A model generated the notes under the pieces. It ran no database searches, was not told the origin of the DNA, and saw only the letters and a list, made by a program, of their open reading frames with translations. A program made the position numbers and the translations under genes. This document shows positions 1 to 64,000 of a DNA stretch of 64,000 bases, piece after piece (position 1 is the stretch's first letter; each line of letters begins with the position of its first letter). Source of the stretch: Terrabacter tumescens (GTDB lineage: Bacteria > Actinomycetota > Actinomycetes > Actinomycetales > Dermatophilaceae); NCBI RefSeq assembly GCF_014646815.1, contig NZ_BMNZ01000001.1, forward strand, positions 248,001 to 312,000, written 5' to 3'.

Positions 1-483
1 GCCCTCGCTCGAGGCGATGGCCTGCAGGGCTGCGACGACGGAGTCGGGACGGCTGGCGAGGTAGGAGAGGTAGTGCTCCGACCAGAACCGGTCGTGCGCA
101 CGGGCCTGGTCCGGGTCGCGCCTCGCGGCCGTGAGCTCGCGTCGCTCGTCGGTCTCCCACGGCAGGGCACGCTCGGCGGCCGGGATGCCCGACTCGTCGG
201 TGTCCTCGCGGTAGAGCGTGTGGTGGTGGTGCGTCACGCCCTCGACCGCGCGGAGGGGGCCGTCGCCCTCCTTGGCCAGCTCGACGTGGGTGCGCAGGTC
301 GACGATGTCGGTGACGCCGTAGTCGCCCACGAGTGTCTCCACGGCGGCGGCGGAGAGGTCCTGGAGGTTGTCCGAGCGCAGCAACCGGCGGGGGCGGACG
401 GTGTCACCGTCGGCTGTCACCATGCCTCCGAGGTCACGCATGTTGACGACGCCGTCGATCTCGATCCAGTGGGGGAGGTACAC
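1..483 (-). CDS. Tyrosine phosphatase family protein, C-terminus outside window
   Basis: Only the first 161 residues are visible; the gene runs off the left edge. The N-terminal motif NMRDLGG (residues 14-20) is the hallmark of the bacterial tyrosine/lipid phosphatase family that includes Mycobacterium PtpB-like proteins (Y_phosphatase3). The catalytic HCxxGKDRT loop would lie further on and cannot be checked. The start is the GTG at 483, because an in-frame TAG lies only a few codons upstream and no better start exists; there is no clear Shine-Dalgarno. The gene is divergent from the MFS transporter, with a gap of about 95 bases. Substrate unknown. Confidence 0.8.
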   Translation of the reverse strand, partial: MYLPHWIEIDGVVNMRDLGGMVTADGDTVRPRRLLRSDNLQDLSAAAVETLVGDYGVTDIVDLRTHVELAKEGDGPLRAVEGVTHHHHTLYREDTDESGIPAAERALPWETDERRELTAARRDPDQARAHDRFWSEHYLSYLASRPDSVVAALQAIASSEG

Positions 484-578
484 GTCAGAAGCCTATGCGA
501 CCTGGGGAATCCGGTTGCGGCGACCTGCCTACCGTCAGATATCTTGACGTCGAGACAGATTGAGCGAGGGAGACGAGC

Positions 579-1841
579 GTGACGTCCAGCACCACTCCAC
601 CTGTGGCAGCGCCCCTGACCCGGCGGGGCGTCCCGGTGGACCACGACCTGCGCATCCTCGCCGTCGGGTCGTTCGCCAACCGGTTCGGCGCCGGCGCCGT
701 CCTCACGACGAGCGCGCTCTACTTCACCCGGCAGGTCGGCTTCAGCGCCACCGAGGTCGCCCTCGCGATGTCCGTGTCGGCGATCGTCGGCATCGTCGTC
801 CAGGTGCCCGCCGGGCACCTCGGCGACACCCGCGGGCCGCGCCGGGTGCTCACCGCGTTCATGGTCGGCGCCGCGGTCTTCAGTGCACCGCCGGTCCTCG
901 CGACCACCCCGTGGGCGCTCGCCCTCCTGCTCGGCGTGCTCGCCTTCTTCGAGCGGGGCGCGGGCGCCGTCAACCAGGGCGTCATCGCCCAGCTCGCGAC
1001 CGGCGGCCGCGGGGTGCTCTTCAAGGCCTACCTGCGCGCCGTCACCAACACCGCCCTCGGGCTCGGCTCGGTCTTCGGCGGTGCGGCCCTCATCATCGAC
1101 GAGCGCTGGGCCTACGTCGGCGTCTTCGTCCTCAACGCCGTCTTCACCGGCTTCGCCGCCTGGAACACGACCCGGCTGCCCGACATCGCGCCCCACGCCC
1201 GGGCGGTCGGCGAGCCGCGACTCGCCGTCGTGCGTGACTGGCCCTACGTCGTCATCACCGTCCTCACCGGGCTCTTCTCCCTCCACTTCTTCGTCATGGA
1301 GCTCGGGCTCGCGCTCTACGTCTCCGCCCGCACGGCCGCCCCGACCGTCATGGTGGCGATCCTGCTCATCCTCAACACGGCTGCCGTCGCGCTCTTCCAG
1401 GTGCGTCTGTCGCGCCGCGCGGACTCGGTGGAGGCCGGTGCGCGGGCGCTCGTGCGCGGGGCCTGGTGGATCGCGGCCGGCTTCGCCGTCGTCGCGCTCG
1501 CCGACCGGGGGAGCCGCTGGCTCGCCGTCGGTGCCCTCGTCGTCGGGTCCCTCGTGCACGTCGTCGGCGAGATGATCGGCTCGGGCGGCCAGTGGGGGCT
1601 GCAGATGGGGCTCGCGCCGCACGAGCGGCAGGGGCAGTACCAAGGCTTCGCCGGGCTCGGCTTCAGCGTGCTCGCCGTCGTCGCGCCCCCGGTCGTCACC
1701 TACTTCTGCGTCGACCTCGGCGAGACGGGCTGGCTCATCCTGGCTGCCTTCATGGTCGTCATCGCGCTCGTCTCGGTCCCGGCGGCCCGGTGGGCGCTCG
1801 CGTCCCGGGCCCGCTACGGCGTCACGACGCACTCCGGCTGA
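579..1841 (+). CDS. MFS transporter
   Basis: The 420-residue protein has the pattern of about 12 hydrophobic helices expected of a major facilitator superfamily permease, with a basic loop after helix 2-3 (GHLGDTRGPRR, the MFS motif A region). It starts at GTG 579, preceded by the purine-rich GAGGGAGA at 566-573. It probably exports a small molecule or drug by proton antiport, but nothing in the sequence reveals the substrate. It stands alone between a divergent phosphatase gene and a convergent cyclophilin gene. MFS membership is secure; the role is unknown. Confidence 0.85.
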   Translation: MTSSTTPPVAAPLTRRGVPVDHDLRILAVGSFANRFGAGAVLTTSALYFTRQVGFSATEVALAMSVSAIVGIVVQVPAGHLGDTRGPRRVLTAFMVGAAVFSAPPVLATTPWALALLLGVLAFFERGAGAVNQGVIAQLATGGRGVLFKAYLRAVTNTALGLGSVFGGAALIIDERWAYVGVFVLNAVFTGFAAWNTTRLPDIAPHARAVGEPRLAVVRDWPYVVITVLTGLFSLHFFVMELGLALYVSARTAAPTVMVAILLILNTAAVALFQVRLSRRADSVEAGARALVRGAWWIAAGFAVVALADRGSRWLAVGALVVGSLVHVVGEMIGSGGQWGLQMGLAPHERQGQYQGFAGLGFSVLAVVAPPVVTYFCVDLGETGWLILAAFMVVIALVSVPAARWALASRARYGVTTHSG

Positions 1842-1882
1842 CGCGCCCTGCCCGCGCCGTCGTGGGCGGCCAGCGTGATTGG

Positions 1883-2611
1883 TCAGCGTGGCCGGACGTC
1901 GACGCGGAGGATGCTGATCGACTGCCAGGGCGGCCCGTCGTCCCTGAAGTCCTCGCCGCCGACGCCTGCGACGTGCTCGACGACCGCGAGTCCCGAGGTG
2001 ACCCGCCCGATCAGCGAGTAGACGGGCGACCCGGACCCCACGGTGAAGGCGTGGTGGACGATGAAGAACTCGCCGGACGTGCTCGGGAAGCCGTCACCGC
2101 GCGCCACGCCGACGTCACCGACCCGGTAGGTGCGGTCGGCCGGGACGTTCTCGAGCGGCAGGCCGTAGCCGGGGTCGGCCGTGCTGCGCCCCGTCGGGTC
2201 GCCGCACTGCAGGAACGCCGTCGGGGCGCGCCCCGAGGTGAGCCGGTGGCAGACGCTCGGGCTCCAGTAGCCGGACCGCGCCAGCGTGACGAACGAGGCC
2301 ACGCTCCTCGGGGCCTGCTTCCCGTCGAGCACCAGCGACACCTCCCCGCACGTCGTGTGCAGCACGGCGCTCCAGCCGGAGCCGAGCGCGACCGACGCGG
2401 GCGGTGGGGTCGCGAACGTCGGGTAGGTCGAGGGCGCGACCGGCGGGGGTGCGCACGTGCCGGCCGAGGTGCGCGCCGAGGCGCCGGTCTCGCCCGGTCG
2501 GGGCTGGGAGGTCGCGGTGGAGCATGCGGCAGCCGCCAGGGCGAGCGCGACCGACACCATGCCCGCGACGACGCGCGACACCTTGGGTCGTGACGGCTGC
2601 CCACCAGCCAT
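1883..2611 (-). CDS. Secreted lipoprotein peptidyl-prolyl isomerase (cyclophilin type)
   Basis: The 242-residue protein begins with a lipoprotein signal peptide (MAGGQPSRPK, a hydrophobic stretch, then lipobox LAAAAC), so it should be anchored outside the membrane. A Pro/Thr-rich linker follows, then a cyclophilin domain from about residue 90 to the end. The conserved core FLQCGDPTG and the late FFIVHH segment (canonical FFI) are recognisable. The usual FHR active-site tripeptide reads CHR, so catalytic strength is uncertain. The ATG at 2611 is chosen because it gives the signal peptide; the frame is open further upstream but would bury it. Probable role: prolyl isomerisation of exported proteins. 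Confidence 0.8.
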   Translation of the reverse strand: MAGGQPSRPKVSRVVAGMVSVALALAAAACSTATSQPRPGETGASARTSAGTCAPPPVAPSTYPTFATPPPASVALGSGWSAVLHTTCGEVSLVLDGKQAPRSVASFVTLARSGYWSPSVCHRLTSGRAPTAFLQCGDPTGRSTADPGYGLPLENVPADRTYRVGDVGVARGDGFPSTSGEFFIVHHAFTVGSGSPVYSLIGRVTSGLAVVEHVAGVGGEDFRDDGPPWQSISILRVDVRPR

Positions 2612-2654
2612 GAGGGCAGCGTACGTCGTGGACGGGACACCGCTCCGGGGCTGG

Positions 2655-2660
2655 GACAAT
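2655..2660 (+). promoter_or_regulatory. Putative -10 box of hemW (leaderless)
   Basis: GACAAT lies six bases before the ATG at 2667. The GGAGG directly touching the ATG is too close to act as a Shine-Dalgarno, so transcription probably starts at or next to the start codon. Confidence 0.5.
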
Positions 2661-2666
2661 GGAGGT

Positions 2667-3902
2667 ATGCCGCCCTCCGCCCTGCCCGACGGGGACCCCG
2701 CTCCCGCCACGGGTGAGCTGCCACCCGCAGCCCTCTCCGACGTCTCGCGGACCGACCTCGGCATCTACGTCCACGTGCCGTTCTGCACGGTGCGCTGCGG
2801 CTACTGCGACTTCAACACCTACACCCTGACCGAGCTGGGCGGTCCCGGCGCCAGCATCGGCATCGACACCTACGCCGACGCGGCCGTGCGCGAGCTCGAC
2901 CTCGCCCGAACCGTCCTGGGTGACGAGGCGCCGGCGGTCTCGACGGTCTTCGTCGGCGGTGGCACTCCCACGATGTTGAGGTCACGCGACCTCGTGTCGG
3001 TGCTCGACGGCATACGCGACCGTTTCGGGCTGGCGCCGGACGCGGAGGTCACGACGGAGGCCAACCCCGACTCCGTGACGCCCGAGTCGCTGCGCGAGCT
3101 CGCCGACGGGGGCTTCACCCGCGTCTCCGTGGGCATGCAGTCGGCGGTGCCGCACGTGCTGCACACGCTCGAGCGCACGCACGACCCCGAGAACGTCGCG
3201 CGCGCCGTGGCGGCCACCCGCGCTGCCGGCATGCAGGTCAGCGTCGACCTCATCTACGGCACGCCGGGGGAGTCGCTCGAGGACTGGCGCCGCAGCCTCG
3301 AGGCCGCGATCGCGCTCGAGCCCGACCACGTATCCGCCTACGCGCTCGTCGTCGAGGACGGCACGAAGCTGGCCGCTCAGGTGCGTCGTGGTGTCGTGCC
3401 CGCGCCCGAGGACGACGACGAGGCGGACAAGTACGAGCTCGCCGACGAGCTGCTGACGGCCGCGGGCTTCGGCTGGTACGAGGTGAGCAACTGGGCCCGC
3501 TCCGAGCGGCAGCGGTGCCGCCACAACGTCGCGTACTGGGCCGGCACGAACTGGTGGGGCGTCGGGCCGGGGGCGCACAGCCACGTCGGCGACGTGCGCT
3601 GGTGGAACGTCAAGCACCCGAGTGCGTATGCCGGCCGGCTGGCTGCCGGGCAGTCGCCCGCCCATGCGCGTGAGACCCTCACCGACGAGCAGCGCTACGA
3701 CGAGCGTGTGCTGCTCGGCACACGCCTCGTCGAGGGACTGCCCGTCTCGGATCTGCGAGGATCGGGACGCACCGCGGTGGCCGGCCTCATCGCCGACGGT
3801 CTCGTGGACGGGTCTGCGGCCCTGCGGGACTCGCGGCTCGTCCTGACCCGCCGAGGGCGGCTGCTCGCCGACACCGTGGTGCACCGGCTCCTCGCCGCCT
3901 GA
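2667..3902 (+). CDS. hemW: Radical SAM heme chaperone HemW (coproporphyrinogen III oxidase-like)
   Basis: The 411-residue protein carries the radical SAM cluster motif CxxxCxxC at Cys40, Cys44 and Cys47, preceded by YVHVPFC as is typical of HemW, and the SAM-binding GGGTPT motif further on. HemW-type proteins bind heme and are thought to deliver it to respiratory enzymes; older annotations call them oxygen-independent coproporphyrinogen oxidase. The position just upstream of hrcA-dnaJ is the conserved order in actinobacteria. The ATG at 2667 is preferred over upstream in-frame starts, which would overlap the divergent lipoprotein gene and add unrelated residues. Confidence 0.93.
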   Translation: MPPSALPDGDPAPATGELPPAALSDVSRTDLGIYVHVPFCTVRCGYCDFNTYTLTELGGPGASIGIDTYADAAVRELDLARTVLGDEAPAVSTVFVGGGTPTMLRSRDLVSVLDGIRDRFGLAPDAEVTTEANPDSVTPESLRELADGGFTRVSVGMQSAVPHVLHTLERTHDPENVARAVAATRAAGMQVSVDLIYGTPGESLEDWRRSLEAAIALEPDHVSAYALVVEDGTKLAAQVRRGVVPAPEDDDEADKYELADELLTAAGFGWYEVSNWARSERQRCRHNVAYWAGTNWWGVGPGAHSHVGDVRWWNVKHPSAYAGRLAAGQSPAHARETLTDEQRYDERVLLGTRLVEGLPVSDLRGSGRTAVAGLIADGLVDGSAALRDSRLVLTRRGRLLADTVVHRLLAA

Positions 3903-3926
3903 GGGGCCCCGACGAAGAAGGGCGCC

Positions 3927-5480
3927 ATGAGCGAGACCGTGTCGACGACGACCCCCGGTGAGATCCCCGACGAGACCTCCGGTGACGGGACGAGCCACCC
4001 CGAGCAGGTCGGAGCCGTCGCAGGCAGCGCGCCGGCGGACCGCCTCCCGGCAGACGCGGTGGCGGCGGCACGCCGCGCCTTCGAGCAGGACGTCACCAAG
4101 CCGCGCCCGTGGCGGGTCGCCCAGCTCCGGGCGCTGCGGACCCTCCTCGTCGAGCACGAGCACGAGATCGCGCAGGCCCTGCACGCCGACCTCGGCAAGA
4201 GCGCGACCGAGGCCTGGGTCACCGAGACCGGCTTCGTCGTGCGGGAGATCGACCACACGCTGCGCCACCTGCGGGCCTGGACCGCGCCCCGTCGGGTGCG
4301 GGTTCCCTTGTCGCTCAAGCCGGGACGGGCCAAGATCGTGCGCGAGCCGCTCGGTGTCGTGCTCGTCATCGCGCCGTGGAACTATCCCGTCCAGCTGTGC
4401 CTGGCGCCGCTCGTCGGGGCGCTCGCCGCAGGAAACGCCGTCGTGCTCAAGCCGAGCGAGGTCGCCCCGGCCACGTCCGCGCTCCTCGCGCGGCTCCTGC
4501 CGATGTACCTCGACACCTCCGCCGTGCACGTCGTCGAGGGAGGGGTCCCGGAGACGACGGAGCTTCTCGCGCAACGCTTCGACCACATCTTCTACACCGG
4601 CAACGGCGCGGTCGGGCGGATCGTGCTCGAGGCGGCGACCAAGCACCTGACGCCGGTGACGCTGGAGCTCGGGGGCAAGTCGCCGGCCTACGTCTCCGAC
4701 GACGCCGACCTCCCGGTCGCGGCGCAGCGTCTCGTGTGGGGGAAGTTCACCAACGCGGGCCAGACCTGCGTCGCGCCGGACTACGTCATCGCGAGCCGGC
4801 AGACGCTCGAGGCGCTGAAGCCCCTGCTCGTCGACGCCATCCGCGCGGCCTTCGGCCCCGACCCGTCGACCTCGCCCGACTACGGACGCATCATCGGCGC
4901 CCGACACTTCGACCGCCTCGCCGCGCTCGTCGACCCGGCGCGGGTCGTCACCGGCGGCCGGTCGGACGCCGCGACCCGCTACCTCGAGCCGACGGTCGTC
5001 GACGTGGTGGACGCCGACGACCCGCGCGAGCTGGTGATGCGCGAGGAGATCTTCGGGCCCGTCCTCCCGCTCGTGCCCGTCGACGGGCTCGACGCCGCCA
5101 TCGACTTCGTGAACCGCCGCGACAAGCCTCTCGCCCTCTACGTCTTCACCACCTCCGACGCCGTGCGACGACGCTTCGAGCGCGACACCTCCTCGGGCGC
5201 GCTCGCCTTCAACGTCCCCCTCGCGCACCTGGCCGTGCCGGGCCTTCCCTTCGGCGGCGTCGGGGCGAGTGGGACGGGCGCCTACCACGGCGAGCGGTCG
5301 ATCGAGCTCTTCTCCCACGCCAAGTCGGTGCTGTCGCTGCCGACCCGGCCGGACACGACCGTGTTCGTGCGGCCGCCATTCTCCTCTGCCAAGCAGCAGG
5401 TGATCCGTCGGGTCGCCGTGCCGGGCCGGCGTCGGGGTGGACGGGGCGCCTCCGGCGGCGCCGCGCCGGGCGCTGAATGA
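3927..5480 (+). CDS. NAD(P)-dependent aldehyde dehydrogenase, class 3 type
   Basis: The 517-residue protein oxidises aldehydes to carboxylates. The catalytic pair is visible: Glu247 in [10 protein letters not shown] and Cys281 in [11 protein letters not shown]; the latter wording is typical of the ALDH3/fatty-aldehyde group. The cofactor-binding APWNYP motif is at about 150-155. The first 45 residues are an acidic, Ser/Thr-rich extension absent from most family members, and the last 30 are Arg/Gly-rich. Start ATG 3927 has GAAGAAGGG eight bases upstream. It follows hemW by 24 bases and may be co-transcribed. Substrate unknown. Confidence 0.9.
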
Positions 5481-5580
5481 CAGCGGTGTCATTAGCACGA
5501 CATTGAGCGAATAGGGGGGATTTGTCGCTCGTGTCGCGTGGTATTTCTGGGAAAGGAGTGTGCTCCCGGCGGGAATGTCC

Positions 5581-5586
5581 TAGATT
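5581..5586 (+). promoter_or_regulatory. Putative -10 box of CHAP gene
   Basis: TAGATT lies 35 bases before the start at 5622, giving a short leader that contains GGGAGA as ribosome binding site. The 5481-5580 stretch is visibly AT-richer than the neighbouring coding DNA. No known riboswitch fold could be matched. Confidence 0.4.
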
Positions 5587-5621
5587 GCGGGTGGCATTCA
5601 CGGCGATCACGGGAGACTCAC

Positions 5622-7349
5622 ATGCCTCTGGCCATCGACGACCAGGCAGGTCGGGTCCCGGACCTCCGCGCTCTGCCTGCCGGCCCCGCCGCCCCGCTCG
5701 CGCCCGTAGCGCACCGACGCGGGCGCCCTGCCACCGTCCTGCTCGGCATCGTCGCGATGCTCGTGGCGGCCGTCGGTCTGGCCGCCCCCGCGCGTTCGGC
5801 CGAGTGGATCGTCCTGTGCAGCGGGTACGACGCCTGCCAGAGTTCTGGCTACTCGCATGCTGGCTACAAGGAAAACAGCGCGACGAGCTACTGGCGCCAG
5901 TCGACGGGACACAACTGCACCAACTACGTGGCCTATCGCTTGGTGAAGAATGGGCTGCCCAACACCAAGCCGGCCACTCTGTCGGGGAATGCCTACAACT
6001 GGGGGCCCTCCTTTGCGGCCCAGACCAACACGAGCCCGGCCGTCGGCTCGGTGGCTTGGTGGGACACGTCCTACTCCTCGACGGGACACGTCGCTTATGT
6101 CGAGAAGGTCCTGTCGGCTTCAGAGATCATCATCTCCGAGGACAACTGGGGCGGCGACTTCCGATGGCGCAGGGTGACAGCCAGTGGTGGCCGCTGGCCC
6201 AAGGGCTTCATTCACCTGAAGGACCAGGGCGCAACCATTGCCACCGATGGTCGGGCGTTCCAGGTCGCCGCACCGTCGCGCCTTCTCGACACGAGAACGG
6301 GTCTCGGGGCACCGCTCGGCAAGGTGCAGGCGGGCAAGGCTGTCACCGTTCAGGTCACGGGGCGTTCCGGTGTGCCCGCCGCAGGAGTCGGGACCGTGAT
6401 GCTCAACGTCAACGTCACCGCCCCTGTCACTTCGGGCTACCTGACTGCGCATGCGAATGGCACCGCCCAGCCGAGCTCGCGGGCCGTGTCATACCCGGCG
6501 GGTGGGGTCACCACAACTCTGGTTCTCAGTCGTGTCGGCACGGATGGCAAGGTCCGCTTCTACTCGTCTGCTACGACGGACATCTCGGCCGACCTCGTCG
6601 GATGGTCGCCGACGGGAGGCTATGTCTCCGGAGGTGCCCCGGTTCGAGTGCTGGACACACGTACTGGCACGGGTGCGCCCAAGGCTCGCCTTGCCGCCGG
6701 AGGTAGCGTGACGCTCCCCTTGGCCGGCAAGGCCGGCATGCCGACAACAGGGGTGGCCGCCGTGCTCCTCGACGTGTCAGCATCTGCGCCTTCGGCCGCC
6801 GGCTGGCTCACCACGTGGGCAGCCGGGTCGGCGCGTCCGGCCGCTCCCCAAGTGCGATACGAGAGCACCGTCGCCGCCACCGGTCTGGTTCAGGCCCGTC
6901 TTGGCTCGAACGGTGCGGTGACGATCCACTCCACCGCCCAGACCGACCTACTCGTTGATGTGGTGGGCTGGCTGCCAGTGGGAGCGGACCAGGTCGCTGT
7001 AGGACCCAGCCGTGTCCTCGACAGCCAGACTGGGCTGGGATACCCGTTGGGTCGCGTGGCGGCTGGTCACGCGCCGAGCGTCTCGGTCGTCGGAAAGGCT
7101 GGCGTGCCAGCCACCGGCGTCAGGGCCGTCGTGCTGACCGTCACCGTCGTCTCGCCGACAAGCGCCGGGTACGTCACGGCATACCCGAGTGGCTCTACTG
7201 AGCCTCCATATGCAACGGCCAAGTACGCCGCAGGTAGGACCGTGACGAACACGGTGCTGGTACCGGTGGGTCTGAACGGTGCCGTGAGCGTCAAGACATC
7301 CGCCTCCGCGTATCTGAAGGTGGACGTGCAGGGATACGTGCGCTGGTGA
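5622..7349 (+). CDS. Secreted CHAP-domain amidase with three C-terminal beta-type repeats
   Basis: The 575-residue protein has a signal peptide (hydrophobic 38-55, cleavage likely after ARSA at 57-60). A CHAP peptidase/amidase domain spans about 90-200, with the catalytic Cys99 in HNCTNYVAY and His156 in TGHVAYVE. Three repeats of about 115 residues follow, beginning near 217, 337 and 460. Each opens with PSR/PVR-[LV]LD[TS] and ends with a DLVGW/DVVGW/DVQGY-type strand. The domain pattern suggests peptidoglycan cleavage with repeats for surface binding. Composition is AT-richer than neighbouring genes (many codons ending in A or T), which suggests transfer or relaxed codon selection. Start ATG 5622 follows GGGAGA. 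Confidence 0.85.
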   Translation: MPLAIDDQAGRVPDLRALPAGPAAPLAPVAHRRGRPATVLLGIVAMLVAAVGLAAPARSAEWIVLCSGYDACQSSGYSHAGYKENSATSYWRQSTGHNCTNYVAYRLVKNGLPNTKPATLSGNAYNWGPSFAAQTNTSPAVGSVAWWDTSYSSTGHVAYVEKVLSASEIIISEDNWGGDFRWRRVTASGGRWPKGFIHLKDQGATIATDGRAFQVAAPSRLLDTRTGLGAPLGKVQAGKAVTVQVTGRSGVPAAGVGTVMLNVNVTAPVTSGYLTAHANGTAQPSSRAVSYPAGGVTTTLVLSRVGTDGKVRFYSSATTDISADLVGWSPTGGYVSGGAPVRVLDTRTGTGAPKARLAAGGSVTLPLAGKAGMPTTGVAAVLLDVSASAPSAAGWLTTWAAGSARPAAPQVRYESTVAATGLVQARLGSNGAVTIHSTAQTDLLVDVVGWLPVGADQVAVGPSRVLDSQTGLGYPLGRVAAGHAPSVSVVGKAGVPATGVRAVVLTVTVVSPTSAGYVTAYPSGSTEPPYATAKYAAGRTVTNTVLVPVGLNGAVSVKTSASAYLKVDVQGYVRW

Positions 7350-7360
7350 CAAAGAGTGCC

Positions 7361-7384
7361 CACGTCCTCATGCGATGAGGCGTG
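7361..7384. terminator. Small hairpin between convergent genes
   Basis: CCTCAT-GCG-ATGAGG (7366-7380) lies between the end of the CHAP gene and the end of the convergent DUF3097 gene. The stem is short and lacks a T-run, so terminator function is only a possibility. Confidence 0.3.
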
Positions 7385-7423
7385 CGGAGGTCGCGCTGAG
7401 GACGCGTCTGACCAGGTCGGCGA

Positions 7424-8308
7424 CTACGCCCCGGGCTCGGTGACGAAGTCGATGAGCTCCTCGACGCTCGCGAGGAGCGTGGGCTCGAGGTCGGCGTAGG
7501 ACCGCACCGTCCCGAGGATGCGCTTCCACGCCTGCGCGATGTCCGCCTGGCTCGAGTGGGCCCACCCGAGCTCGGCACAGATGCCGTGCTTCCACGACGT
7601 GCCGCGGGGGATGACCGGCCACTGCTGCCAGCCGAGCCGCTCGGGGCGCACGGACTGCCACACGTCGACGTACGGGTGGCCGAGGACCTTCACGTGCTGG
7701 CTGATCCCGGGCAGCGCGCGCGCCTGCTCGACGATGCGGGCCTCCTTCGTGCCGGGCACGAGGTGGTCGACGAGGACGCCCATCCGACGTCCGGGGCCGG
7801 GCTGGAACTCGGCGATGATGCCCGCGAGGTCGTCGACGCCGTCCATGAGCTCGACGACGACGCCCTCGACCCGCAGGTCGTCTCCCCAGACCTTCTCGAC
7901 GAGCTCGGCGTCGTGGCGACCCTCGACGTAGATCCGCGAGCCGCTCGCCACGCGGGCGCGCGCGCCCTCGACGGCCACCGAGCCGCTCGCGGTCCTCGAG
8001 GCGGCACGTCGGGCCTCGGCGAGGGCAGCGCCCGCGGCTGCCTTCGGCGGGGTGAGCGTCACGGGAGCCCCGTCGACCAGGAAGCCCGGTCCCAGGGGGA
8101 AGGCCTTGGTGCGTCCGCGGCGGTCCTCGAGGTGCACGACGTGCATCCCGCCCGCCTTCTCGACACGCACGACGGCGCCGACCCAGCCCGTCTCGACCTC
8201 CTCGACGACGAGGTCGGGCTCGGCAGGGGTCGGGGTGGACCGGCCGCGCCTCGGGGCACGCCAGTCGCCGCTGAGCACGTCGGATCCGTAGCGATCGTTG
8301 GGGGACAC
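7424..8308 (-). CDS. DUF3097 family protein
   Basis: A 294-residue protein matching, from memory, the actinobacterial DUF3097 family, which sits next to hemW/hrcA in many genomes. Recognisable stretches are the start MSPNDRYGSDVL, YVEGRHDAELVEKVWGDDLR and the late GWQQWPVIPRG. The YVEGRHDAELV segment resembles a Toprim-like fold, so a nucleic-acid role is conceivable but unproven. The GTG at 8308 is chosen because conservation begins there. No Shine-Dalgarno is seen; the sequence TACGCT ten bases upstream could be a -10 box of a leaderless mRNA. Divergent from hrcA. Confidence 0.8.
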   Translation of the reverse strand: MSPNDRYGSDVLSGDWRAPRRGRSTPTPAEPDLVVEEVETGWVGAVVRVEKAGGMHVVHLEDRRGRTKAFPLGPGFLVDGAPVTLTPPKAAAGAALAEARRAASRTASGSVAVEGARARVASGSRIYVEGRHDAELVEKVWGDDLRVEGVVVELMDGVDDLAGIIAEFQPGPGRRMGVLVDHLVPGTKEARIVEQARALPGISQHVKVLGHPYVDVWQSVRPERLGWQQWPVIPRGTSWKHGICAELGWAHSSQADIAQAWKRILGTVRSYADLEPTLLASVEELIDFVTEPGA

Positions 8309-8436
8309 GACAAGCGAGCGTATGCCGCGTGCCGGCCGTCGGTGGGACGCCACGCTGGGTGCCCCCCGGGTCCACCGCGGGACGGCTCCCAAGGCGCATA
8401 CGGTTGGATGAAATCGGAGATCGGCGGGGCACGACG

Positions 8437-8442
8437 TAGACT
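8437..8442 (+). promoter_or_regulatory. hrcA promoter -10 box
   Basis: TAGACT ends inside the first base of the CIRCE element, so HrcA binding would cover the transcription start. About 100 bases separate it from the hrcA start codon. Confidence 0.65.
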
Positions 8443-8468
8443 TGGCACTCGTCGATCGAGAGTGCCAG
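8442..8468. promoter_or_regulatory. CIRCE operator (HrcA binding site)
   Basis: TTGGCACTC-N9-GAGTGCCAG matches the CIRCE consensus TTAGCACTC-N9-GAGTGCTAA in 15 of 18 arm positions. It lies at the promoter of hrcA-dnaJ, so this operon is expected to be autorepressed by HrcA and derepressed by heat shock. Confidence 0.93.
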
Positions 8469-8540
8469 ACCGACAGCGACAGCAAGAGCGACAGCACGTG
8501 TGACAGGCCGGGAGCGCCGGACCGCGGAGGAGGGAAGACG

Positions 8541-9584
8541 ATGAGCGAGGACCGCAGGCTGATGGTGCTGCGCGCGATCGTGCAGGACTACGTCCAGACC
8601 TCCGAGCCGGTCGGCAGCAAGGCCCTCGTCGAGCGTCACCACCTCGGCGTCAGCGCCGCCACGGTGCGCAACGACATGGCCCTGCTCGAGGAGGAGGGCC
8701 TGATCCACGCGCCGCACACGTCGGCGGGCCGGGTGCCCACCGACGCCGGCTACCGCGTGTTCGTCGACCGGCTCAGCGCCGTCAAGCCGCTGGGCCAGGG
8801 CGAGCGCCGGGCCATCGGGCAGTTCCTCCAGGGCGCCGTGGACCTCGACGACGTCGTCGACCGCACGGTGCGCCTGCTGGCCAGCCTGACGCGCCAGGTC
8901 GCCGTCGTGCAGTACCCGTCGCTGACCCGGTCGACCGTGCGACACATCGAGCTCGTCCCGATGGGCTCCTCGCACCTGATGATCGTCCTCATCGTCAACA
9001 CCGGTCGCGTCGAGCAGCGCGTCGTCGACACCGGCCGCGTGCTGGCCGATGCGACCGGCGAGGCCCTCGTCGCCTCGATCCGGTCGCGCATCAACGAGGT
9101 GGCGGCCGGCGTGCCGTTCACCGTCGCCGCGACGCGGCTGCGACGTCTCGTCGGCGAGGCCGACGAGGCCGACCGCGCTGCCCTCGAGGCCGTCGTCTCG
9201 GCCCTCGGTGACGCCCTCGTCGAGGAGCGCGAGGAGCGTGTCGTCCTCGCGGGTCAGGCCAACCTCGCTCGTGCCGGCGCAGACTTCCCGCGCAGCATCG
9301 GACCCATCCTCGAGGCCCTCGAGGAGCACGTCACCCTGCTGCGCCTGCTCGGCCAGCTCGGCGACGACCCCGAGCTCGTCTCGGTGCGCATCGGGTCGGA
9401 GAACCCCGTGACCGGTCTGCAGTCGACCTCGCTCGTCTCGATGGGCTACGGCTCCGGCTCGGAGCGGGTCGCGAGCCTCGGGGTGCTCGGTCCCACCCGG
9501 ATGGACTACCCCACGACGATGGCGTCGGTCCGCGCCGTCGCGCGCTACGTCTCCGAGATCCTCGACGAGAACCAGGCCACCTGA
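8541..9584 (+). CDS. hrcA: Heat-inducible transcriptional repressor HrcA
   Basis: The 347-residue protein has the N-terminal winged helix of HrcA ([19 protein letters not shown], then [19 protein letters not shown] and [14 protein letters not shown] at about 15-75). The family C-terminal domain is also present, including the late [18 protein letters not shown]. It binds CIRCE elements and represses chaperone genes when GroEL is free. ATG 8541 has a strong GGAGGAGGG upstream. The CIRCE element in its own leader shows autoregulation. dnaJ follows 78 bases downstream. Confidence 0.97.
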
Positions 9585-9662
9585 CCCAGCACGACCTCGG
9601 CCAGTCCGCCGGCGCATCGCCGCGCCGGAACCGAAAGCACCACGTACCAAAGGAATCCCAGC

Positions 9663-10796
9663 TTGAACGACTACTACGCCGTCCTCGGTGTCTCGCGCGA
9701 CGCGAGCCAGGAGGAGATCAAGAAGGCCTACCGTCGACTCGCCCGCAAGCTGCACCCGGACGTCAACCCCGGTGCCGAGGCCGAGGAGGAGTTCAAGCGC
9801 GTCTCGCAGGCCTACGACGTGCTCTCCGACCCGCAGAAGCGCCAGTCCTTCGACATGGGCTCCGACCCGTTCGCGTCGGGCGGCGGAGCCGGCTTCGGCG
9901 CGGGACAGGGCTTCTCGTTCAGCGACGTCATGGACGCGTTCTTCGGAGCCGGGGCCCAGGCGGGCACGCGCGGTCCCCGCTCGCGAGTCCAGCGCGGCCA
10001 GGACGCCCTCGTGCGACTCGACATCGACCTCTCCAAGGCCGTCTTCGGCTCCGAGGAGGAGCTGACGCTCGACACGGCCGTCGGCTGCACCCGCTGCGAC
10101 GGTGACGGCGCCGAGCCGGGCACCGGTCGCCAGACCTGCCCGATCTGCAAGGGCGCCGGCGAGGTCCAGCAGATCCAGCGCAGCTTCCTCGGCCAGGTCA
10201 TGACCTCGCGCCCGTGCGTCAACTGCCAGGGCTACGGCGCGACCCTGACCGACCCGTGCCACGACTGCTCGGGCGACGGCCGCGTGCGCACCCGCCGCTC
10301 GCTCACGCTCAAGGTCCCGGCCGGCGTCGACACCGGCACGCGCATCCAGCTGACCGGCGAGGGCGAGGTCGGGCCCGGCAACGGCCCCAAGGCCGATCTC
10401 TACGTCGAGATCCGGGTCGTCAACCACGACACCTACACCCGCCGGGGCGACGACCTGCACTGCAGCGTCGAGCTCCCCATGGCGGCAGCCGCGCTGGGCA
10501 CGAGCTTCAAGCTCTCGACCTTCGACGGCATGCAGGACCTCGAGATCAAGGCCGGCACGCAGAGCGGCGACGTGCTGACGCTGCGCGGTCTCGGCGTGAC
10601 GCACCTGCGCCACGGTGGGCGCGGCGACCTGCTCGTCCACACGACGGTGCAGACGCCGACGCGCCTGACGGAGGAGCAGCAGGAGCTGCTGCGCCAGTTC
10701 GCGGCCCTGCGCGGCGAGGAGAGCCCCCAAGGACGGCTCCAGCCGGCCAACAAGGGCCTCTTCGGCAAGCTGCGCGACGCCTTCAAGGAGAAGTGA
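9663..10796 (+). CDS. dnaJ: Molecular chaperone DnaJ (DnaJ2 type)
   Basis: The 377-residue co-chaperone stimulates DnaK ATPase. The J domain (residues 3-65) contains HPD at 31-33. A Gly/Phe-rich linker follows, then a zinc domain with four CxxCxGxG motifs ([32 protein letters not shown]), then the substrate-binding domain. It is the hrcA-linked paralogue found in actinobacteria, distinct from the copy in the dnaK operon. The start is an unusual TTG at 9663; AAAGGAA about ten bases upstream is the ribosome binding site and no ATG or GTG fits better. Confidence 0.96.
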
Positions 10797-10814
10797 CCCT
10801 CCCGTGAGCGCCCG

Positions 10815-11558
10815 GTGACGCACCAGCTCTTCCTCGGCGACCCGTCGGCGGTCGCGGGGGCGGTCGTCGGGTCGAGCTTGCTGCTCGACGGCGACGAGGG
10901 CCGCCACGCCGCGGCCGTCGTGCGCCTGCGTGCGGGCGAGCGCTACTTCGTCGCCGACGGAGCAGGCCGACGCATCCTGCTCGAGGCGACCGACGTCGAC
11001 CGCGGCTGGGTGCGGGGGCACGTGCTCGACGTGACCGACGAGCCCGAGCCCGCACCGCGTCTCGTCCTGGTCCAGGCCCTCGCCAAGGGCGACCGCGACG
11101 AGCAGGCCGTCGAGGCCGCCACCGAGCTCGGCGTCGACGAGGTCGTGCCGTGGCAGGCGGAGCGCTCCGTCGTCGTCTGGCGCGGTGACCGCGCCGCCAA
11201 GTCCCTGGCCAAGTGGTCCGCGGTCGTGGCCCGGGCGACCAAGCAGTCCCGACGGGCCCGTCTGCCGGCGACGTCCCCCGCGGTCGGGCTCGCCCCGCTC
11301 GCCGCACGCGTGGGGGAGTCCGCGCTGACGCTCGTGCTCCACGAGGACGCGACCGAGCCGCTGGCCTCGGTCGACCTACCCCCGTCCGGCGACGTGCTCG
11401 TCGTGGTCGGTCCCGAGGGTGGCATCACCGACCGTGAGCTGGAGACCCTGACCGGTGCCGGGGCCCGGGCCGTGCGACTCGGCTCGACGATCCTTCGCGC
11501 GTCGTCCGCCGGTCCCGCGGCGCTCGCGGTCCTCAGCGCGCGCACCCGCTGGACCTGA
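10815..11558 (+). CDS. rsmE: 16S rRNA m3U1498 methyltransferase RsmE
   Basis: The 247-residue SPOUT-class enzyme uses S-adenosylmethionine to methylate U1498 of 16S rRNA. It shows the RsmE signature: RHAAAVVRLRAGE near the N-terminus, then ALAKGDRDEQAVEAATELGV, then VVVGPEGGIT and the knot segment LGSTILRASSAGPAAL near the end. GTG 10815 lies 18 bases after dnaJ and no separate promoter is seen, so it is probably the last gene of the hrcA operon. This order is conserved in actinobacteria. Confidence 0.95.
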   Translation: MTHQLFLGDPSAVAGAVVGSSLLLDGDEGRHAAAVVRLRAGERYFVADGAGRRILLEATDVDRGWVRGHVLDVTDEPEPAPRLVLVQALAKGDRDEQAVEAATELGVDEVVPWQAERSVVVWRGDRAAKSLAKWSAVVARATKQSRRARLPATSPAVGLAPLAARVGESALTLVLHEDATEPLASVDLPPSGDVLVVVGPEGGITDRELETLTGAGARAVRLGSTILRASSAGPAALAVLSARTRWT

Positions 11559-11569
11559 CGGCATACGCC

Positions 11570-11609
11570 CCCACCCCGTGGGTCGAGGTGATGTCGACGA
11601 CGGGGTGGG
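11570..11609. terminator. Bidirectional terminator between rsmE and the convergent GerMN gene
   Basis: Outer arms CCCACCCCGT (11570-11579) and ACGGGGTGGG (11600-11609) enclose a second stem GTCGA/TCGAC. There is no T-run. It lies exactly between two convergent genes. Confidence 0.7.
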
Positions 11610-11645
11610 TGCCGCGATCACCTCGAACGGGTGGCCGGCCGACGG

Positions 11646-12881
11646 TCAGCGGGCCGTCACGACGAGGGTCTGCTCGGCGGCGATCGAGCCGTCCTTCGCG
11701 CTGCTCTCGAAGACGCGCAGCGTGTAGGTCCCGGAGGCGAGGGGCTTCTTCGTCGTGAACCGGTAGGTCGCGCGGGCCGGGGCCGCCTCGGCGGCGGTCG
11801 TGAACCCGCTGTCGACGCGTCGACCGTCGCGGAGCAGCTCCCACTCGACGTTCGCCTCGAAGGTGCTGGCCACTCCCTTGACCGTGAGCGGGCGCCCGGC
11901 AGGGACGTCGGCGCCGCGCGCGGGCTCGTCGACCCAGATGGGCGCCACCTGGTCGAGGACCGCGACGGGGTCGGCGGGCCGGGTGTAGGTCGACGACGCC
12001 GCGTGGCCGGGGGAGACCTCGGTGCCGCCGTCGGCGAGCTCGAAGCGGACGGGGAGAGCGGCGCCGAGCGCGGCCTGCACCGTCCACACGAGCTGCTCGG
12101 TCGCGAGAGGGGAGGCATCCTGCGTGCCCTTCGACAGGCGCACCGTGATGAGGCGCTCGCCCCGCGTCACGGCCTCTGCGGTGACCCCGGTCCAGGCGGA
12201 GTGGTAGCGCGACCCGGCGGGGACCGGACCCATGGCCAGCCGCAGCGCAGCCAGCGCGTTGCCCGACGGGACCGCCGGGGAGGGCACCTGCGCGGCCACG
12301 AACTCGCGGAACAGTCGGAGCGGGCCGCTCGCCCCCACCACGGGGCCGAGGTAGTAGACGGGCACGCTGGCCGACGCCGTCACCGGAGAGCCCGCGCTCT
12401 TCGTGGGAGGCGCCGGGGTGGAGGTCGCCGACGGGGCCGACGGCCTCGGGGCGGTCTGGGTCGGCACGCTCGTCGCTGCACTCGACCGGGCCGCGGAGGG
12501 CGTTGGCTCCGGTGTGCCGACGGCGGTCGACGCGCCGATCACCAGGGGCGTCTGCGACGGGGGACGGTTCACCGCCCACACGGTGCCGGCCACGAGCACG
12601 GCGGCAGCAGCCGCCGCAGCAGGAAGGACCCAGCGGTGATGGCGGTTCGACGCCGACCCGGCTGCGGCGCCGGGACCGGAGTGCGCGTCCGTGAGGATCG
12701 CGGCGAGCCGGTCGCCGGGGGCGATGGAGCGGGCGTCCGCGTCGAGCGCGCTGCGGAGCCGGTCCTCGACCGGCGCCAGACCCTCGCCGATGGGTGTCGG
12801 CGGGTCGGCGGGTCGGCTGGTGGTCCGGCCGGTCGGCTCCTCTGCAGGCGTCTGCCCCGGTCGGATCGGGTCGGTGTTCAT
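11646..12881 (-). CDS. Membrane protein with GerMN and Gmad2 domains, sigma-factor partner
   Basis: A 411-residue type II membrane protein. Residues 1-83 are cytoplasmic, a single helix spans about 84-104, a Thr/Pro/Ser-rich linker runs to 170, a GerMN-like domain covers about 175-288 (opening PVYYLGP) and a Gmad2-like Ig domain about 312-411. The start codon overlaps the stop of the upstream ECF sigma gene (ATGA), so the two are translationally coupled. The cytoplasmic part, with RLRSALDADARSIAPGDRL, looks like the helical segment of anti-sigma-type partners. I infer that it senses the envelope and modulates the sigma factor. The name does not imply sporulation. Confidence 0.75.
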   Translation of the reverse strand: MNTDPIRPGQTPAEEPTGRTTSRPADPPTPIGEGLAPVEDRLRSALDADARSIAPGDRLAAILTDAHSGPGAAAGSASNRHHRWVLPAAAAAAAVLVAGTVWAVNRPPSQTPLVIGASTAVGTPEPTPSAARSSAATSVPTQTAPRPSAPSATSTPAPPTKSAGSPVTASASVPVYYLGPVVGASGPLRLFREFVAAQVPSPAVPSGNALAALRLAMGPVPAGSRYHSAWTGVTAEAVTRGERLITVRLSKGTQDASPLATEQLVWTVQAALGAALPVRFELADGGTEVSPGHAASSTYTRPADPVAVLDQVAPIWVDEPARGADVPAGRPLTVKGVASTFEANVEWELLRDGRRVDSGFTTAAEAAPARATYRFTTKKPLASGTYTLRVFESSAKDGSIAAEQTLVVTAR

Positions 12882-13462
12882 GACAGCTCCAGGAGTTCGA
12901 CGGTGCGGCGCAGGGCCGTCAGGCCGCGGTGGGCATGGGTCTTCACGGCGCCGGGGGAGATCTCGAGGGCCTGGGCGATCTGGGCCTCGGACAGGTCGGA
13001 GTAGTAGCGAAGGACGAGCACCTCGCGCTGGCGCTCCGGCAGCGTGCGGAGGGCACGAAGGACGGCGTCACGCTCTGCGGAGCGGAGCACCTGGGTCTCG
13101 GCGCTGCCGTGGCTGCCCCGGCCGGGCGCGTCCGCCGCGGCCGCCTCGCGCGCGTTCTGCCGGTCGACGACGACGCTGTGGCGCTGCACGGACCGGCAGC
13201 CGTTGACCACGGCGGTCTGGAGGTAGCCGACGACCCGGCCGCTGTCGCGGATCGAGGACCAGCTGCGGTGGGTCGCCACGAAGGCGTCCTGGACGACGTC
13301 CTCGGCGGCGAGCTGATCGCGCAGCAGGAGCCAGGCGAGGCGGACGAGCCGGTGCCAGTGCGCCTCGTAGAGGACGGTGACGGCGGCGTCGGGATCGGTC
13401 GGCAGCTCGGAGGGCCCAGGGGCCTCGGAGGAACCAGAGGCACTGAGCTGGCCAGCCGGCAT
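12878..13462 (-). CDS. ECF RNA polymerase sigma factor (SigE family)
   Basis: The 194-residue protein has sigma region 2 at about 27-97 (LYEAHWHRLVRLAWLLLRD, then AEDVVQDAFVATHR) and region 4 at about 130-185 (LPERQREVLVLRYYSDLSEA, then IAQALEISPGAVKTHAHRG). These belong to the actinobacterial SigE-type ECF group. Start ATG 13462 lies inside a copy of the GTATGCCG octamer; starting further upstream would add an unconserved tail. It forms an operon with the GerMN membrane protein. Target promoters are unknown. Confidence 0.9.
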   Translation of the reverse strand: MPAGQLSASGSSEAPGPSELPTDPDAAVTVLYEAHWHRLVRLAWLLLRDQLAAEDVVQDAFVATHRSWSSIRDSGRVVGYLQTAVVNGCRSVQRHSVVVDRQNAREAAAADAPGRGSHGSAETQVLRSAERDAVLRALRTLPERQREVLVLRYYSDLSEAQIAQALEISPGAVKTHAHRGLTALRRTVELLELS

Positions 13463-13565
13463 ACCCAACGTTCTCACGCAGATATGACGCGCAGGTGGCG
13501 TCGCCGGTTGACACGGCATCGTGTCGCCCCGTGCCCGTCCCGTCCGCGAGGGCTCACGACGCGCT

Positions 13566-13601
13566 CAGGCCCACGGCAGCCGGCGGGGGCTGCCATGGGC
13601 C
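13566..13601 (-). terminator. Terminator downstream of GH30 gene
   Basis: A 15-base stem (13566-13580 with 13587-13601, one C/T mismatch that is a G-U pair in RNA) and a six-base loop. It lies just past the GH30 stop codon. The remainder of 13463-13653 shows no gene. Confidence 0.7.
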
Positions 13602-13653
13602 TGGGCGCAGTCGCGGCGTCGCCGGCGCGTCGCCGGTCGGGCCGTCGGTCGGG

Positions 13654-16617
13654 TCAGCCGGCCGACTTGGCCATGACCTCGACCTCGCTGACCGTCATGT
13701 AGCTCGACGCCGTCATGACGACGCGCACGGCCGAGGTGCGGGTCGGCGTGACCGGCACCGACACGACCGGGGCGGCCGGACCGCTGGCCGCCACCGTGAC
13801 CTCGCCGGACACCGGAATCCACGAGCCGCCCACGAGGGCCTCGACGTGGAGGGTGCGGGCGTAGCTGACGTTGCCGCCGTCCTGGTAGAAGCGGGTGACG
13901 ACCTTCGTCACGTCGCGGGGTGCGGGCAGGGTGACGGTGAGCGTGTCACCCGGACGCTGTGTGCCCGACCGCCAGTTCGACCAGGCCTTGTCCGTGAGGA
14001 CGCCGTTGACGATGCCCTGCACCGAGTAGCCGGGCTCGGTGAACGTCGCCGAGGCCGTCGTGCCGGGCGTGAGGGCGGCATTGGCCTCGACGGGCTCGGT
14101 CACCGTGACGACGAGCGTGGCGGGCGCGGTCGACCCGTCCGGCAGCGTGGCCGTGCCGGACAGTCGGACCGTGCCCACGAAGTCGTAGGCCGCCCCACTC
14201 GTGTCCCACGTGACCGGCAGCGTCGCCGTGGCGCCGAACCGGTCCGACGTCGCGGTCACCGTCGCCGGGAGGTCGGGAGTCCCACCGACGTAGGTGCGCG
14301 CCGTGGCCGGGTCGGTGGCCGAGATCGTGTCGACGGTGACGACGGCGCGCACGGCGAACTCACGCCCGGTGGCCGGGTCGGTGGCCGTGCCGAAGACGAA
14401 GACGCGACCGGTGTGGGCCCAGCGTGCTGCGGGGACGGGACGCCACGTCACGGGCAGGGCGCCGGTCCCGGCACCGACGCGGTCGGGGGTGACGGTGCTC
14501 GGCAGGGTCGGTGCCACGCCCGGCATGGTGAAGACGGGCACGTCGGCCACGCCGCGGACGGTCTCGTCGACGAGGGTCCAACGCTGGTTGGGCGCGGCGT
14601 TCGGCTGCCAGACGCCTACCGGAGAACCATCCGCCGTGGCCTGGCCGCCGACCTCGATGTTGCCCGGGCCGGTCGCGCTCGAGATGGTCCAGGAGCCGTC
14701 GCCGGTCGTCGAGAGGTACCACTGTGCCGCGGCGTCAGGAGCCGCCTGTGCCGTCTCCAGCACGAGGGACCCGGACCGCAGGGCGACCTGCCGACCGTCG
14801 AGCGCCCGCAGCTGGTAGCGCTCGCGGTTGGTGTCACCGCTCGTCAGCTTCGTGACGGTCCAGAGCTGGTCGGCGCTGGCCGCGTCGGTCGTGCGGATCG
14901 CGAGGCCGGGCTGCTCGGCGTCGAGCGAGCGTCCGCTCTGCACGCCGACGAAGCGGTAGGCGTGGCCCTCCTGGAAGGTCGGGGCGTCCGCCGCGACGCC
15001 GCGCACGTCGGAGACGACGAGGGTCGTGACCGACTGCGCCGGCACCCGGACGGTGGCCGAGCTGCCGTCGACCGCGACGGGAGCCTGCGACCTCAGGGCG
15101 CCGGACGCGTCGGTGACCACGGCGGTGACGCTCGCCTTCGGGCCGATCTTGCCGAACTTCGACAGGTCGACCGACAGGTCCTGCGCGGCTGACCCGCCGT
15201 TGGTGTGCACGAGGGTGGCGGTCCGGGCGTCCGGCCGGATGGCGGCGACGGTGCTCGGGTCGTCGACCTTGACGAGGTGGTCGCCCGGGCGGATGTAGTG
15301 GGTGAAGTTGCGGACCGTGTTGAACTTCTGGTTCGTGCGGATCGGGCAGCTCTCGAGCGTGTCCTGGGCCGTGCAGTCGAAGCGCATCTGGATGCTGCCC
15401 CAGTTGGCGCCGGCAGCGCTCTCGCCTCCCGGCTTCATGTTGTCGTAGTCCTCGACGGGCTGCCAGAACACCCAGGCCGACGGCTCGAGCTCGCGCAGGT
15501 CGTCGGTCATGTGCTGGGCCATCCCGATGCCGGGCTCCATGGAGGTGAAGCTCTGGCCGTTGCCCCAGCTGCCCTCGACCTCGGACATCCACAGCGGCTT
15601 GGCGTCGGACTTGCTGAGGTCACGCACGGCGGTGCGCTGGGACGTGCCGTAGGTGTGGACGTTCATCCGGCTGATCGCGGCCTTGACGTCGGCGGGGTAG
15701 GTCATCCAGTTGGTGACGAACGTGCCCGGGTTGGTCTCGTCCATCGCCGAGATCTTCGCGTCGGTGCCGGAGGCGGCGAGCGCGGGCGCCAGGGCGCGGA
15801 CCACCTGCTGCTGCAGCTGCGGTCCGATGTGGGCTCCCTCCTGACGGCCGCCCGTCGGGCGGCCGTCGGCGCCGAGCTGGGTGCCCCAGTAGCTCGTGTT
15901 GGGCTCGTTGAACGGGTCGATGGTGGCGACCTTGATGCCGTGCGTCTGCTCGAGGCGCTCGGTGACCTTGACGAGGTAGGCCGCGAAGTCGGCGACGCTG
16001 CCGGGCTTGAGCTGGTCCTGGGAGGCGTTGAAGTTGCCGGAGACGTAGCCGCTCTGCGTCATGAACCACGGCGGGGAGTTGCTGAACGTCTCCCACGTGG
16101 TGACGTCGCCCTTGATGCGGTCGACCCACCAGCGCTGGGTCCGGTCGGCGTCCCAGTTCCAGTCGGCCGGGTCATCGGGTGACCACCAGTCGACGTCGGT
16201 GCGGGTCGTGCCGGCCGGGGCCTTCCACCAGCCCTCGACGGCTCCGCCGGGGCGCAGGTAGTCCGCGACGTCGGGTGCGTTGCCGCCGCCGATGTTGTAG
16301 CGGGCGATGTTGAGCGCGAGGCCGTCCTTGCCGAAGACGAGGTCGGCGAGCCTGTTGCGCACCGCGTCGGGGTAGTCGCCCGTCGCGTTGGCGAACCACA
16401 CGAGGCTCGTGCCCCAGCCCTCGAAGGCGGGCTGCTGATAGGAGGGGTCGGGGGTGATGCGGACGGTGGGGACGCCGTCGGCAGCTGCGGCGGGTGGGGG
16501 AGCGGTCGCCGGCGCGGCGGGCGCGGCCGTGGCCGCGGGGCCGGCCAGCAGCGAGCCGACGGCGACCGTGGCGGCGGCCAGCGCGCCGGAGGCGACGCGG
16601 GTGGGGCGGGGTCTCAT
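13654..16617 (-). CDS. Secreted GH30-family glycoside hydrolase, multidomain
   Basis: A 987-residue extracellular enzyme. A signal peptide (1-33) is followed by a GH30 clan-A catalytic domain (about 50-540). The acid/base is Glu238 in DPFNEPN and the likely nucleophile is Glu346 in LWMSEVEG. After that come a ricin-type beta-trefoil (about 550-685), two Ig-like modules (about 695-765 and 775-842) and a discoidin-like module (about 845-985), all suited to carbohydrate binding. The catalytic sequence resembles endo-beta-1,6-galactanases (arabinogalactan side chains) more than glucosylceramidases; that assignment is tentative. ATG 16617 has AGGAAGG upstream. A LacI-type operator sits in its promoter region. 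Confidence 0.88.
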   Translation of the reverse strand: MRPRPTRVASGALAAATVAVGSLLAGPAATAAPAAPATAPPPAAAADGVPTVRITPDPSYQQPAFEGWGTSLVWFANATGDYPDAVRNRLADLVFGKDGLALNIARYNIGGGNAPDVADYLRPGGAVEGWWKAPAGTTRTDVDWWSPDDPADWNWDADRTQRWWVDRIKGDVTTWETFSNSPPWFMTQSGYVSGNFNASQDQLKPGSVADFAAYLVKVTERLEQTHGIKVATIDPFNEPNTSYWGTQLGADGRPTGGRQEGAHIGPQLQQQVVRALAPALAASGTDAKISAMDETNPGTFVTNWMTYPADVKAAISRMNVHTYGTSQRTAVRDLSKSDAKPLWMSEVEGSWGNGQSFTSMEPGIGMAQHMTDDLRELEPSAWVFWQPVEDYDNMKPGGESAAGANWGSIQMRFDCTAQDTLESCPIRTNQKFNTVRNFTHYIRPGDHLVKVDDPSTVAAIRPDARTATLVHTNGGSAAQDLSVDLSKFGKIGPKASVTAVVTDASGALRSQAPVAVDGSSATVRVPAQSVTTLVVSDVRGVAADAPTFQEGHAYRFVGVQSGRSLDAEQPGLAIRTTDAASADQLWTVTKLTSGDTNRERYQLRALDGRQVALRSGSLVLETAQAAPDAAAQWYLSTTGDGSWTISSATGPGNIEVGGQATADGSPVGVWQPNAAPNQRWTLVDETVRGVADVPVFTMPGVAPTLPSTVTPDRVGAGTGALPVTWRPVPAARWAHTGRVFVFGTATDPATGREFAVRAVVTVDTISATDPATARTYVGGTPDLPATVTATSDRFGATATLPVTWDTSGAAYDFVGTVRLSGTATLPDGSTAPATLVVTVTEPVEANAALTPGTTASATFTEPGYSVQGIVNGVLTDKAWSNWRSGTQRPGDTLTVTLPAPRDVTKVVTRFYQDGGNVSYARTLHVEALVGGSWIPVSGEVTVAASGPAAPVVSVPVTPTRTSAVRVVMTASSYMTVSEVEVMAKSAG

Positions 16618-16689
16618 GGTGGTGCCTTCCTGGAGCGACGGCGGTGGCGGTCCCGGTCGAACGTGCAGCCCGGTGTCCGGAATGGAGGT

Positions 16690-16705
16690 ATGTTTGCGCA
16701 AACAT
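16690..16705. promoter_or_regulatory. LacI-family operator palindrome
   Basis: ATGTTTGCGCAAACAT is a perfect 16-base palindrome with the central CG typical of LacI-family operators. It lies in the 257-base gap between the divergent GH30 (start 16617) and LacI (start 16875) genes, 73 bases from the GH30 start. The rest of the gap shows no other clear element. Confidence 0.85.
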
Positions 16706-16874
16706 TCGAACCTCGGTCACCGTCCCAGCCCAGCGGGACGGGTGTCAAGGGCCCGTCTCGCGGAGGCTGGCAGGATGAGCCCGGACGCACCCGGCATACG
16801 CGGACGGCAGGCACGCACGGCAAGCACGCACGGGGTTCGGCGAGGCGACAGTGGTCGGGGACGAGGAGGCACGG

Positions 16875-17915
16875 GTGGGGCAGCGGCGAGCGGTCTCGAT
16901 GGCCGACGTGGCGCGCCTGGCCAACGTGTCGGCGCAGACGGTCTCGCGCGTCTCGAACGGCGAGAGCAGCGTCGTCGAGAGCACGAGGCTCTCCGTCCTC
17001 CGGGCGATGGAGGAGCTCGGCTACCGGCCCAACAGCGCCGCTCGCGCCCTGAAGCGCGGGGAGTTCCGGGCGATCGGGGTCATGACCTTCACCCTGTCGA
17101 CGACCGGCAACGTGCGCACCCTCGAGGGCATCGTGGCGGCCGCCGCCGCCCAGGACTACGCCGTGACGCTCATCCCCGTCGGGGCCCCGTCGCAGGACGC
17201 CGTGCGCGGAGCGTTCACGCGCGCCGGCGAGCTCGCCGTCGACGCGGTGGTCGCCATCATGGAGACCCACCTCGCGAGCGACGCGCCCCCGCCCTACCCG
17301 CCCGGCTTCAAGGTGGTCGTGGCCGACTCGGACGACGCCGGTGACCGGCACCCCGTCGTCGACACCGACCAGGCTGCGGGTGCCGTCTCGGCCGCCCAGC
17401 ACCTGCTCGACCTCGGGCACCGCACCGTGTGGCACGTGGCAGGGCCGGAGAGCTCGTATGCCGCGCAGCGCCGTCGCGACGCCTGGCAGGCGCAGCTCGT
17501 GGCGCGGGGTCTCGAGGTGCCGCCCGTCCAGCACGGCGACTGGACGCCCCGGTCCGGCTACGAGATCGGTCTCCGGCTGGCCGAGGAGCCTTCGTGCACA
17601 GCGGTTTTCGCGGCGAACGACCAGATGGCTCTCGGGCTCCTGCGGGCTTTTCACGACAGTGGCCTCCGGGTGCCCGAGGACGTCAGCGTCGTCGGCTTCG
17701 ACGACGTGCCGGAGGCGGAGTCCTACATCCCGCCGCTGACGACGGTGCGCCAGGACTTCGAGCAGATCGGCCGGCTCTGCGTCGAGCAGGTGCTCGGACA
17801 GGTGCGGCGGACCGGGCCGACGACCGGCACCACCCTCGTGCCCACGCAGCTCGTCGTGCGCTCGAGCACCGCCGCGCCGGGGCGCACGGGTGCGCGGCGC
17901 CCACGACGTGCCTAG
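16875..17915 (+). CDS. LacI-family transcriptional regulator
   Basis: The 346-residue repressor has the LacI helix-turn-helix at about 7-30 (SMADVARLANVSAQTVSRVS) and a hinge with NSAARALKRG. The periplasmic-binding-like sensor follows, with VFAANDQMALGLLRA and DVSVVGFDDVPEAESYIPPL near the end. GTG 16875 is preferred over GTG 16851 because AGGAGG lies five bases upstream of it and the length then fits the family. It is divergent from the GH30 gene with a perfect operator between, so it most likely controls that gene, and itself, in response to a sugar. Confidence 0.92.
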   Translation: MGQRRAVSMADVARLANVSAQTVSRVSNGESSVVESTRLSVLRAMEELGYRPNSAARALKRGEFRAIGVMTFTLSTTGNVRTLEGIVAAAAAQDYAVTLIPVGAPSQDAVRGAFTRAGELAVDAVVAIMETHLASDAPPPYPPGFKVVVADSDDAGDRHPVVDTDQAAGAVSAAQHLLDLGHRTVWHVAGPESSYAAQRRRDAWQAQLVARGLEVPPVQHGDWTPRSGYEIGLRLAEEPSCTAVFAANDQMALGLLRAFHDSGLRVPEDVSVVGFDDVPEAESYIPPLTTVRQDFEQIGRLCVEQVLGQVRRTGPTTGTTLVPTQLVVRSSTAAPGRTGARRPRRA

Positions 17916-17918
17916 GGT
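17913..17918 (+). promoter_or_regulatory. Putative -10 box of HIT gene (leaderless)
   Basis: TAGGGT, overlapping the end of the LacI gene, lies six bases before ATG 17925 with no Shine-Dalgarno between. Confidence 0.55.
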
Positions 17919-17924
17919 GCAGTC

Positions 17925-18284
17925 ATGACCTCGCAGACCCCCGATGACTGCCTCTTCTGCAAGATCGTCGCCGGTGAGATCCCGTCCGACCGGGTCGCCG
18001 AGAGCGAGCGGTCGATCGCCTTCCGTGACATCAACCCGGCCGCGCCGATCCACGTCCTCGTCGTGCCGCGGCGCCACGAGCCGACCGTCGGTGCGCTCGC
18101 GGCCGCGTCGGGCGAGGACCTGACGGACGTCTTCCGCCTGGCCTCCCGCGTGGCCGAGCAGGAGGGCGTGGCTGACGCCCACCGGATGATCGTCAACACC
18201 GGCAGCGACGCCGGCCAGACGATCTTCCACGCCCACGTGCACCTCATCGCCGGCGCGGCGTTCAGCGAAGGGCGGATGGTGTGA
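17925..18284 (+). CDS. HIT-family (histidine triad) protein
   Basis: A 119-residue nucleotide phosphoramidase/hydrolase of the HINT type. The histidine triad HAHVH is at 102-106, with the N-terminal CLFCKIVAGEIP (Cys9 and Cys12 form half of a possible zinc site) and the core FRDINPAAPIHVLVVPRRH. It begins a run of tightly packed genes: its stop overlaps the start of the S10 peptidase gene (GTGA). Cellular role is housekeeping and poorly defined. Confidence 0.95.
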   Translation: MTSQTPDDCLFCKIVAGEIPSDRVAESERSIAFRDINPAAPIHVLVVPRRHEPTVGALAAASGEDLTDVFRLASRVAEQEGVADAHRMIVNTGSDAGQTIFHAHVHLIAGAAFSEGRMV

Positions 18285-19813
18285 GCGAGGAGAGCGCGCC
18301 GTCTGGCGAGAACGTCTCTGCGACAACGGAGCCGGCCGACGTCGAGGTCAAGGTGGCCGGTGCGGAGGCCAAGCCCGCCGAACCGGTCGACGACCTCGTC
18401 ACGACGCACCACACGCTCAAGGTCGGGCGTCGCCGCCTGCGCTACACCGCGACGACGGGGCGCGTCGTGCTCCGTGAGGAGGAGCACAAGGACGGCACCT
18501 TCGGCGGCCACAAGGCGCGCGCCGAACTGTCCATGACGAGCTACGTCCTCGACGACGCCGACGCCCGCACGCGCCCGGTCACCTTCGCCTTCAACGGCGG
18601 TCCCGGCAGCTCGAGCGTCTGGCTCCACCTGGGCCTGCTCGGCCCTCGCAGGGTCGTCAGCGGGGACGTCGGCGCCCTCCAGCCGCCGCCGTACGACCTC
18701 GTGGACAACCCCGAGTCGCTCCTCGCCGTCAGCGACCTCGTCTTCATCGACCCCATGTCGACGGGGTACTCCCGTGCCGTTGAGGGCGGCAAGCCGGCGG
18801 ACTACCACGGCTACCAGAAGGACATCGAGTCCGTCGCCGAGCTGATCCGGCTGTGGACCTCGCGCAACGGTCGCTGGATGTCGCCGAAGTTCGTCGCCGG
18901 CGAGTCCTACGGCACGCTCCGCGGTGCGGCTCTCGCGGAGCACCTCCAGTCCCGCTACGGGATGTACCTCAACGGGCTCATCCTCATCAGCAGCGTGCTC
19001 GACCTCAGCTCCGTCGACTTCGAGAACCAGCGCAACGACCGCGCCCACGCGCTCTACCTGCCGACGTATGCCGCCGTGGCCCACTTCCACGGCAAGCACG
19101 GCCGCCGCTCGCTGCGCTCCGTCCTCGACGAGGCGGAGGCGTATGCCGCCCGCGACTACCCGTGGGTGCTGTCCCGGGGCAACCGCCTGACGAAGGGCGA
19201 ACGGGCCGAGGCGGTGTCGACCCTGGCGCGGCTCTCCGGGCTGACCGAGGACTACGTCGACCGCGCCGACCTGCGCATCGAGCACTGGCGCTACTTCACC
19301 GAGCTGCTGCGCGACGAGCGCCTGTCGGTGGGGCGGCTCGACGCGCGCTTCACCGGTCCTGCCGCGGCAGCCATCGCCGAGAACATGGATGCCGACCCCT
19401 CGCACGACGCGATCACCGGACCCTATGCCGCGGCCTGGAACCACTACGTGCGCGACGAGCTCGGCTACGGCAGCGACCTGCACTACGAGCAGATCTCGCG
19501 TCTGGTGCACCCGTGGTCGTTCAAGGACTTCGAAGGCCGGCCGATCGACGTCTCGCCCAAGCTCGAGCGGGCCATGCGCCAGAACCCGCACCTCAAGGTG
19601 CACATCGCCTACGGCTACTACGACGGCGCGACGCCCCACTTCGCCGCCGAGGACGTCGTGGCGCACCTGCAGCTGCCCGCCGAGCGCCTCGCCAACGTCG
19701 AGCACGCCTACTACGAGGCGGGGCACATGATGTACGTCCACGAGCCGTCGCGCCTCCAGCAGAGCCGGGACCTCGCCGAATTCGTGGTGAGGAGCGCGGG
19801 CCGCGACACGTAG
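18281..19813 (+). CDS. Serine carboxypeptidase-like S10 peptidase
   Basis: A 510-residue alpha/beta-hydrolase of peptidase family S10. It shows the oxyanion segment FNGGPGSSS and the nucleophile Ser209 in AGESYG; a late GYYDGATPHFAAE and YEAGHMMYVH supply the Asp and His. There is no signal peptide (the first 40 residues are acidic and hydrophilic), so it seems cytoplasmic, unlike eukaryotic members. GTG 18281 overlaps the HIT stop codon and implies translational coupling. It sits between HIT and phoH. Confidence 0.88.
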   Translation: MSEESAPSGENVSATTEPADVEVKVAGAEAKPAEPVDDLVTTHHTLKVGRRRLRYTATTGRVVLREEEHKDGTFGGHKARAELSMTSYVLDDADARTRPVTFAFNGGPGSSSVWLHLGLLGPRRVVSGDVGALQPPPYDLVDNPESLLAVSDLVFIDPMSTGYSRAVEGGKPADYHGYQKDIESVAELIRLWTSRNGRWMSPKFVAGESYGTLRGAALAEHLQSRYGMYLNGLILISSVLDLSSVDFENQRNDRAHALYLPTYAAVAHFHGKHGRRSLRSVLDEAEAYAARDYPWVLSRGNRLTKGERAEAVSTLARLSGLTEDYVDRADLRIEHWRYFTELLRDERLSVGRLDARFTGPAAAAIAENMDADPSHDAITGPYAAAWNHYVRDELGYGSDLHYEQISRLVHPWSFKDFEGRPIDVSPKLERAMRQNPHLKVHIAYGYYDGATPHFAAEDVVAHLQLPAERLANVEHAYYEAGHMMYVHEPSRLQQSRDLAEFVVRSAGRDT

Positions 19814-19816
19814 ACT
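19811..19816 (+). promoter_or_regulatory. Putative -10 box of phoH (leaderless)
   Basis: TAGACT overlaps the stop of the peptidase gene. It is ten bases before ATG 19827, which favours that ATG over the GTG at 19818 lying almost against the box. Confidence 0.55.
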
Positions 19817-19826
19817 CGTGACCACG

Positions 19827-20986
<1,160 letters not shown>

Positions 20987-20990
<4 letters not shown>

Positions 20991-21454
20991 GCATCGACGT
21001 CCTCAACGAGACCGACGCCGACGTCGACGAGCTCGAGCTGCTCGCCTGCGCGCAGTACGTCATGGAGCAGATGCGGGTGCACCCACAGGCCGACCTCTGC
21101 ATCAAGCTCGTCGACGAGGCCGCCATGGAGGTGCTCCACGTGCAGTGGATGGACCTCCCGGGCCCGACCGACGTCATGAGCTTCCCGATGGACGAGCTGC
21201 GACCCGGCCGCGAGGGCCAGGAGCCCGAGGAGGGCACGCTCGGCGACATCGTGCTGTGCCCGTCCGTCGCGACCAAGCAGGCGGTCGAGGCCGGCCACGC
21301 CCCGATCGAGGAGATGCTGCTGCTGACGACGCACGGCATCCTGCACCTGCTCGGCTACGACCACGCCGAGCCCGACGAGGAGCGCGAGATGTTCGAGCTG
21401 CAACGCCAGCTGCTGCTCACGTTCCTCGCCACGCGCAACCGACCGAGCGCCTGA
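20987..21454 (+). CDS. ybeY: Endoribonuclease YbeY (rRNA maturation)
   Basis: A 155-residue zinc metalloenzyme. The zinc site is His116, His120 and His126 in [19 protein letters not shown]. The family core [14 protein letters not shown] and [10 protein letters not shown] are also present. YbeY matures the 3' end of 16S rRNA and takes part in ribosome quality control. It overlaps phoH by four bases and leads into the CBS-domain gene, matching the conserved phoH-ybeY-corC-era order. Confidence 0.97.
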
Positions 21455-21473
21455 GCGCGGACGAGAGACCGAG

Positions 21474-22787
21474 ATGTTCCCGCAGTTCGCCCTCCCGGCG
21501 CTCGTCAGCATCGTCGTGGCGTTCCTGCTCTCGGCCGCCGAGGCCGCGATCTTCCGCATGTCCCGCGTGCGCGCCCAGGAGCTCTTCGAGGAGGGGCGCT
21601 CGGGCGCGAAGTCGCTCATGACCGTCGTCGGTGACTCACCGGCCTACCTGTCGGTGATCGCGTTCCTGCGCGTCGTCGCCGAGGCCACCGCGGCCGTGCT
21701 CGTGACCCTCGCCGTCGCCGGCCAGGTCGAGTCGACGTGGAGCCGGGCCCTGATCAGCATCGCGATCATGGCGGTCGTGTCGTTCGTCGTCGTCGGCGTC
21801 TCGCCGCGCACCCTCGGCCGCCAGAACTACGACACGGTGGCCCTGTGGAGCGCGCCGTTCGCCGTCGGGCTGCGGCGCGTGCTCGGCCCGGTGGCCAAGC
21901 TGCTCGTCGTGCTGGGCAACGCCGTGACGCCCGGCAAGGGCTACACCGACGGCCCCTTCCAGACCGAGTCCGAGCTGCGCGACCTCGTCGACATGGCCGG
22001 CGACTCCGACGTCATCGAGGCCGACGAGCGGGAGATGATCCACTCCGTCTTCGAGCTCGGCGACACCCTCGCTCGAGCCGTCATGGTGCCGCGCACCGAC
22101 ATGGTCGTGCTCGACGCGGACAAGACCCTGCGCAGCGCGATGTCCCTCTTCCTGCGGTCCGGCTTCTCCCGGATCCCCGTCGTCGGCGAGGACAGCGACG
22201 ACGTGCGGGGGCTGCTGTACTTCAAGGACGTCGCGCGCCGGCTCAACGCGGCGCCGGAGGACGGTCGTCACCTCGCGACCGAGGTCATGCGTCCCATGCA
22301 CTTCGTGCCTGAGAGCAAGCCGGTCGACGACCTGCTGCGCGAGATGCAGCGCGACCAGAACCACTTCGCGATCGTCGTGGACGAGTACGGCGGCACCGCC
22401 GGACTCATCACGATCGAGGACATCATCGAGGAGATCGTCGGCGAGATCGCCGACGAGCACGACCGCGAGGCGCCCGGCGTCGAGCAGCTCGAGGACGGCA
22501 CCCTCCGGGTCCCGGCCTCGATGGACATCGACGACCTCGCCGAGCTCTTCGACGTCACCATCGACGAGGAGGACGTCGACACCGTCGGTGGCCTGCTCAC
22601 GAAGGTCATCGGACGTGTCCCGATCGTCGGGTCGTCCGGTACGGTCGCTGGGCTGGAGCTGACGGCCGAGCGGATGGCCGGTCGACGCCACCGCGTCGCG
22701 TCGGTCATCGTGCACCGGGCGCCGGTGCCCGAGGACGACGCCGCGCACCACGAGACGGAGGACGCCCATGGCCACGCAGGACGCTGA
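21474..22787 (+). CDS. CNNM/CorC-type membrane protein with CBS domains (hemolysin family)
   Basis: A 437-residue protein with an N-terminal DUF21 membrane domain (four hydrophobic segments in about 1-135), two CBS domains (about 195-330, including MVPRTDMVVLD and EYGGTAGLITIEDIIEEIVG) and a C-terminal transporter-associated domain. Relatives take part in magnesium or cobalt homeostasis; the hemolysin name is historical. The last 20 bases overlap era, so the two are coupled. The C-terminal tail is His/Asp/Glu-rich. Confidence 0.9.
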   Translation: MFPQFALPALVSIVVAFLLSAAEAAIFRMSRVRAQELFEEGRSGAKSLMTVVGDSPAYLSVIAFLRVVAEATAAVLVTLAVAGQVESTWSRALISIAIMAVVSFVVVGVSPRTLGRQNYDTVALWSAPFAVGLRRVLGPVAKLLVVLGNAVTPGKGYTDGPFQTESELRDLVDMAGDSDVIEADEREMIHSVFELGDTLARAVMVPRTDMVVLDADKTLRSAMSLFLRSGFSRIPVVGEDSDDVRGLLYFKDVARRLNAAPEDGRHLATEVMRPMHFVPESKPVDDLLREMQRDQNHFAIVVDEYGGTAGLITIEDIIEEIVGEIADEHDREAPGVEQLEDGTLRVPASMDIDDLAELFDVTIDEEDVDTVGGLLTKVIGRVPIVGSSGTVAGLELTAERMAGRRHRVASVIVHRAPVPEDDAAHHETEDAHGHAGR

Positions 22788-23763
22788 CCGCAAGGCCGCT
22801 AAGGCCAGCAAGGCCGGCACGGCCGACACGCAGCTGTCCCAGGGAGGGCGCTCCGACGACTACCGAGCCGGGTTCGCCTGTCTCGTGGGCCGGCCCAACG
22901 CCGGCAAGTCGACGCTGACCAACGCCCTCGTCGGGCAGAAGGTCGCCATCACGAGCTCCAAGCCGCAGACGACCCGACACACGATCCGCGGCGTCGCGAC
23001 GACGCCGACGGCGCAGGTGATCCTCGTCGACACCCCCGGGCTGCACAAGCCGCGGACCCTGCTCGGGCAGCGGCTCAACGACCTCGTCCGCGAGACGCTG
23101 CTCGAGGTCGACGTCATCGGCTTCTGCCTGCCCGCCGACCAGCGCATCGGCCCCGGCGACACCTTCATCGCCAACGAGCTCAAGGAGCTGCGCTCGATGC
23201 GCCGCCGACCCGTGGTGGCCATCGCCACCAAGGCCGACGCTGTCGACCGCGAGCGGCTCGCCGAGCACCTCATGGCGATCGACCGGCTGGGGGAGTGGGA
23301 CGCGATCATCCCCTGCTCGGCCGTCTCCGGCAGCCAGGTCGAGGAGGTGCGCGACGTGCTCGCCTCGTTCCTGCCGCGCTCGCCCCAGCTCTACCCCGAC
23401 GGGGTGCTCACCGACGAACCCGAGATGGTGATGATCGCCGAGCTCGTCCGTGAGGCCGCGCTCGAGGGTGTGCGCGACGAGCTGCCGCACTCGCTGGCCG
23501 TCGTCGTCGAGGAGATGGTCCCGCGTGAGGACCGCCCGGAGGACAGCCCGCTGCTCGACGTGCGCGTCAACGTCTTCGTCGAGCGCCCCAGCCAGAAGGC
23601 GATCGTCATCGGGCGTGGCGGGAGCCGGCTGCGCGAGGTCGGCACCAACGCCCGCAAGGGCATCGAGGCGCTGCTCGGCCAGAAGGTCTACCTCGACCTG
23701 CACGTCAAGGTCGCCAAGGACTGGCAGCGGGACCCGAAGCAGCTCCAGCGCCTCGGCTTCTGA
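22768..23763 (+). CDS. era: GTPase Era
   Basis: A 331-residue ribosome-assembly GTPase that binds the 3' end of 16S rRNA. G1 is GRPNAGKST at 41-49. G2 lies in the TTRHTIRG region, G3 is DTPGL, and G4 reads TKAD instead of the usual NKxD, as in many actinobacterial Era proteins. A KH domain follows (VFVERPSQKAIVIGRGGSRL). A lysine-rich N-terminal extension of about 35 residues precedes the domain. It starts inside the preceding gene, with GGAGG in frame upstream. Confidence 0.96.
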   Translation: MATQDADRKAAKASKAGTADTQLSQGGRSDDYRAGFACLVGRPNAGKSTLTNALVGQKVAITSSKPQTTRHTIRGVATTPTAQVILVDTPGLHKPRTLLGQRLNDLVRETLLEVDVIGFCLPADQRIGPGDTFIANELKELRSMRRRPVVAIATKADAVDRERLAEHLMAIDRLGEWDAIIPCSAVSGSQVEEVRDVLASFLPRSPQLYPDGVLTDEPEMVMIAELVREAALEGVRDELPHSLAVVVEEMVPREDRPEDSPLLDVRVNVFVERPSQKAIVIGRGGSRLREVGTNARKGIEALLGQKVYLDLHVKVAKDWQRDPKQLQRLGF

Positions 23764-23803
23764 CACGCGCCACGACCGCTCTCGCGGCGTGGGCGGCGTC
23801 GTC

Positions 23804-23809
23804 TAGCCT
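23804..23809 (+). promoter_or_regulatory. Putative -10 box of VOC gene (leaderless)
   Basis: TAGCCT lies six bases before GTG 23816; no ribosome binding site is present. Confidence 0.55.
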
Positions 23810-23815
23810 GCTCCG

Positions 23816-24181
23816 GTGGGCAGCCCCATCCAGCGCCGAGTCGGCCAGGTCTTCGTCCCCGTGCGTGACATGGCAGCCGCCATCGGGTGGTATGCCGCGT
23901 TGCTGGGCTTCGAGCCCGGCGCCGCGTCCCACGAGGGCACCATCTACGACATCCCCACCGACGGGGAGACGCGGCTGTCCCTCGACGCGAACCGCCCGGA
24001 CTTCGAGGCGAGCGGCCCGCCGCGCTTCTTCCTCTGGACCGATGACATGGCGGCGACCGTCGCACACCTTCGCGCCCTGGACGTGAGGATCACCTCTGAC
24101 GTCGAGGACATCGGCAGCGTCTTCCTCGTCCAGTTCGAGGACCCCGACGGCAACGCGCTCATGGTCTGTCAGCGCGCCTGA
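23816..24181 (+). CDS. VOC family protein (glyoxalase/bleomycin-resistance fold)
   Basis: A 121-residue single-domain protein with the vicinal oxygen chelate pattern. It has an early VFVPVRDMAAAIGWYAALLGFEP and a late FLVQFEDPDGNALMVCQRA; the pattern xFxDPDGN is a family mark. The domain can serve dioxygenases, glyoxalases or drug-binding proteins, and no substrate can be inferred. GTG 23816 appears to be leaderless. It stands alone after era. Confidence 0.85.
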   Translation: MGSPIQRRVGQVFVPVRDMAAAIGWYAALLGFEPGAASHEGTIYDIPTDGETRLSLDANRPDFEASGPPRFFLWTDDMAATVAHLRALDVRITSDVEDIGSVFLVQFEDPDGNALMVCQRA

Positions 24182-24197
24182 CCTCACCTCCCGGTCC

Positions 24198-24203
24198 TAG
24201 ACT
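24198..24203 (+). promoter_or_regulatory. Putative -10 box of the 24222-25822 unit
   Basis: TAGACT is 18 bases before ATG 24222, leaving a short leader that contains AAGGAGG (24210-24216). Confidence 0.5.
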
Positions 24204-24221
24204 CCGGCCAAGGAGGCAGAC

Positions 24222-24371
24222 ATGTCGGAGACCGCTGCACACGACCACGAGCTCGAGGTCCTCGAGGAGGACCAGACGGTCCCGCCACGGCCTGAGGAGC
24301 AGGTCGCCGACGCCCGGAACTCGGCGTCGAGTGACGCCGACACCGAGGCGGATGCTGCGGGACCGCCATGA
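24222..24371 (+). CDS. Small acidic protein of unknown function (49 aa)
   Basis: A 49-residue open frame, rich in Glu and Asp, with no hydrophobic segment. It has an ideal ribosome binding site (AAGGAGG, five bases before the ATG) and a -10 box. Its stop codon overlaps the start of the next gene (ATGA at 24368-24371). Those three signs make it a real gene despite its size. It resembles nothing I recognise. It could be a partner of the larger protein downstream or a translational coupler. Confidence 0.65.
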   Translation: MSETAAHDHELEVLEEDQTVPPRPEEQVADARNSASSDADTEADAAGPP

Positions 24372-25822
24372 GCGCGTCCTTACCGGGCGCGCCGGACGAC
24401 CCCTGGGGCCGAGACGACCCACCGGCGGTGGCCGAGGTCGACCTCGAGCCGCTCCCGCCTGTCTTTGCGCAGGTCGTCGCCGCGTTCGAGGCCGGGGACC
24501 AGGTGGTCGTGGCGCCCGGTGACCCGACCTCGCCTCCCGGCCTCGGCGACCTGCCCGAACTCACTGAGCTCGTCGACGCCGGCTGGCACGCCCTTCCTAC
24601 AGGGTGGGTGGGGCATGAGACTGCGCTGCTGCCCGCCGTGTGGCCTCGGGAGCATCGGACGTGGGTCCCGGACCGCCTGCCACGGTTCGTCGCCGTCTCG
24701 TACGGCGCTGACGAGACCTACCTCGAGCCCTCGCACGAGAACCCTGCCCACGAGCGCTGGCAGCTCGCCAGATCGGCGCGAGCCGTCGGAATGCCCCCGC
24801 CACCGCACGGACGGCTGTGGCTGCTGCGGTCGCCGTGGACGGACATGAGCGTTGCCAGTCTGCTGCTGCTCCTGCGGCAGGTCCGTGATGACGAGCAGCT
24901 CGGCTGGGAGCCGAGCGGGATCATGAAGGCGGCCCGCCGTGTGCTGGCCGGCACCGAGGACGAGGCCTGGCAGCGGTGGCGTGGGAGAGAGGCAGAGGCG
25001 GCGCGGGCGTGGCGTGGCAGCGGCGCGCCGGGACGTGACGTGGACCGGTGGGTAGCCCGGGGCCTGCGGCCCGATGACGTCCGGGTCCTGACGACCGCCG
25101 TGGACGAGGGAGGGGCTGGTCTCACGGTGGAGGAGGGCTGCGCCTGGGCCGAGGTGATCCAAGGTGGCGACGGGCCGGCGGACGTCGTACGGCGGATCAT
25201 CGGGTGGCGCAAGGCCGGTCTGGCGGCGGATGCGCCGGTCGGACGGCTGGCTACCGTCCTGTGGGAGCGACGCCCCGACGAGGTCGCTGGTTGGCTGGCG
25301 GCCGGCTTCACCGCGGAGGACATCGCCGCGTGGGACGCCCAGGACCTGCCGCTGGCACTGCGCTGGCGTGACGCCGGTTTCGGTGTCCGTGAGGCGCGGC
25401 GGCTGGTCCTCGCCGACGCGACCCTGACGCCCGAAGAGGCCGAGGCCTTCGATGTCGCCGGCATCGAGCCTTCGCGACGGGTCCGGTGGGTGGCCGCTGG
25501 TTTCCCGGCCGCGGAGGCGCGGGAATGGACAGACGTCGACGTCGTCGCATGCGAGGCGCGCGTCTGGAGATCCCTGGGTCTCGGGCCCACCGATGCACGA
25601 GCACAGCGCGCTGCCGGCGAGGGCGGCCACCTGCCGCTCGGTTTCGAGAGCGGGTGGACGGCCATGGGACCTGACCGTGATGACATGAGCTTCGGGGTCG
25701 CCGACCCGCCCGGGACCCGGGGGAGCCTGGCCGCGCAGCAGTCGATGCAGCCGTGGGGCATGCCGGGCGCCGCACACCCCGATTACGTCGAACCAGCGGC
25801 GGAGACGCAGATCGACCTCTAG
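24368..25822 (+). CDS. Uncharacterised protein with repeated W-x-x-x-G-[FL] helical units
   Basis: A 484-residue soluble protein that I do not recognise. Residues 1-190 have no clear motif beyond a Pro-rich start. From about 228 to 405 a short pattern recurs: RWVARGL (228), GWRKAGL (280), GWLAAGF (309), RWRDAGF (333), RWVAAGF (374) and VWRSLGL (400), each followed by an acidic or alanine-rich helix. This looks like an array of short alpha-helical repeats. The C-terminus is Pro/Gly-rich. The start overlaps the stop of the 49-residue gene. No signal peptide or membrane helix is seen. Confidence 0.7.
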   Translation: MSASLPGAPDDPWGRDDPPAVAEVDLEPLPPVFAQVVAAFEAGDQVVVAPGDPTSPPGLGDLPELTELVDAGWHALPTGWVGHETALLPAVWPREHRTWVPDRLPRFVAVSYGADETYLEPSHENPAHERWQLARSARAVGMPPPPHGRLWLLRSPWTDMSVASLLLLLRQVRDDEQLGWEPSGIMKAARRVLAGTEDEAWQRWRGREAEAARAWRGSGAPGRDVDRWVARGLRPDDVRVLTTAVDEGGAGLTVEEGCAWAEVIQGGDGPADVVRRIIGWRKAGLAADAPVGRLATVLWERRPDEVAGWLAAGFTAEDIAAWDAQDLPLALRWRDAGFGVREARRLVLADATLTPEEAEAFDVAGIEPSRRVRWVAAGFPAAEAREWTDVDVVACEARVWRSLGLGPTDARAQRAAGEGGHLPLGFESGWTAMGPDRDDMSFGVADPPGTRGSLAAQQSMQPWGMPGAAHPDYVEPAAETQIDL

Positions 25823-25877
25823 CCTCGTGCCGCCGGCCCGTGGGGGTGACGGGCGTGACAGGAGAGGGGATCCGACG

Positions 25878-26705
25878 ATGCCGACGAGCCGGTACGCGTA
25901 CACCGACGTCACGGACCGCGCCGACCTCTCCTCGCCCTATCCGGAGGTGGTCGCCGCCTTCGAGGCGCTCGGCTGGCGCGCGGCCGGGCGCTACACCATG
26001 GAGTACCCGCCCCAGGACACCGAGCGAATCGTGTCCGGCTACCGCGAACCGGCTCGCTCCGAGTTCCGAGCCCACCTGCCCGACGTCGCCACCGTCCTGC
26101 TGGCGCCCGACGGCACGGCAGCCGCCTTCGTCTCGTGGTTCTGGGACCAGCCGTCGGTCCGGTTGGCCAGCATGTCTGCGGATGGCACCCTGGTCGAGAC
26201 CGCGCGGCTCTGGACGCGCAAGCCGCCGTGGCCCCGGGCCCTGCGCTCCGGCTGGGCCGGGATGGACCTGCGCGAGGAGATGGAGCGCAGCAGTGTGCCG
26301 AGCCGGGGGCGGTCGGTCCGTGCGGTCGCCCTCGGTGATCCCGGCGAGATCACCCGCCCGGTCGTCGCGGGAGCGCTTGTGGACGCGCACCTCGAGCACG
26401 TCGCGGAGCTCTCAGCCTCTCCGGTCGTGCTCGAGGACGTCCAGGACGCGATCTCGCTGCGACGCAAGGCGTTCGAGCACGACCTTCGGGTGCGCAAGCG
26501 TGTGATCCGGGTGCTGTTCGCGCTGGTGCTCGTGGTTGCCGCCGTGCTGGGCCTGCTCTCCGGCCTCATCCCCCAGACGCGCCGCGCGACGGACGTCTGG
26601 CTCGTGGTCGAACTGGTGGTCCTGGTGAGCGCCGTGGTGTGGGCGCAGGGATGGCTCCTGAGACACGTGTCCTACTGGCGATGGATCCGTCCCGCCTACC
26701 GCTGA
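25878..26705 (+). CDS. Uncharacterised protein with two C-terminal membrane helices
   Basis: A 275-residue protein. Residues 1-195 are soluble, with W-rich segments such as VSWFWDQPSVRLASM. Two hydrophobic helices near the C-terminus (about 214-238 and 244-266) probably form a hairpin in the membrane. ATG 25878 follows GGAGAGGGGA. It may be functionally linked to the preceding unknown gene, from which it is separated by 55 bases. I recognise no family. Confidence 0.7.
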   Translation: MPTSRYAYTDVTDRADLSSPYPEVVAAFEALGWRAAGRYTMEYPPQDTERIVSGYREPARSEFRAHLPDVATVLLAPDGTAAAFVSWFWDQPSVRLASMSADGTLVETARLWTRKPPWPRALRSGWAGMDLREEMERSSVPSRGRSVRAVALGDPGEITRPVVAGALVDAHLEHVAELSASPVVLEDVQDAISLRRKAFEHDLRVRKRVIRVLFALVLVVAAVLGLLSGLIPQTRRATDVWLVVELVVLVSAVVWAQGWLLRHVSYWRWIRPAYR

Positions 26706-26792
26706 CGCGCTCCTCCGTCGTCCACGGATCGGGCAGGGGTCTCACGATGCGGGCACCGGTCCCGAGGGGTGGACGCGACGGGACGACCGGCA

Positions 26793-26798
26793 TACGGT
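26793..26798 (+). promoter_or_regulatory. Possible -10 box of the leuA leader
   Basis: TACGGT lies 15 bases before the leader-peptide GTG. It overlaps a copy of the CGGCATAC octamer (26788-26795). The -35 region is not recognisable. Confidence 0.35.
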
Positions 26799-26813
26799 GA
26801 ACAGGTGCGAGCG

Positions 26814-28671
<1,858 letters not shown>

Positions 28672-28705
28672 GCGGACGTCCGATCTGACGCCCACTTCGG
28701 TGGGG

Positions 28706-28711
28706 TAGCGT
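28706..28711 (+). promoter_or_regulatory. Putative -10 box (leaderless) of membrane glycosyltransferase-like gene
   Basis: TAGCGT is eight bases before ATG 28720, without a ribosome binding site. Confidence 0.5.
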
Positions 28712-28719
28712 CTGGCGCC

Positions 28720-30240
28720 ATGGAGTCCCCGGTCGGTCGAGTGCTACTTCGACTGGCCGGGGTCTCGCTCGTCGCGGTCGCCGTCGTGGGGCTCGTGGCG
28801 CCGCGTGCGGTCAACGTCGCGCACCGCTGGCAGGTGGTCGTGCCCGTCGCCGTCGTGCTCGTCCTGCTCGCGGCGATGCTCCGGCTCCCGCGCTGGGCCA
28901 AGAGCCGCTGGTCGCCGGTCGTCATCTCTGTCGGCGGTGGCGCGGTGGCCACGGTCATCGGCCTCATGACGCGCTACCACTACGGCTGGGACGCGCGCGT
29001 CGTCCTGGACATGGCCCGGGCGTTGCAGGCCGGTCGTCCGCTCAGCCCCGCTGACTACGACTACCTCTCGCTCTACCCCAACAACCTGCCGTTGCTCGCC
29101 ATAGATCGTATGGGCGCCGCTGTCGCACAAGCGTTCTCGCTCGCGCCGGACGCGGTCCTCATCCCGCTCAACGGCGTCTGCGTGGCCGCGACGCTGTATG
29201 CCGTGCACCTCCTCGTCGTGCAGGTTGCCGGCCGCGGCCCTGCCGTCGTCGCGCAGCTCGTGACGCTCCTGCTCGTCGGCACGAGCCCCTGGCTCGCCGT
29301 GCCCTACACCGACTTCTACGCCATGCCGTTCGTCGTCGGGGGAGTGGCCCTCGCCGTCCGCGCGCTGACCCCGCGTCCGCGCACCGGCCGGGTGGTCCTG
29401 TGGCTGCTCGCCATCGTGTCGGTGTCGATCGCCTACGCCATCAAGACGACGCCGGTCGTCATCGCCATCGCGGCGGTGCTGACGGCCGTCGTCGCGATGT
29501 TCGACCACGACCTCGCCCCCGGCCGACGCGTCGGGGCCATCGTCGCCTGTGCCGCGTCAGCCCTGGCCTTCGTCGCCCTCGGCACCGGGCTCTCGACAGC
29601 GGCAGCCACCGTGGCCGGCGTCGACTCCTCGCGCATCGACCCCTCGGTGACACCCCCGGTCCTGTGGTGGGTGGCCCTGGGCGCCGACGCGCAGCGCGCG
29701 CCGAGCGGCGTCGTCAACTACGGCGCCTACTCGCGGGACATGGTCGATGCCCTCAACGGCCGCACCCCGGACGAGATGAGGACGTATGCCGCCGACTTCC
29801 TCGGCGACCGGTGGGCCGAGCGCGGCCTCGGGGGGACCCTCGCCTTCTACGGCAACAAGGCGGCGTGGAACTGGGGCGACGGGATGTTCTGGGCCTGGGG
29901 CGAGGGGCCGGACTCGCTGCCCGGCACCCTCGCGCCGGCGACGGGGGTCACCGGGATCGTCCACGACCTCAACGGCTTTCAGGGCGCCGGATACCAGCTG
30001 CGCGCCGACCTCACCCAGGCCCTGTGGCTCGCCGTCCTGCTCGTGGCCGGAGTGGGGCTGCTCCGCGCGCCGTACCGCCGCGAGACCCTGCTCGTCGCTG
30101 CGTCCGTGCTCGGCATCGCGGCGTTCACGCTGGTGCTGCAGGGCCGTTCGCGCTACCTGTTCGCGTTCGTCCCCCTCGTCGGGGCGCTGGCCGCGATGGT
30201 GCACGCCTCGCTGCCGCGGCTCGGACGCCGCGCGCCCTGA
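28720..30240 (+). CDS. Polytopic membrane protein, GT-C glycosyltransferase-like
   Basis: A 506-residue protein with about ten hydrophobic helices. A loop after the second or third helix contains YHYGWDARVVLDMARAL, placing an acidic residue where GT-C enzymes (the PMT/GT39 and mannosyltransferase class) bind the lipid-linked sugar donor. A late loop with NWGDGMFWAWGEG is exposed. By fold and topology it may transfer sugars from polyprenyl-phosphate donors outside the membrane, in protein or cell-wall glycosylation. The family assignment is by pattern only. Convergent with the next gene, 21 bases away. Confidence 0.7.
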   Translation: MESPVGRVLLRLAGVSLVAVAVVGLVAPRAVNVAHRWQVVVPVAVVLVLLAAMLRLPRWAKSRWSPVVISVGGGAVATVIGLMTRYHYGWDARVVLDMARALQAGRPLSPADYDYLSLYPNNLPLLAIDRMGAAVAQAFSLAPDAVLIPLNGVCVAATLYAVHLLVVQVAGRGPAVVAQLVTLLLVGTSPWLAVPYTDFYAMPFVVGGVALAVRALTPRPRTGRVVLWLLAIVSVSIAYAIKTTPVVIAIAAVLTAVVAMFDHDLAPGRRVGAIVACAASALAFVALGTGLSTAAATVAGVDSSRIDPSVTPPVLWWVALGADAQRAPSGVVNYGAYSRDMVDALNGRTPDEMRTYAADFLGDRWAERGLGGTLAFYGNKAAWNWGDGMFWAWGEGPDSLPGTLAPATGVTGIVHDLNGFQGAGYQLRADLTQALWLAVLLVAGVGLLRAPYRRETLLVAASVLGIAAFTLVLQGRSRYLFAFVPLVGALAAMVHASLPRLGRRAP

Positions 30241-30261
30241 GCCGCGGCACCGAGGCAGCGA

Positions 30262-31077
30262 TCAGTCGATCGAGTCGGCGAGCACCGCGTCGACCGCCGA
30301 GAGGGCCGCTGCGTCCCCGTCGCGGACGATCTCGTCCTCGGTCGGGCGGTTCCACAGCCAGCAGTCGATGTCGGCGGCTGACCCGCTGATCTCGGCGGTC
30401 GCCGCTGCATCCGGTCCGTCGCCGACGAGGAAGCGCTGCACGTCGATCTCGCGGCCGTTCCAGGTGCCGGTGATCCGCACTGGGGTCACGGTCCACGAGT
30501 GCATGGCATCGACGGTGGCGATGGTGACGGGCGTGGAGACCGGGATGTGCGTCAGGTCGGGGTCGGGCTCGTGGCCCCGCATGATGCGCAGCGCCTCGTC
30601 GATGCCGTCGGCCGCGAGCCGGCAGTCGATCGGGGTGCGCGCGCCGACGGTGAGCTCGGCGTCGAGCCGGTGGATCAGCGCCTCGTGGGCCTGACGGCGC
30701 CGGATGTAGCCGGCACTCTTGTCGTCGGACCACATCCAGAGCGGGGTCTGAGGCGGCAGCGCCGCCAGCTCGCGCTGCAGTCGCTCGCTCGCGCGGTCGA
30801 AGAAGCCGAGCAGCCCGGCGCGGTCCGAGGGTCGCTCCTCGCGTGCGTCGTTCATCGCGTCGACCTCGTCCTCGTCGGTGAGCCCGCGCTCGGCGATCTC
30901 GCCCCAGAACCACTGCACGCCGCCGAGGTGCCACAGCAGGTCGTCGGCATCCCACTCGGGGCAGGAGGGGACACGCGCGTCAGCGGGTGCGGTCGCGAGG
31001 ACCTCCCGGAAGCGTGCCGAGTCGGCCGCGAGGTGGTCGAGGAAGGGCAGGGGGCCACCTGAGCGGCTGGACGGCAT
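30262..31077 (-). CDS. Maleylpyruvate isomerase-family mycothiol-dependent enzyme
   Basis: A 271-residue protein of the DinB-like mycothiol-dependent maleylpyruvate isomerase superfamily. It shows CPEWDADDLLWHLGGVQWFW and later QAHEALIHRLDAEL; the His, Glu and His of these motifs are the expected metal ligands. Such enzymes use mycothiol, the actinobacterial thiol, to process electrophiles. Start ATG 31077 has AGGAG upstream and lies inside a GTATGCCG octamer. It follows the AlkB-like gene by 14 bases, so the pair is an operon, suggesting a shared detoxification or repair role. Confidence 0.85.
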   Translation of the reverse strand: MPSSRSGGPLPFLDHLAADSARFREVLATAPADARVPSCPEWDADDLLWHLGGVQWFWGEIAERGLTDEDEVDAMNDAREERPSDRAGLLGFFDRASERLQRELAALPPQTPLWMWSDDKSAGYIRRRQAHEALIHRLDAELTVGARTPIDCRLAADGIDEALRIMRGHEPDPDLTHIPVSTPVTIATVDAMHSWTVTPVRITGTWNGREIDVQRFLVGDGPDAAATAEISGSAADIDCWLWNRPTEDEIVRDGDAAALSAVDAVLADSID

Positions 31078-31091
31078 ACGAGGGTCTCCTG

Positions 31092-31742
31092 TCAGCGGAC
31101 GCCGGCTACGCGGAACTGCACGGAGATGCGCGGCCCCATCGGCTCGGACGTCTTCGGGACCGCATGGTCCCACGTCCGCTGGCACGAGCCGCCCATCACG
31201 ACGAGGTCACCATGCCCGAGGGGATAGCGCAAGCTCTTTGCCGTCGAGCCGGGGATGGAGCCACCGTCCCGGGGTCGCAGGGCGAGCGTGCGCGCCGACC
31301 CGAGCGACAGGATGGCGATCATGGTGTCGCTGTCGCGGGACCTGCCGATCCGGTCGCCGTGCCAGGCGACGCTGTCGCGTCCGTCGCGGTAGAGGCACAA
31401 CCCGGCGGTGACGAAGGGTTCGCCGAGCTCCGGCGCGTAGTGGCGGCTCAGCGCCTCACGGGCCTCGACGAGCATCGGGTGGGGGAGCGTCTCGCCGGCC
31501 CCGTAGAACTTCGTCAGCCGGGGGACGTCGACGACCGAGTCGTACATCTGGCGGCGCTCGGCGTGCCACGGCACGTCGCGCAGCAGGGCCGTGAAGAGCT
31601 CGTCACCGGCAGCGAGCCAGCCCGGGCGGACGTCGACCCACGCGCCGCGGGTCAGCTGGTGACGGGTCTTCCCCGCGCCGACGTCGCGCAGCGTCATCGC
31701 GTCCGTGAGGTCGAGGAGCGAACCCTGGAGAGAGAGGTCCAT
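31092..31742 (-). CDS. AlkB-like 2-oxoglutarate/Fe(II) dioxygenase
   Basis: A 216-residue dioxygenase. Iron ligands are His128 and Asp130 in WHGDR and His193 in DHAVP; Arg205 and Arg211 in GPRISVQFR fit the 2-oxoglutarate and substrate arginines of AlkB. FYGAGETLPHP is the nucleotide-recognition region of the family. It should remove alkyl lesions from DNA or RNA bases. ATG 31742 is preceded by TATCGT and no Shine-Dalgarno, suggesting leaderless expression. First gene of a two-gene operon, divergent from recO. Confidence 0.9.
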   Translation of the reverse strand: MDLSLQGSLLDLTDAMTLRDVGAGKTRHQLTRGAWVDVRPGWLAAGDELFTALLRDVPWHAERRQMYDSVVDVPRLTKFYGAGETLPHPMLVEAREALSRHYAPELGEPFVTAGLCLYRDGRDSVAWHGDRIGRSRDSDTMIAILSLGSARTLALRPRDGGSIPGSTAKSLRYPLGHGDLVVMGGSCQRTWDHAVPKTSEPMGPRISVQFRVAGVR

Positions 31743-31748
31743 GACCCC

Positions 31749-31754
31749 ACGATA
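31749..31754 (-). promoter_or_regulatory. Putative -10 box of AlkB-like gene (leaderless)
   Basis: TATCGT on the minus strand, six bases before ATG 31742. Confidence 0.5.
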
Positions 31755-31850
31755 GCCCACGGAGTCGAACGCGTGTTCGACTGTCGGGCTCGATTCCCGT
31801 CCGGTCGTCACGCACCGGCGCGTGCGGTGCGGCGGCGGTGGCGCGGAGGG

Positions 31851-31856
31851 GGAGAA
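31851..31856 (+). promoter_or_regulatory. Possible -10 box of recO (leaderless)
   Basis: GAGAAT, seven bases before ATG 31864; no Shine-Dalgarno is present. Confidence 0.4.
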
Positions 31857-31863
31857 TGGACCC

Positions 31864-32592
31864 ATGCCCCTCTACCGTGACGAGGCGATCGTCCTGCGCA
31901 CCCACAAGCTGGGCGAGGCCGACCGCATCATCACGATGCTGACGCGCACGCGGGGCCGGGTCCGCGCCGTCGCCAAGGGTGTGCGGCGCACGAAGTCGCG
32001 CTTCGGCTCCAGGCTCGAGCCCGGCATGGTCGTCGACGTGCAGTGCTACGAGGGGCGCAACCTCGACACGGTCACCCAGGTCGAGACGCTCGCGCCCTAC
32101 GGCGACGCGATCGCGCGCGACTACACGGCCTACACGTGCGCGACCTCGATGCTCGAGACGGCCCTGCAGCTCACCGAGGAGCACGAGCCGCAGACCCAGC
32201 AGTACCTCCTGCTCGCCGGGGCGCTCCGCTCGCTCGCTGAGCGCTCGCACGACCCCGGCCTCGTCCTCGACGCCTACCTGCTGCGTTCGCTGGCCGTCGC
32301 CGGCTGGGCGCCGAGCTTCGTCGACTGCGCCAGGTGTGGCGCGCCGGGTCCGCACCGCGCGTTCAACGTGCAGGCCGGCGGCGCCGTCTGTTCCGTATGC
32401 CGTCCGCCCGGGTCGAGCGCGCCCGCACCGGAGACCTTCGAGCTGCTCGCCTCACTGCTCACCGGTGACTGGGGCGTCGCCGACGCGAGCGACGAGCGGC
32501 ACCGGCGCCAGGGCAACGGCATGGTGTCCGCGTTCCTCCAGTGGCACATCGAACGAGGGCTGCGCTCGCTGCGCCTCGTCGAGCGTGCTTGA
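31864..32592 (+). CDS. recO: DNA repair protein RecO
   Basis: A 242-residue recombination mediator that anneals DNA and loads RecA with RecR. The OB-fold N-terminus is typical ([20 protein letters not shown]). A zinc site is formed by Cys155, Cys158, Cys176 and Cys179 (CARC and CSVC). It precedes uppS, as in most actinobacteria. The start is fixed by the family-typical MPLYRDEA beginning. Confidence 0.95.
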
Positions 32593-32647
32593 GCAGCCCA
32601 GACCGCGTGAGCCGCAAGCGAACCCGATCCCGACCGACCGGAGACCC

Positions 32648-33427
32648 ATGTACGCCAAGCCATTCCCACACCCGTCCGGCGCGACGGCCCCGGTCATCCC
32701 GGCCGAGCTGATGCCCAAGCACGTCGCGATCGTCATGGACGGCAACGGCCGCTGGGCCAACGCCCGAGGTCTGCCTCGGACCAAGGGTCACGAGGCGGGG
32801 GAGGCCTCGCTTCTCGACGTCGTCGCCGGCGCCATCGACGTCGGCGTGACCCACCTGTCGGCGTACGCCTTCTCGACGGAGAACTGGCGCCGCTCGCCCG
32901 ACGAGGTCCGCTTCCTCATGGGCTTCAACCGCGACGTCATCCGTCGGCGCCGCGACCAGCTGCACGAGTGGGGCGTCCGCATGCGCTGGGTCGGGCGCGC
33001 GCCGCGGCTGTGGCGCTCGGTCATCAAGGAGCTCGAGGTCGCCCAGCAGCTGACCCAGCACAACACCGGGCTCACGCTCTACTTCTGCGTCAACTACGGC
33101 GGACGTGCCGAGATCGCGGACGCCGTTCAGCGGATCGCCCACGACGTCAAGGACGGTCGGCTGCGGCCGGGGTCGGTCGACGAGAAGACGATCAAGCGCT
33201 ACCTCGACGAGCCGACGATGCCGGACGTCGACCTCTTCGTCCGCAGCTCGGGCGAGCAGCGCACGAGCAACTTCCTGCTGTGGCAGTCGGCCTACGCCGA
33301 GATGGTCTTCCAGAACCAGCTGTGGCCGGACTACGACCGCCGTGACCTCTGGGCCGCGATCGAGGAGTACGTCGCGCGCGACCGCCGCTACGGCGGCGCC
33401 GTCGACACCCCGACCCCCACCCCCTGA
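32648..33427 (+). CDS. uppS: Isoprenyl (undecaprenyl/decaprenyl) diphosphate synthase
   Basis: A 259-residue cis-prenyltransferase making the polyprenyl carrier lipid for cell-wall synthesis. The catalytic Asp31 is in [11 protein letters not shown]; other family blocks are [21 protein letters not shown] and [27 protein letters not shown] 32648 lies 55 bases after recO, with CCGGAGA upstream, so it may be co-transcribed with recO. A hairpin follows the gene. Confidence 0.96.
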
Positions 33428-33462
33428 CGCCACCTGACCTGGGCAGCCCACCTGCCTGACCA

Positions 33463-33483
33463 GACCGAACGCCGCGTTCGGTC
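33463..33483. terminator. Terminator between convergent uppS and zur
   Basis: A perfect nine-base stem GACCGAACG-CCG-CGTTCGGTC, with imperfect flanking complementarity (CTGCC/GGCAG). No T-run. Confidence 0.7.
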
Positions 33484-33498
33484 AGAGGGCAGGAGGTG

Positions 33499-33918
33499 TC
33501 AGGCGTCGGCGGCGGTGCAGTCGGCGCAGGAGCCGAAGATCTCGAGGGTGTGCGTGACGCCGGTGTAGCCGTGCTCGCTCGCCACCTTGTCGGCCCACTT
33601 CTCGACCGCGGGCCCCTCGACCTCCACGGTGCGACCGCAGCTGCGGCACACGAGGTGGTGGTGGTGGTGCGTCGAGCAGGCGCGGTAGACGGCCTCGCCG
33701 TCGTCGGTGCGCAGCACGTCGACCGTGCCGGCGTCGACCATCGACTGCAGCGTCCGGTAGACGGTGGCCAGACCGACCCCGGCACCGGCCTCGCGCAGCC
33801 GCGCGTGCACCGTCTGCGCCGACGTGAAGTCGTCGGAGCGCTCGAGCAGCTCGGCGACGGCGGCCTGCTGGCGGGTCGGCTTGCGTGAGGGCGCGGAGGA
33901 GTTGGTGCCGCTCGTCAT
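33499..33918 (-). CDS. zur: Zinc uptake regulator Zur (Fur family)
   Basis: A 139-residue Fur-family repressor. The winged helix includes FTSAQTVHARLREAG and VGLATVYRTLQSM. Metal-binding features are His84-88, the Cys91/Cys94 pair and the Cys131/Cys134 pair, which form the structural zinc site. Identity as Zur rather than Fur rests on its place at the end of the znuACB operon and on the Zur box at the operon promoter. ATG 33918 has AGGAG upstream and overlaps the znuB stop codon. Confidence 0.93.
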   Translation of the reverse strand: MTSGTNSSAPSRKPTRQQAAVAELLERSDDFTSAQTVHARLREAGAGVGLATVYRTLQSMVDAGTVDVLRTDDGEAVYRACSTHHHHHLVCRSCGRTVEVEGPAVEKWADKVASEHGYTGVTHTLEIFGSCADCTAADA

Positions 33919-34988
33919 GGTCTCGCTCCTGTCGTCGGGCCGGATGTCGGGCCAGTCGTCGGGCCGGGTGTCGCGGATGTCAGGCCGGGGGTCGTGCCGG
34001 CAGGCTCGGGCACGCCATCGTGGTGCACCCCGTGCTCGTCGTAGTGCCCCTCGTGGGCGGCGTGCAGGTGCCCGTCGTGGACGTAGTCGACGTGGTCGCC
34101 GTGGGTGACGGCGGGGTGGCCGCACTCGGCGCCGTGCTCGTGCGGGTGCGTCTCGGCGACGTCGTGCCTCCTGCCGCCGACCCTCGCCATGACGCCGGTG
34201 ACGACCGCGGTGACGACGAAGAGCGCCACAGCGAGCAGCACGATGGTGCCGCCGGACGGGGTGTCCAGCGGGTACGACAGTGCGACGCCTCCGACGGAGG
34301 AGACGAGGCCGAAGGCGATCGCCCACCCCAGCCCTCCGCTGAAGGAATTCGCGACGAGCTGGCTCGCGGCGTTGGGCACGATCATGAGCGCGCTGATGAG
34401 GAGCAGCCCGACCACCCGCATCGCGACGACCACGGTGGTCGCGGTGAGCGCGGCCAGCACGATGTTGAGCGGCAGCACCGGCAGGCCGACGGCGCGGGCG
34501 TACTCCTCGTCGTTGGCCACCGCGAAGAGGCGCGGGCGCAGGGCCCAGGTGGTGACGGAGATGAGCAGCGCCAGACCCGCGAAGACGTAGAGGTCGGTGC
34601 GCTGGGTCGTGAGGATCGACCCGAAGAGGTACTTCATGAGGTTCGCCGGCGTGCCGCTGGAGGACTTGCTGATGATGACGACGCCGCCGGCGATGCCGCC
34701 GTAGAAGATGACTGCCAGGGCGACGTCGCCGTTGGTGCGGCCCCGGGCGCGGAGCAGCTCGATGACGACGGCGGCGATGACCGCGGCCACGAGCGCGGTC
34801 AGCACCGGCGCGGTGCCGGAGACGAGACCGATCGCGACGCCGGCCAGGGCCACGTGACCCATGCCGTCGCCGATGAGCGAGAGCCGCCGCTGGACGAGGA
34901 AGATCCCGACCATCGGCGCGACGGTGCCCACGAGCAGGGCGGCGATGAGCGCCCGCTGCATGAAGTCGACGGAGAGCAGGTCGATCAC
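33915..34988 (-). CDS. znuB: Zinc ABC transporter permease ZnuB
   Basis: A 357-residue permease with eight or nine membrane helices over residues 1-275, of the metal ABC-3 family (VQRRLSLIGDGMGHVALAGVA is the typical motif). The last 80 residues form a cytoplasmic tail extremely rich in His, Asp and Glu (several HxH and HH pairs between about 281 and 325), longer than in most relatives. It may buffer or sense zinc on the inner side. It overlaps znuC and zur by four bases each. Confidence 0.93.
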   Translation of the reverse strand: MIDLLSVDFMQRALIAALLVGTVAPMVGIFLVQRRLSLIGDGMGHVALAGVAIGLVSGTAPVLTALVAAVIAAVVIELLRARGRTNGDVALAVIFYGGIAGGVVIISKSSSGTPANLMKYLFGSILTTQRTDLYVFAGLALLISVTTWALRPRLFAVANDEEYARAVGLPVLPLNIVLAALTATTVVVAMRVVGLLLISALMIVPNAASQLVANSFSGGLGWAIAFGLVSSVGGVALSYPLDTPSGGTIVLLAVALFVVTAVVTGVMARVGGRRHDVAETHPHEHGAECGHPAVTHGDHVDYVHDGHLHAAHEGHYDEHGVHHDGVPEPAGTTPGLTSATPGPTTGPTSGPTTGARP

Positions 34989-35827
34989 GGTCGTCTCCTG
35001 TCGTTCGGGGTGGCATCGAGCGGGCCTTGCGCCAGCGAGGCGCGGTGGCTCAGCTCGAGGTCGTGGTGGTGGCTGTCGTGGTCGTGGTGCACGTCGGCGC
35101 GCTGGGCGAGGTAGGCGGCGGGTGTGCCGTCGAAGCGGATGCGTCCGCCGTCGACGACGACGATGCGCGTCAGGAGCCGCTCGAGCGCCCCGAGCTCGTG
35201 CGTGACGATGACCATGGTGACGTCGCGCTCGACGAGCCGGTCCAGCACGTCGGCGAGCACGTGCTGGTTCGCGGCGTCGACGCCCGCAGTGGGCTCGTCC
35301 ATGATGAGGACCTCGGGCTGCCCGGCGAGAGCACGCGCGATGAGGACGCGTCGCTGCTGGCCGCCGGAGAGCGTGCTCACCTCGGTGGCGGCGCGGTCGG
35401 CCAGGCCGACGACGTCGAGCGAGCGGGCCACGATCTGCCGGTCGGTGGCGCGCAGCCGCCCGAGCCAGCCGATGCGGGGGAGCCGTCCGGTCGCGACGAT
35501 CTCCTCGGCCGTGGCCCTGACAGAGGCCGAGAGCGTATGCCGTTGGGGCACGTAGCCGAGCCGGGCCCGGTCGTGGAAGTCGGCGCTGTCGGTGCCGAAG
35601 AGCGTGACGGTGCCGGCGACGCGTTCGTTGAGGCCGAGCAGGCCCTTCATCAGCGTCGACTTGCCCGAGCCGTTGGGGCCCACGATCGCGACGATCTCGC
35701 CCTGGCGGATGGACAGGTCGACGTCACTGAGGACGGGTCCGTCGCCGTAGCCGAAGCTCGCTCCACGCAGGCTCACGACCTCGTCTGCCGCTGCCGCGTC
35801 GAGGGGGACCAGGGCTGCCGATCTCAT
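34985..35827 (-). CDS. znuC: Zinc ABC transporter ATP-binding protein ZnuC
   Basis: A 280-residue ATPase. Walker A is GPNGSGKST at 50-58, the signature is LSGGQQRR at 153-160, Walker B is VLIMDEP and the switch His is His210. The C-terminus carries a His-rich patch (VHHDHDSHHHD, about 246-256) that is not part of the standard domain. ATG 35827 overlaps the znuA stop by four bases, so translation of the operon is coupled throughout. Confidence 0.94.
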   Translation of the reverse strand: MRSAALVPLDAAAADEVVSLRGASFGYGDGPVLSDVDLSIRQGEIVAIVGPNGSGKSTLMKGLLGLNERVAGTVTLFGTDSADFHDRARLGYVPQRHTLSASVRATAEEIVATGRLPRIGWLGRLRATDRQIVARSLDVVGLADRAATEVSTLSGGQQRRVLIARALAGQPEVLIMDEPTAGVDAANQHVLADVLDRLVERDVTMVIVTHELGALERLLTRIVVVDGGRIRFDGTPAAYLAQRADVHHDHDSHHHDLELSHRASLAQGPLDATPNDRRRP

Positions 35828-36819
35828 GAGCACTCCTGACCGACACGGAGGGTGGCGAGGTTGCTCCGCATCACCTCGAAGTAGTCGGCGCCGGCCGACT
35901 CCGTCGTGATGCCTTCGATGGGGTCGAGGGTCTTGACCTCGGCGCCCGTCGAGCTCGCGACCGTCTGCGCGAAGTGCGGCTCCACGAGGGTCTCCTGGTA
36001 GATCGTGGTGACGCCGGTGGACCTCACCAGGTCCCCGACCGCCTTGAGGGCCGCGGCGCTCGGCTCGGCCTCGGGCGAGACGCCGGTGATGCCGCGCTGC
36101 TGGAAACCGTAGCGGGAGGCGAGGTAGCCGAAGGCGGCGTGGCTGGTGACGAGCTCCTTGATCCGGCACTGGCGCAGGCCGACCCGCATCTCGTCGTCGA
36201 GCGCGGACAGCTTCTCGACGAACTGCGCGGTGTTCTTCGCGTACGTCGCGGCGTTCGCCGGGTCGTCCTTCGACAGGCGCGCGCTGATGGCCTGCGCCAC
36301 GGCGGCGTAGCGCGAGGGGTCGAGCCAGAAGTGGGGGTCGTCGGCGCCGTGGTCGTGCTCGTCGTGCCCGGCGCTCGTGTCGGCCGACTCGCCCGACTCG
36401 CCCGACTCGGCCGACTCGGCCTCGTGGTCGGCCCCGTCGGCGGCTGCCGGCACGAGCTTCGCGACGTCGGCGACGTCGAGCACCTTCGAGGCGTCGACGA
36501 GCCCGACGGCCTCGTCGACGGCCGGCTGGAACCCGTCGGAGTAGACGACGAGGCGTGCCTTCGTCATGCCCCCGATGTCCTGGGGCGCCAGCTCGAGGTC
36601 GTGGGGCTCGGCGCCGGGCTTGGTCAGCACCGTCACCGGCAGCTTCCCGCCCGTGATCTGCTGCGTCGCGAACTGGAGGGGGTAGAAGGACGTCACCACC
36701 GACCCGCCGGCTGGGGCGGAGCCGGAGCCGACGTCGCTGCCGCAGGCGGCGGTGCCGAGCACCAGGGCGGTCGCGGCGACGACGGCCGACAGGGTGCGGC
36801 GCGCAGGAGGGGAGCTCAT
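35824..36819 (-). CDS. znuA: Zinc-binding lipoprotein ZnuA
   Basis: A 331-residue substrate-binding protein. A lipoprotein signal with lipobox LGTAAC (Cys26) anchors it outside. Predicted zinc ligands are His73 (PHDLEL), His163 (DPHFWLDP) and His227 (SHAAFGY). A flexible acidic and His-rich loop (about 128-160) contains a tandem nine-base repeat coding for Glu-Ser-Gly/Ala units. The start could also be the ATGs at 36831 or 36828; 36819 gives a conventional signal peptide. First gene of znuA-znuC-znuB-zur. Confidence 0.93.
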
Positions 36820-36839
36820 GACCACCATCATTCTCAAAC

Positions 36840-36854
36840 TGAAAATGATTGTCA
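36840..36854. promoter_or_regulatory. Zur box of the znuACB-zur operon
   Basis: TGAAAATGATTGTCA fits the actinobacterial Zur-box pattern TGAnAATGATTnTCA. On the minus strand it overlaps a GACAAT that may be the -10 box. A second, imperfect half-site (minus strand TGAGAATGATGG, 36825-36836) adjoins it and covers the first possible start codons, so two repressor dimers may bind. Confidence 0.85.
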
Positions 36855-36897
36855 AAACCGTTCTCGCGACGAGCGCCACTGCGTCGTCACGTCCCAG

Positions 36898-37188
36898 TCA
36901 GCCGCCCGGGACGATCCTCACGATTGCGACCGCCACGGCGAGCACGAGGACGGCCGTGCGCATCAGCCGCTCGGGCATCGTCAGGCGCTGCCACGTCAGG
37001 AAGAGGAGCCAGGCCACGAAGGCTGCGACGAGCAGGAAGGCGATGCCGCCCCACGGTCGCGGGGCGAGGATGCCAACGGCGAGCAGGACGACGAGCACGC
37101 CCAGCCCGACGGGACGCGGGACGGCGTTGAGCCGCTCCACCCAGGGGACGGAGGCGTGCTCGAGACGGGAACGGAAGCTCAGGGCCAC
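36898..37188 (-). CDS. Small membrane protein (DUF6703-like)
   Basis: A 96-residue protein with three hydrophobic segments (about 27-42, 46-65 and 74-92) joined by short basic loops. A small membrane protein of this kind lies between glyS and znuA in related genomes, from memory. GTG 37188 is six bases after TAGGCT and lacks a ribosome binding site, consistent with a leaderless mRNA. Function unknown; it is 78 bases from znuA on the same strand but has its own promoter. Confidence 0.7.
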
Positions 37189-37194
37189 GCGACG

Positions 37195-37200
37195 AGCCTA
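37195..37200 (-). promoter_or_regulatory. Putative -10 box of small membrane protein (leaderless)
   Basis: TAGGCT on the minus strand, six bases before GTG 37188. Confidence 0.55.
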
Positions 37201-37253
37201 GGGGACGCCATGGCATACACCGGACGCGTGGCAAAGCACTGGCGCCGGCCCGA

Positions 37254-37259
37254 TAACCT
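37254..37259 (+). promoter_or_regulatory. Putative -10 box of glyS (leaderless)
   Basis: TAACCT, seven bases before ATG 37267; no Shine-Dalgarno. Confidence 0.5.
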
Positions 37260-37266
37260 GTCCCGC

Positions 37267-38661
<1,395 letters not shown>

Positions 38662-38682
38662 GCCTTCGGACAGACCGCTGAC

Positions 38683-38716
38683 GTATGCCGTCCGCCCACC
38701 CGGGCGGGCGGCATAC
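38683..38716. terminator. Hairpin built from an inverted pair of GTATGCCG octamers
   Basis: Left arm GTATGCCGTCCGCCC (38683-38697), loop ACCC, right arm GGGCGGGCGGCATAC (38702-38716); one T/C difference becomes a G-U pair. It lies 21 bases after glyS. No T-run follows. CATACT at the right edge may serve as -10 box of the next gene. Confidence 0.65.
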
Positions 38717-38723
38717 TGCGTCT

Positions 38724-39266
38724 GTGGTCGAGGACGACGTGCTGTGGGCGACGCCCGGGGAGCGCGCGCGTGCCGCGGCCGACGCGTTGGGGGACGACGC
38801 GCTGACCGCGTGGTGCGCCGCCCTCCTCGCGGGGCGCGCATCCTGGGGAGACCCGGCCGACCCGGACCCGCACTGGGTCGGTGGCGCCGCGGTGGACGGC
38901 TGGGGCGCACCGGACCATCTCGACGAGCGAACGGCGTACTGGGCGCGGGTCTGGGCGGCGCGGACGCTCCTCTACGTCTGGGACGAGCGGTGCAGCGTGG
39001 ATGTCGTTGCCGGACTGGGCGATCCGGCGTGGCGGGTGCGCGAGATGTGTGCCAAGGTGGCCGCCCGCTGGGAGGTCGCGGGCGCGGCCGACGCGTGCCT
39101 CGTGCTCGTCGACGACGCGGTGTCGCGGGTGCGTGCGGCCGCGGCGCGGGTCCTCGGTGCGATGGGGGACTCGGAGCACACGGCGGCAGCGGTCCGGCTG
39201 CTCGACGACGCCGACGTGTCGGTGCGCGCGGCAGCCGAGCGTGCGCTGGGTCCTCGAGACCGGTAG
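38724..39266 (+). CDS. HEAT-repeat domain protein
   Basis: A 180-residue soluble protein. The C-terminal half shows HEAT-like helical repeats (DPAWRVREMCAKVAARWEV, then VSRVRAAAARVLGAMGD and VSVRAAAERALG), pointing to a protein-interaction scaffold. GTG 38724 comes seven bases after CATACT with no ribosome binding site. A short downstream stretch (39267-39343) before the convergent sulfurtransferase shows only weak inverted repeats (GCCCGAG/CTCGGGC). Partner unknown. Confidence 0.7.
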   Translation: MVEDDVLWATPGERARAAADALGDDALTAWCAALLAGRASWGDPADPDPHWVGGAAVDGWGAPDHLDERTAYWARVWAARTLLYVWDERCSVDVVAGLGDPAWRVREMCAKVAARWEVAGAADACLVLVDDAVSRVRAAAARVLGAMGDSEHTAAAVRLLDDADVSVRAAAERALGPRDR

Positions 39267-39343
39267 GCGCCCGTCCGGTACCGCACGCCCGAGCGTCCGC
39301 GTCAGGGCCTGTCTCGGGCAGTGCTCGCGCCCGTGCGCGACGG

Positions 39344-40183
39344 TCAGCCGGGCTGGTGACCCAGGGCGATCGGGCGCGCGGGGTCGCGGATCCACTCGCT
39401 CCACGACCCGGGGTAGAGCACGGTGTCGATCCCGAGCTCGGCGAGCGCGAGCATCTCGTGAGCTGCCGTGACGCCCGACCCGCAGTAGACGCCGACCCGC
39501 CCGTCGCCGAGGTCGACGCCCTCGGTGACGGCGGCCCAGTGCTCGGCCAGGTCGCGGCGGAACGTCCCGTCGTCCGTGACCCACGCCGTGGTGGGGCTGT
39601 TGACGGCGCCGGGCACGTGGCCCGCGACCGGGTCGATCGGCTCGGTCTCTCCGGCGTAGCGCTCCGGGGCCCGCGCGTCGAGGAGCAGGCCGTCGCGCGC
39701 CAGTGCAGCCGCGCCGTCGGCGTCGAGCGTCGGCAGGGCGCCCGGCCGCACGACGACGTCGCCGTGCCGGTCGGCCGGCTCGTCGGTGGAGACGGGCAGC
39801 CCTGCGGCCAGCCAGGCGGCATATCCGCCGTCGAGGACGCGGACGTCAGGCACGCCCACCCAGCGCAGCACCCACCAGGCCCGCGCGGCGGCATACGACT
39901 CCTTGCCGTCGTACACGACGACCCGGGTGTGCTCGGTGATCCCCGCGCGGCGCAGCAGCGCCTGGACGACGGTGGGGTCGGGCAGCGGGTGGCGCCCACC
40001 CTCGCCCGGGGGAGCCGCGAGCTCGGCGTCCAGGTCGACGAAGAAGGCGCCCGGCACGTGGCCGGCGTCGTAGTCGGCTCGGCCGGCAGGGGTGTTCGCC
40101 GTGGTCAGCGCCCACCGGACGTCGAGGACCACGACGTCCTCGATCTCGTGGGCGAGCTCGTCTGCGCTGATGAGGTGGGTCAC
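39344..40183 (-). CDS. Thiosulfate/3-mercaptopyruvate sulfurtransferase (double rhodanese)
   Basis: A 279-residue protein with two rhodanese domains. The N-terminal one is inactive (no Cys in its loop); the C-terminal one has catalytic Cys234 in VYCGSGVTA. The loop CGSGVTA is nearer the mercaptopyruvate type (CGSGVTA in SseA-like enzymes) than the classical CRxGxR/K of thiosulfate enzymes. GTG 40183 is the first start in frame. Likely role: sulfur transfer or cyanide detoxification. Divergent from the hydrolase gene. Confidence 0.88.
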   Translation of the reverse strand: MTHLISADELAHEIEDVVVLDVRWALTTANTPAGRADYDAGHVPGAFFVDLDAELAAPPGEGGRHPLPDPTVVQALLRRAGITEHTRVVVYDGKESYAAARAWWVLRWVGVPDVRVLDGGYAAWLAAGLPVSTDEPADRHGDVVVRPGALPTLDADGAAALARDGLLLDARAPERYAGETEPIDPVAGHVPGAVNSPTTAWVTDDGTFRRDLAEHWAAVTEGVDLGDGRVGVYCGSGVTAAHEMLALAELGIDTVLYPGSWSEWIRDPARPIALGHQPG

Positions 40184-40208
40184 CGGGCCATCGTGGCATC
40201 CTCGCGGT

Positions 40209-40937
40209 GTGCGTGCTCACCTGGTCCTCGTGCACGGGTCGCGCCTGTCGAGCACCCAGTGGGCGCCCCAGGTGCCGCTGCTGCGCGACCATGTCGACCT
40301 GACGCTCGTCGACCTCCCGGGCCATGGCGCGCGCGCCGCCGAGGAGTTCACGCTCGCCCGCTGCGTCGAGGTCATCGACGACGCCGTCCGGGCGGTCCCC
40401 GAGGGGTCGCCCGTGGTCCTCGTCGGCCACTCGCTCGGCGGCTACGCCGCGATGGCGTATGCCGCGTCCCACCCCGACGCGCTCGACGGCCTCGTCCTCG
40501 CCGGGGCGAGCGCCACCCCGACCGGGCCGGGCGCAGCCGTGTACCGCGGCGTGGCGGCGCTCACCGACCGGCTCGGCCCCGAGCGCATGACCCGCGTCAA
40601 CGACCGCGTGCTGCACCGGCTCTACCCGGCCGAGCGGGTCGACCCGGTCATCGCCGGCGGCTACTACTTCACGCCGACCGCCGCCGCGTGGCGCGAGGTC
40701 ATGGCGCACTGCCGGCCCGCCATGCTCCGCGGCGTGCACTGTCCGGTGCTGCTCCTCAACGGACGGTTCGACCAGTTCCGCGTCGGTGCCAAGACCTACC
40801 TGAGAGCCTGCCCCGGTGCACGCGTCGAGATCGTCCCGAGGGCGAGCCACTTCGCCAACCTCGACCAGCCTGAGGCCTTCGCCGACGCCCTCCTGCGCTT
40901 CGCCGGCGCCGTGGCCGATTCGGCCTCTCGCGCCTGA
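40209..40937 (+). CDS. Alpha/beta hydrolase
   Basis: A 242-residue hydrolase. The nucleophile Ser75 is in VGHSLGGY, the acid is probably the Asp in LLNGRFDQF and the base His is in PRASHFANLDQP. GTG 40209 is chosen because the fold begins directly with HLVLVHGS. There is no signal peptide. Substrate unknown. It is followed at once by dusB, whose own -10 box sits six bases after this stop. Confidence 0.85.
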   Translation: MRAHLVLVHGSRLSSTQWAPQVPLLRDHVDLTLVDLPGHGARAAEEFTLARCVEVIDDAVRAVPEGSPVVLVGHSLGGYAAMAYAASHPDALDGLVLAGASATPTGPGAAVYRGVAALTDRLGPERMTRVNDRVLHRLYPAERVDPVIAGGYYFTPTAAAWREVMAHCRPAMLRGVHCPVLLLNGRFDQFRVGAKTYLRACPGARVEIVPRASHFANLDQPEAFADALLRFAGAVADSASRA

Positions 40938-40942
40938 TCGGG

Positions 40943-40948
40943 GACAAT
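40943..40948 (+). promoter_or_regulatory. Putative -10 box of dusB (leaderless)
   Basis: GACAAT, seven bases before GTG 40956, in the 18-base gap after the hydrolase gene. Confidence 0.5.
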
Positions 40949-40955
40949 CGAGCGC

Positions 40956-42176
40956 GTGACCGACGTGATGACCCCTGTGACCGAGACGACGGGCGCCGTG
41001 CTGCCGCCGCTGCGCATCGGCCGCCACGTCATCGGCTCGCCCGTCGTCCTCGCGCCCATGGCCGGCATCACCAACCGTGCCTTCCGCCGCCTGTGCCGTG
41101 AGTACGGCAACGAGGGGCGGGCCATCCGCGGCGCGAGCGGGGCCACGAGCCTCTACGTCAGCGAGATGATCACCTCGCGCGCGCTCGTCGAGCGGACGCC
41201 CGAGTCGATGCGGCTCATCGAGCACGACCCCGACGAGAACCCGCGCTCGATCCAGCTCTACAGCGTCGACCCCGCGACGGCGCGGGCCGCCGCGCGGATG
41301 CTCGTCACCGAGGACCGTGCCGACCACATCGACCTCAACTTCGGCTGCCCGGTGCCCAAGGTCACCCGCAAAGGCGGAGGCTCGGCCCTGCCGTGGAAGA
41401 AGGACCTCTTCAAGGCCATCGTCGGCGCGGTCGTCGAGGAGGGCGCCAAGCGCGACATCCCGGTCACCGTCAAGATGCGCAAGGGCATCGACGACGATCA
41501 CCTCACCTTCCTCGACGCGGGCCTTACGGCCGAGGCCGAGGGCGTCGCGGCCGTCGCGCTGCACGGGCGCACCGCGTCGCAGGCCTACTCCGGCACGGCC
41601 GACTGGAGCGCCATCCGGATGCTCAAGGAGACCGTGACGAGCATCCCGGTGCTCGGCAACGGCGACATCTGGTCGGCCGAGGACGCCCTGCGCATGGTCC
41701 ACGAGACGGGCTGCGACGGCGTCGTCGTCGGGCGCGGCTGCCTCGGTCGCCCGTGGCTCTTCACTGACCTCGCGGCGGCCTTCGCCGGTACCTCGGCGCG
41801 CGTGACGCCGACCCTCGGGGAGGTCGCCGAGACGCTCCGGACACACACGGCATACCTCTGCGACTTCTACGGCGAGGAGGAGCGCGCCTGCCGCGACATC
41901 CGCAAGCACATCGCCTGGTACCTCAAGGGATTCCCGGCCGGCTCGACGATCCGCAACTCGCTCGCGCTCGTCGACTCGATGGCCGCGCTCGACGACCTGC
42001 TCGCCACGCTCGACCCCGACGCGCCGTGGCCGGGCGAGGCCGCCGAGGGCCAGCGCGGGCGCGCGGGCTCCTCGCGCACCGTGGCGCTGCCCGACCGCTG
42101 GCTCGAGTCCCGCGAGCTGTCCGAGGAGCACCGCCGCACCATCGCCGAGGCAGAGCTGTCGGTCAGCGGCGGCTGA
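40956..42176 (+). CDS. dusB: tRNA-dihydrouridine synthase DusB
   Basis: A 406-residue flavoenzyme that reduces uridines in tRNA. The catalytic Cys131 is in LNFGCPVPKVTRKGGG. APMAGITNRAFR (FMN site) and VVGRGCLGRPWLF near the end are conserved. The family C-terminal RNA-binding helices follow. The gene order dusB-dgt-dnaG, with small genes between, is common in actinobacteria. It converges on the next gene with only three bases between stops. Confidence 0.94.
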   Translation: MTDVMTPVTETTGAVLPPLRIGRHVIGSPVVLAPMAGITNRAFRRLCREYGNEGRAIRGASGATSLYVSEMITSRALVERTPESMRLIEHDPDENPRSIQLYSVDPATARAAARMLVTEDRADHIDLNFGCPVPKVTRKGGGSALPWKKDLFKAIVGAVVEEGAKRDIPVTVKMRKGIDDDHLTFLDAGLTAEAEGVAAVALHGRTASQAYSGTADWSAIRMLKETVTSIPVLGNGDIWSAEDALRMVHETGCDGVVVGRGCLGRPWLFTDLAAAFAGTSARVTPTLGEVAETLRTHTAYLCDFYGEEERACRDIRKHIAWYLKGFPAGSTIRNSLALVDSMAALDDLLATLDPDAPWPGEAAEGQRGRAGSSRTVALPDRWLESRELSEEHRRTIAEAELSVSGG

Positions 42177-42179
42177 GGC

Positions 42180-42887
42180 TCACTTCAGCCAGACGCTGAG
42201 CGGCCCCAGCCGCTCGCACCCCGCGCCAACAGCGGCGTCGACGCTCGCGCCGGCCTCCCAGCCGACGAGGGGTATGCCGCCGGTGACGGTCCGCGCCGCG
42301 GCCGCGGCCGCGCTCCAGGCCCTCTCGACGTCGCCGTCGCGGGCGAAGACGTTGCCGAGCCCCGCCACCTCGCCCGTCACGTTGACGATCGCACCGGTGA
42401 CGACCGGTGACGCCGGGTCGTCCGAGGTCCGTGCGCCGAGGACGTGGACGCCCGGCTCGTCGAGCAGCGACGGGCGCAGGATGGCCTCGGCGTCGGGGTC
42501 GCTCGCCCAGCCGCGCACCCACTCCGCCATCTCGGCAGGCGTCGTGAGGCGCTGCCAGCGGCTGTCGGCGGCCAGCCGGGTCGACGGGACCGACGGGTCG
42601 AGCCAGACCCACTCGCCGACGACGAGGCGCGCGAAGTCCTCCATCGACAGGTCGAGCCGGGACCACGAGTCCTTGACGGAACAGCCGTCCGAGTCGTCGA
42701 TGCGAGCCAGCACGTCGTACTCCCCGGCGTCCGGCGACAGCGTCACGGCGTCGGGGTAGTAGGGCGGCGTGCGCGTCGACGCGGTCCACGCCACGTCGTC
42801 GGTCGTGCACGCCACGCCGTGCGAACGCGCGACGGCGTCGCACCAGAGGGCGTTGTTGCGGGCGGCGAGGACGATGCGGTCGGTCAC
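42180..42887 (-). CDS. Hypothetical protein
   Basis: A 235-residue soluble protein with no motif I can assign firmly. The N-terminal MTDRIVLAARNNALWCDAV and the C-terminal GGIPLVGWEAG, followed by GCERLGPLSVWLK, have the rhythm of acetyltransferase-related proteins, where a GxxxVGxE strand closes the fold, but this is weak. GTG 42887 has GGGAGGAT upstream. It is divergent from the YdeI-like gene. Confidence 0.6.
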   Translation of the reverse strand: MTDRIVLAARNNALWCDAVARSHGVACTTDDVAWTASTRTPPYYPDAVTLSPDAGEYDVLARIDDSDGCSVKDSWSRLDLSMEDFARLVVGEWVWLDPSVPSTRLAADSRWQRLTTPAEMAEWVRGWASDPDAEAILRPSLLDEPGVHVLGARTSDDPASPVVTGAIVNVTGEVAGLGNVFARDGDVERAWSAAAAAARTVTGGIPLVGWEAGASVDAAVGAGCERLGPLSVWLK

Positions 42888-42943
42888 GGGTAGATCCTCC
42901 CAGCGTCTGCCGGGGCGTCGGTGGCCGGTGGCAGGATCGGGAC

Positions 42944-43582
42944 ATGCGACAGGGCGGATCGGCCGAACGGCCCGCGACCTTCTTCGACGATGCCGACGAC
43001 TTCCGGGCCTGGCTGGAGGTGCATCACGAGAGCGCCACCGAGCTGTGGATGGGTCTGCACAAGAAGCACGTCGAGCCGCGGGGGCTCCAGTGGGCCGAGG
43101 CCGTGCGCGAGGCGCTGTGCTTCGGCTGGATCGACTCGATGGCGCAGCGCATCGACGAGGACGCCGTGCGCCAGCGGTGGACGCCGCGCAAGCCGGGCAG
43201 CAACTGGAGCACCATCAACATCAACGCGGTGGCCGAGCTGACGTCGGCCGGGCGCATGCACCCGGCCGGTCTCGCGGCCTTCGAGAGACGCCGGGCCGAC
43301 CGCTCCGGGGTCTACGCCTACGAGAACCGCGAGCTCGTGTGGTCCGACGACTACGAGGCGCTGCTGCGCGGTGACGAGCGCGCGGCAGCGTTCTGGGACG
43401 GCGCCACGCCGTCGTACCGCAAGATCGCCATCAACTGGGTGCTCACCGCCAAGCAGGAGTCGACACGTGAGAAACGCATGGGCGAGCTCGTCGAGGACTG
43501 CGCCAACCTGCGCCTCATCAAGACGCAGCGCTACGGCACCGAGCCGGCCTGGGTGCGACGCCTGCAGGCCGAGCTCGGCTGA
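42944..43582 (+). CDS. YdeI/OmpD-associated family protein
   Basis: A 212-residue protein matching the YdeI/OmdA family: FFDDADDFRAWLEVHH, LCFGWIDSMAQRIDED, RWTPRKPGSNWSTININ and KIAINWVLTAKQESTREKR are its usual blocks. The family is widespread; its biochemical role is not settled. ATG 42944 has CAGGATCGGG upstream. Confidence 0.85.
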   Translation: MRQGGSAERPATFFDDADDFRAWLEVHHESATELWMGLHKKHVEPRGLQWAEAVREALCFGWIDSMAQRIDEDAVRQRWTPRKPGSNWSTININAVAELTSAGRMHPAGLAAFERRRADRSGVYAYENRELVWSDDYEALLRGDERAAAFWDGATPSYRKIAINWVLTAKQESTREKRMGELVEDCANLRLIKTQRYGTEPAWVRRLQAELG

Positions 43583-43603
43583 GCCGAGGTGGTCAGCTCG
43601 CCG

Positions 43604-43735
43604 TCAGCGCTTGGCCTTGGGCGGGATGATCTCCGTGTGGTCCTTGGCGGCGGACTTCGCGTGCTTGTCGGCACGCTTCTCCTTGAGCGATCTGGCCTTC
43701 GTGGACATGTGGGACTTCGGTGACTTGTCGCCCAT
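43604..43735 (-). CDS. Small basic conserved protein (43 aa)
   Basis: A 43-residue, Lys-rich protein beginning MGDKSPKSHMSTKARSLKEK. Very similar short proteins occur in many actinobacteria. AGGAG lies seven to eleven bases before ATG 43735. Its charge suggests nucleic-acid or ribosome contact, but no function is known. Confidence 0.75.
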   Translation of the reverse strand: MGDKSPKSHMSTKARSLKEKRADKHAKSAAKDHTEIIPPKAKR

Positions 43736-43825
43736 GGCGCGCTCCTGAGGTTGGAAGCCTGAGCGGCTCCATCCCTGAAGTATGCGCCACGGGTGCGGCG
43801 CCGCGGTCGGTTCGATCGCGCCGCA

Positions 43826-43831
43826 TAGAGT
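43826..43831 (+). promoter_or_regulatory. Putative -10 box of dgt (leaderless)
   Basis: TAGAGT, six bases before GTG 43838. Confidence 0.55.
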
Positions 43832-43837
43832 TCCGGT

Positions 43838-45067
43838 GTGGGCTATCAGGGTCGGGACCGGGAGCGCTGGGTCGCGGAGGACCCTGCCCAGAAGCGCGCC
43901 GACCGTGACGACTTCGCCCGCGACCGGGCCAGGGTCGTGCACTCGTCGTCCCTGCGCCGCCTCGCCGCCAAGACGCAGGTGCTGGCGCCCGGCCACGACG
44001 ACTTCGTCCGCAACCGGCTGACGCACTCGCTCGAGGTGGCGCAGATCGGGCGCGAGTTCGGCGCGGCGCTCGGCTGCAGCGCCGACGTCGTCGACACGGC
44101 CTGCCTCTCGCACGACCTCGGGCACCCGCCGTTCGGGCACAACGGCGAGACCGTGCTCGACGAGATCGCCTCGGACATCGGGGGGTTCGAGGGCAACGCG
44201 CAGACCCTGCGCCTGCTCACGAGGCTCGAGGCCAAGCGGGCTCACGCCGACGGCACCTCGGCCGGTCTCAACCTGACCCGGGCGAGTCTCGATGCCACGA
44301 CGAAGTACCCCTGGGGGCGCGGCGACGGCCCCTACGAGACGAGGAAGTTCGGCGTCTACCCCTCCGACCTGCCCGTCTTCGCCTGGATCCGCGAGGGCGC
44401 CGAGCCCCGCAACCGGTGCCTCGAGGCCGAGGTCATGGACTGGTCCGACGACGTCGCCTACTCCGTCCACGACGTCGAGGACGCCATCGCCTCCGGCTGG
44501 ATGGACCCGAGGGCGCTCCACTCGCGCGACATGGCCGACGTCATCGACGTGGCCGGTCGCACCTACGCCCCCGACCTCGGTGCCGACGCCCTGGGGGCCG
44601 CGCTGGAACGCCTGCTGGCCTCGGGAGCGATGCCCACGGCATACGACGGCTCCCGTGGTGACCTGGCGCGCCTCAAGGACATGACGAGCCGGCTCATCGG
44701 CCACTTCGTGCTCGTCGTCGAGCAGGCCACCCGGGAGCGGCACGGCCCGGGCGAGCTGTGCCGGTTCGAGGCCGACCTCGTCGTCCCCGACGACACGCGC
44801 GCCGAGTGCTCCGTGCTCAAGGCGATCGCCAACCACTTCGTCATGACGACCGAGGAGCGCCTGTCGGTCATGTCGGGCCAGCGTGATGTCGTCCGTGCCC
44901 TCGTGGAGGCGTATGCCGGGTCGCCCGAGGAGCGCCTCGACGCCGCCTTCCGGGCCGACCACGCGACGGCCTCCGACGACGGTGAGCGGCTGCGCGTCGT
45001 CGTCGACCAGGTGGCCTCGCTGACCGACGTGCGCGCCCTCGCCCTCCACAGCCAGTGGTGCCGGTGA
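43838..45067 (+). CDS. dgt: Deoxyguanosinetriphosphate triphosphohydrolase-like protein
   Basis: A 409-residue HD-domain dNTP triphosphohydrolase. The metal-binding HD motif is in RNRLTHSLEVAQ and CLSHDLGHPPFGHNGE. EVMDWSDDVAYSVHDVEDAI is the second conserved block. It degrades dNTPs to nucleosides and triphosphate and so shapes the dNTP pool. It lies just upstream of dnaG, the usual actinobacterial pairing. The leaderless GTG start is supported by the -10 box and by the conserved first residues. Confidence 0.94.
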   Translation: MGYQGRDRERWVAEDPAQKRADRDDFARDRARVVHSSSLRRLAAKTQVLAPGHDDFVRNRLTHSLEVAQIGREFGAALGCSADVVDTACLSHDLGHPPFGHNGETVLDEIASDIGGFEGNAQTLRLLTRLEAKRAHADGTSAGLNLTRASLDATTKYPWGRGDGPYETRKFGVYPSDLPVFAWIREGAEPRNRCLEAEVMDWSDDVAYSVHDVEDAIASGWMDPRALHSRDMADVIDVAGRTYAPDLGADALGAALERLLASGAMPTAYDGSRGDLARLKDMTSRLIGHFVLVVEQATRERHGPGELCRFEADLVVPDDTRAECSVLKAIANHFVMTTEERLSVMSGQRDVVRALVEAYAGSPEERLDAAFRADHATASDDGERLRVVVDQVASLTDVRALALHSQWCR

Positions 45068-45090
45068 CGAGGGGCCGACCGTCGAGCACC

Positions 45091-45096
45091 TAGAAT
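45091..45096 (+). promoter_or_regulatory. Putative -10 box of dnaG
   Basis: TAGAAT, 22 bases before ATG 45119; the leader contains AGGAGG (45110-45115). Confidence 0.6.
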
Positions 45097-45118
45097 CACC
45101 CCCAGCGACAGGAGGCAG

Positions 45119-47032
45119 ATGGCGGGGCTGATCAACAGCGAGGACATCGCAGCGGTCAAGGCGCGTTCGTCCATCGAGGATGTCGTGCGCGAGCACGTGA
45201 CCCTGCGCTCCGCCGGCCCCGGCTCGCTCAAGGGCCTGTGCCCGTTCCACGACGAGAAGACCCCGTCGTTCAACATCCGTCCCGCCGTGGGCGCCTGGCA
45301 CTGCTTCGGGTGCCAGGAGGGCGGCGACGTCATCTCGTTCGTGCAGAAGGTCGACCACCTGAGCTTCTCCGAGGCGGTCGAGCGGCTCGCCCAGAAGCTC
45401 GGCATGGAGCTGCGCTACGAGAACGGCGATCGGCCCCGCGAGGAGGGCCTCGGCCGGCGCAGTCGCCTCATCGAGGCCCACCGCGTCGCGGAGGAGTACT
45501 ACACCGAGCTCCTCCTCGGCAGCCAGGCCGCCCGCACGGCCCGTGACTTCCTCCGCGCCCGCGACTTCAACAGCGAGCACGTCAAGCAGTTCGGCATCGG
45601 CTTCGCGCCGCGTGGCGGCGAGGACCTCGTGCGCCACCTGCGCGCCAAGGGCTTCACCGACGACGAGCTCGTCACCGGAGGCATCGCCGGCCGCGGCGCC
45701 CGGGGGCTCTACGACCGCTTCCGTGGCCGCCTCGTGTGGCCGATCCGCGACATCACCGGCGACACCGTCGGCTTCGGCGCCCGGCGGATCTTCGACGACG
45801 ACCGCATCGAGGCGAAGTACCTCAACACCTCCGAGACGCCGATCTACAAGAAGTCGACCGTGCTCTACGGCCTCGACCTCGCCAAGAAGAAGATCTCGCA
45901 GGGTCGCCACGCCGTCGTCGTCGAGGGCTACACCGACGTCATGGCCTGCCACCTCGCCGGCGTCGAGACGGCCGTCGCGACGTGCGGCACGGCGTTCGGC
46001 GCCGACCACATCAAGACGCTGCGGCGCCTCATGCGCGACGAGGCGGGCCTCGCCCCGGCCAAGGTGATCTTCACCTTCGACGGTGACGCCGCCGGGCAGA
46101 AGGCCGCCATGCGCGCCTTCGCCGACGACGAGAAGTGGACCTCCCAGTCCTTCGTCGCCGTCGAGAAGTCGGGCAAGGACCCGTGCGAGCTGCGCCAGGC
46201 CGGGGGAGACCCGGCCGTGCAGGCGCTCATCGAGGACGCCGTGCCGATGTTCGAGTTCGCGGTGCGCACGACGATCAAGCGCTTCGACGTCGCGACCGCG
46301 GAGGGCCGCATCCAGGCCGTGCGCGCCGTCGCGCCCATCATCGCCTCGATCCGCGACCAGTCGCTCCGCCCGGAGTACACCCGTGAGGTCTCGGGCATGC
46401 TCGGCCTCGACGTCGAGCAGGTCGCCACCGAGGTGTCCCGCGCCGGCAAGATCAAGGTCGAGGAGGACGCGCGAGGTGACCGGAACGGCCGCGACGACGC
46501 CGAGCCCACCGCGGCCGACCACGCCGGCATGCCGATGCCGGACCGCCGCGACCCCGTCGTGCTCGCCGAGCGGCAGCTGCTCCAGGTGCTGCTCCAGTTC
46601 CCCACGGTCTTCAAGCCCGGCGCCATCGACCTGCTGACGCCCGACTCCTTCTCCGCGCCGGCCCATCGCGCGGTCTTCGACGGCATCCGGATCGCCCACC
46701 ACAGCGGCGACAAGGGCAACGCGCGCGCCTGGACCTCCGCGGTCACCGAGGCCGCGCCGTCCCCGGTCGCGGGCCTCGTGAGCGAGCTCGCCGTCGACAC
46801 CCTGCCGACCCGGATGGACCCCAACACCGGCCTGCCGACGTCGCGCTACGTCGACGAGCTCTTCGACCGGGTGCGCACCATCGCGCTGACGCGCCGGATC
46901 GCCGACGCCATGAGCGAGATGCGCCGGCTCGACCACGCCGAGACGCCGGAGCCCGAGCGCACCCGCGAGCTCGGCATCCAGCTGCAGACGCTCCAACGGG
47001 AGCTGGCCGCGATCAAGGCAGGGATGGGCTGA
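45119..47032 (+). CDS. dnaG: DNA primase DnaG
   Basis: A 637-residue primase. The zinc-binding domain has Cys41, His44, Cys62 and Cys65. The Toprim core includes VVVEGYTDVMACHLAG and FTFDGDAAGQKAA. The C-terminal DnaB-interacting domain covers about 480-637. It makes the RNA primers of lagging-strand replication. The start has a good Shine-Dalgarno. Its stop TGA overlaps the next ATG by one base. Confidence 0.97.
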   Translation: MAGLINSEDIAAVKARSSIEDVVREHVTLRSAGPGSLKGLCPFHDEKTPSFNIRPAVGAWHCFGCQEGGDVISFVQKVDHLSFSEAVERLAQKLGMELRYENGDRPREEGLGRRSRLIEAHRVAEEYYTELLLGSQAARTARDFLRARDFNSEHVKQFGIGFAPRGGEDLVRHLRAKGFTDDELVTGGIAGRGARGLYDRFRGRLVWPIRDITGDTVGFGARRIFDDDRIEAKYLNTSETPIYKKSTVLYGLDLAKKKISQGRHAVVVEGYTDVMACHLAGVETAVATCGTAFGADHIKTLRRLMRDEAGLAPAKVIFTFDGDAAGQKAAMRAFADDEKWTSQSFVAVEKSGKDPCELRQAGGDPAVQALIEDAVPMFEFAVRTTIKRFDVATAEGRIQAVRAVAPIIASIRDQSLRPEYTREVSGMLGLDVEQVATEVSRAGKIKVEEDARGDRNGRDDAEPTAADHAGMPMPDRRDPVVLAERQLLQVLLQFPTVFKPGAIDLLTPDSFSAPAHRAVFDGIRIAHHSGDKGNARAWTSAVTEAAPSPVAGLVSELAVDTLPTRMDPNTGLPTSRYVDELFDRVRTIALTRRIADAMSEMRRLDHAETPEPERTRELGIQLQTLQRELAAIKAGMG

Positions 47033-47547
47033 TGGCACTCTTCGAACGGCGGCGCCGGCCGGCGCTGCCCGCTGACGTCCGCGCGGCCGTGCCGCTCGGA
47101 GGCGGGGCCAAGGTGCTCGCCTGGGCGCGCGACGAGCAGTCGGGCGGCCACGTCGTCGCGACGACCCACCACCTCGCCTTCGTCGGCACCGACGGCCTCG
47201 TGTGGAGCCGGCCGTGGCACGAGGCCGAGAGCGGCACGTGGCAGGGCGAGACCTCGACCCTCACCGTGACGTGGGTCGACCGCGGGCAGCCCGCGCGGTG
47301 GCGCGTCACCGAGCCCTCGCTGCTGCAGCAGGCGCTGCGCGAGCGCCTGCAGGCGAGCGTCGTGCTCGCCGACGAGTTCCGCACCGCGGGCCGTCGCAGC
47401 GTGCGCGTCGTCATCCGCCAGGACCTCGCCACGGGGGCCCTCGTCGAGCAGACGGTGCCCGGCAAGGGTGCCGACCTCACTGACCCCGACGTGGCGCGCG
47501 AGGCGGCCCAGCGGCTGGCACGCCTGCGTGCCGAAGTGGGCCTCTGA
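47032..47547 (+). CDS. Conserved hypothetical protein downstream of dnaG
   Basis: A 171-residue soluble protein without signal peptide. The early part resembles a PH-like beta-barrel (VVATTHHLAFVGTDGLVWSRPW), and the late part is helical (DVAREAAQRLARLRAEVGL). Similar proteins follow dnaG in other actinobacteria, from memory. The start overlaps the dnaG stop (TGATG), so it is translationally coupled to the primase. Function unknown. Confidence 0.75.
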   Translation: MALFERRRRPALPADVRAAVPLGGGAKVLAWARDEQSGGHVVATTHHLAFVGTDGLVWSRPWHEAESGTWQGETSTLTVTWVDRGQPARWRVTEPSLLQQALRERLQASVVLADEFRTAGRRSVRVVIRQDLATGALVEQTVPGKGADLTDPDVAREAAQRLARLRAEVGL

Positions 47548-47634
47548 GGGGTCCGGAGGGGGACGTCCGAGGCCCCTACGACGCCCCGATTGCGAGGCGC
47601 CGCACCCGATTTCGTGTCCGCGCGAATGCTTTGC

Positions 47635-47640
47635 TATGGT
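47635..47640 (+). promoter_or_regulatory. Putative -10 box of tRNA-Asn
   Basis: TATGGT, 14 bases before the mature tRNA 5' end. The -35 element is not clear. Confidence 0.5.
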
Positions 47641-47653
47641 TGCGCAGCAGCAT

Positions 47654-47726
47654 TCCCCTGTAGCTCAATTGGCAGAGCAGCCGGCTGTTAACCGGCAGGT
47701 TATTGGTTCGAGTCCAATCGGGGGAG
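47654..47726 (+). tRNA. tRNA-Asn (GTT)
   Basis: A 73-base cloverleaf with acceptor stem TCCCCTG/CGGGGGA, D-loop TAGCTCAATTGGCAGAGCA, anticodon loop CTGTTAA (anticodon 47687-47689) and T-arm TTGGTTCGAGTCCAA. CCA is not encoded. Confidence 0.97.
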
Positions 47727-47731
47727 CACCG

Positions 47732-47774
47732 AACGAGAAGGGCCCCGACACCTGGTGTCGGGGCCCTTCTCGTT
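47732..47774. terminator. Bidirectional terminator between tRNA-Asn and gluD
   Basis: A perfect 21-base stem (47732-47752 and 47754-47774) around a single central T. It starts with AACGAGAAGGGCCCC and ends with GGGGCCCTTCTCGTT. It serves the tRNA on the plus strand and the glutamate operon on the minus strand; the AA/TT at its ends give a minimal U-tract in each direction. Confidence 0.9.
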
Positions 47775-47784
47775 GGCGTCGAGG

Positions 47785-48690
47785 TCAGCGCCCGCCGCCG
47801 GTGCCGACACCTGAGCCGACCTCGAGGTCGGTGATCTCGGCGTCCGGGGCTCCAGCGGCGCGGTGGGACCCGCCACGTCGCTTGAGCCAGCCCTCCACGG
47901 CTCGGGCCAACCGCGTGAGCAGGTAGTTGATGGCGATGAAGATCAGCGCTGCCACGAGGTAGGCCGGGACCGTGTTGGCGTAGGCGGAGCCGAGGGTCTT
48001 TGCGGCGTTCAGCAGCTCCGGGTAGGTGATGACGACGCCGAGCGCGCTGTCCTTGAGCACGACGACGAGCTGGCCGACGAGCGCCGGCAGCATCGCCGTC
48101 AGGGCCTGGGGCAGCTGGATGGATCGCAACGTCTGGCCGGGCAAGAGCCCGATCGAGAGGCCGGCCTCGCTCTGGCCCTTCGGCAGGCTGAAGACGCCGG
48201 AACGGACCAGCTCGGCGATGACCGAGCCGTTGTAGAGCGTCAACGCCAGCACCACGGCAGCCAACGGCGCTGTCTGGGCGGAGACGAGGTCGCTCGTCGC
48301 GAAGTATCCGAAGTAGGCGAAGACCATCATGATCAGCACCGGCACCGAGCGGAAGAACTCCACGACGACGCCTGCCGGGATGCTGATCCACCTGTTCGAC
48401 GACAGGCGCGCCATGCCGAAGACGATCCCGAAGATGCCGGCGAACACGACCGAGAGCGCCGCGGCCTTCGCCGTTCCCCAGAGACCGGGCAGGAGGTACT
48501 GCGTCCACACCTCGGGGTCGTTGACGAAGGGCGCCCACATGTAACCCTCGAGCTGGTTGGCCTCGCCCATCTTTCGCACGACCAGCCAGACGAGGGCGAG
48601 GGCGACCACGACACCGACCACGGTGAGGATGGCGTGACGCCGCCGGGCCTTGGGGCCGGGCGCGTCGAAAAGCACGATCTCGGAGCTCAT
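47785..48690 (-). CDS. gluD: Glutamate ABC transporter permease GluD
   Basis: A 301-residue polar amino-acid permease with six or so helices and the inner-loop EAA motif (LPKGQSEAGLSIGLLPGQTL). The N-terminus has an extra helix (about 20-38), and the C-terminus has a Gly-rich tail. It overlaps gluC by four bases. Last gene of gluABCD. Confidence 0.93.
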   Translation of the reverse strand: MSSEIVLFDAPGPKARRRHAILTVVGVVVALALVWLVVRKMGEANQLEGYMWAPFVNDPEVWTQYLLPGLWGTAKAAALSVVFAGIFGIVFGMARLSSNRWISIPAGVVVEFFRSVPVLIMMVFAYFGYFATSDLVSAQTAPLAAVVLALTLYNGSVIAELVRSGVFSLPKGQSEAGLSIGLLPGQTLRSIQLPQALTAMLPALVGQLVVVLKDSALGVVITYPELLNAAKTLGSAYANTVPAYLVAALIFIAINYLLTRLARAVEGWLKRRGGSHRAAGAPDAEITDLEVGSGVGTGGGR

Positions 48691-49352
48691 CGCTTCACCG
48701 CCAGACGCTGGGAGAGATGGGTGAACAGGATCCCGAACGGCAGCGTGAGGATCACGAAACCGAGCGCGAACAGGAAGAAGGTCGGCAGGCTGGCGCCCTC
48801 GTTCTCGGTGATCTTGGCGAGCAGACCCGCCGCCTCCGACGTGCCGAGGATGACCGCCGCAACCGTCGTGTTCTTGATGAGGGCGATGAGGACCGAACCC
48901 AGCGGTGCCACCGCGCCGCGGAAGGCCTGCGGAAGCAGGACCTCGCGCAACGACTGCCCGAAGGTGAGCCCGATGGCACGCGCAGCCTCGGCCTGACCGG
49001 CTGGAACGGTGTTGACGCCACTGCGCAAGGCCTCGCAGACGAAGGCCGCGTGGTAGACGGACAACACCACGACGGCCCAGAGATAGGCGTTACGGGAGAG
49101 GTCCTGCGACAGGTTGATCCCCAGGATGAAGGAGAGCCCGAGGATGCTGAAGACCATGAGCAACGTCAGAGGCGTGTTGCGGAAGACGTTGACGTAGGAC
49201 GTGCCGAGCAGTCGAAGGATCCTCACGGGCGAAACCCTGAGGATCGCCACGATGGTCCCGAGGACCAGCGCGCCGATCGCCGAGAGCACCGAGAGCTGGA
49301 TCGTGACCCAGAACGCCCCGAAGATGTCGTACTTGCTGAGGATGTCGCCCAT
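48687..49352 (-). CDS. gluC: Glutamate ABC transporter permease GluC
   Basis: A 221-residue permease of the HisM family, with an EAA loop (VPAGQAEAARAIGLTFGQSL) and five helices. It pairs with GluD to form the membrane channel. It lies 77 bases after gluB. Confidence 0.93.
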   Translation of the reverse strand: MGDILSKYDIFGAFWVTIQLSVLSAIGALVLGTIVAILRVSPVRILRLLGTSYVNVFRNTPLTLLMVFSILGLSFILGINLSQDLSRNAYLWAVVVLSVYHAAFVCEALRSGVNTVPAGQAEAARAIGLTFGQSLREVLLPQAFRGAVAPLGSVLIALIKNTTVAAVILGTSEAAGLLAKITENEGASLPTFFLFALGFVILTLPFGILFTHLSQRLAVKR

Positions 49353-49429
49353 CCATCACCTCTCGTGATGATCCGGGCGCGGGATGCCAGACCGTTCGGA
49401 CATCCCGCGCCCGTGCGTGTGCGTGTGCG

Positions 49430-50266
49430 TCAGGAGCAGGAAGCCGGGGTGGGCGGGTTGCCCGCACCCGGCTTGTAGCCGGCCGGCCCGAGGTTGGCGT
49501 CCACGGCCTTCTGCCAGGACCCGTCGCTGATCATCGTCTTGATGGCATCGGTGATCTTCTGGCACATGGCCGTGTCACCCTTCTTGATGCCGATGCCGTA
49601 GTTCTCCGTGGAGAACGGCTGGCCGACGACCTTGAGCTTGCCCTTGTACTGGTCCTGGGCGGCGTAGCCGGCGAGGATCGTGTCGTCGGTCGTCAGGGCG
49701 TCGATCGCGCCGGAAGCGAGCGCAGCGACGCACTCGGAGTACGTGCCGAACTCCTGGAGGTTGACGTCCGGCACCTTCTCCTTGACCTTCTGGGCTGAGG
49801 TCGAACCGGTCACCGAGCAGAGCTTCTTGCCCTTGAGGGTGTCCGGGCCGGTGATCGAGCTGTCGTCGGCGCGAACCAGAAGGTCCTGACCGGCGATGAA
49901 GTACGGCCCGGCGAAGCTGACCTTCTCCTTGCGGGCGTCGGTGATCGAGTAGGTCGCGACGACCATGTCGACCTGACCGGTCGAGATGAGCGTCTCACGC
50001 TGGGCGCTGGGAGCCTGGACCCAGGTGATGTCGCCCTCGGCAGTCCCGAGGGACTTGGCGACGTACTTCGCCACGTCGACGTCCATGCCGGTGAACTCGG
50101 TGCCCTTCTTGAGGCCGAGTCCGGGCTGGTCGAACTTGATGCCGATCTTGAGCCCCTTGCCGCCGCTGGAGCCGGCGTTGCCTCCGCTGTCGCTGGATCC
50201 ACACGCGGCGAGCGTGAGCGCCAACGTCGCAGCCGCCGCAACGGCTCCGAGTCGTCGTGCCTTCAT
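49430..50266 (-). CDS. gluB: Glutamate-binding lipoprotein GluB
   Basis: A 278-residue solute-binding protein (family 3). Lipobox LAAC with Cys22 follows MKARRLGAV and a hydrophobic stretch. Ligand-binding motifs include KFDQPGLGLK, FTGMDVDVAKYVA and TYSITDARKEKVSFAGPYF. ATG 50266 is chosen because AGGAGG lies seven bases upstream and the signal peptide begins there. Specificity for glutamate is taken from the operon and the close resemblance to corynebacterial GluB. Confidence 0.93.
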   Translation of the reverse strand: MKARRLGAVAAAATLALTLAACGSSDSGGNAGSSGGKGLKIGIKFDQPGLGLKKGTEFTGMDVDVAKYVAKSLGTAEGDITWVQAPSAQRETLISTGQVDMVVATYSITDARKEKVSFAGPYFIAGQDLLVRADDSSITGPDTLKGKKLCSVTGSTSAQKVKEKVPDVNLQEFGTYSECVAALASGAIDALTTDDTILAGYAAQDQYKGKLKVVGQPFSTENYGIGIKKGDTAMCQKITDAIKTMISDGSWQKAVDANLGPAGYKPGAGNPPTPASCS

Positions 50267-50348
50267 CTGGGTTCCTCCTGGGTGGTTGCTCACGGCACGC
50301 GGTGCTGCGTGCCGATCCCTGTCGATTGGTGCAGATGGTTCCGGTGGG

Positions 50349-51143
50349 TCAGTGCGTGAGGATCTTGCCGAGGAAGTCCTTGGCGCGGTCGCTGCGGGGG
50401 TTGGTGAAGAACTCCTGCGGCGTGCCGACCTCGACGATCTGGCCGTCGGCCATGAAGACGACGCGGTCCGCGGCCTTGCGGGCGAAGCCCATCTCGTGGG
50501 TCACGACGATCATCGTCATGCCCTCCTTGGCGAGGCCCACCATGACGTCGAGGACCTCGTTGACCATCTCCGGGTCGAGGGCCGACGTCGGCTCGTCGAA
50601 GAGCATGACCTTGGGGCCCATCGCGAGCGAGCGGGCGATCGCGACGCGCTGCTGCTGGCCGCCGGAGAGCTGGGCCGGGTACTTGTCGGCCTGTGCCTCG
50701 ACACCGACCCGCTTGAGCAGCTCGGTGGCCTGCCGGTCCGCGTCGGACTTCGACTTCTTGCGCACCTTGATCGGCCCGAGCGTCACGTTGTCGCGGATCG
50801 TCTTGTGCGCGAACAGGTTGAAGGACTGGAAGACCATCCCGACGTCGGCCCGCAGCTGTGCGAGCGGCTTGCCCTCCTCGGGCAGTGCCTGACCGTCGAT
50901 GGAGATGGTGCCCGACTCGATGGTCTCGAGGCGGTTGATGGCGCGGCACAGCGTCGACTTGCCCGAGCCGGACGGTCCGAGGACGACGACCACCTCGCCC
51001 TTGCCGACGGTGAGGTTGATGTCGCGCAGCACGTGTAGGTCGCCGAAGTGCTTGTTGACTCCGTCGATGACGACCATCGGGTCACGAGGCGTGTCCGGGG
51101 TCCGATCGCTCGGCACCGCGGCGGTGGGGTTCACGTCGTCCAT
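50349..51143 (-). CDS. gluA: Glutamate ABC transporter ATP-binding protein GluA
   Basis: A 264-residue ATPase. Walker A is GPSGSGKST, the signature [16 protein letters not shown] and Walker [15 protein letters not shown]; the last is typical of amino-acid importers. It is the first gene of the operon. ATG 51143 is six bases after TAGGTT and has no Shine-Dalgarno, so it is probably leaderless. An 82-base gap separates it from gluB. Confidence 0.95.
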
Positions 51144-51149
51144 CCCGGA

Positions 51150-51155
51150 AACCTA
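51150..51155 (-). promoter_or_regulatory. Putative -10 box of the gluABCD operon (leaderless)
   Basis: TAGGTT on the minus strand, six bases before ATG 51143. Confidence 0.55.
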
Positions 51156-51222
51156 TCGGCTCCAGCACCCGCGCGACACGCTCCGCGCCGAGCGTGCCCG
51201 AATCGTGAGGACCGCAGGCACG

Positions 51223-51262
51223 CGGTCGGCGCCCTGCTCCACGGGGAGCGGGGCGCCGACCG
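51223..51262 (-). terminator. Terminator downstream of the M23 peptidase gene
   Basis: A perfect 11-base outer stem CGGTCGGCGCC/GGCGCCGACCG and an inner GCTCC/GGAGC stem. It separates the M23 gene from the glutamate operon. Confidence 0.75.
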
Positions 51263-51287
51263 GTTCACACAGGCCCGGCCACGCGGG

Positions 51288-52757
51288 TCAGGGGCTGCCC
51301 TCCGCCGCCGTCGTCGAGGACGCGCTGGGCTCGCTCGTCGAGGTGGTGGGTTCGCTCGCCGCCGACGTGGCGGGCTTGCTCGTCGCGGTACCCGTGGACG
51401 AGCTCGTCGAGGTCTCTGCCGCGGTGGCGACCGCGGTGGCGGTCTTCAGGACGCGGGTCGCGGTCGCCGTGGCGGTCGCCGTAGCGGTGGCGGTCGCCGT
51501 CGGCTCGGACGCGGCGGGTGCGGCTGCAGCGGCGCTCGTCGAGCTCGGCGGGTCGGACACAGGCGCCTGGCTCGTGGCGGGGGACTGGGTCGTGGTCGTG
51601 GTGTCCGGAGGGGTCGTCGTGGTCGTCGTGCTGGGTGTGCCCGTCGTCGTCCCGGTCGTCCCCGTCGACCCTGTGGTGGTCGTCGTGCTCGGCGGGGTCG
51701 TCGTCGGGGGCATGGTGGACGTCGTGGCGCTGCCCGTCGGGGACGGCTTGGTGCTCGTCGGGGACGGCTTCGTCGTGGGAGCAGGAGAGCTCGTCGTGGG
51801 ACGGCTCGTCGTCGGCGTGCCCGTGGGCTTGCTGGTCGACGGCGGACGGCCACCCGTGCTGCTGGGCGACGACGTCACGACGGTGGCCTCGGTGAGCGGG
51901 ACGTCACCGTCCGCGACGGTGCGGATGACGCGGCTGCCCGGGTCGAGCACGAGGTGCGGGACGACGGCATACGGGACGGATGCCGTGGCTGACGGCGCGA
52001 AGCCGAGGTAGGGAGCGGGGTCGACGTAGCGGTCGTTGATGATGACGTCGAAGTGCAGGTGGCAGCCGGTGGACCAACCGGTCGTACCGCTCAGGCCGAT
52101 GACCTGGCCCTGCTTGACGGCCTGGCCCTCGGTGACGAGGAACTTCGACTGGTGACCGTAGGCGGTCTTGACCGTCGGGCTGTGCTGGATGATCGTGCGT
52201 CCGCCCCATGACGCCGAGACCCGGGCGTAGATGACCGTGCCGTCCGCGGCTGCGTGGATCGGCGTGCCGCAGGCCGCCGCGAGGTCGATGCCGGTGTGGA
52301 ACATCGGGCGACCGAGGAGCGGGTGGATGCGCGGGCCGAACGGCGAGGTCTCACCGCCGGCCACGGGGTGGATGAAGAGCGGCCGCCCGACGATCGGGGC
52401 CGCGATGGCCTCGGCCGTCGCCGGCGTCAGGCTGATCGCCGGGAACATGAACAGACCGCCACCGATGGCGGTCGAGAAGGCGGAGTCGACCGGAGCCAGC
52501 GCCGCTGTCGGGGCGCTGGCGGCCGTCGACCGGGACAGCTCGCCCTGGGCCTGCCCCACGGCAGCGACGGCGTCCTTCACGGCAGGCGACCCGGCCGCGA
52601 GCACGACCGATGCGGTCGGCGTCTGGGGTGCGCTGCCACCCAGGAAGGGCAGCATCGCAAAGAGCAGGAGCATCGTCGCGAAGGGCACAAGTCTGCCGCG
52701 CATCCGAATGTTCAGGACGCGCGGACCACTGCGCTCATTGGCGTCTGTCACCGTCAA
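51288..52757 (-). CDS. Secreted M23-family peptidase with long Ser/Thr/Pro-rich tail
   Basis: A 489-residue exported protein. A signal or anchor helix lies at about 24-40. The M23 (LytM-like) domain is at about 135-250, with zinc ligands His154 and Asp158 (HTGIDLA) and His235 (HLHF), and His202 in YGHQS. All key residues are present, so it should be an active glycyl-glycine or peptidoglycan endopeptidase. Residues from about 290 to the end are low complexity: Ser, Thr, Pro and an Ala-Thr run. This could span the cell wall and be O-glycosylated. TTG 52757 is used, with GAGGGGGG upstream; GTG 52751 is the alternative. Confidence 0.87.
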   Translation of the reverse strand: MTVTDANERSGPRVLNIRMRGRLVPFATMLLLFAMLPFLGGSAPQTPTASVVLAAGSPAVKDAVAAVGQAQGELSRSTAASAPTAALAPVDSAFSTAIGGGLFMFPAISLTPATAEAIAAPIVGRPLFIHPVAGGETSPFGPRIHPLLGRPMFHTGIDLAAACGTPIHAAADGTVIYARVSASWGGRTIIQHSPTVKTAYGHQSKFLVTEGQAVKQGQVIGLSGTTGWSTGCHLHFDVIINDRYVDPAPYLGFAPSATASVPYAVVPHLVLDPGSRVIRTVADGDVPLTEATVVTSSPSSTGGRPPSTSKPTGTPTTSRPTTSSPAPTTKPSPTSTKPSPTGSATTSTMPPTTTPPSTTTTTGSTGTTGTTTGTPSTTTTTTPPDTTTTTQSPATSQAPVSDPPSSTSAAAAAPAASEPTATATATATATATATRVLKTATAVATAAETSTSSSTGTATSKPATSAASEPTTSTSEPSASSTTAAEGSP

Positions 52758-53067
52758 GCCACCCCCCTCGAGGTACTGCTGCTGTCACCGTCGACCCTCG
52801 TGCGGTGGACCCGGCACCGCAACCGGAAGGCCATCGCGAACGCCCCCACGTCCTGACCGGCCGGTCCCCTCCACCATAGGTGCGAGGGTTGCACAAGGGG
52901 CGATTCCCGAGAAATTCGGTCGGGATCCGTGACGGATGTGACGGATGTGCCACATGTCCGGAACGCAGGTGTGGCCCGCCCGGTCCTGGGACTGGACGGG
53001 CCACACCTTCGAAGCACGCGGCATACGTCAGCGTGCGACGCTCCGGTGCGACGGGTTGGGGCTGGGA
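52758..53067. other. 310-base gap between the M23 and M43 genes
   Basis: Both flanking genes are on the minus strand. The gap holds the M43 terminator hairpin (52967-53008), one CGGCATAC octamer (53019-53026) and a short direct repeat (GACGGATGTG twice, near 52931-52949). I compared it with the ydaO (c-di-AMP) riboswitch often found before such genes and saw no match. Confidence 0.6.
52967..53008 (-). terminator. Terminator downstream of the M43 peptidase gene
   Basis: A perfect 12-base stem AGGTGTGGCCCG/CGGGCCACACCT with an inner GTCC/GGAC stem. Confidence 0.75.
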
Positions 53068-54018
53068 TCAGCTGGTGGGGATCTGGCGGAAGTCGACCCA
53101 GGCGTCGTTCATGCGCTCGACCTGTCCCTTGGTGAACATGTTCATGCAGGAGTCCTGCGTGTAGTCCATGAAGTTGTGGATCGGGTCGAGGCCGGGCGCG
53201 GTGCACGTGTCGGCGCCGGTGGGGCAGTTGAACTGCGGCACCGCCTCGCGCGGGGTGTCGGCCACGAAGTCACCGCTCGCCGAGCACGCGCCCTTGAAGG
53301 TGTGCTCGAGCATGAGCCAGTGGCCCACCTCGTGCGTCAGGGTGTCGCCCTGCGCGTACTTGCCGGCCGTGCCGCCGGGCATCGACTCGTCGAGCATGAC
53401 GACGCCGTCGATGTAGTCGCGACCGTTGTTGTAGCCCTTGGGGAAGTAGGCCCAGCCGAGCAGGCCGCCGCCGATGTTGGCGGAGTAGACGTTGAGGGTC
53501 TCGGAGTTGCCGGTGTAGAGCGCCTTCTTCATGTCGCGCTCGGTCTTGCCCGGGGAGACGGTGTACCACTGCGCGTTGACGGTGTAGTCGATCTTGGCGA
53601 GGGAGAAGCGGAACGGCGAGTCTGCGGCGTCAGGGGCGGTCTTGCCGCCGTAGGAGTCGTTGAGCACGGTCATCTGCGCGGCGATGAGCCGCTCCCAGCG
53701 CGCCTTCTCGGTGGCCGACAGCGTGTGGTCGGAGACGACGTGGAAGACGGTCGGGATGTGGACGCTGCCGTTGGGCAGGCGCGGGGCGTCCTTGATGACG
53801 CCGTATGCGTTGGCCTCGTTCTTGGAGTAGAGCTCGGGCTCCTTGGCCGTGCTCCCGGCCCGCACGCGAGCGAGGTCTGGCGCCGTCTGGCACTCCGTAG
53901 CCGCGGGCGACGGACGGGTCGGCGCGGCGCTCACTGTCGCGCTCGAGGAGCCGGCGGCGATGACGCTCGCGGCAGCGGCGGAGACCGCCAGCGCGCGCAG
54001 GATGGGCTTGGTCGACAT
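53068..54018 (-). CDS. Secreted zinc metalloprotease, M43 (pappalysin/cytophagalysin) family
   Basis: A 316-residue protein with a signal peptide (about 1-32). The metzincin motif HEVGHWLMLEH supplies His229, Glu230, His233 and His239. The downstream IHNFMDYTQDSC contains the Met-turn and the Asp/Cys of the M43B signature. The length is usual for single-domain bacterial members. It should degrade proteins outside the cell. ATG 54018 follows GGGGAGAA. It lies upstream of the M23 gene but has its own terminator. Confidence 0.92.
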   Translation of the reverse strand: MSTKPILRALAVSAAAASVIAAGSSSATVSAAPTRPSPAATECQTAPDLARVRAGSTAKEPELYSKNEANAYGVIKDAPRLPNGSVHIPTVFHVVSDHTLSATEKARWERLIAAQMTVLNDSYGGKTAPDAADSPFRFSLAKIDYTVNAQWYTVSPGKTERDMKKALYTGNSETLNVYSANIGGGLLGWAYFPKGYNNGRDYIDGVVMLDESMPGGTAGKYAQGDTLTHEVGHWLMLEHTFKGACSASGDFVADTPREAVPQFNCPTGADTCTAPGLDPIHNFMDYTQDSCMNMFTKGQVERMNDAWVDFRQIPTS

Positions 54019-54701
54019 ACGTGTTCTCCCCAGTCTTGGTGGCCCCCGAGCCTTCGGTCATCGGAACCTATCCCGGGCCGGTGACGCCGTGGGGGCTTGG
54101 GACCTCCCAACCTCGGTCCCGCTCCTTGCAGGGATCTTGCGGAAACCACCGACTTTCGACGGGGCGATCTTGCAGACTGCCCGGCACAGTGGTTGTCGTG
54201 GGGGAGGAAGACCGGCGAACCCGTGGGGGGAAGCGCCGGAGTGGGGCCGGTAGGGGGTGAGGACGGGGTGGGTTCTGCCGGGGGAGTCGGCGGGACCCGC
54301 CCCGATCCCGTTCCACGGGGCTCGGAGGCGTGGGGCGAGATGGGGTGAACGGCACGACTCGTCCCATCTGTGCAATGTGCCGCATTTCGCACGATGCGCC
54401 CTCGCCGAGGGTGGAGACTGGAGCCAGGACGGCGCGGCCCCTTCTCGGGAGGAGGGTCGAGGTCGTCCCGCGGACGACGCCGACCTCACGGTCGATGGGC
54501 ACGGTGCCCCGACTCCCACCCCCGGGGCCCGTGTCCACCCCCCACGTCGTCCGCGCGCCCTTGGGTCCTCGAACGGACCGCGAGGCGCAGGACTGGCCGG
54601 CGGTGGTCGCACCCCGACGGCCAGTCCACGCCCGCAGGACAGGTCCAGACGCCTACCGCGACGTGACAGGGCGAACCTGGACGAACCGGGACGAACCACC
54701 G
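54019..54701. other. 683-base stretch without a convincing gene
   Basis: Several open frames cross this stretch on both strands, but none has a recognisable domain or good start signals, and the apparent proteins are of low complexity. No transposon ends or integrase fragments are seen, although the stretch ends at a tRNA gene. Confidence 0.5.
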
Positions 54702-54778
54702 TGGTGGGGCAGCAGGGGCTTGAACCCTGGACCGACGGATTATGAGTCCGCTGCTCTGACCGGCTGAGCTACTGCCCC
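54702..54778 (-). tRNA. tRNA-Met (CAT), elongator type
   Basis: A 77-base cloverleaf including an encoded CCA. Acceptor stem GGGGCAG/CTGCCCC, D-arm TAGCTCAGCCGGTCAGAGCA, anticodon loop CTCATAA (anticodon at 54742-54744), T-arm CAGGGTTCAAGCCCCTG. A first G-C pair rules out initiator tRNA. A lysidine-modified tRNA-Ile2 is the alternative for a CAT anticodon, but the arm sequences look like actinobacterial elongator Met. Confidence 0.92.
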
Positions 54779-54815
54779 GGGACCTGACGCCGGCATGGCC
54801 GACGAGGTCGGTCGG

Positions 54816-54821
54816 AGTCTA
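54816..54821 (-). promoter_or_regulatory. Putative -10 box of tRNA-Met
   Basis: TAGACT on the minus strand, 37 bases before the tRNA. GTGACC (54838-54843) lies 16 bases further upstream as a possible -35. A GGTCGGAG/CTCCGACC inverted repeat (54810-54836) surrounds the box. Confidence 0.5.
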
Positions 54822-54937
54822 GCGAGCGCTCCGACCTGGTCACGCCTCCGGTCGAGCCGCGTCGGTCCAGCCCCGGCCGAGCTGCCTCGGTCGAGCTGCG
54901 CTAGAGCCCCGTTCCACGGTGCGCTCGCGCCACCCTC

Positions 54938-54943
54938 TAGGCT
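54938..54943 (+). promoter_or_regulatory. Putative -10 box of the Rieske ferredoxin gene
   Basis: TAGGCT, about 41 bases before ATG 54985; the leader carries GTGAGGAA. Confidence 0.4.
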
Positions 54944-54984
54944 CGCCGTGACCGTGGTCCCGAGCAGGTGAGGAACGAGCTGGC

Positions 54985-55326
54985 ATGAGTGACGGCATCC
55001 GCGTGGCGTCGGTCGACGACGTCGAGCCCGGCGAGGCGCTCGTGCTCGACACCGCGCTGACGGTGACGGACGAGCCGATCTCGCTCTTCCGCGACGACGA
55101 CGGCACCTACTACGCCCTCGACGACACGTGTTCGCACGAGGACGCGTCCCTCGCGGAGGGCTGGATCGAGGCCGGTGAGGTGGAGTGCCCGCTGCACGCC
55201 ACCCGTTTCTGCCTCAGCGACGGCCGGCCGATGTGCCTGCCCGCCACCAAGCCCGTGCGGACCCACCGGGTCGAGATCCGGGACGACGAGGTGTACCTCT
55301 TCCCCGGGGAGCCACGCGGCGCCTGA
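54985..55326 (+). CDS. Rieske [2Fe-2S] ferredoxin
   Basis: A 113-residue soluble electron carrier. The cluster ligands are Cys49 and His51 (CSHED) and Cys68 and His71 (CPLHATRF). It resembles the ferredoxin subunits of aromatic-ring dioxygenases and of nitrite-reductase-like systems, yet no oxygenase or reductase gene is nearby, so its partner must be encoded elsewhere. The ATG at 54985 follows a weak GAGGAA about ten bases away. Confidence 0.9.
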   Translation: MSDGIRVASVDDVEPGEALVLDTALTVTDEPISLFRDDDGTYYALDDTCSHEDASLAEGWIEAGEVECPLHATRFCLSDGRPMCLPATKPVRTHRVEIRDDEVYLFPGEPRGA

Positions 55327-55438
55327 CGGTGGAGCGGCCCGTGCGCAGTCGCAGACCCGGTCGCAGCGGGTCGTCCAGGAAACACCAAAACGGACAAATC
55401 CGATCGTGAGACTGCTGGTGCCCGTGTGGACCATGGTG

Positions 55439-55444
55439 CACAAT
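55439..55444 (+). promoter_or_regulatory. Possible -10 box of the DUF3145 gene
   Basis: CACAAT, placed seven bases before an 18-base inverted repeat; the leader to ATG 55556 would be about 105 bases. Confidence 0.35.
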
Positions 55445-55450
55445 GGGCGA

Positions 55451-55468
55451 GTGCTCGAGGTCGAGCAC
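55451..55468. promoter_or_regulatory. Inverted repeat at the presumed transcription start of DUF3145
   Basis: GTGCTCGA-GG-TCGAGCAC, a perfect eight-base inverted repeat. It could be an operator or a 5' hairpin of the mRNA. The 229-base gap (55327-55555) otherwise holds only a 26-codon open frame that I do not trust. Confidence 0.45.
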
Positions 55469-55555
55469 GCACGATCCGCCGTCACCGAAGCAGTCCACCC
55501 GTTCACGAAGTAGCAGGCGTTGGGGAAGACGTCCCTGCAACTTCAGGAGGTTCGG

Positions 55556-56071
55556 ATGGCTGTCGCGATGCCGCGCACCCAGACAGGCGGGGTTCTGTTC
55601 ATACACGGAGCCCCGGCCGCGCTGTGCCCGCACATCACGTGGGCGATCGAGGCCGTCCTCGACGAACGGGTGACGCTCGACTGGATCCCTCAGCCCGCCG
55701 CTCCCCGGATGATGCGCACCGAGCTCCCGTGGTCCGGCGCCGTCGGCACCGGCGCCGAGCTCGCCAGTGCCCTCCGCGGATGGGACGGCCTGCGCTACGA
55801 GGTGACCGAGGACCCGTCGCCGGGATGCGACGGCGCGCGCTGGTCCTACACGCCCCGTCTCGGCATCCACCACGCCATGACCTCCGCGTCCGGTGACGCC
55901 GTCGTGCAGGAGGACCGGCTCCGCGAGGCGATCCTGCGCACCCGCGGCGACGCCGAGGCCCTCCAGGACGAGATCGACCTGCTCCTCGGCATCCCGTGGG
56001 ACGACGAGCTCGAGGTGTTCCGCTACGCGGGCGACGGTGCTGCCGTTCGCTGGATGCACAAGGTGGGCTGA
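55556..56071 (+). CDS. DUF3145 family protein
   Basis: A 171-residue protein of the actinobacterial DUF3145 family. Characteristic stretches are GGVLFIHGAPAALCPHITWA, VTLDWIPQPA and LGIPWDDELEVFRYAGDGA. ATG 55556 has AGGAGG five bases upstream. Members are strongly conserved in actinobacteria, often near the fatty-acid synthase genes as here, but their function is not established. A strong terminator follows. Confidence 0.88.
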   Translation: MAVAMPRTQTGGVLFIHGAPAALCPHITWAIEAVLDERVTLDWIPQPAAPRMMRTELPWSGAVGTGAELASALRGWDGLRYEVTEDPSPGCDGARWSYTPRLGIHHAMTSASGDAVVQEDRLREAILRTRGDAEALQDEIDLLLGIPWDDELEVFRYAGDGAAVRWMHKVG

Positions 56072-56118
56072 CCACCGCACGTCTCGTCCGCCACGACCTC
56101 CAGCGTGGCGTCCGAGGT

Positions 56119-56157
56119 GACGAGGGCCCGGGCGGTTCGTGCTCCCGGGCCCTCGTC
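56119..56157 (+). terminator. Terminator of the DUF3145 gene
   Basis: A perfect 14-base stem GACGAGGGCCCGGG/CCCGGGCCCTCGTC with an 11-base loop. Confidence 0.85.
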
Positions 56158-56296
56158 ATGTCCGGCTCGTCCCCGGCGCGTCGACCCGGAGCCGAAAACC
56201 ACTGGGCAACAGCCGCCTGCGCCTGTCATCATCGACCCGGCGCCAGCATCACTGTGCGCCAACCCATCTCCCTCACCCGCAGACGAAGGGCCAACC

Positions 56297-56422
56297 ATGG
56301 CAACGGGACTCACCACCGAAGCGAAGCGCAGCCTGTGCCTCGCCGATGTGGCCTACCCGTTCCCAGGGGAGTGCCGCATCCGGCACACCCAGCCGTGGAG
56401 TCCCCACCTGCGATCTCGCTGA
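56297..56422 (+). CDS. Possible short peptide (41 aa) ahead of a terminator
   Basis: A 41-codon frame with GAAGGG eight bases before the ATG. The peptide (starting MATGLTTEAKRSLCLADVAY) is basic and has two Cys residues. It lies in a 294-base interval between two strong terminators (56119-56157 and 56452-56486), so this interval must have its own transcript, either for this peptide or as a small RNA. It could be a leader peptide for the HNH-WhiB genes. No similarity recognised. Confidence 0.4.
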   Translation: MATGLTTEAKRSLCLADVAYPFPGECRIRHTQPWSPHLRSR

Positions 56423-56451
56423 CGCGACGAGCCTGACCGGCTCCGTCCCTC

Positions 56452-56486
56452 GAGCCGCCCACCGGGATGACCCGGACGGGCGGCTC
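56452..56486 (+). terminator. Terminator or attenuator upstream of HNH-WhiB
   Basis: Stem GAGCCGCCC/GGGCGGCTC with inner CCGGG/CCCGG, followed by TTCTCGT. It lies 30 bases after the 41-codon frame and 74 bases before the HNH gene. Confidence 0.75.
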
Positions 56487-56560
56487 TTCTCGTGCCGCCC
56501 GTCGCCGCCAGTGAACAGAGACGACGACACGAGTCGCCATGAGGGAGAGGAGGATCGGCC

Positions 56561-57067
56561 ATGACCCAGGTCGAGGTGTGGAACGCCGACGAGACGCTGC
56601 TCCACCGGGTATCGGTGCGGCACGCCGTGCGGATGATCTGGCGCGGCGTCGCCACACCGGTCGAGGTCCACGCGACCGAGCGCTTCGGTCCCTACCAGGT
56701 CCCGGTCGTCGTCCGACTCGTGCGGTACGTGGAGCAGAAGTGGCTCTACTCGCGCACCCGGGCGACCTACTCCCGCGAGGGCGTCCTGCTCCGTGACCGC
56801 GGGCAGTGCGCCTACTGCGGACGCTTCACCGCCACGACCATGGACCACGTCCTCCCGCACTCACGAGGCGGCGCGACGTCGTGGGCCAACGCGGTCGCGG
56901 CCTGCGAGCCGTGCAACGCCCGCAAGGGTGACCGCACCCCCGACGAGGCGCGGATGCCCCTGCGATGGGACCCCTACGTGCCCACCCGGGTGCAGCTGCA
57001 CTTCGCCCGCGCCACCACGCCCACCCCGAGCCCCACCAGCACCGAGCGGAAGGAGTCCGACCCATGA
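56561..57067 (+). CDS. HNH endonuclease
   Basis: A 168-residue protein with a C-terminal HNH domain. A zinc knuckle is formed by Cys83/Cys86 and Cys115/Cys118, the catalytic DH is at 95-96 in TMDHVLPHSRGG and the third motif is NARKGDRTPDEA. The N-terminal 80 residues (VEVWNADETLLHRVSVRHAV) are the usual extension of the actinobacterial stand-alone HNH family. It overlaps the WhiB gene by four bases. Possible role: DNA repair or nucleic-acid restriction; substrate unknown. Confidence 0.9.
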   Translation: MTQVEVWNADETLLHRVSVRHAVRMIWRGVATPVEVHATERFGPYQVPVVVRLVRYVEQKWLYSRTRATYSREGVLLRDRGQCAYCGRFTATTMDHVLPHSRGGATSWANAVAACEPCNARKGDRTPDEARMPLRWDPYVPTRVQLHFARATTPTPSPTSTERKESDP

Positions 57068-57438
57068 CCAGGAACCGCACCCCCGTGCGCACGCAGTCCC
57101 TCGCCCAGGTGGGGCTCCGGCCTGCGGCCCGAACGGGTCAGGGACTCGACGCCTGGATCTTCCGCGCCGCGTCCGAGCACCCGTTCGAGCTCGACGGTGC
57201 CGTGCCGAGCTGCGCAGCCCACGACCCGGAGCTGTTCTGGCCGGCCACGGAGAGCGAGGCGGAGCGGGCCAAGGCGGTGTGCGCGACGTGCCCCCTGGCC
57301 GAGGTCTGCCTCGCCGTCGCCCAGCGTCGGTTCGAGTGGGGCGTCTGGGGCGGCGAGCTGCTCGCCAAGGGTCGTCCCACCACGGACCTGCCGGGCAACG
57401 TGCGCCCGTCCCCGCACGACAGCGCGCGCAGCGCCTGA
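57064..57438 (+). CDS. WhiB-family iron-sulfur transcription factor
   Basis: A 124-residue protein with the four cluster Cys at 50, 73, 76 and 82 (CxxC at 73-76), and the turn motif GVWGG at 93-97. The cluster senses oxygen or nitric oxide, and the protein usually acts bound to the principal sigma factor. The tail after the turn has AKGRP but no clear AT-hook, so it is not obviously WhiB7. It is translationally coupled to the HNH gene (ATGA). A long hairpin follows. Confidence 0.92.
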   Translation: MTRNRTPVRTQSLAQVGLRPAARTGQGLDAWIFRAASEHPFELDGAVPSCAAHDPELFWPATESEAERAKAVCATCPLAEVCLAVAQRRFEWGVWGGELLAKGRPTTDLPGNVRPSPHDSARSA

Positions 57439-57446
57439 TAAACGAG

Positions 57447-57497
57447 GGCGTATGCCGGGTGGCCGGCTCCCCGCGAGCCCGCCACCCGGCATACGCC
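57447..57497. terminator. Long hairpin with an inverted GTATGCCG pair, after whiB
   Basis: Arms GGCGTATGCCGGGTGGC (57447-57463) and GCCACCCGGCATACGCC (57481-57497) pair perfectly over 17 bases. An inner GGCTC/GAGCC stem extends it. It ends the HNH-WhiB unit, 64 bases before rtcB. Confidence 0.85.
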
Positions 57498-57561
57498 ACC
57501 GCGCACCGACACAGCACGACCACCATCGGGCGACCGCCCGTTTCACGAGAGGATGAGCACC

Positions 57562-58770
57562 ATGACCACCTTCCCTGTCGCGCTCCCTGGCGCGCAGGCC
57601 TCCACACTGATGTGGGCCGATCCCGACGAGGTTGAGACGGCCGCGCTGGACCAGCTGCGCAACATCAGCCGGCTGCCCTGGGTGCACGGCCTGCGCGTCA
57701 TGCCGGACGTCCACCTCGGCAAGGGCGCCACCGTCGGCTCGGTCATCGCCATGCGCGACGCCGTGTCGCCCGCCGCGGTCGGCGTCGACATCGGCTGCGG
57801 CATGACCGGCGTCCGGACCAACCTCACGGCTGCCGACCTGCCCGACGACCTCGGCCCCCTGCGGTCGGCGATCGAGTCGGTGCTGCCCGTCGGCTGGAAC
57901 GCCAACGACGGCTCGGCGCCCGTGCTCGCGCGCGACGCGGGGCTGGCCGGGCGCTTCGACACGCTCATGGGCCGGTTCGCCGAGCTGCGCGCGCCGAAGA
58001 TCGCAGATCGTGCGAATCGTGCTGCGGCACAGTGCGGTTCGCTGGGCAGCGGTAACCACTTCTGGGAGCTGTGTGAGGGCGACGACGGCCACCTCTGGCT
58101 CATGCTGCACTCGGGCTCGCGCAACATCGGCAAGGAGCTCGCGGAGCGGCACATCGCCACGGCCAAGACGCTCGAGCACAACCTCGGCCTGCCCGACCGT
58201 GACCTCGCGGTCTTCCTCGCCGGGACGGGCGAGATGGCGGCGTACCTCCACGACCTGTACTGGGCGCAGGAGTACGCCCTGCTCAACCGCGAGGTGATGA
58301 TGGCGACGACGCGTGAGGTCGTGCGCACGCACTTCCCGGGCGTCGTGTTCGACGAGCCGGTGCGCTGCCACCACAACTACGTGTCGGAGGAGACCTACGA
58401 CGGGGTGGACGTCGTCGTGACGCGGAAGGGGGCGATCCGGGCCGCGGCCGGCGACCTCGGCCTCATCCCCGGGTCGATGGGCACGGGCTCCTACGTCATC
58501 CGCGGCCTGGGCAACGAGGCGTCGTTCAACTCCGCGAGCCACGGCGCAGGCCGCCGGATGTCGCGCAACGCGGCCAAGCGTCGGTTCACGGTCGAGGACC
58601 TGCGGGCCCAGACGGCCGGCATCGAGTGCCGCAAGGACGCCGGGGTCATCGACGAGATCCCCTCGGCCTACAAGGATCTCGAGTCGGTGATCGCGGCGCA
58701 GACGACCGGGCCGAGCCCGCTCGTCGAGGTCGTGGCGCGGCTGACGACGCTGCTCTGCGTCAAGGGGTAG
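57562..58770 (+). CDS. rtcB: RNA-splicing ligase RtcB
   Basis: A 402-residue GTP-dependent RNA ligase that joins 2',3'-cyclic-phosphate or 3'-phosphate ends to 5'-OH ends. Metal ligands include Asp76 and Cys79 in GVDIGCGM, and His in GNHFWE and CHHNYV. The guanylated His is in SHGAGRRMSR. ATG 57562 has GAGAGG nine bases upstream; ATG 57553 is too close to that site. No archease gene is adjacent. It lies after HNH and WhiB but behind a hairpin. Confidence 0.94.
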   Translation: MTTFPVALPGAQASTLMWADPDEVETAALDQLRNISRLPWVHGLRVMPDVHLGKGATVGSVIAMRDAVSPAAVGVDIGCGMTGVRTNLTAADLPDDLGPLRSAIESVLPVGWNANDGSAPVLARDAGLAGRFDTLMGRFAELRAPKIADRANRAAAQCGSLGSGNHFWELCEGDDGHLWLMLHSGSRNIGKELAERHIATAKTLEHNLGLPDRDLAVFLAGTGEMAAYLHDLYWAQEYALLNREVMMATTREVVRTHFPGVVFDEPVRCHHNYVSEETYDGVDVVVTRKGAIRAAAGDLGLIPGSMGTGSYVIRGLGNEASFNSASHGAGRRMSRNAAKRRFTVEDLRAQTAGIECRKDAGVIDEIPSAYKDLESVIAAQTTGPSPLVEVVARLTTLLCVKG

Positions 58771-58797
58771 CCGCCACGCCGGTTCGGCGTCGGACGT

Positions 58798-58859
58798 GGG
58801 ACGGGGCGCTCACTCGAGGGAGGCAAACCTCCCGGCGTGTCGAGTGAGCGCCCCGTCCC
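58798..58859. terminator. Bidirectional terminator between rtcB and fabF
   Basis: A perfect 20-base stem (58798-58817 with 58840-58859; left arm begins GGGACGGGGCGC) with an inner GGGAGG-CAAA-CCTCCC stem. It serves two convergent genes. Confidence 0.9.
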
Positions 58860-58875
58860 GGCGCGTCGTGCGTCC

Positions 58876-60126
58876 TCAGATGCTGCGGATCGCCAGGGCG
58901 ACGTTGTGGCCGCCGAAGCCGAACGAGTTGTTCAGGGCCGCGATGTCGCCGTCGGGCAGCTTCTGGTGCTCGCCGGTGACGACGTTGAGCGCGATCTCGG
59001 GGTCCTGCTCGTCGAGGTTGATCGTGGCCGGCACGAGCCGGTTGTGGATCGACTGGATCGTGATGACGGCCTCGAGTGCGCCGGCCGCGCCGAGCAGGTG
59101 GCCGGTCATGGACTTCGTGGCCGTGACCGTCAGGTCGTCGGTGTGGTCGCCGAAGGCCCGCTTGATCGCGTTGTACTCCGCGACGTCGCCCACCGGGGTC
59201 GAGGTGGCGTGCGCGTTGATGTGGATGATGTCGGTCGGCGACAGGTCGGCCCGCTCGACGGCATACAGCATCGCGCGGGACGCGCCCGACCCGTTGGGCT
59301 CGGGGGCGGTGATGTGGTGCGCGTCGGCCGACATGCCGACGCTCGCGAGCTCGGCGTAGATGCGCGCACCGCGGGCCCGGGCGTGCTCCTCGGACTCGAG
59401 CACGATGACGGCAGCGCCCTCGCCGAGGACGAAGCCGTCGCGGCCGGTGTCGTAGGGGCGCGAGGCCTTCGCGGGGTCGTCGTTGCGTGTCGAGAGGGCC
59501 TGCATGGCGGCGAAGCCGGCGATCGGCAGCGGGTGGACCGCTGCCTCGGTGCCACCGGCGACGACGACGTCGGCCCGACCGGTGCGGATCATGTCGATCG
59601 CGTAGCCCATGCTCTCGGCGCCGGAGGCGCAGGCGCTGACGGTCGTGTGGGCGCCGGCGCGGGCACCGAGGTCGAGCGACACCGCGGCCGCAGGGCCGTT
59701 GGGCATGAGCATCGGTACGGCGAGGGGGTAGACCCGTCGGGGGCCCTTCTCGCGCAGGTTGTCCCACTGGTCGAGCAGCGTCCACACGCCGCCGATGCCG
59801 GAGCCGATCGCGGCGCCGAGGCGCTCCGGCTCGACCTCCGGCTTGCCGGCGTCGGCCCAGGCCTCGCGGGCGGCGATGAGGGCGTACTGGCTCGACGGGT
59901 CGAGACGGCGGGTCTCGACCTTGGCGAGGACGTCACCGGGCGGGGTGGCGATGGTCGCGGCGAAGGTGACGGGGAGCTCGTACTTGGCGACCCAGTCGAA
60001 CTCCATGGGGCGTGCGCCGGACCGGCCGGCGAGCAGGGCCTCCCACGTCTCCGTGGCGGTTCCGCCCAGGGGCGTGGTGGCTCCGAGACCGGTGACCACG
60101 ACGCGTCGGTCGCGATTGGACGTCAT
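58876..60126 (-). CDS. fabF: 3-oxoacyl-ACP synthase II
   Basis: A 416-residue elongating condensing enzyme of fatty-acid synthesis. Catalytic Cys166 is in VSACASGAE, with the two His residues in INAHATSTP and FGFGGHNVA. ATG 60126 has AGAGGAG upstream. It is the last gene of fabD-fabH-acpP-fabF; a 178-base gap with tandem repeats separates it from acpP. Confidence 0.96.
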   Translation of the reverse strand: MTSNRDRRVVVTGLGATTPLGGTATETWEALLAGRSGARPMEFDWVAKYELPVTFAATIATPPGDVLAKVETRRLDPSSQYALIAAREAWADAGKPEVEPERLGAAIGSGIGGVWTLLDQWDNLREKGPRRVYPLAVPMLMPNGPAAAVSLDLGARAGAHTTVSACASGAESMGYAIDMIRTGRADVVVAGGTEAAVHPLPIAGFAAMQALSTRNDDPAKASRPYDTGRDGFVLGEGAAVIVLESEEHARARGARIYAELASVGMSADAHHITAPEPNGSGASRAMLYAVERADLSPTDIIHINAHATSTPVGDVAEYNAIKRAFGDHTDDLTVTATKSMTGHLLGAAGALEAVITIQSIHNRLVPATINLDEQDPEIALNVVTGEHQKLPDGDIAALNNSFGFGGHNVALAIRSI

Positions 60127-60174
60127 GGTGACGTGCTCCTCTGAGTCGAGTGGGGTGAGGTCGTGCTGGTCCTG

Positions 60175-60228
60175 CGGGCGGTGCAGGTCGTACGGGTGGT
60201 GCAGGTCGTGCGGGTGGTGCAGGTCGTG
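60175..60228. repeat. Three tandem 18-base repeats between acpP and fabF
   Basis: CGGGYGGTGCAGGTCGTR repeats three times without gap (60175-60192, 60193-60210, 60211-60228); the last two are identical, and the first differs at two positions. On the coding strand of fabF the frame is open through the repeats (HDLHHP units) and in frame with fabF, but no good start codon precedes it, so it is more likely non-coding. Confidence 0.8.
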
Positions 60229-60304
60229 CGAGTCACCACGAGGGGTGGGTGCTTGCTGGTGCGGCTCGGTCGGCGCCCGGTGTCCCGGGCGCCGACCGGG
60301 TGCG

Positions 60305-60553
60305 TCAGGACTGCGCGCCGGCGATGAAGGTGACGGCGTCGCGGACGGTCTTGAGGTTCTTGACCTCGCTGTCCGGGATGCGCACGCCGAACTTCTCCTC
60401 GGCGTTGACGACGATCGTCATCATCGACAGGGAGTCGATGTCGAGGTCCTCGGTGAAGGACTTGTCCATCTCGACGGACGCGGTGTCGAGACCGGTCTCC
60501 TCGTTGACGATCTCGGCAAGACCCTCGAGGATCTCCTGCTCGGACTGAGCCAT
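60305..60553 (-). CDS. acpP: Acyl carrier protein
   Basis: An 82-residue acidic four-helix protein. The phosphopantetheine site is Ser41 in DLDIDSLSMM. It carries acyl chains for FabD, FabH and FabF. ATG 60553 has AAGGAG upstream. In the fab operon. Confidence 0.96.
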   Translation of the reverse strand: MAQSEQEILEGLAEIVNEETGLDTASVEMDKSFTEDLDIDSLSMMTIVVNAEEKFGVRIPDSEVKNLKTVRDAVTFIAGAQS

Positions 60554-60691
60554 CTGTCTGCTCCTTGTTCGTGTTGGCGGTTCGTGCTGGCGGTGGTGCC
60601 CGGTTCGGTCATCCGTGGTGGATGACCTCCCCTGGCCCGAATGACCCGTCGGGACCGGCGGGAGTGCTGGGACTGCCCGTGCTGGGAGTGC

Positions 60692-61747
60692 TCAGGGCAG
60701 CACGACGACCTGCGCGGCATACACGAGGCCGGCTCCGAAGCCGATCTGGAGCGCGAGGCCGCCGCTGGGGATCTCCTTCTCGGCGAGCATCCGCGTCGTC
60801 GCGATCGGGATCGAGGCCGCCGAGGTGTTGGCGGTGGTCACGATGTCGCGGGCGACGGGGATGTCGGCCGGCAGCTTGAGCTGCTTGACCATCGCGTCGA
60901 TGATGCGGATGTTCGCCTGGTGCGGGATGAACGCGTCGAGGTCGTCGGCCTTGATGCCGGCCTTGTCGATGGCCTGCTGCGCGACGGGGGCCATGCCCCA
61001 GACGGCCCAGCGGAAGACGGTCTGGCCGGCCATGCCGATCGCGGGCCAGACGTTCTTGTCGGCCTGGGCCGACTGCCACGACTCGCGCACGTCGGTCCAC
61101 GCCTGCTTCTGCGTGATGGCGTCGCGCTGCGTGCCGTCGGAGCCCCACACGGTCGGGCCGATGCCCGGGGTGTCGCTCGGGCCGACGATGCAGGCGCCCG
61201 CTCCGTCGCCAAAGATGAAGGCGCTGCCGCGGTCGTAGGGGTCGGTGAAATCGCTGAGCTTCTCGACGCCGACGACGAGGACGTAGTCGGCCGAGCCGCC
61301 CTTGACCATGTCGCTCGCCATCGCCACGCCGTAGCAGTAGCCCGCACAGGCTGCCGAGATGTCGAGGGCGGGCGCGGTCGAGCCGAGGCGCGAGGCGAGC
61401 TCGGGCGCGGCGGCGGGCGTCTGGTACGGGTGCGTCACCGTGGCGACGAGGACGAAGCCGATCTGCTCGGGCGAGATGCCCGCGTGCTCGAGGGCCTGGC
61501 GCGAGGCTGCCTCGGCCATGTCGATGACGCTCTCGTCGTCGGCGGCGAAGTGACGGCTGATGATGCCGGACCGCTCTCGGATCCACTCGTCGCTCGAGTC
61601 GATCTTGTCGACGATCTCGGAGTTCATGACGACGCGGGCCGGGCGGTAGGCACCGACGCCGAGGATCCGCGAGTGGCGCGCGGCGCCGTTGTCGACGAGG
61701 GTGCCGGTGCCCTTGGGCGTCGGCGCGGTGGCGCTGGGGGATGTCAC
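60692..61747 (-). CDS. fabH: 3-oxoacyl-ACP synthase III
   Basis: A 351-residue initiating condensing enzyme. Catalytic Cys134 is in ISAACAGYC, His in FIPHQANIRI and Asn in TTANTSAASIP complete the triad. It starts fatty acid synthesis from acetyl- or branched acyl-CoA. GTG 61747 follows GAGAAGG. A 15-residue N-terminal extension precedes the conserved part. A 139-base gap with a small hairpin (61819-61837) lies between it and fabD. Confidence 0.95.
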   Translation of the reverse strand: MTSPSATAPTPKGTGTLVDNGAARHSRILGVGAYRPARVVMNSEIVDKIDSSDEWIRERSGIISRHFAADDESVIDMAEAASRQALEHAGISPEQIGFVLVATVTHPYQTPAAAPELASRLGSTAPALDISAACAGYCYGVAMASDMVKGGSADYVLVVGVEKLSDFTDPYDRGSAFIFGDGAGACIVGPSDTPGIGPTVWGSDGTQRDAITQKQAWTDVRESWQSAQADKNVWPAIGMAGQTVFRWAVWGMAPVAQQAIDKAGIKADDLDAFIPHQANIRIIDAMVKQLKLPADIPVARDIVTTANTSAASIPIATTRMLAEKEIPSGGLALQIGFGAGLVYAAQVVVLP

Positions 61748-61886
61748 GTGAGGCCTTCTCGAGGGTGAGGGTTCAGATGGGTGCTGGAGCGGCGCTGGAG
61801 CGGTCCGTGGGTGCCGGGGTCGCCGTCACGCGGCGACCTCTCCATGAGCGTGCCCCTGTCGGGGTCGGTGCGCCAGTCTTGGTCCG

Positions 61887-62819
61887 TCACGTCGTCGTGT
61901 GGGCCTTGATGAGGCTCTGGGCGGCCTCGAGGTCGTCGGGAGTCTTGACGGCCAGGGTCTCGACGCCGGGCATCGCGCGCTTGGCGAGGCCGACGAGGGT
62001 GCCTGCGGGGGCGAGCTCGAGCAAGCCGGTGACACCGAGCGAGAGCATCGTCTCCATGCAGCGGTCCCAGCGCACGGGGTTGCTGACCTGGCGGACGAGC
62101 CGGTCGAGCGCGTCCGGGCCGTCGGCGACGGTGGCGCCGTCGGCGTTCGAGAGCAGGCGGAGGGTGGGCGCGGCGGGCGTGACGTCGGCAGCGGCCGCAG
62201 CGAGGGCGTCGACGGCGGGCGCCATGTGATGGGTGTGGAAGGCGCCTGCGACCTGCAGCGCGATGACCCGCGCCTTGGCCGGTGCAGCGGCGCGCAGCGC
62301 CTCGACCTGCTCGAGGGTGCCGGCGGCCACGACCTGGCCGGCGCCGTTGATGTTGGCCGGTGTGAGGCCGTGGGCCTCGAGCGCAGCGAGGACCTCGTCC
62401 GGGTCGCCGCCGAGCACGGCCGCCATCCCCGTCGGGGTGACCGCGCTGGCCTGCGCCATGGCACGGCCGCGCGTGGCGACGAGCGAGATGGCCTGCTCGT
62501 CGGTCACGACGCCGGCGAGTGCCGTGGCCGTGAGCTCGCCCACGGAGTGGCCGGCGAGGACGGCGCCCGTCGCGGCGAGGTCGGAGCGGGCGGGGAACAG
62601 TGCGTCGGCGGTGACGAGGCCGGCCGCGACGATGAGCGGCTGGGCGACGGCCGTGTCCTTGATGGTGTCGGCGTCGGACTCCGTGCCGTGGGTCACGAGG
62701 TCGAGGCCGGCAGCCTGGCCGAGCGCGGTCAGCTGGTCACGCACCCCCTCGAGCTCGAGCCAGGGGGTGAGGAAGCCGGGAGTCTGGGAGCCCTGTCCGG
62801 GGCACACGATCGCTAGCAC
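61887..62819 (-). CDS. fabD: Malonyl-CoA:ACP transacylase
   Basis: A 310-residue enzyme that loads malonyl groups onto ACP. The N-terminal VCPGQGSQ motif, the nucleophile Ser92 in AGHSVGELTA and the His in GAFHTHHM are present. GTG 62819 has GGGAAAGG ten bases upstream. It begins 46 bases after the fasR stop codon. Confidence 0.95.
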   Translation of the reverse strand: MLAIVCPGQGSQTPGFLTPWLELEGVRDQLTALGQAAGLDLVTHGTESDADTIKDTAVAQPLIVAAGLVTADALFPARSDLAATGAVLAGHSVGELTATALAGVVTDEQAISLVATRGRAMAQASAVTPTGMAAVLGGDPDEVLAALEAHGLTPANINGAGQVVAAGTLEQVEALRAAAPAKARVIALQVAGAFHTHHMAPAVDALAAAAADVTPAAPTLRLLSNADGATVADGPDALDRLVRQVSNPVRWDRCMETMLSLGVTGLLELAPAGTLVGLAKRAMPGVETLAVKTPDDLEAAQSLIKAHTTT

Positions 62820-62865
62820 GTGGTCAACCTTTCCCGGTTACCGGTGAGGACCCCGTCACCGAATG

Positions 62866-64000
62866 TCACGAAGTCGTGGGGGATACTTTGGAGGTTTCCT
62901 CCAAGGTCGTGTGGTTGACGGCCGCGCGGCCCGAGACGGCGGGGCCCGGCGGCAGCGCGAGTCGTCCCAGTGCCAGGGCGATCCGCACGGTCCACGCCTC
63001 GCGCGGCGAGGTGAGGTCGTAGCCCGTCACGTCGGAGATGCGTCCGAGCCGGTAGCGGACGGTGTTGGGGTGCACGAAGAGGGAGCGCGCGCTGGCCTCC
63101 AGGGAGCCGCCGGTCTCGAGGTAGGCCGTGGCCGTCTGCAGCAGTGGGGCATGGCTCGCTGCCGCGAGGGGGCGGTAGATGCGCTCGACGAGGATGCGCC
63201 GGGCCGGCGGGTCACCGGCGAGCGCGCGCTCCGGCAGGACGACGTCCGACTCGAGGACCCGTGGTGCGTCCGGCCAGGCGGCGGCCGCGGCGAGACCGCT
63301 GAGGGCGGCGCGCGCCGACCGGCCCGCGGCGAAGAGGTGGGGCACGGTGGGCCCGACCACGATGGGCCCCGGGCCGAAGCAGTCGGCGACGGCCTCGACG
63401 ACCCGCGACGCCTCGCGCGTCCCGCCGAGGATCGCGATGAGGCGCGACCTCTGGACGATCGCCAGCGCCTCGACCCGGTGCTGGCGAACCGACCGACGCA
63501 GGTCGTCCACGGCCGGGACGGCGCCTCCGGCAACGGTGGGCGTGCTGCCCACGACGAACGTCACGTCGGCGACGTCGCCCCACCCGAGAGCGCTGGCCCG
63601 CGACTGCATCGAGTCGTCGGCCTCACCACGCAGCACGGCGTCGACGACCAGCGCCTCGAGCCGGGCGTCCCACGCACCGCGCGCCTCGGCGGCCCCGGCA
63701 TAGACCTCGGCAGCGGCGAAGGCGATCTCGCGCGAGAAGCGGAGCACGGACTCGCGCAGCAGCTGCTCGTCCCCGGGGCCCGCGAGGCTCTCGACGCGGG
63801 ACTCGACGACGTCGACGACCGTGCGAACGAGGTCCAGGGTCTGGCGCAGGCTCACCGACCGCGTCAGCTCCTGCGGCGCGTTCGCGAAGATCGAGATGGC
63901 CGACGGCGGATGGCTCTCCTCCTGGTGGAACCAGGCGATGAACTGCGAGATGCCGGCCTGGGCGACGAGCCCGACCTGAGACCGTTCTTCAGCGGAGAGC
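62866..64000 (-). CDS. fasR: FasR-like PucR-family regulator of fatty acid synthesis, N-terminus outside window
   Basis: The last 377 residues are visible; the reading frame is open to the right edge, and the residues just before the edge (LSAEERSQVGLVAQAGISQF) look like the normal start region, so only a few codons are probably missing. The C-terminal PucR helix-turn-helix is LEASARSLFVHPNTVRYRLG, near the end. It lies directly upstream of fabD, the position of FasR in Streptomyces, where it activates fabD-fabH-acpP-fabF. An internal GTG at 63855 is not the real start. Confidence 0.87.
   Translation of the reverse strand, partial: LSAEERSQVGLVAQAGISQFIAWFHQEESHPPSAISIFANAPQELTRSVSLRQTLDLVRTVVDVVESRVESLAGPGDEQLLRESVLRFSREIAFAAAEVYAGAAEARGAWDARLEALVVDAVLRGEADDSMQSRASALGWGDVADVTFVVGSTPTVAGGAVPAVDDLRRSVRQHRVEALAIVQRSRLIAILGGTREASRVVEAVADCFGPGPIVVGPTVPHLFAAGRSARAALSGLAAAAAWPDAPRVLESDVVLPERALAGDPPARRILVERIYRPLAAASHAPLLQTATAYLETGGSLEASARSLFVHPNTVRYRLGRISDVTGYDLTSPREAWTVRIALALGRLALPPGPAVSGRAAVNHTTLEETSKVSPTTS

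Follow-up and report, generated by a model that had tools for sequence, protein, structure and literature searches.

What keeps a single octamer, GTATGCCG, recurring throughout a 64-kb stretch of Terrabacter tumescens DNA (the window)? The word is non-palindromic, its reverse complement being CGGCATAC, and a recount gave 33 exact copies, 16 on the plus strand and 17 on the minus strand, just as the original prediction had stated; the first copy starts at 2665 and the last ends at 60722 (Table 1). One hundred dinucleotide-preserving shuffles of the window yielded a mean of 0.93 copies and a maximum of 4. The heptamers GTATGCC/GGCATAC again numbered 34, and the sole one that does not extend to the octamer was that at 37212, as had been claimed. 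Twenty copies lie within called genes, in several phases and on both gene strands, which bears out the predicted use of more than one reading frame, and the ATA (Ile) codons said to be forced in two named genes were found there, at the copies at 3008 and 42272. The 13 copies outside called genes are an upper figure because our simple gene caller misses genes, including the ORF around the copy at 7177.

Table 1. Exact octamer matches and octamer hairpins in the window, with genes as called by our own simple gene caller
Feature	Position	Strand	Context
GTATGCCG	2665..2672	+	overlaps called start codon of hemW
GTATGCCG	3008..3015	-	in hemW, opposite strand; forces ATA (Ile)
GTATGCCG	3626..3633	+	in hemW; Tyr(TAT)-Ala
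GTATGCCG	7177..7184	-	outside called genes, yet within long ORF 5538-7349
GTATGCCG	8320..8327	+	outside called genes
GTATGCCG	11559..11566	-	directly past called gene end (11558)
GTATGCCG	13457..13464	-	overlaps called start codon (13462)
GTATGCCG	16792..16799	-	outside called genes
GTATGCCG	17456..17463	+	in gene, Tyr-Ala phase
GTATGCCG	19066..19073	+	in gene, Tyr-Ala phase
GTATGCCG	19141..19148	+	in gene, Tyr-Ala phase
GTATGCCG	20940..20947	-	in PhoH-like gene, opposite strand
GTATGCCG	23890..23897	+	in gene, Tyr-Ala phase
GTATGCCG	26788..26795	-	outside called genes
GTATGCCG	29196..29203	+	in gene, Tyr-Ala phase
GTATGCCG	29784..29791	+	in gene, Tyr-Ala phase
GTATGCCG	31072..31079	-	overlaps called start codon (31077)
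GTATGCCG	32395..32402	+	in gene (RecO-like by eye), phase 0
GTATGCCG	35535..35542	+	in gene, opposite strand
GTATGCCG	38683..38690	+	inverted pair, left half
GTATGCCG	38709..38716	-	inverted pair, right half
GTATGCCG	39889..39896	-	in gene, Tyr-Ala phase
GTATGCCG	40457..40464	+	in gene, Tyr-Ala phase
GTATGCCG	41848..41855	-	in dihydrouridine synthase gene, opposite strand
GTATGCCG	42272..42279	+	in 42180-42887 gene, opposite strand; forces ATA (Ile)
GTATGCCG	44637..44644	-	in gene, opposite strand
GTATGCCG	44911..44918	+	in gene, Tyr-Ala phase
GTATGCCG	51965..51972	-	in M23 peptidase gene, Tyr-Ala phase
GTATGCCG	53019..53026	-	outside called genes
GTATGCCG	57450..57457	+	inverted pair, left half
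GTATGCCG	57487..57494	-	inverted pair, right half
GTATGCCG	59259..59266	-	in gene, Tyr-Ala phase
GTATGCCG	60715..60722	-	in ketoacyl synthase III gene, Tyr-Ala phase
Hairpin of two inverted octamers	38683..38716		directly past called gene end (38661); terminator-like
Hairpin of two inverted octamers	57450..57494		directly past called gene end (57438); terminator-like

Genome-wide abundance and strand use

The 4.7-Mb genome holds 2358 copies of GTATGCCG (1158 plus, 1200 minus) versus 199 of the reversed word (111 and 88), these strand counts being summed over the full set of unordered contigs. The density in a 532-kb sample was 508 per Mb, and the flanks show a weak preference for C before the word and T after it. 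In 464 kb of the genome, 236 copies were seen versus 6.9, 11.4, 64.9, 171.8, and 231.7 expected from Markov models of orders 2, 3, 4, 5, and 6, respectively; the order-6 check proposed with the original prediction thus gave no excess. We hold that model to be uninformative because nearly every inner 7-mer (GTATGCC, 242; TATGCCG, 248) exists solely within the octamer, and the signal is already in the model. A better control is to shuffle synonymous codons, and the octamer remains enriched over such shuffles.

No strand polarity was detected over 312 contiguous kb, where the two strands carry 81 and 80 copies, and the equal strand use that had been held against a polar signal was therefore upheld at both scales. 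Neighboring copies alternate strand in 106 of 152 cases (76 expected), and their spacing is somewhat evener than random, with a variance/mean of 0.44 in 10-kb bins and of 0.70 in 6-kb bins (P = 0.053) and a gap CV of 0.80. A polar Chi or FtsK-orienting (KOPS) signal, which should show strand bias along a replichore, was not supported: over the 312 kb such bias is absent, and neighbors alternate. Strand alternation did not figure in the original prediction, nor did the dialects described below.

Coding context, inverted pairs, and turnover

Coding copies of GTATGCCG number 188, versus 8.1 under synonymous shuffling. Codon or codon-pair preference, amino acid usage, or mutation bias might be thought to generate them, since 101 of 108 same-strand coding copies in 472 kb read Tyr-Ala, and the one-letter variant GGATGCCG has 87 coding copies in the same genome versus 63.5 expected, part of its baseline being codon context. 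Against this, Tyr is written TAT in 113 of 131 G-TAY-GCC-G contexts (86%) versus 62 of 2327 (3%) when not before Ala; for Tyr-GCC without one or both flanking G, the figure is 18 of 183 (6 to 14% by context), and in relatives without the word it is 0 of 11. Furthermore, all six phase/strand classes exceed expectation, and 76 of 270 copies are intergenic in a sample that is 15% non-coding by the same caller. These data showed that the DNA word itself is kept and that the peptide is not the target, as had been predicted from the codons and the intergenic copies. The objection raised at that time, a preference for the Tyr-Ala codon pair, was checked as well: the enrichment persists, and the TAT bias needs both flanking G.

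Eight of nine close pairs in 472 kb are inverted, as are 7 of 11 in a same-genus sample of homologous regions; in the other genome sets, 20 of 36 are inverted, no excess over chance. Both window pairs are predicted to form strong hairpins (38678-38722, −33.2 kcal/mol, z −5.7; 57445-57500, −50.0 kcal/mol, z −8.3), and none of 200 shuffles was as stable in either case; neither hairpin is among the predicted T-tailed terminators. Within the genus, 98 of 121 aligned copies are conserved, versus 43.7 expected for same-phase octamers. One-base changes account for 16 of 23 losses and 13 of 19 gains; copy turnover is mostly by point changes. Only 4 of 36,046 copy pairs have flanks alike, and GTATGCCG is therefore not a mobile repeat.

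Lineage variants of the octamer

All eight same-genus genomes are enriched in GTATGCCG. Among 28 sampled genera of Intrasporangiaceae, 14 have more than 200 copies per Mb and the other 14 at most about 81; Janibacter and Phycicoccus show no enrichment, and the carriers G023 and Arsenicicoccus stand only 2.5- to 3.1-fold above the reversed word. In 19 other families, the 22 genomes counted all stay at or below 62 per Mb. The variant GGATGCCG is abundant in G034 (3949 versus 289), G024 (3816 versus 392), G009 (1336 versus 310), and, in another family, G055 (1548 versus 184); its ratio in the rest of the 58 genomes is 1.1 to 3.7, except for 5.1 and 6.6 in G011 and G019. It is abundant as well in a Humibacillus MAG (3838 versus 439) and in five of six named Microbacterium genomes searched (2834 to 4637 versus 163 to 230). 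A second one-letter variant, GAATGCCG, belongs to one genus, represented by G020, at 847 per Mb (3135 copies; control, 27; next highest genome, 102 per Mb), and a third, GTACGCCG, to all eight named Nocardioides genomes (1448 to 2549 versus 131 to 242). Two variants coexist in G020 and in a Tetrasphaera MAG. Judged by eye, the variants match clades of the HemW tree.

Outside the source genus, the anatomy of the word (pairs, intergenic excess, coding enrichment) is weaker. The named genomes of the family (22 of 78 copies; 13% non-coding) show an intergenic excess, as do G034 and G024; none was seen in Microbacterium (8 of 94; 9%), other Microbacteriaceae (11 of 83; 14%), Nocardioides (7 of 106; 12%), or the set of G015, G025, G011, G030, and G019 (37 of 153; 23%). 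Measured against synonymous shuffles, the coding copies of Microbacteriaceae and Nocardioides are enriched only 2.2- to 4.1-fold. Five Microbacterium phages (17 kb each) carry 23 coding copies of GGATGCCG versus 13.3 expected from synonymous codon use, a lower excess than that of five word-rich host loci (78 versus 19.5), a set without the phages' own hosts.

A candidate uptake word and its rivals

We consider it probable, from the combined pattern, that actinobacteria have a DNA uptake sequence and that GTATGCCG is its dialect, or uptake word, in this lineage. It has in common with the known uptake sequences (DUS and USS) that it is a frequent non-palindromic word, lies on both strands and in all phases with an intergenic excess, forms terminator-like inverted pairs (in this genus), has dialects that follow phylogeny, and is accompanied by competence genes. 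From these features we infer uptake, a receptor, and a drive. During natural transformation, DNA would be met at the cell surface by a receptor (probably either a minor Tad/Flp pilus subunit or a ComEA-like protein) that prefers double-stranded DNA with the word in either strand; the pilus would draw the DNA in, ComEA/ComEC would pass one strand inward, and recombination would then swap the homologous stretch. Word-bearing fragments would enter and recombine more often, so that copies arising by point mutation would be kept and spread wherever harm is small, i.e., between genes, at silent sites, and in inverted pairs, which may double as transcription terminators. A shift in receptor taste would shift the whole genome and yield the one-letter dialects GTATGCCG, GGATGCCG, GAATGCCG, and perhaps GTACGCCG.

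ComEC was found in 57 of 58 genomes, including the source genome, in which a ComEA-like ORF adjoins it (by eye) and Tad genes, Tad ATPases among them, are present. The TadE-like family TIGR03816 was found in all 58 at E 0.01, 53 of them above the curated cut-off. Relatives without any enriched word have ComEC, the Tad ATPases, and the TadE-like family just as often, and the presence of the competence machine is therefore not discriminating. As a receptor candidate, TadE showed no dialect pattern by eye (found in 27 of 30 genomes, all classes); it occurs also in genomes that lack the word, and none turned up in the carrier G012. More tentatively, a Tad-run uptake of self-DNA, with a shared core and the four dialects, may extend over much of the Actinomycetes (Intrasporangiaceae and kin, Microbacteriaceae, and perhaps Nocardioidaceae), having evolved independently of the proteobacterial systems, and the opposite-strand neighbors hint at one-way uptake along the DNA. 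To our knowledge, competence has not been reported for these genera.

Among the alternatives, the octamer and its variants are unlikely to be marks of an orphan or restriction-linked methyltransferase, or of another modification, that serves self-recognition or regulation, with dialects as changes in enzyme target. Some modification enzymes commonly have non-palindromic targets of this length, target shifts would also produce one-letter lineage changes, and a role in uptake need not be excluded. Restriction targets, however, tend to be avoided, whereas GTATGCCG is multiplied, and such a mark does not predict conserved copies in relatives, the need for both flanking G, or hairpin pairs. It is likewise improbable that the octamer is bound inside the cell by a protein of chromosome organization, repair, or recombination, as a Chi-like, FtsK-orienting, or nucleoid-structuring site that selection maintains on the cell's own chromosome. 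The even spacing and strand alternation could reflect a structural role, but the absence of polarity and the patchiness within one family, unlike a core function, speak against it, and a one-letter switch would presumably need thousands of sites to change without a drive. That the word is mainly a terminator half-site or a dispersed mobile repeat, as the inverted hairpin pairs might suggest, is very improbable: only 16 of 239 copies (472 kb) lie in close inverted pairs, most are single copies in genes, which contradicts this explanation, and the unrelated flanks and turnover by point changes speak against it as well. Codon preference, refuted for GTATGCCG by the shuffling and the TAT contexts, has a negligible chance as the general cause; it may still play some part in the excess of GTACGCCG among Nocardioides and of GGATGCCG among Microbacteriaceae.

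The uptake sequence is also the best fitting of the analogies first offered, given the non-palindromic word, both strands, the hairpins, and the dialects; HIP1 fits less well. HIP1 of cyanobacteria is a very frequent palindromic octamer of uncertain function, found in genes and between them. GTATGCCG resembles it in frequency and location and differs in being non-palindromic and in having lineage variants, and a HIP1-type iterated palindrome was rejected on the former ground. If GTATGCCG is indeed an uptake word, it would account for many odd codon choices in these genomes, leave a further receptor to be found, and predict transformable actinobacteria together with suitable tagged DNA.

The competent model Micrococcus luteus, with ComEA, ComEC, and Flp/Tad pili (PMC4322843, PMC6370729), shares its phylum with the source genome, which has ComEC and Tad genes; a term search of three M. 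luteus papers returned no mention of uptake sequences. According to a statement printed in 2025, uptake sequences with dialects are known solely from Neisseriaceae and Pasteurellaceae. An actinobacterial system would add to these two a further case that arose independently in another phylum and has several dialects, and such DNA recognition would then be a repeated invention. As described in the available part of Frye et al. 2013 (PMC3630211), the DUS of Neisseriaceae is, like GTATGCCG, a short non-palindromic word with thousands of copies on both strands, within and between genes and in inverted pairs (clear here in this genus only), and its dialects are one- or few-base variants that follow phylogeny. 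The present case differs in the phylum, the Gram-positive wall, the 8-bp word, and the ComP-type receptor, which was not found. The USS of Pasteurellaceae also belongs to another phylum and has another sequence (AAGTGCGGT and ACAAGCGGT in the portion of PMC12616744 available), and the accessible text of PMC1939737 mentions no orientation bias or strand alternation, the latter being seen here. Its density of 200 to 800 per Mb (PMC12616744) brackets the 508 per Mb of GTATGCCG, and as far as these two sources describe it, the USS shares with the actinobacterial word a conserved core, variable positions, and two spellings by lineage.

Abundance of the octamer and its maintenance as a DNA word

The octamer GTATGCCG had been counted 33 times in the window, with 16 copies on the plus and 17 on the minus strand, and this count was reproduced; dinucleotide shuffles gave 0.93 copies, and all but one of the 34 heptamers extended to the octamer. 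The Terrabacter tumescens genome (4.71 Mb in 23 contigs) contained 2,358 copies versus 199 for the word read backwards, which was used as the reversed control. When octamers were ranked in 464 kb from three contigs, the top rank went to GTATGCCG with an order-2 Markov model; at order 3 it was second to its own one-base shift, and an order-4 model predicted 65 copies versus 236 observed. The order-6 comparison put forward in the original prediction was also run, and the excess disappeared at that order (231.7 expected versus 236 in the 464 kb); this model was set aside because the inner 7-mers occur almost solely within the octamer.

A codon-pair preference could also generate such an excess, and we examined coding copies using gene calls from a simple purpose-written script, by which some genes were missed. 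Synonymous codon shuffling yielded 8.1 expected coding copies versus 188 observed in 532 kb, and all six phase/strand classes exceeded expectation in 472 kb. Furthermore, the Tyr codon TAT was used in 113 of 131 G-TAY-GCC-G contexts of the genome, versus 18 of 183 in three Tyr-GCC contexts without one or both flanking Gs, 11 of 101 ahead of Ala codons other than GCC, and 62 of 2,327 where no Ala follows. TAT was found in none of 11 G-TAY-GCC-G contexts in word-free relatives and in none of 12 in Microbacteriaceae carrying another variant. These data indicated that GTATGCCG is maintained as a DNA word, as originally predicted, and the shuffles and the Tyr contexts together ruled out the codon-pair explanation. 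The near-word GTACGCCG was scarcer than expected in the same genome (28 coding copies versus 60.8 in 472 kb), as if it had undergone conversion.

Positions of individual features in the window, the T. tumescens genome, and related sequences
Position	Sequence	Observation
2665-2672	window	octamer copy giving the start-codon ATG (GT-ATG-CCG), per the simple gene caller
13457-13464	window	as above
31072-31079	window	as above
37212	window	sole heptamer without extension to the octamer
about 13390-13440	Tad cluster, own genome (L135)	masked run (X) beside a short repetitive stretch between TadE and TadE-like genes
C1:1-20000	G058 (L169, family f21)	GTACGGCG 22 times in 20 kb, coding 15 versus 3.4 synonymous; perhaps a further variant
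C1:1-20000	G031 (L038)	CAGTTCGA, TTCGACGG, and GTGACCGT at 26-29 copies per 20 kb; may be a local repeat array
100001-150000	NZ_CP072877.1 (L182), Microbacterium "plasmid" record	genes typical of chromosomes (rsmH, FtsW-/FtsQ-type, hemW, hrcA); GGATGCCG at 1340 per Mb; probably a chromosome piece

Turnover, placement, and strand alternation of copies

The flanks of separate GTATGCCG copies were unrelated. Copies were kept in 98 of 121 cases aligned to eight relatives, which are not independent of one another, versus 43.7 expected from same-phase octamers, and one-base changes explained 16 of 23 losses and 13 of 19 gains. Thus, most appearance and disappearance of copies is due to point mutation, and existing copies are retained; a mobile repeat was ruled out by the unrelated flanks and the mostly point-wise turnover. 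Intergenic copies made up 76 of 270, while the noncoding share of the sample was 15%, and they showed a flank preference (68 copies), with C before the octamer in 79%, T after it in 63%, and G at +12 in 75%. Close pairs (<80 bp) were inverted in eight of nine cases (472 kb), and the two such pairs in the window form hairpins with folding energies of −33 and −50 kcal/mol, a stability reached by none of 200 shuffles each.

An opposite-strand preference of neighboring copies recurred in some carriers, not in all sets. Across 312 contiguous kb (C1:1-312000 of the T. tumescens genome), the strands were balanced (81/80), and after merging of close pairs, 106 of 152 neighbors lay on opposite strands versus 76.4 by shuffling, a value reached in none of 5,000 shuffles and most marked for gaps under 1 kb. 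Alternation was seen again in word-bearing relatives (43/66 and 88/137) and for GGATGCCG in Microbacteriaceae (91/153). It was not significant for seven control words, one Arsenicicoccus contig, Nocardioides (43/90 versus 45), the set of Humibacillus, G034, and G024 (42/75 versus 38), or the T. tumescens genome outside the 312 kb (55/102, z 0.7). The T. tumescens sequence as a whole, with the 312 kb included, gave 161/254 versus 127. Contig C8 of genome G252 gave 36/65 versus 32.9, and homologous regions of the same genus gave 76/118. Pooling the T. tumescens, named-family, G015-type, and Microbacteriaceae sets gave 383/610, a pool picked post hoc that omits G252 C8, Humibacillus/G034/G024, Nocardioides, and the same-genus homologous regions. 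Copies were spaced slightly more evenly than random (P = 0.053 for the tested bins); these gap statistics follow merging of copies <80 bp apart, and expected short gaps are thus below the computed 33.

Distribution and dialects among relatives

The T. tumescens genome and 57 relatives were searched. All eight genomes of the genus carried >200 copies of GTATGCCG per Mb, as did 14 of 28 genera of the Intrasporangiaceae (Dermatophilaceae in GTDB), own genus counted and with one genome, G023, only 2.5-fold above the reversed control; the remaining 14 genera had about 81 per Mb or fewer. Elsewhere in the order, 22 genomes representing 19 families were searched, with no value above 62 per Mb. A search of 38 named genomes (word/reversed-control counts) revealed high numbers in Intrasporangium oryzae (2765/357, counts identical to those of G029), Knoellia locipacati (2535/99, counts identical to those of G025), Serinicoccus sediminis (1513/30), S. 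chungangensis (1518/32), Ornithinimicrobium sediminis (1102/130), Arsenicicoccus cauae (1455/462), and a Tetrasphaera MAG (1189/85), and no enrichment (21-47 copies) in two Janibacter genomes, two Phycicoccus genomes, or Luteipulveratus.

Another octamer with the same core was prominent in 3 of 16 samples (up to 20 kb each) from other genera of the family: GGATGCCG in G034 and G024 and GAATGCCG in G020. Whole-genome counts of GGATGCCG were 3949/289 in G034, 3816/392 in G024, 1336/310 in G009, and, beyond the family, 1548/184 in G055. GAATGCCG reached 3135/27 in G020 (847 per Mb; runner-up genome, 102 per Mb), which also retains 1,025 copies of GTATGCCG. Among named genomes, GGATGCCG was high in a Humibacillus MAG (3838/439), the above Tetrasphaera MAG (2099/200), five of six Microbacterium genomes (not M. 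suaedae, 485/149), Leifsonia Root227 (1177/86), Agreia (1527/159), and a Rhodoglobus MAG (1309/132). Leifsonia 71-9 (1349/303) showed a weaker signal, and Leucobacter luti (339/157) was not rich in this variant. Two loci of G055 (L174 and L145, family f19) had the enriched core moved to CGGATGCC (35 in 40 kb, coding 25 versus 2.4), and the final G of the octamer seems less required there. When 39 HemW sequences were placed in a tree, the variants tracked its clades on visual inspection, alongside losses and a small number of switches.

GTACGCCG was abundant in all eight Nocardioides genomes, at four-fold over synonymous expectation and in all phases. It was also high in several more families of the class, about 10- to 14-fold over the reversed control (e.g., G089, G148, G149, and G163). 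Codon shuffles outside Nocardioides covered five 20-kb samples only (G118, G058, G089, G149, and G148; 3 to 14 coding copies versus 1.6 to 3.9), and we therefore keep the claim of a word of this kind, with reserve, to Nocardioides; codon effects are possible in the other families. Variant words outside the Intrasporangiaceae showed neither intergenic excess nor hairpin pairs, so they could represent the same type of word or, in part, coding effects. For the same reason we give somewhat less than an even chance to a class-wide reading, by which much of the Actinomycetes would practice Tad-pilus-run, independently evolved uptake of self-DNA with a shared core and dialects, strand alternation hinting at one-directional uptake.

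Candidate machinery and comparison with known uptake sequences

The T. tumescens genome encodes comEC, an adjacent ComEA-like open reading frame (identified by eye), and several Tad clusters. Transformation of Micrococcus luteus requires Flp/Tad pili, according to the part of that report consulted (PMC6370729). For GTATGCCG as an uptake sequence, a surface receptor of the ComEC/ComEA/Tad machine would prefer the word, and biased uptake and recombination would drive its build-up; word-free genera may lack any preference in the DNA that they import, or may import none. ComEC, T2SSE ATPases, and TIGR03816 were common to carriers and noncarriers and were rejected as discriminators. TadE of the Tad cluster, tried as a candidate receptor, was found in 27 of 30 genomes (missed in G012, G018, and G028) and showed no dialect pattern by eye. 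A Microbacterium phage test of word frequency was small and mixed in outcome, its five phages including two pairs of close kin and its five host loci being picked among word-rich ones; the records listed from two other phage queries (40 of 951 and 60 of 3,701) contained no Microbacterium phage.

The Neisseria DUS is ATGCCGTCTGAA, and the ATGCCGT that it has in common with GTATGCCGT was taken as chance. In 472 kb of the T. tumescens genome, the 12-base DUS and the 10-base GCCGTCTGAA occurred 0 times and ATGCCGTCTG twice. Our literature search, with bioRxiv and most subscription journals outside its reach, found no uptake word reported for actinobacteria among the papers listed, and the consulted part of a 2025 source describes uptake sequences as known solely from Neisseriaceae and Pasteurellaceae (PMC12616744). 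On these grounds, GTATGCCG would be a word of known type that is new here, its putative function being read from sequence. The consulted parts of accounts of known uptake sequences describe no overall bias in orientation and say nothing of strand alternation, and those of a 2026 terminator survey place uptake words within terminators of Neisseriaceae and Pasteurellaceae (PMC13020248). As with the dialects described here, Neisseriaceae uptake sequences drift by one letter round a shared core in each lineage, as far as the consulted part of that study goes (PMC3630211).
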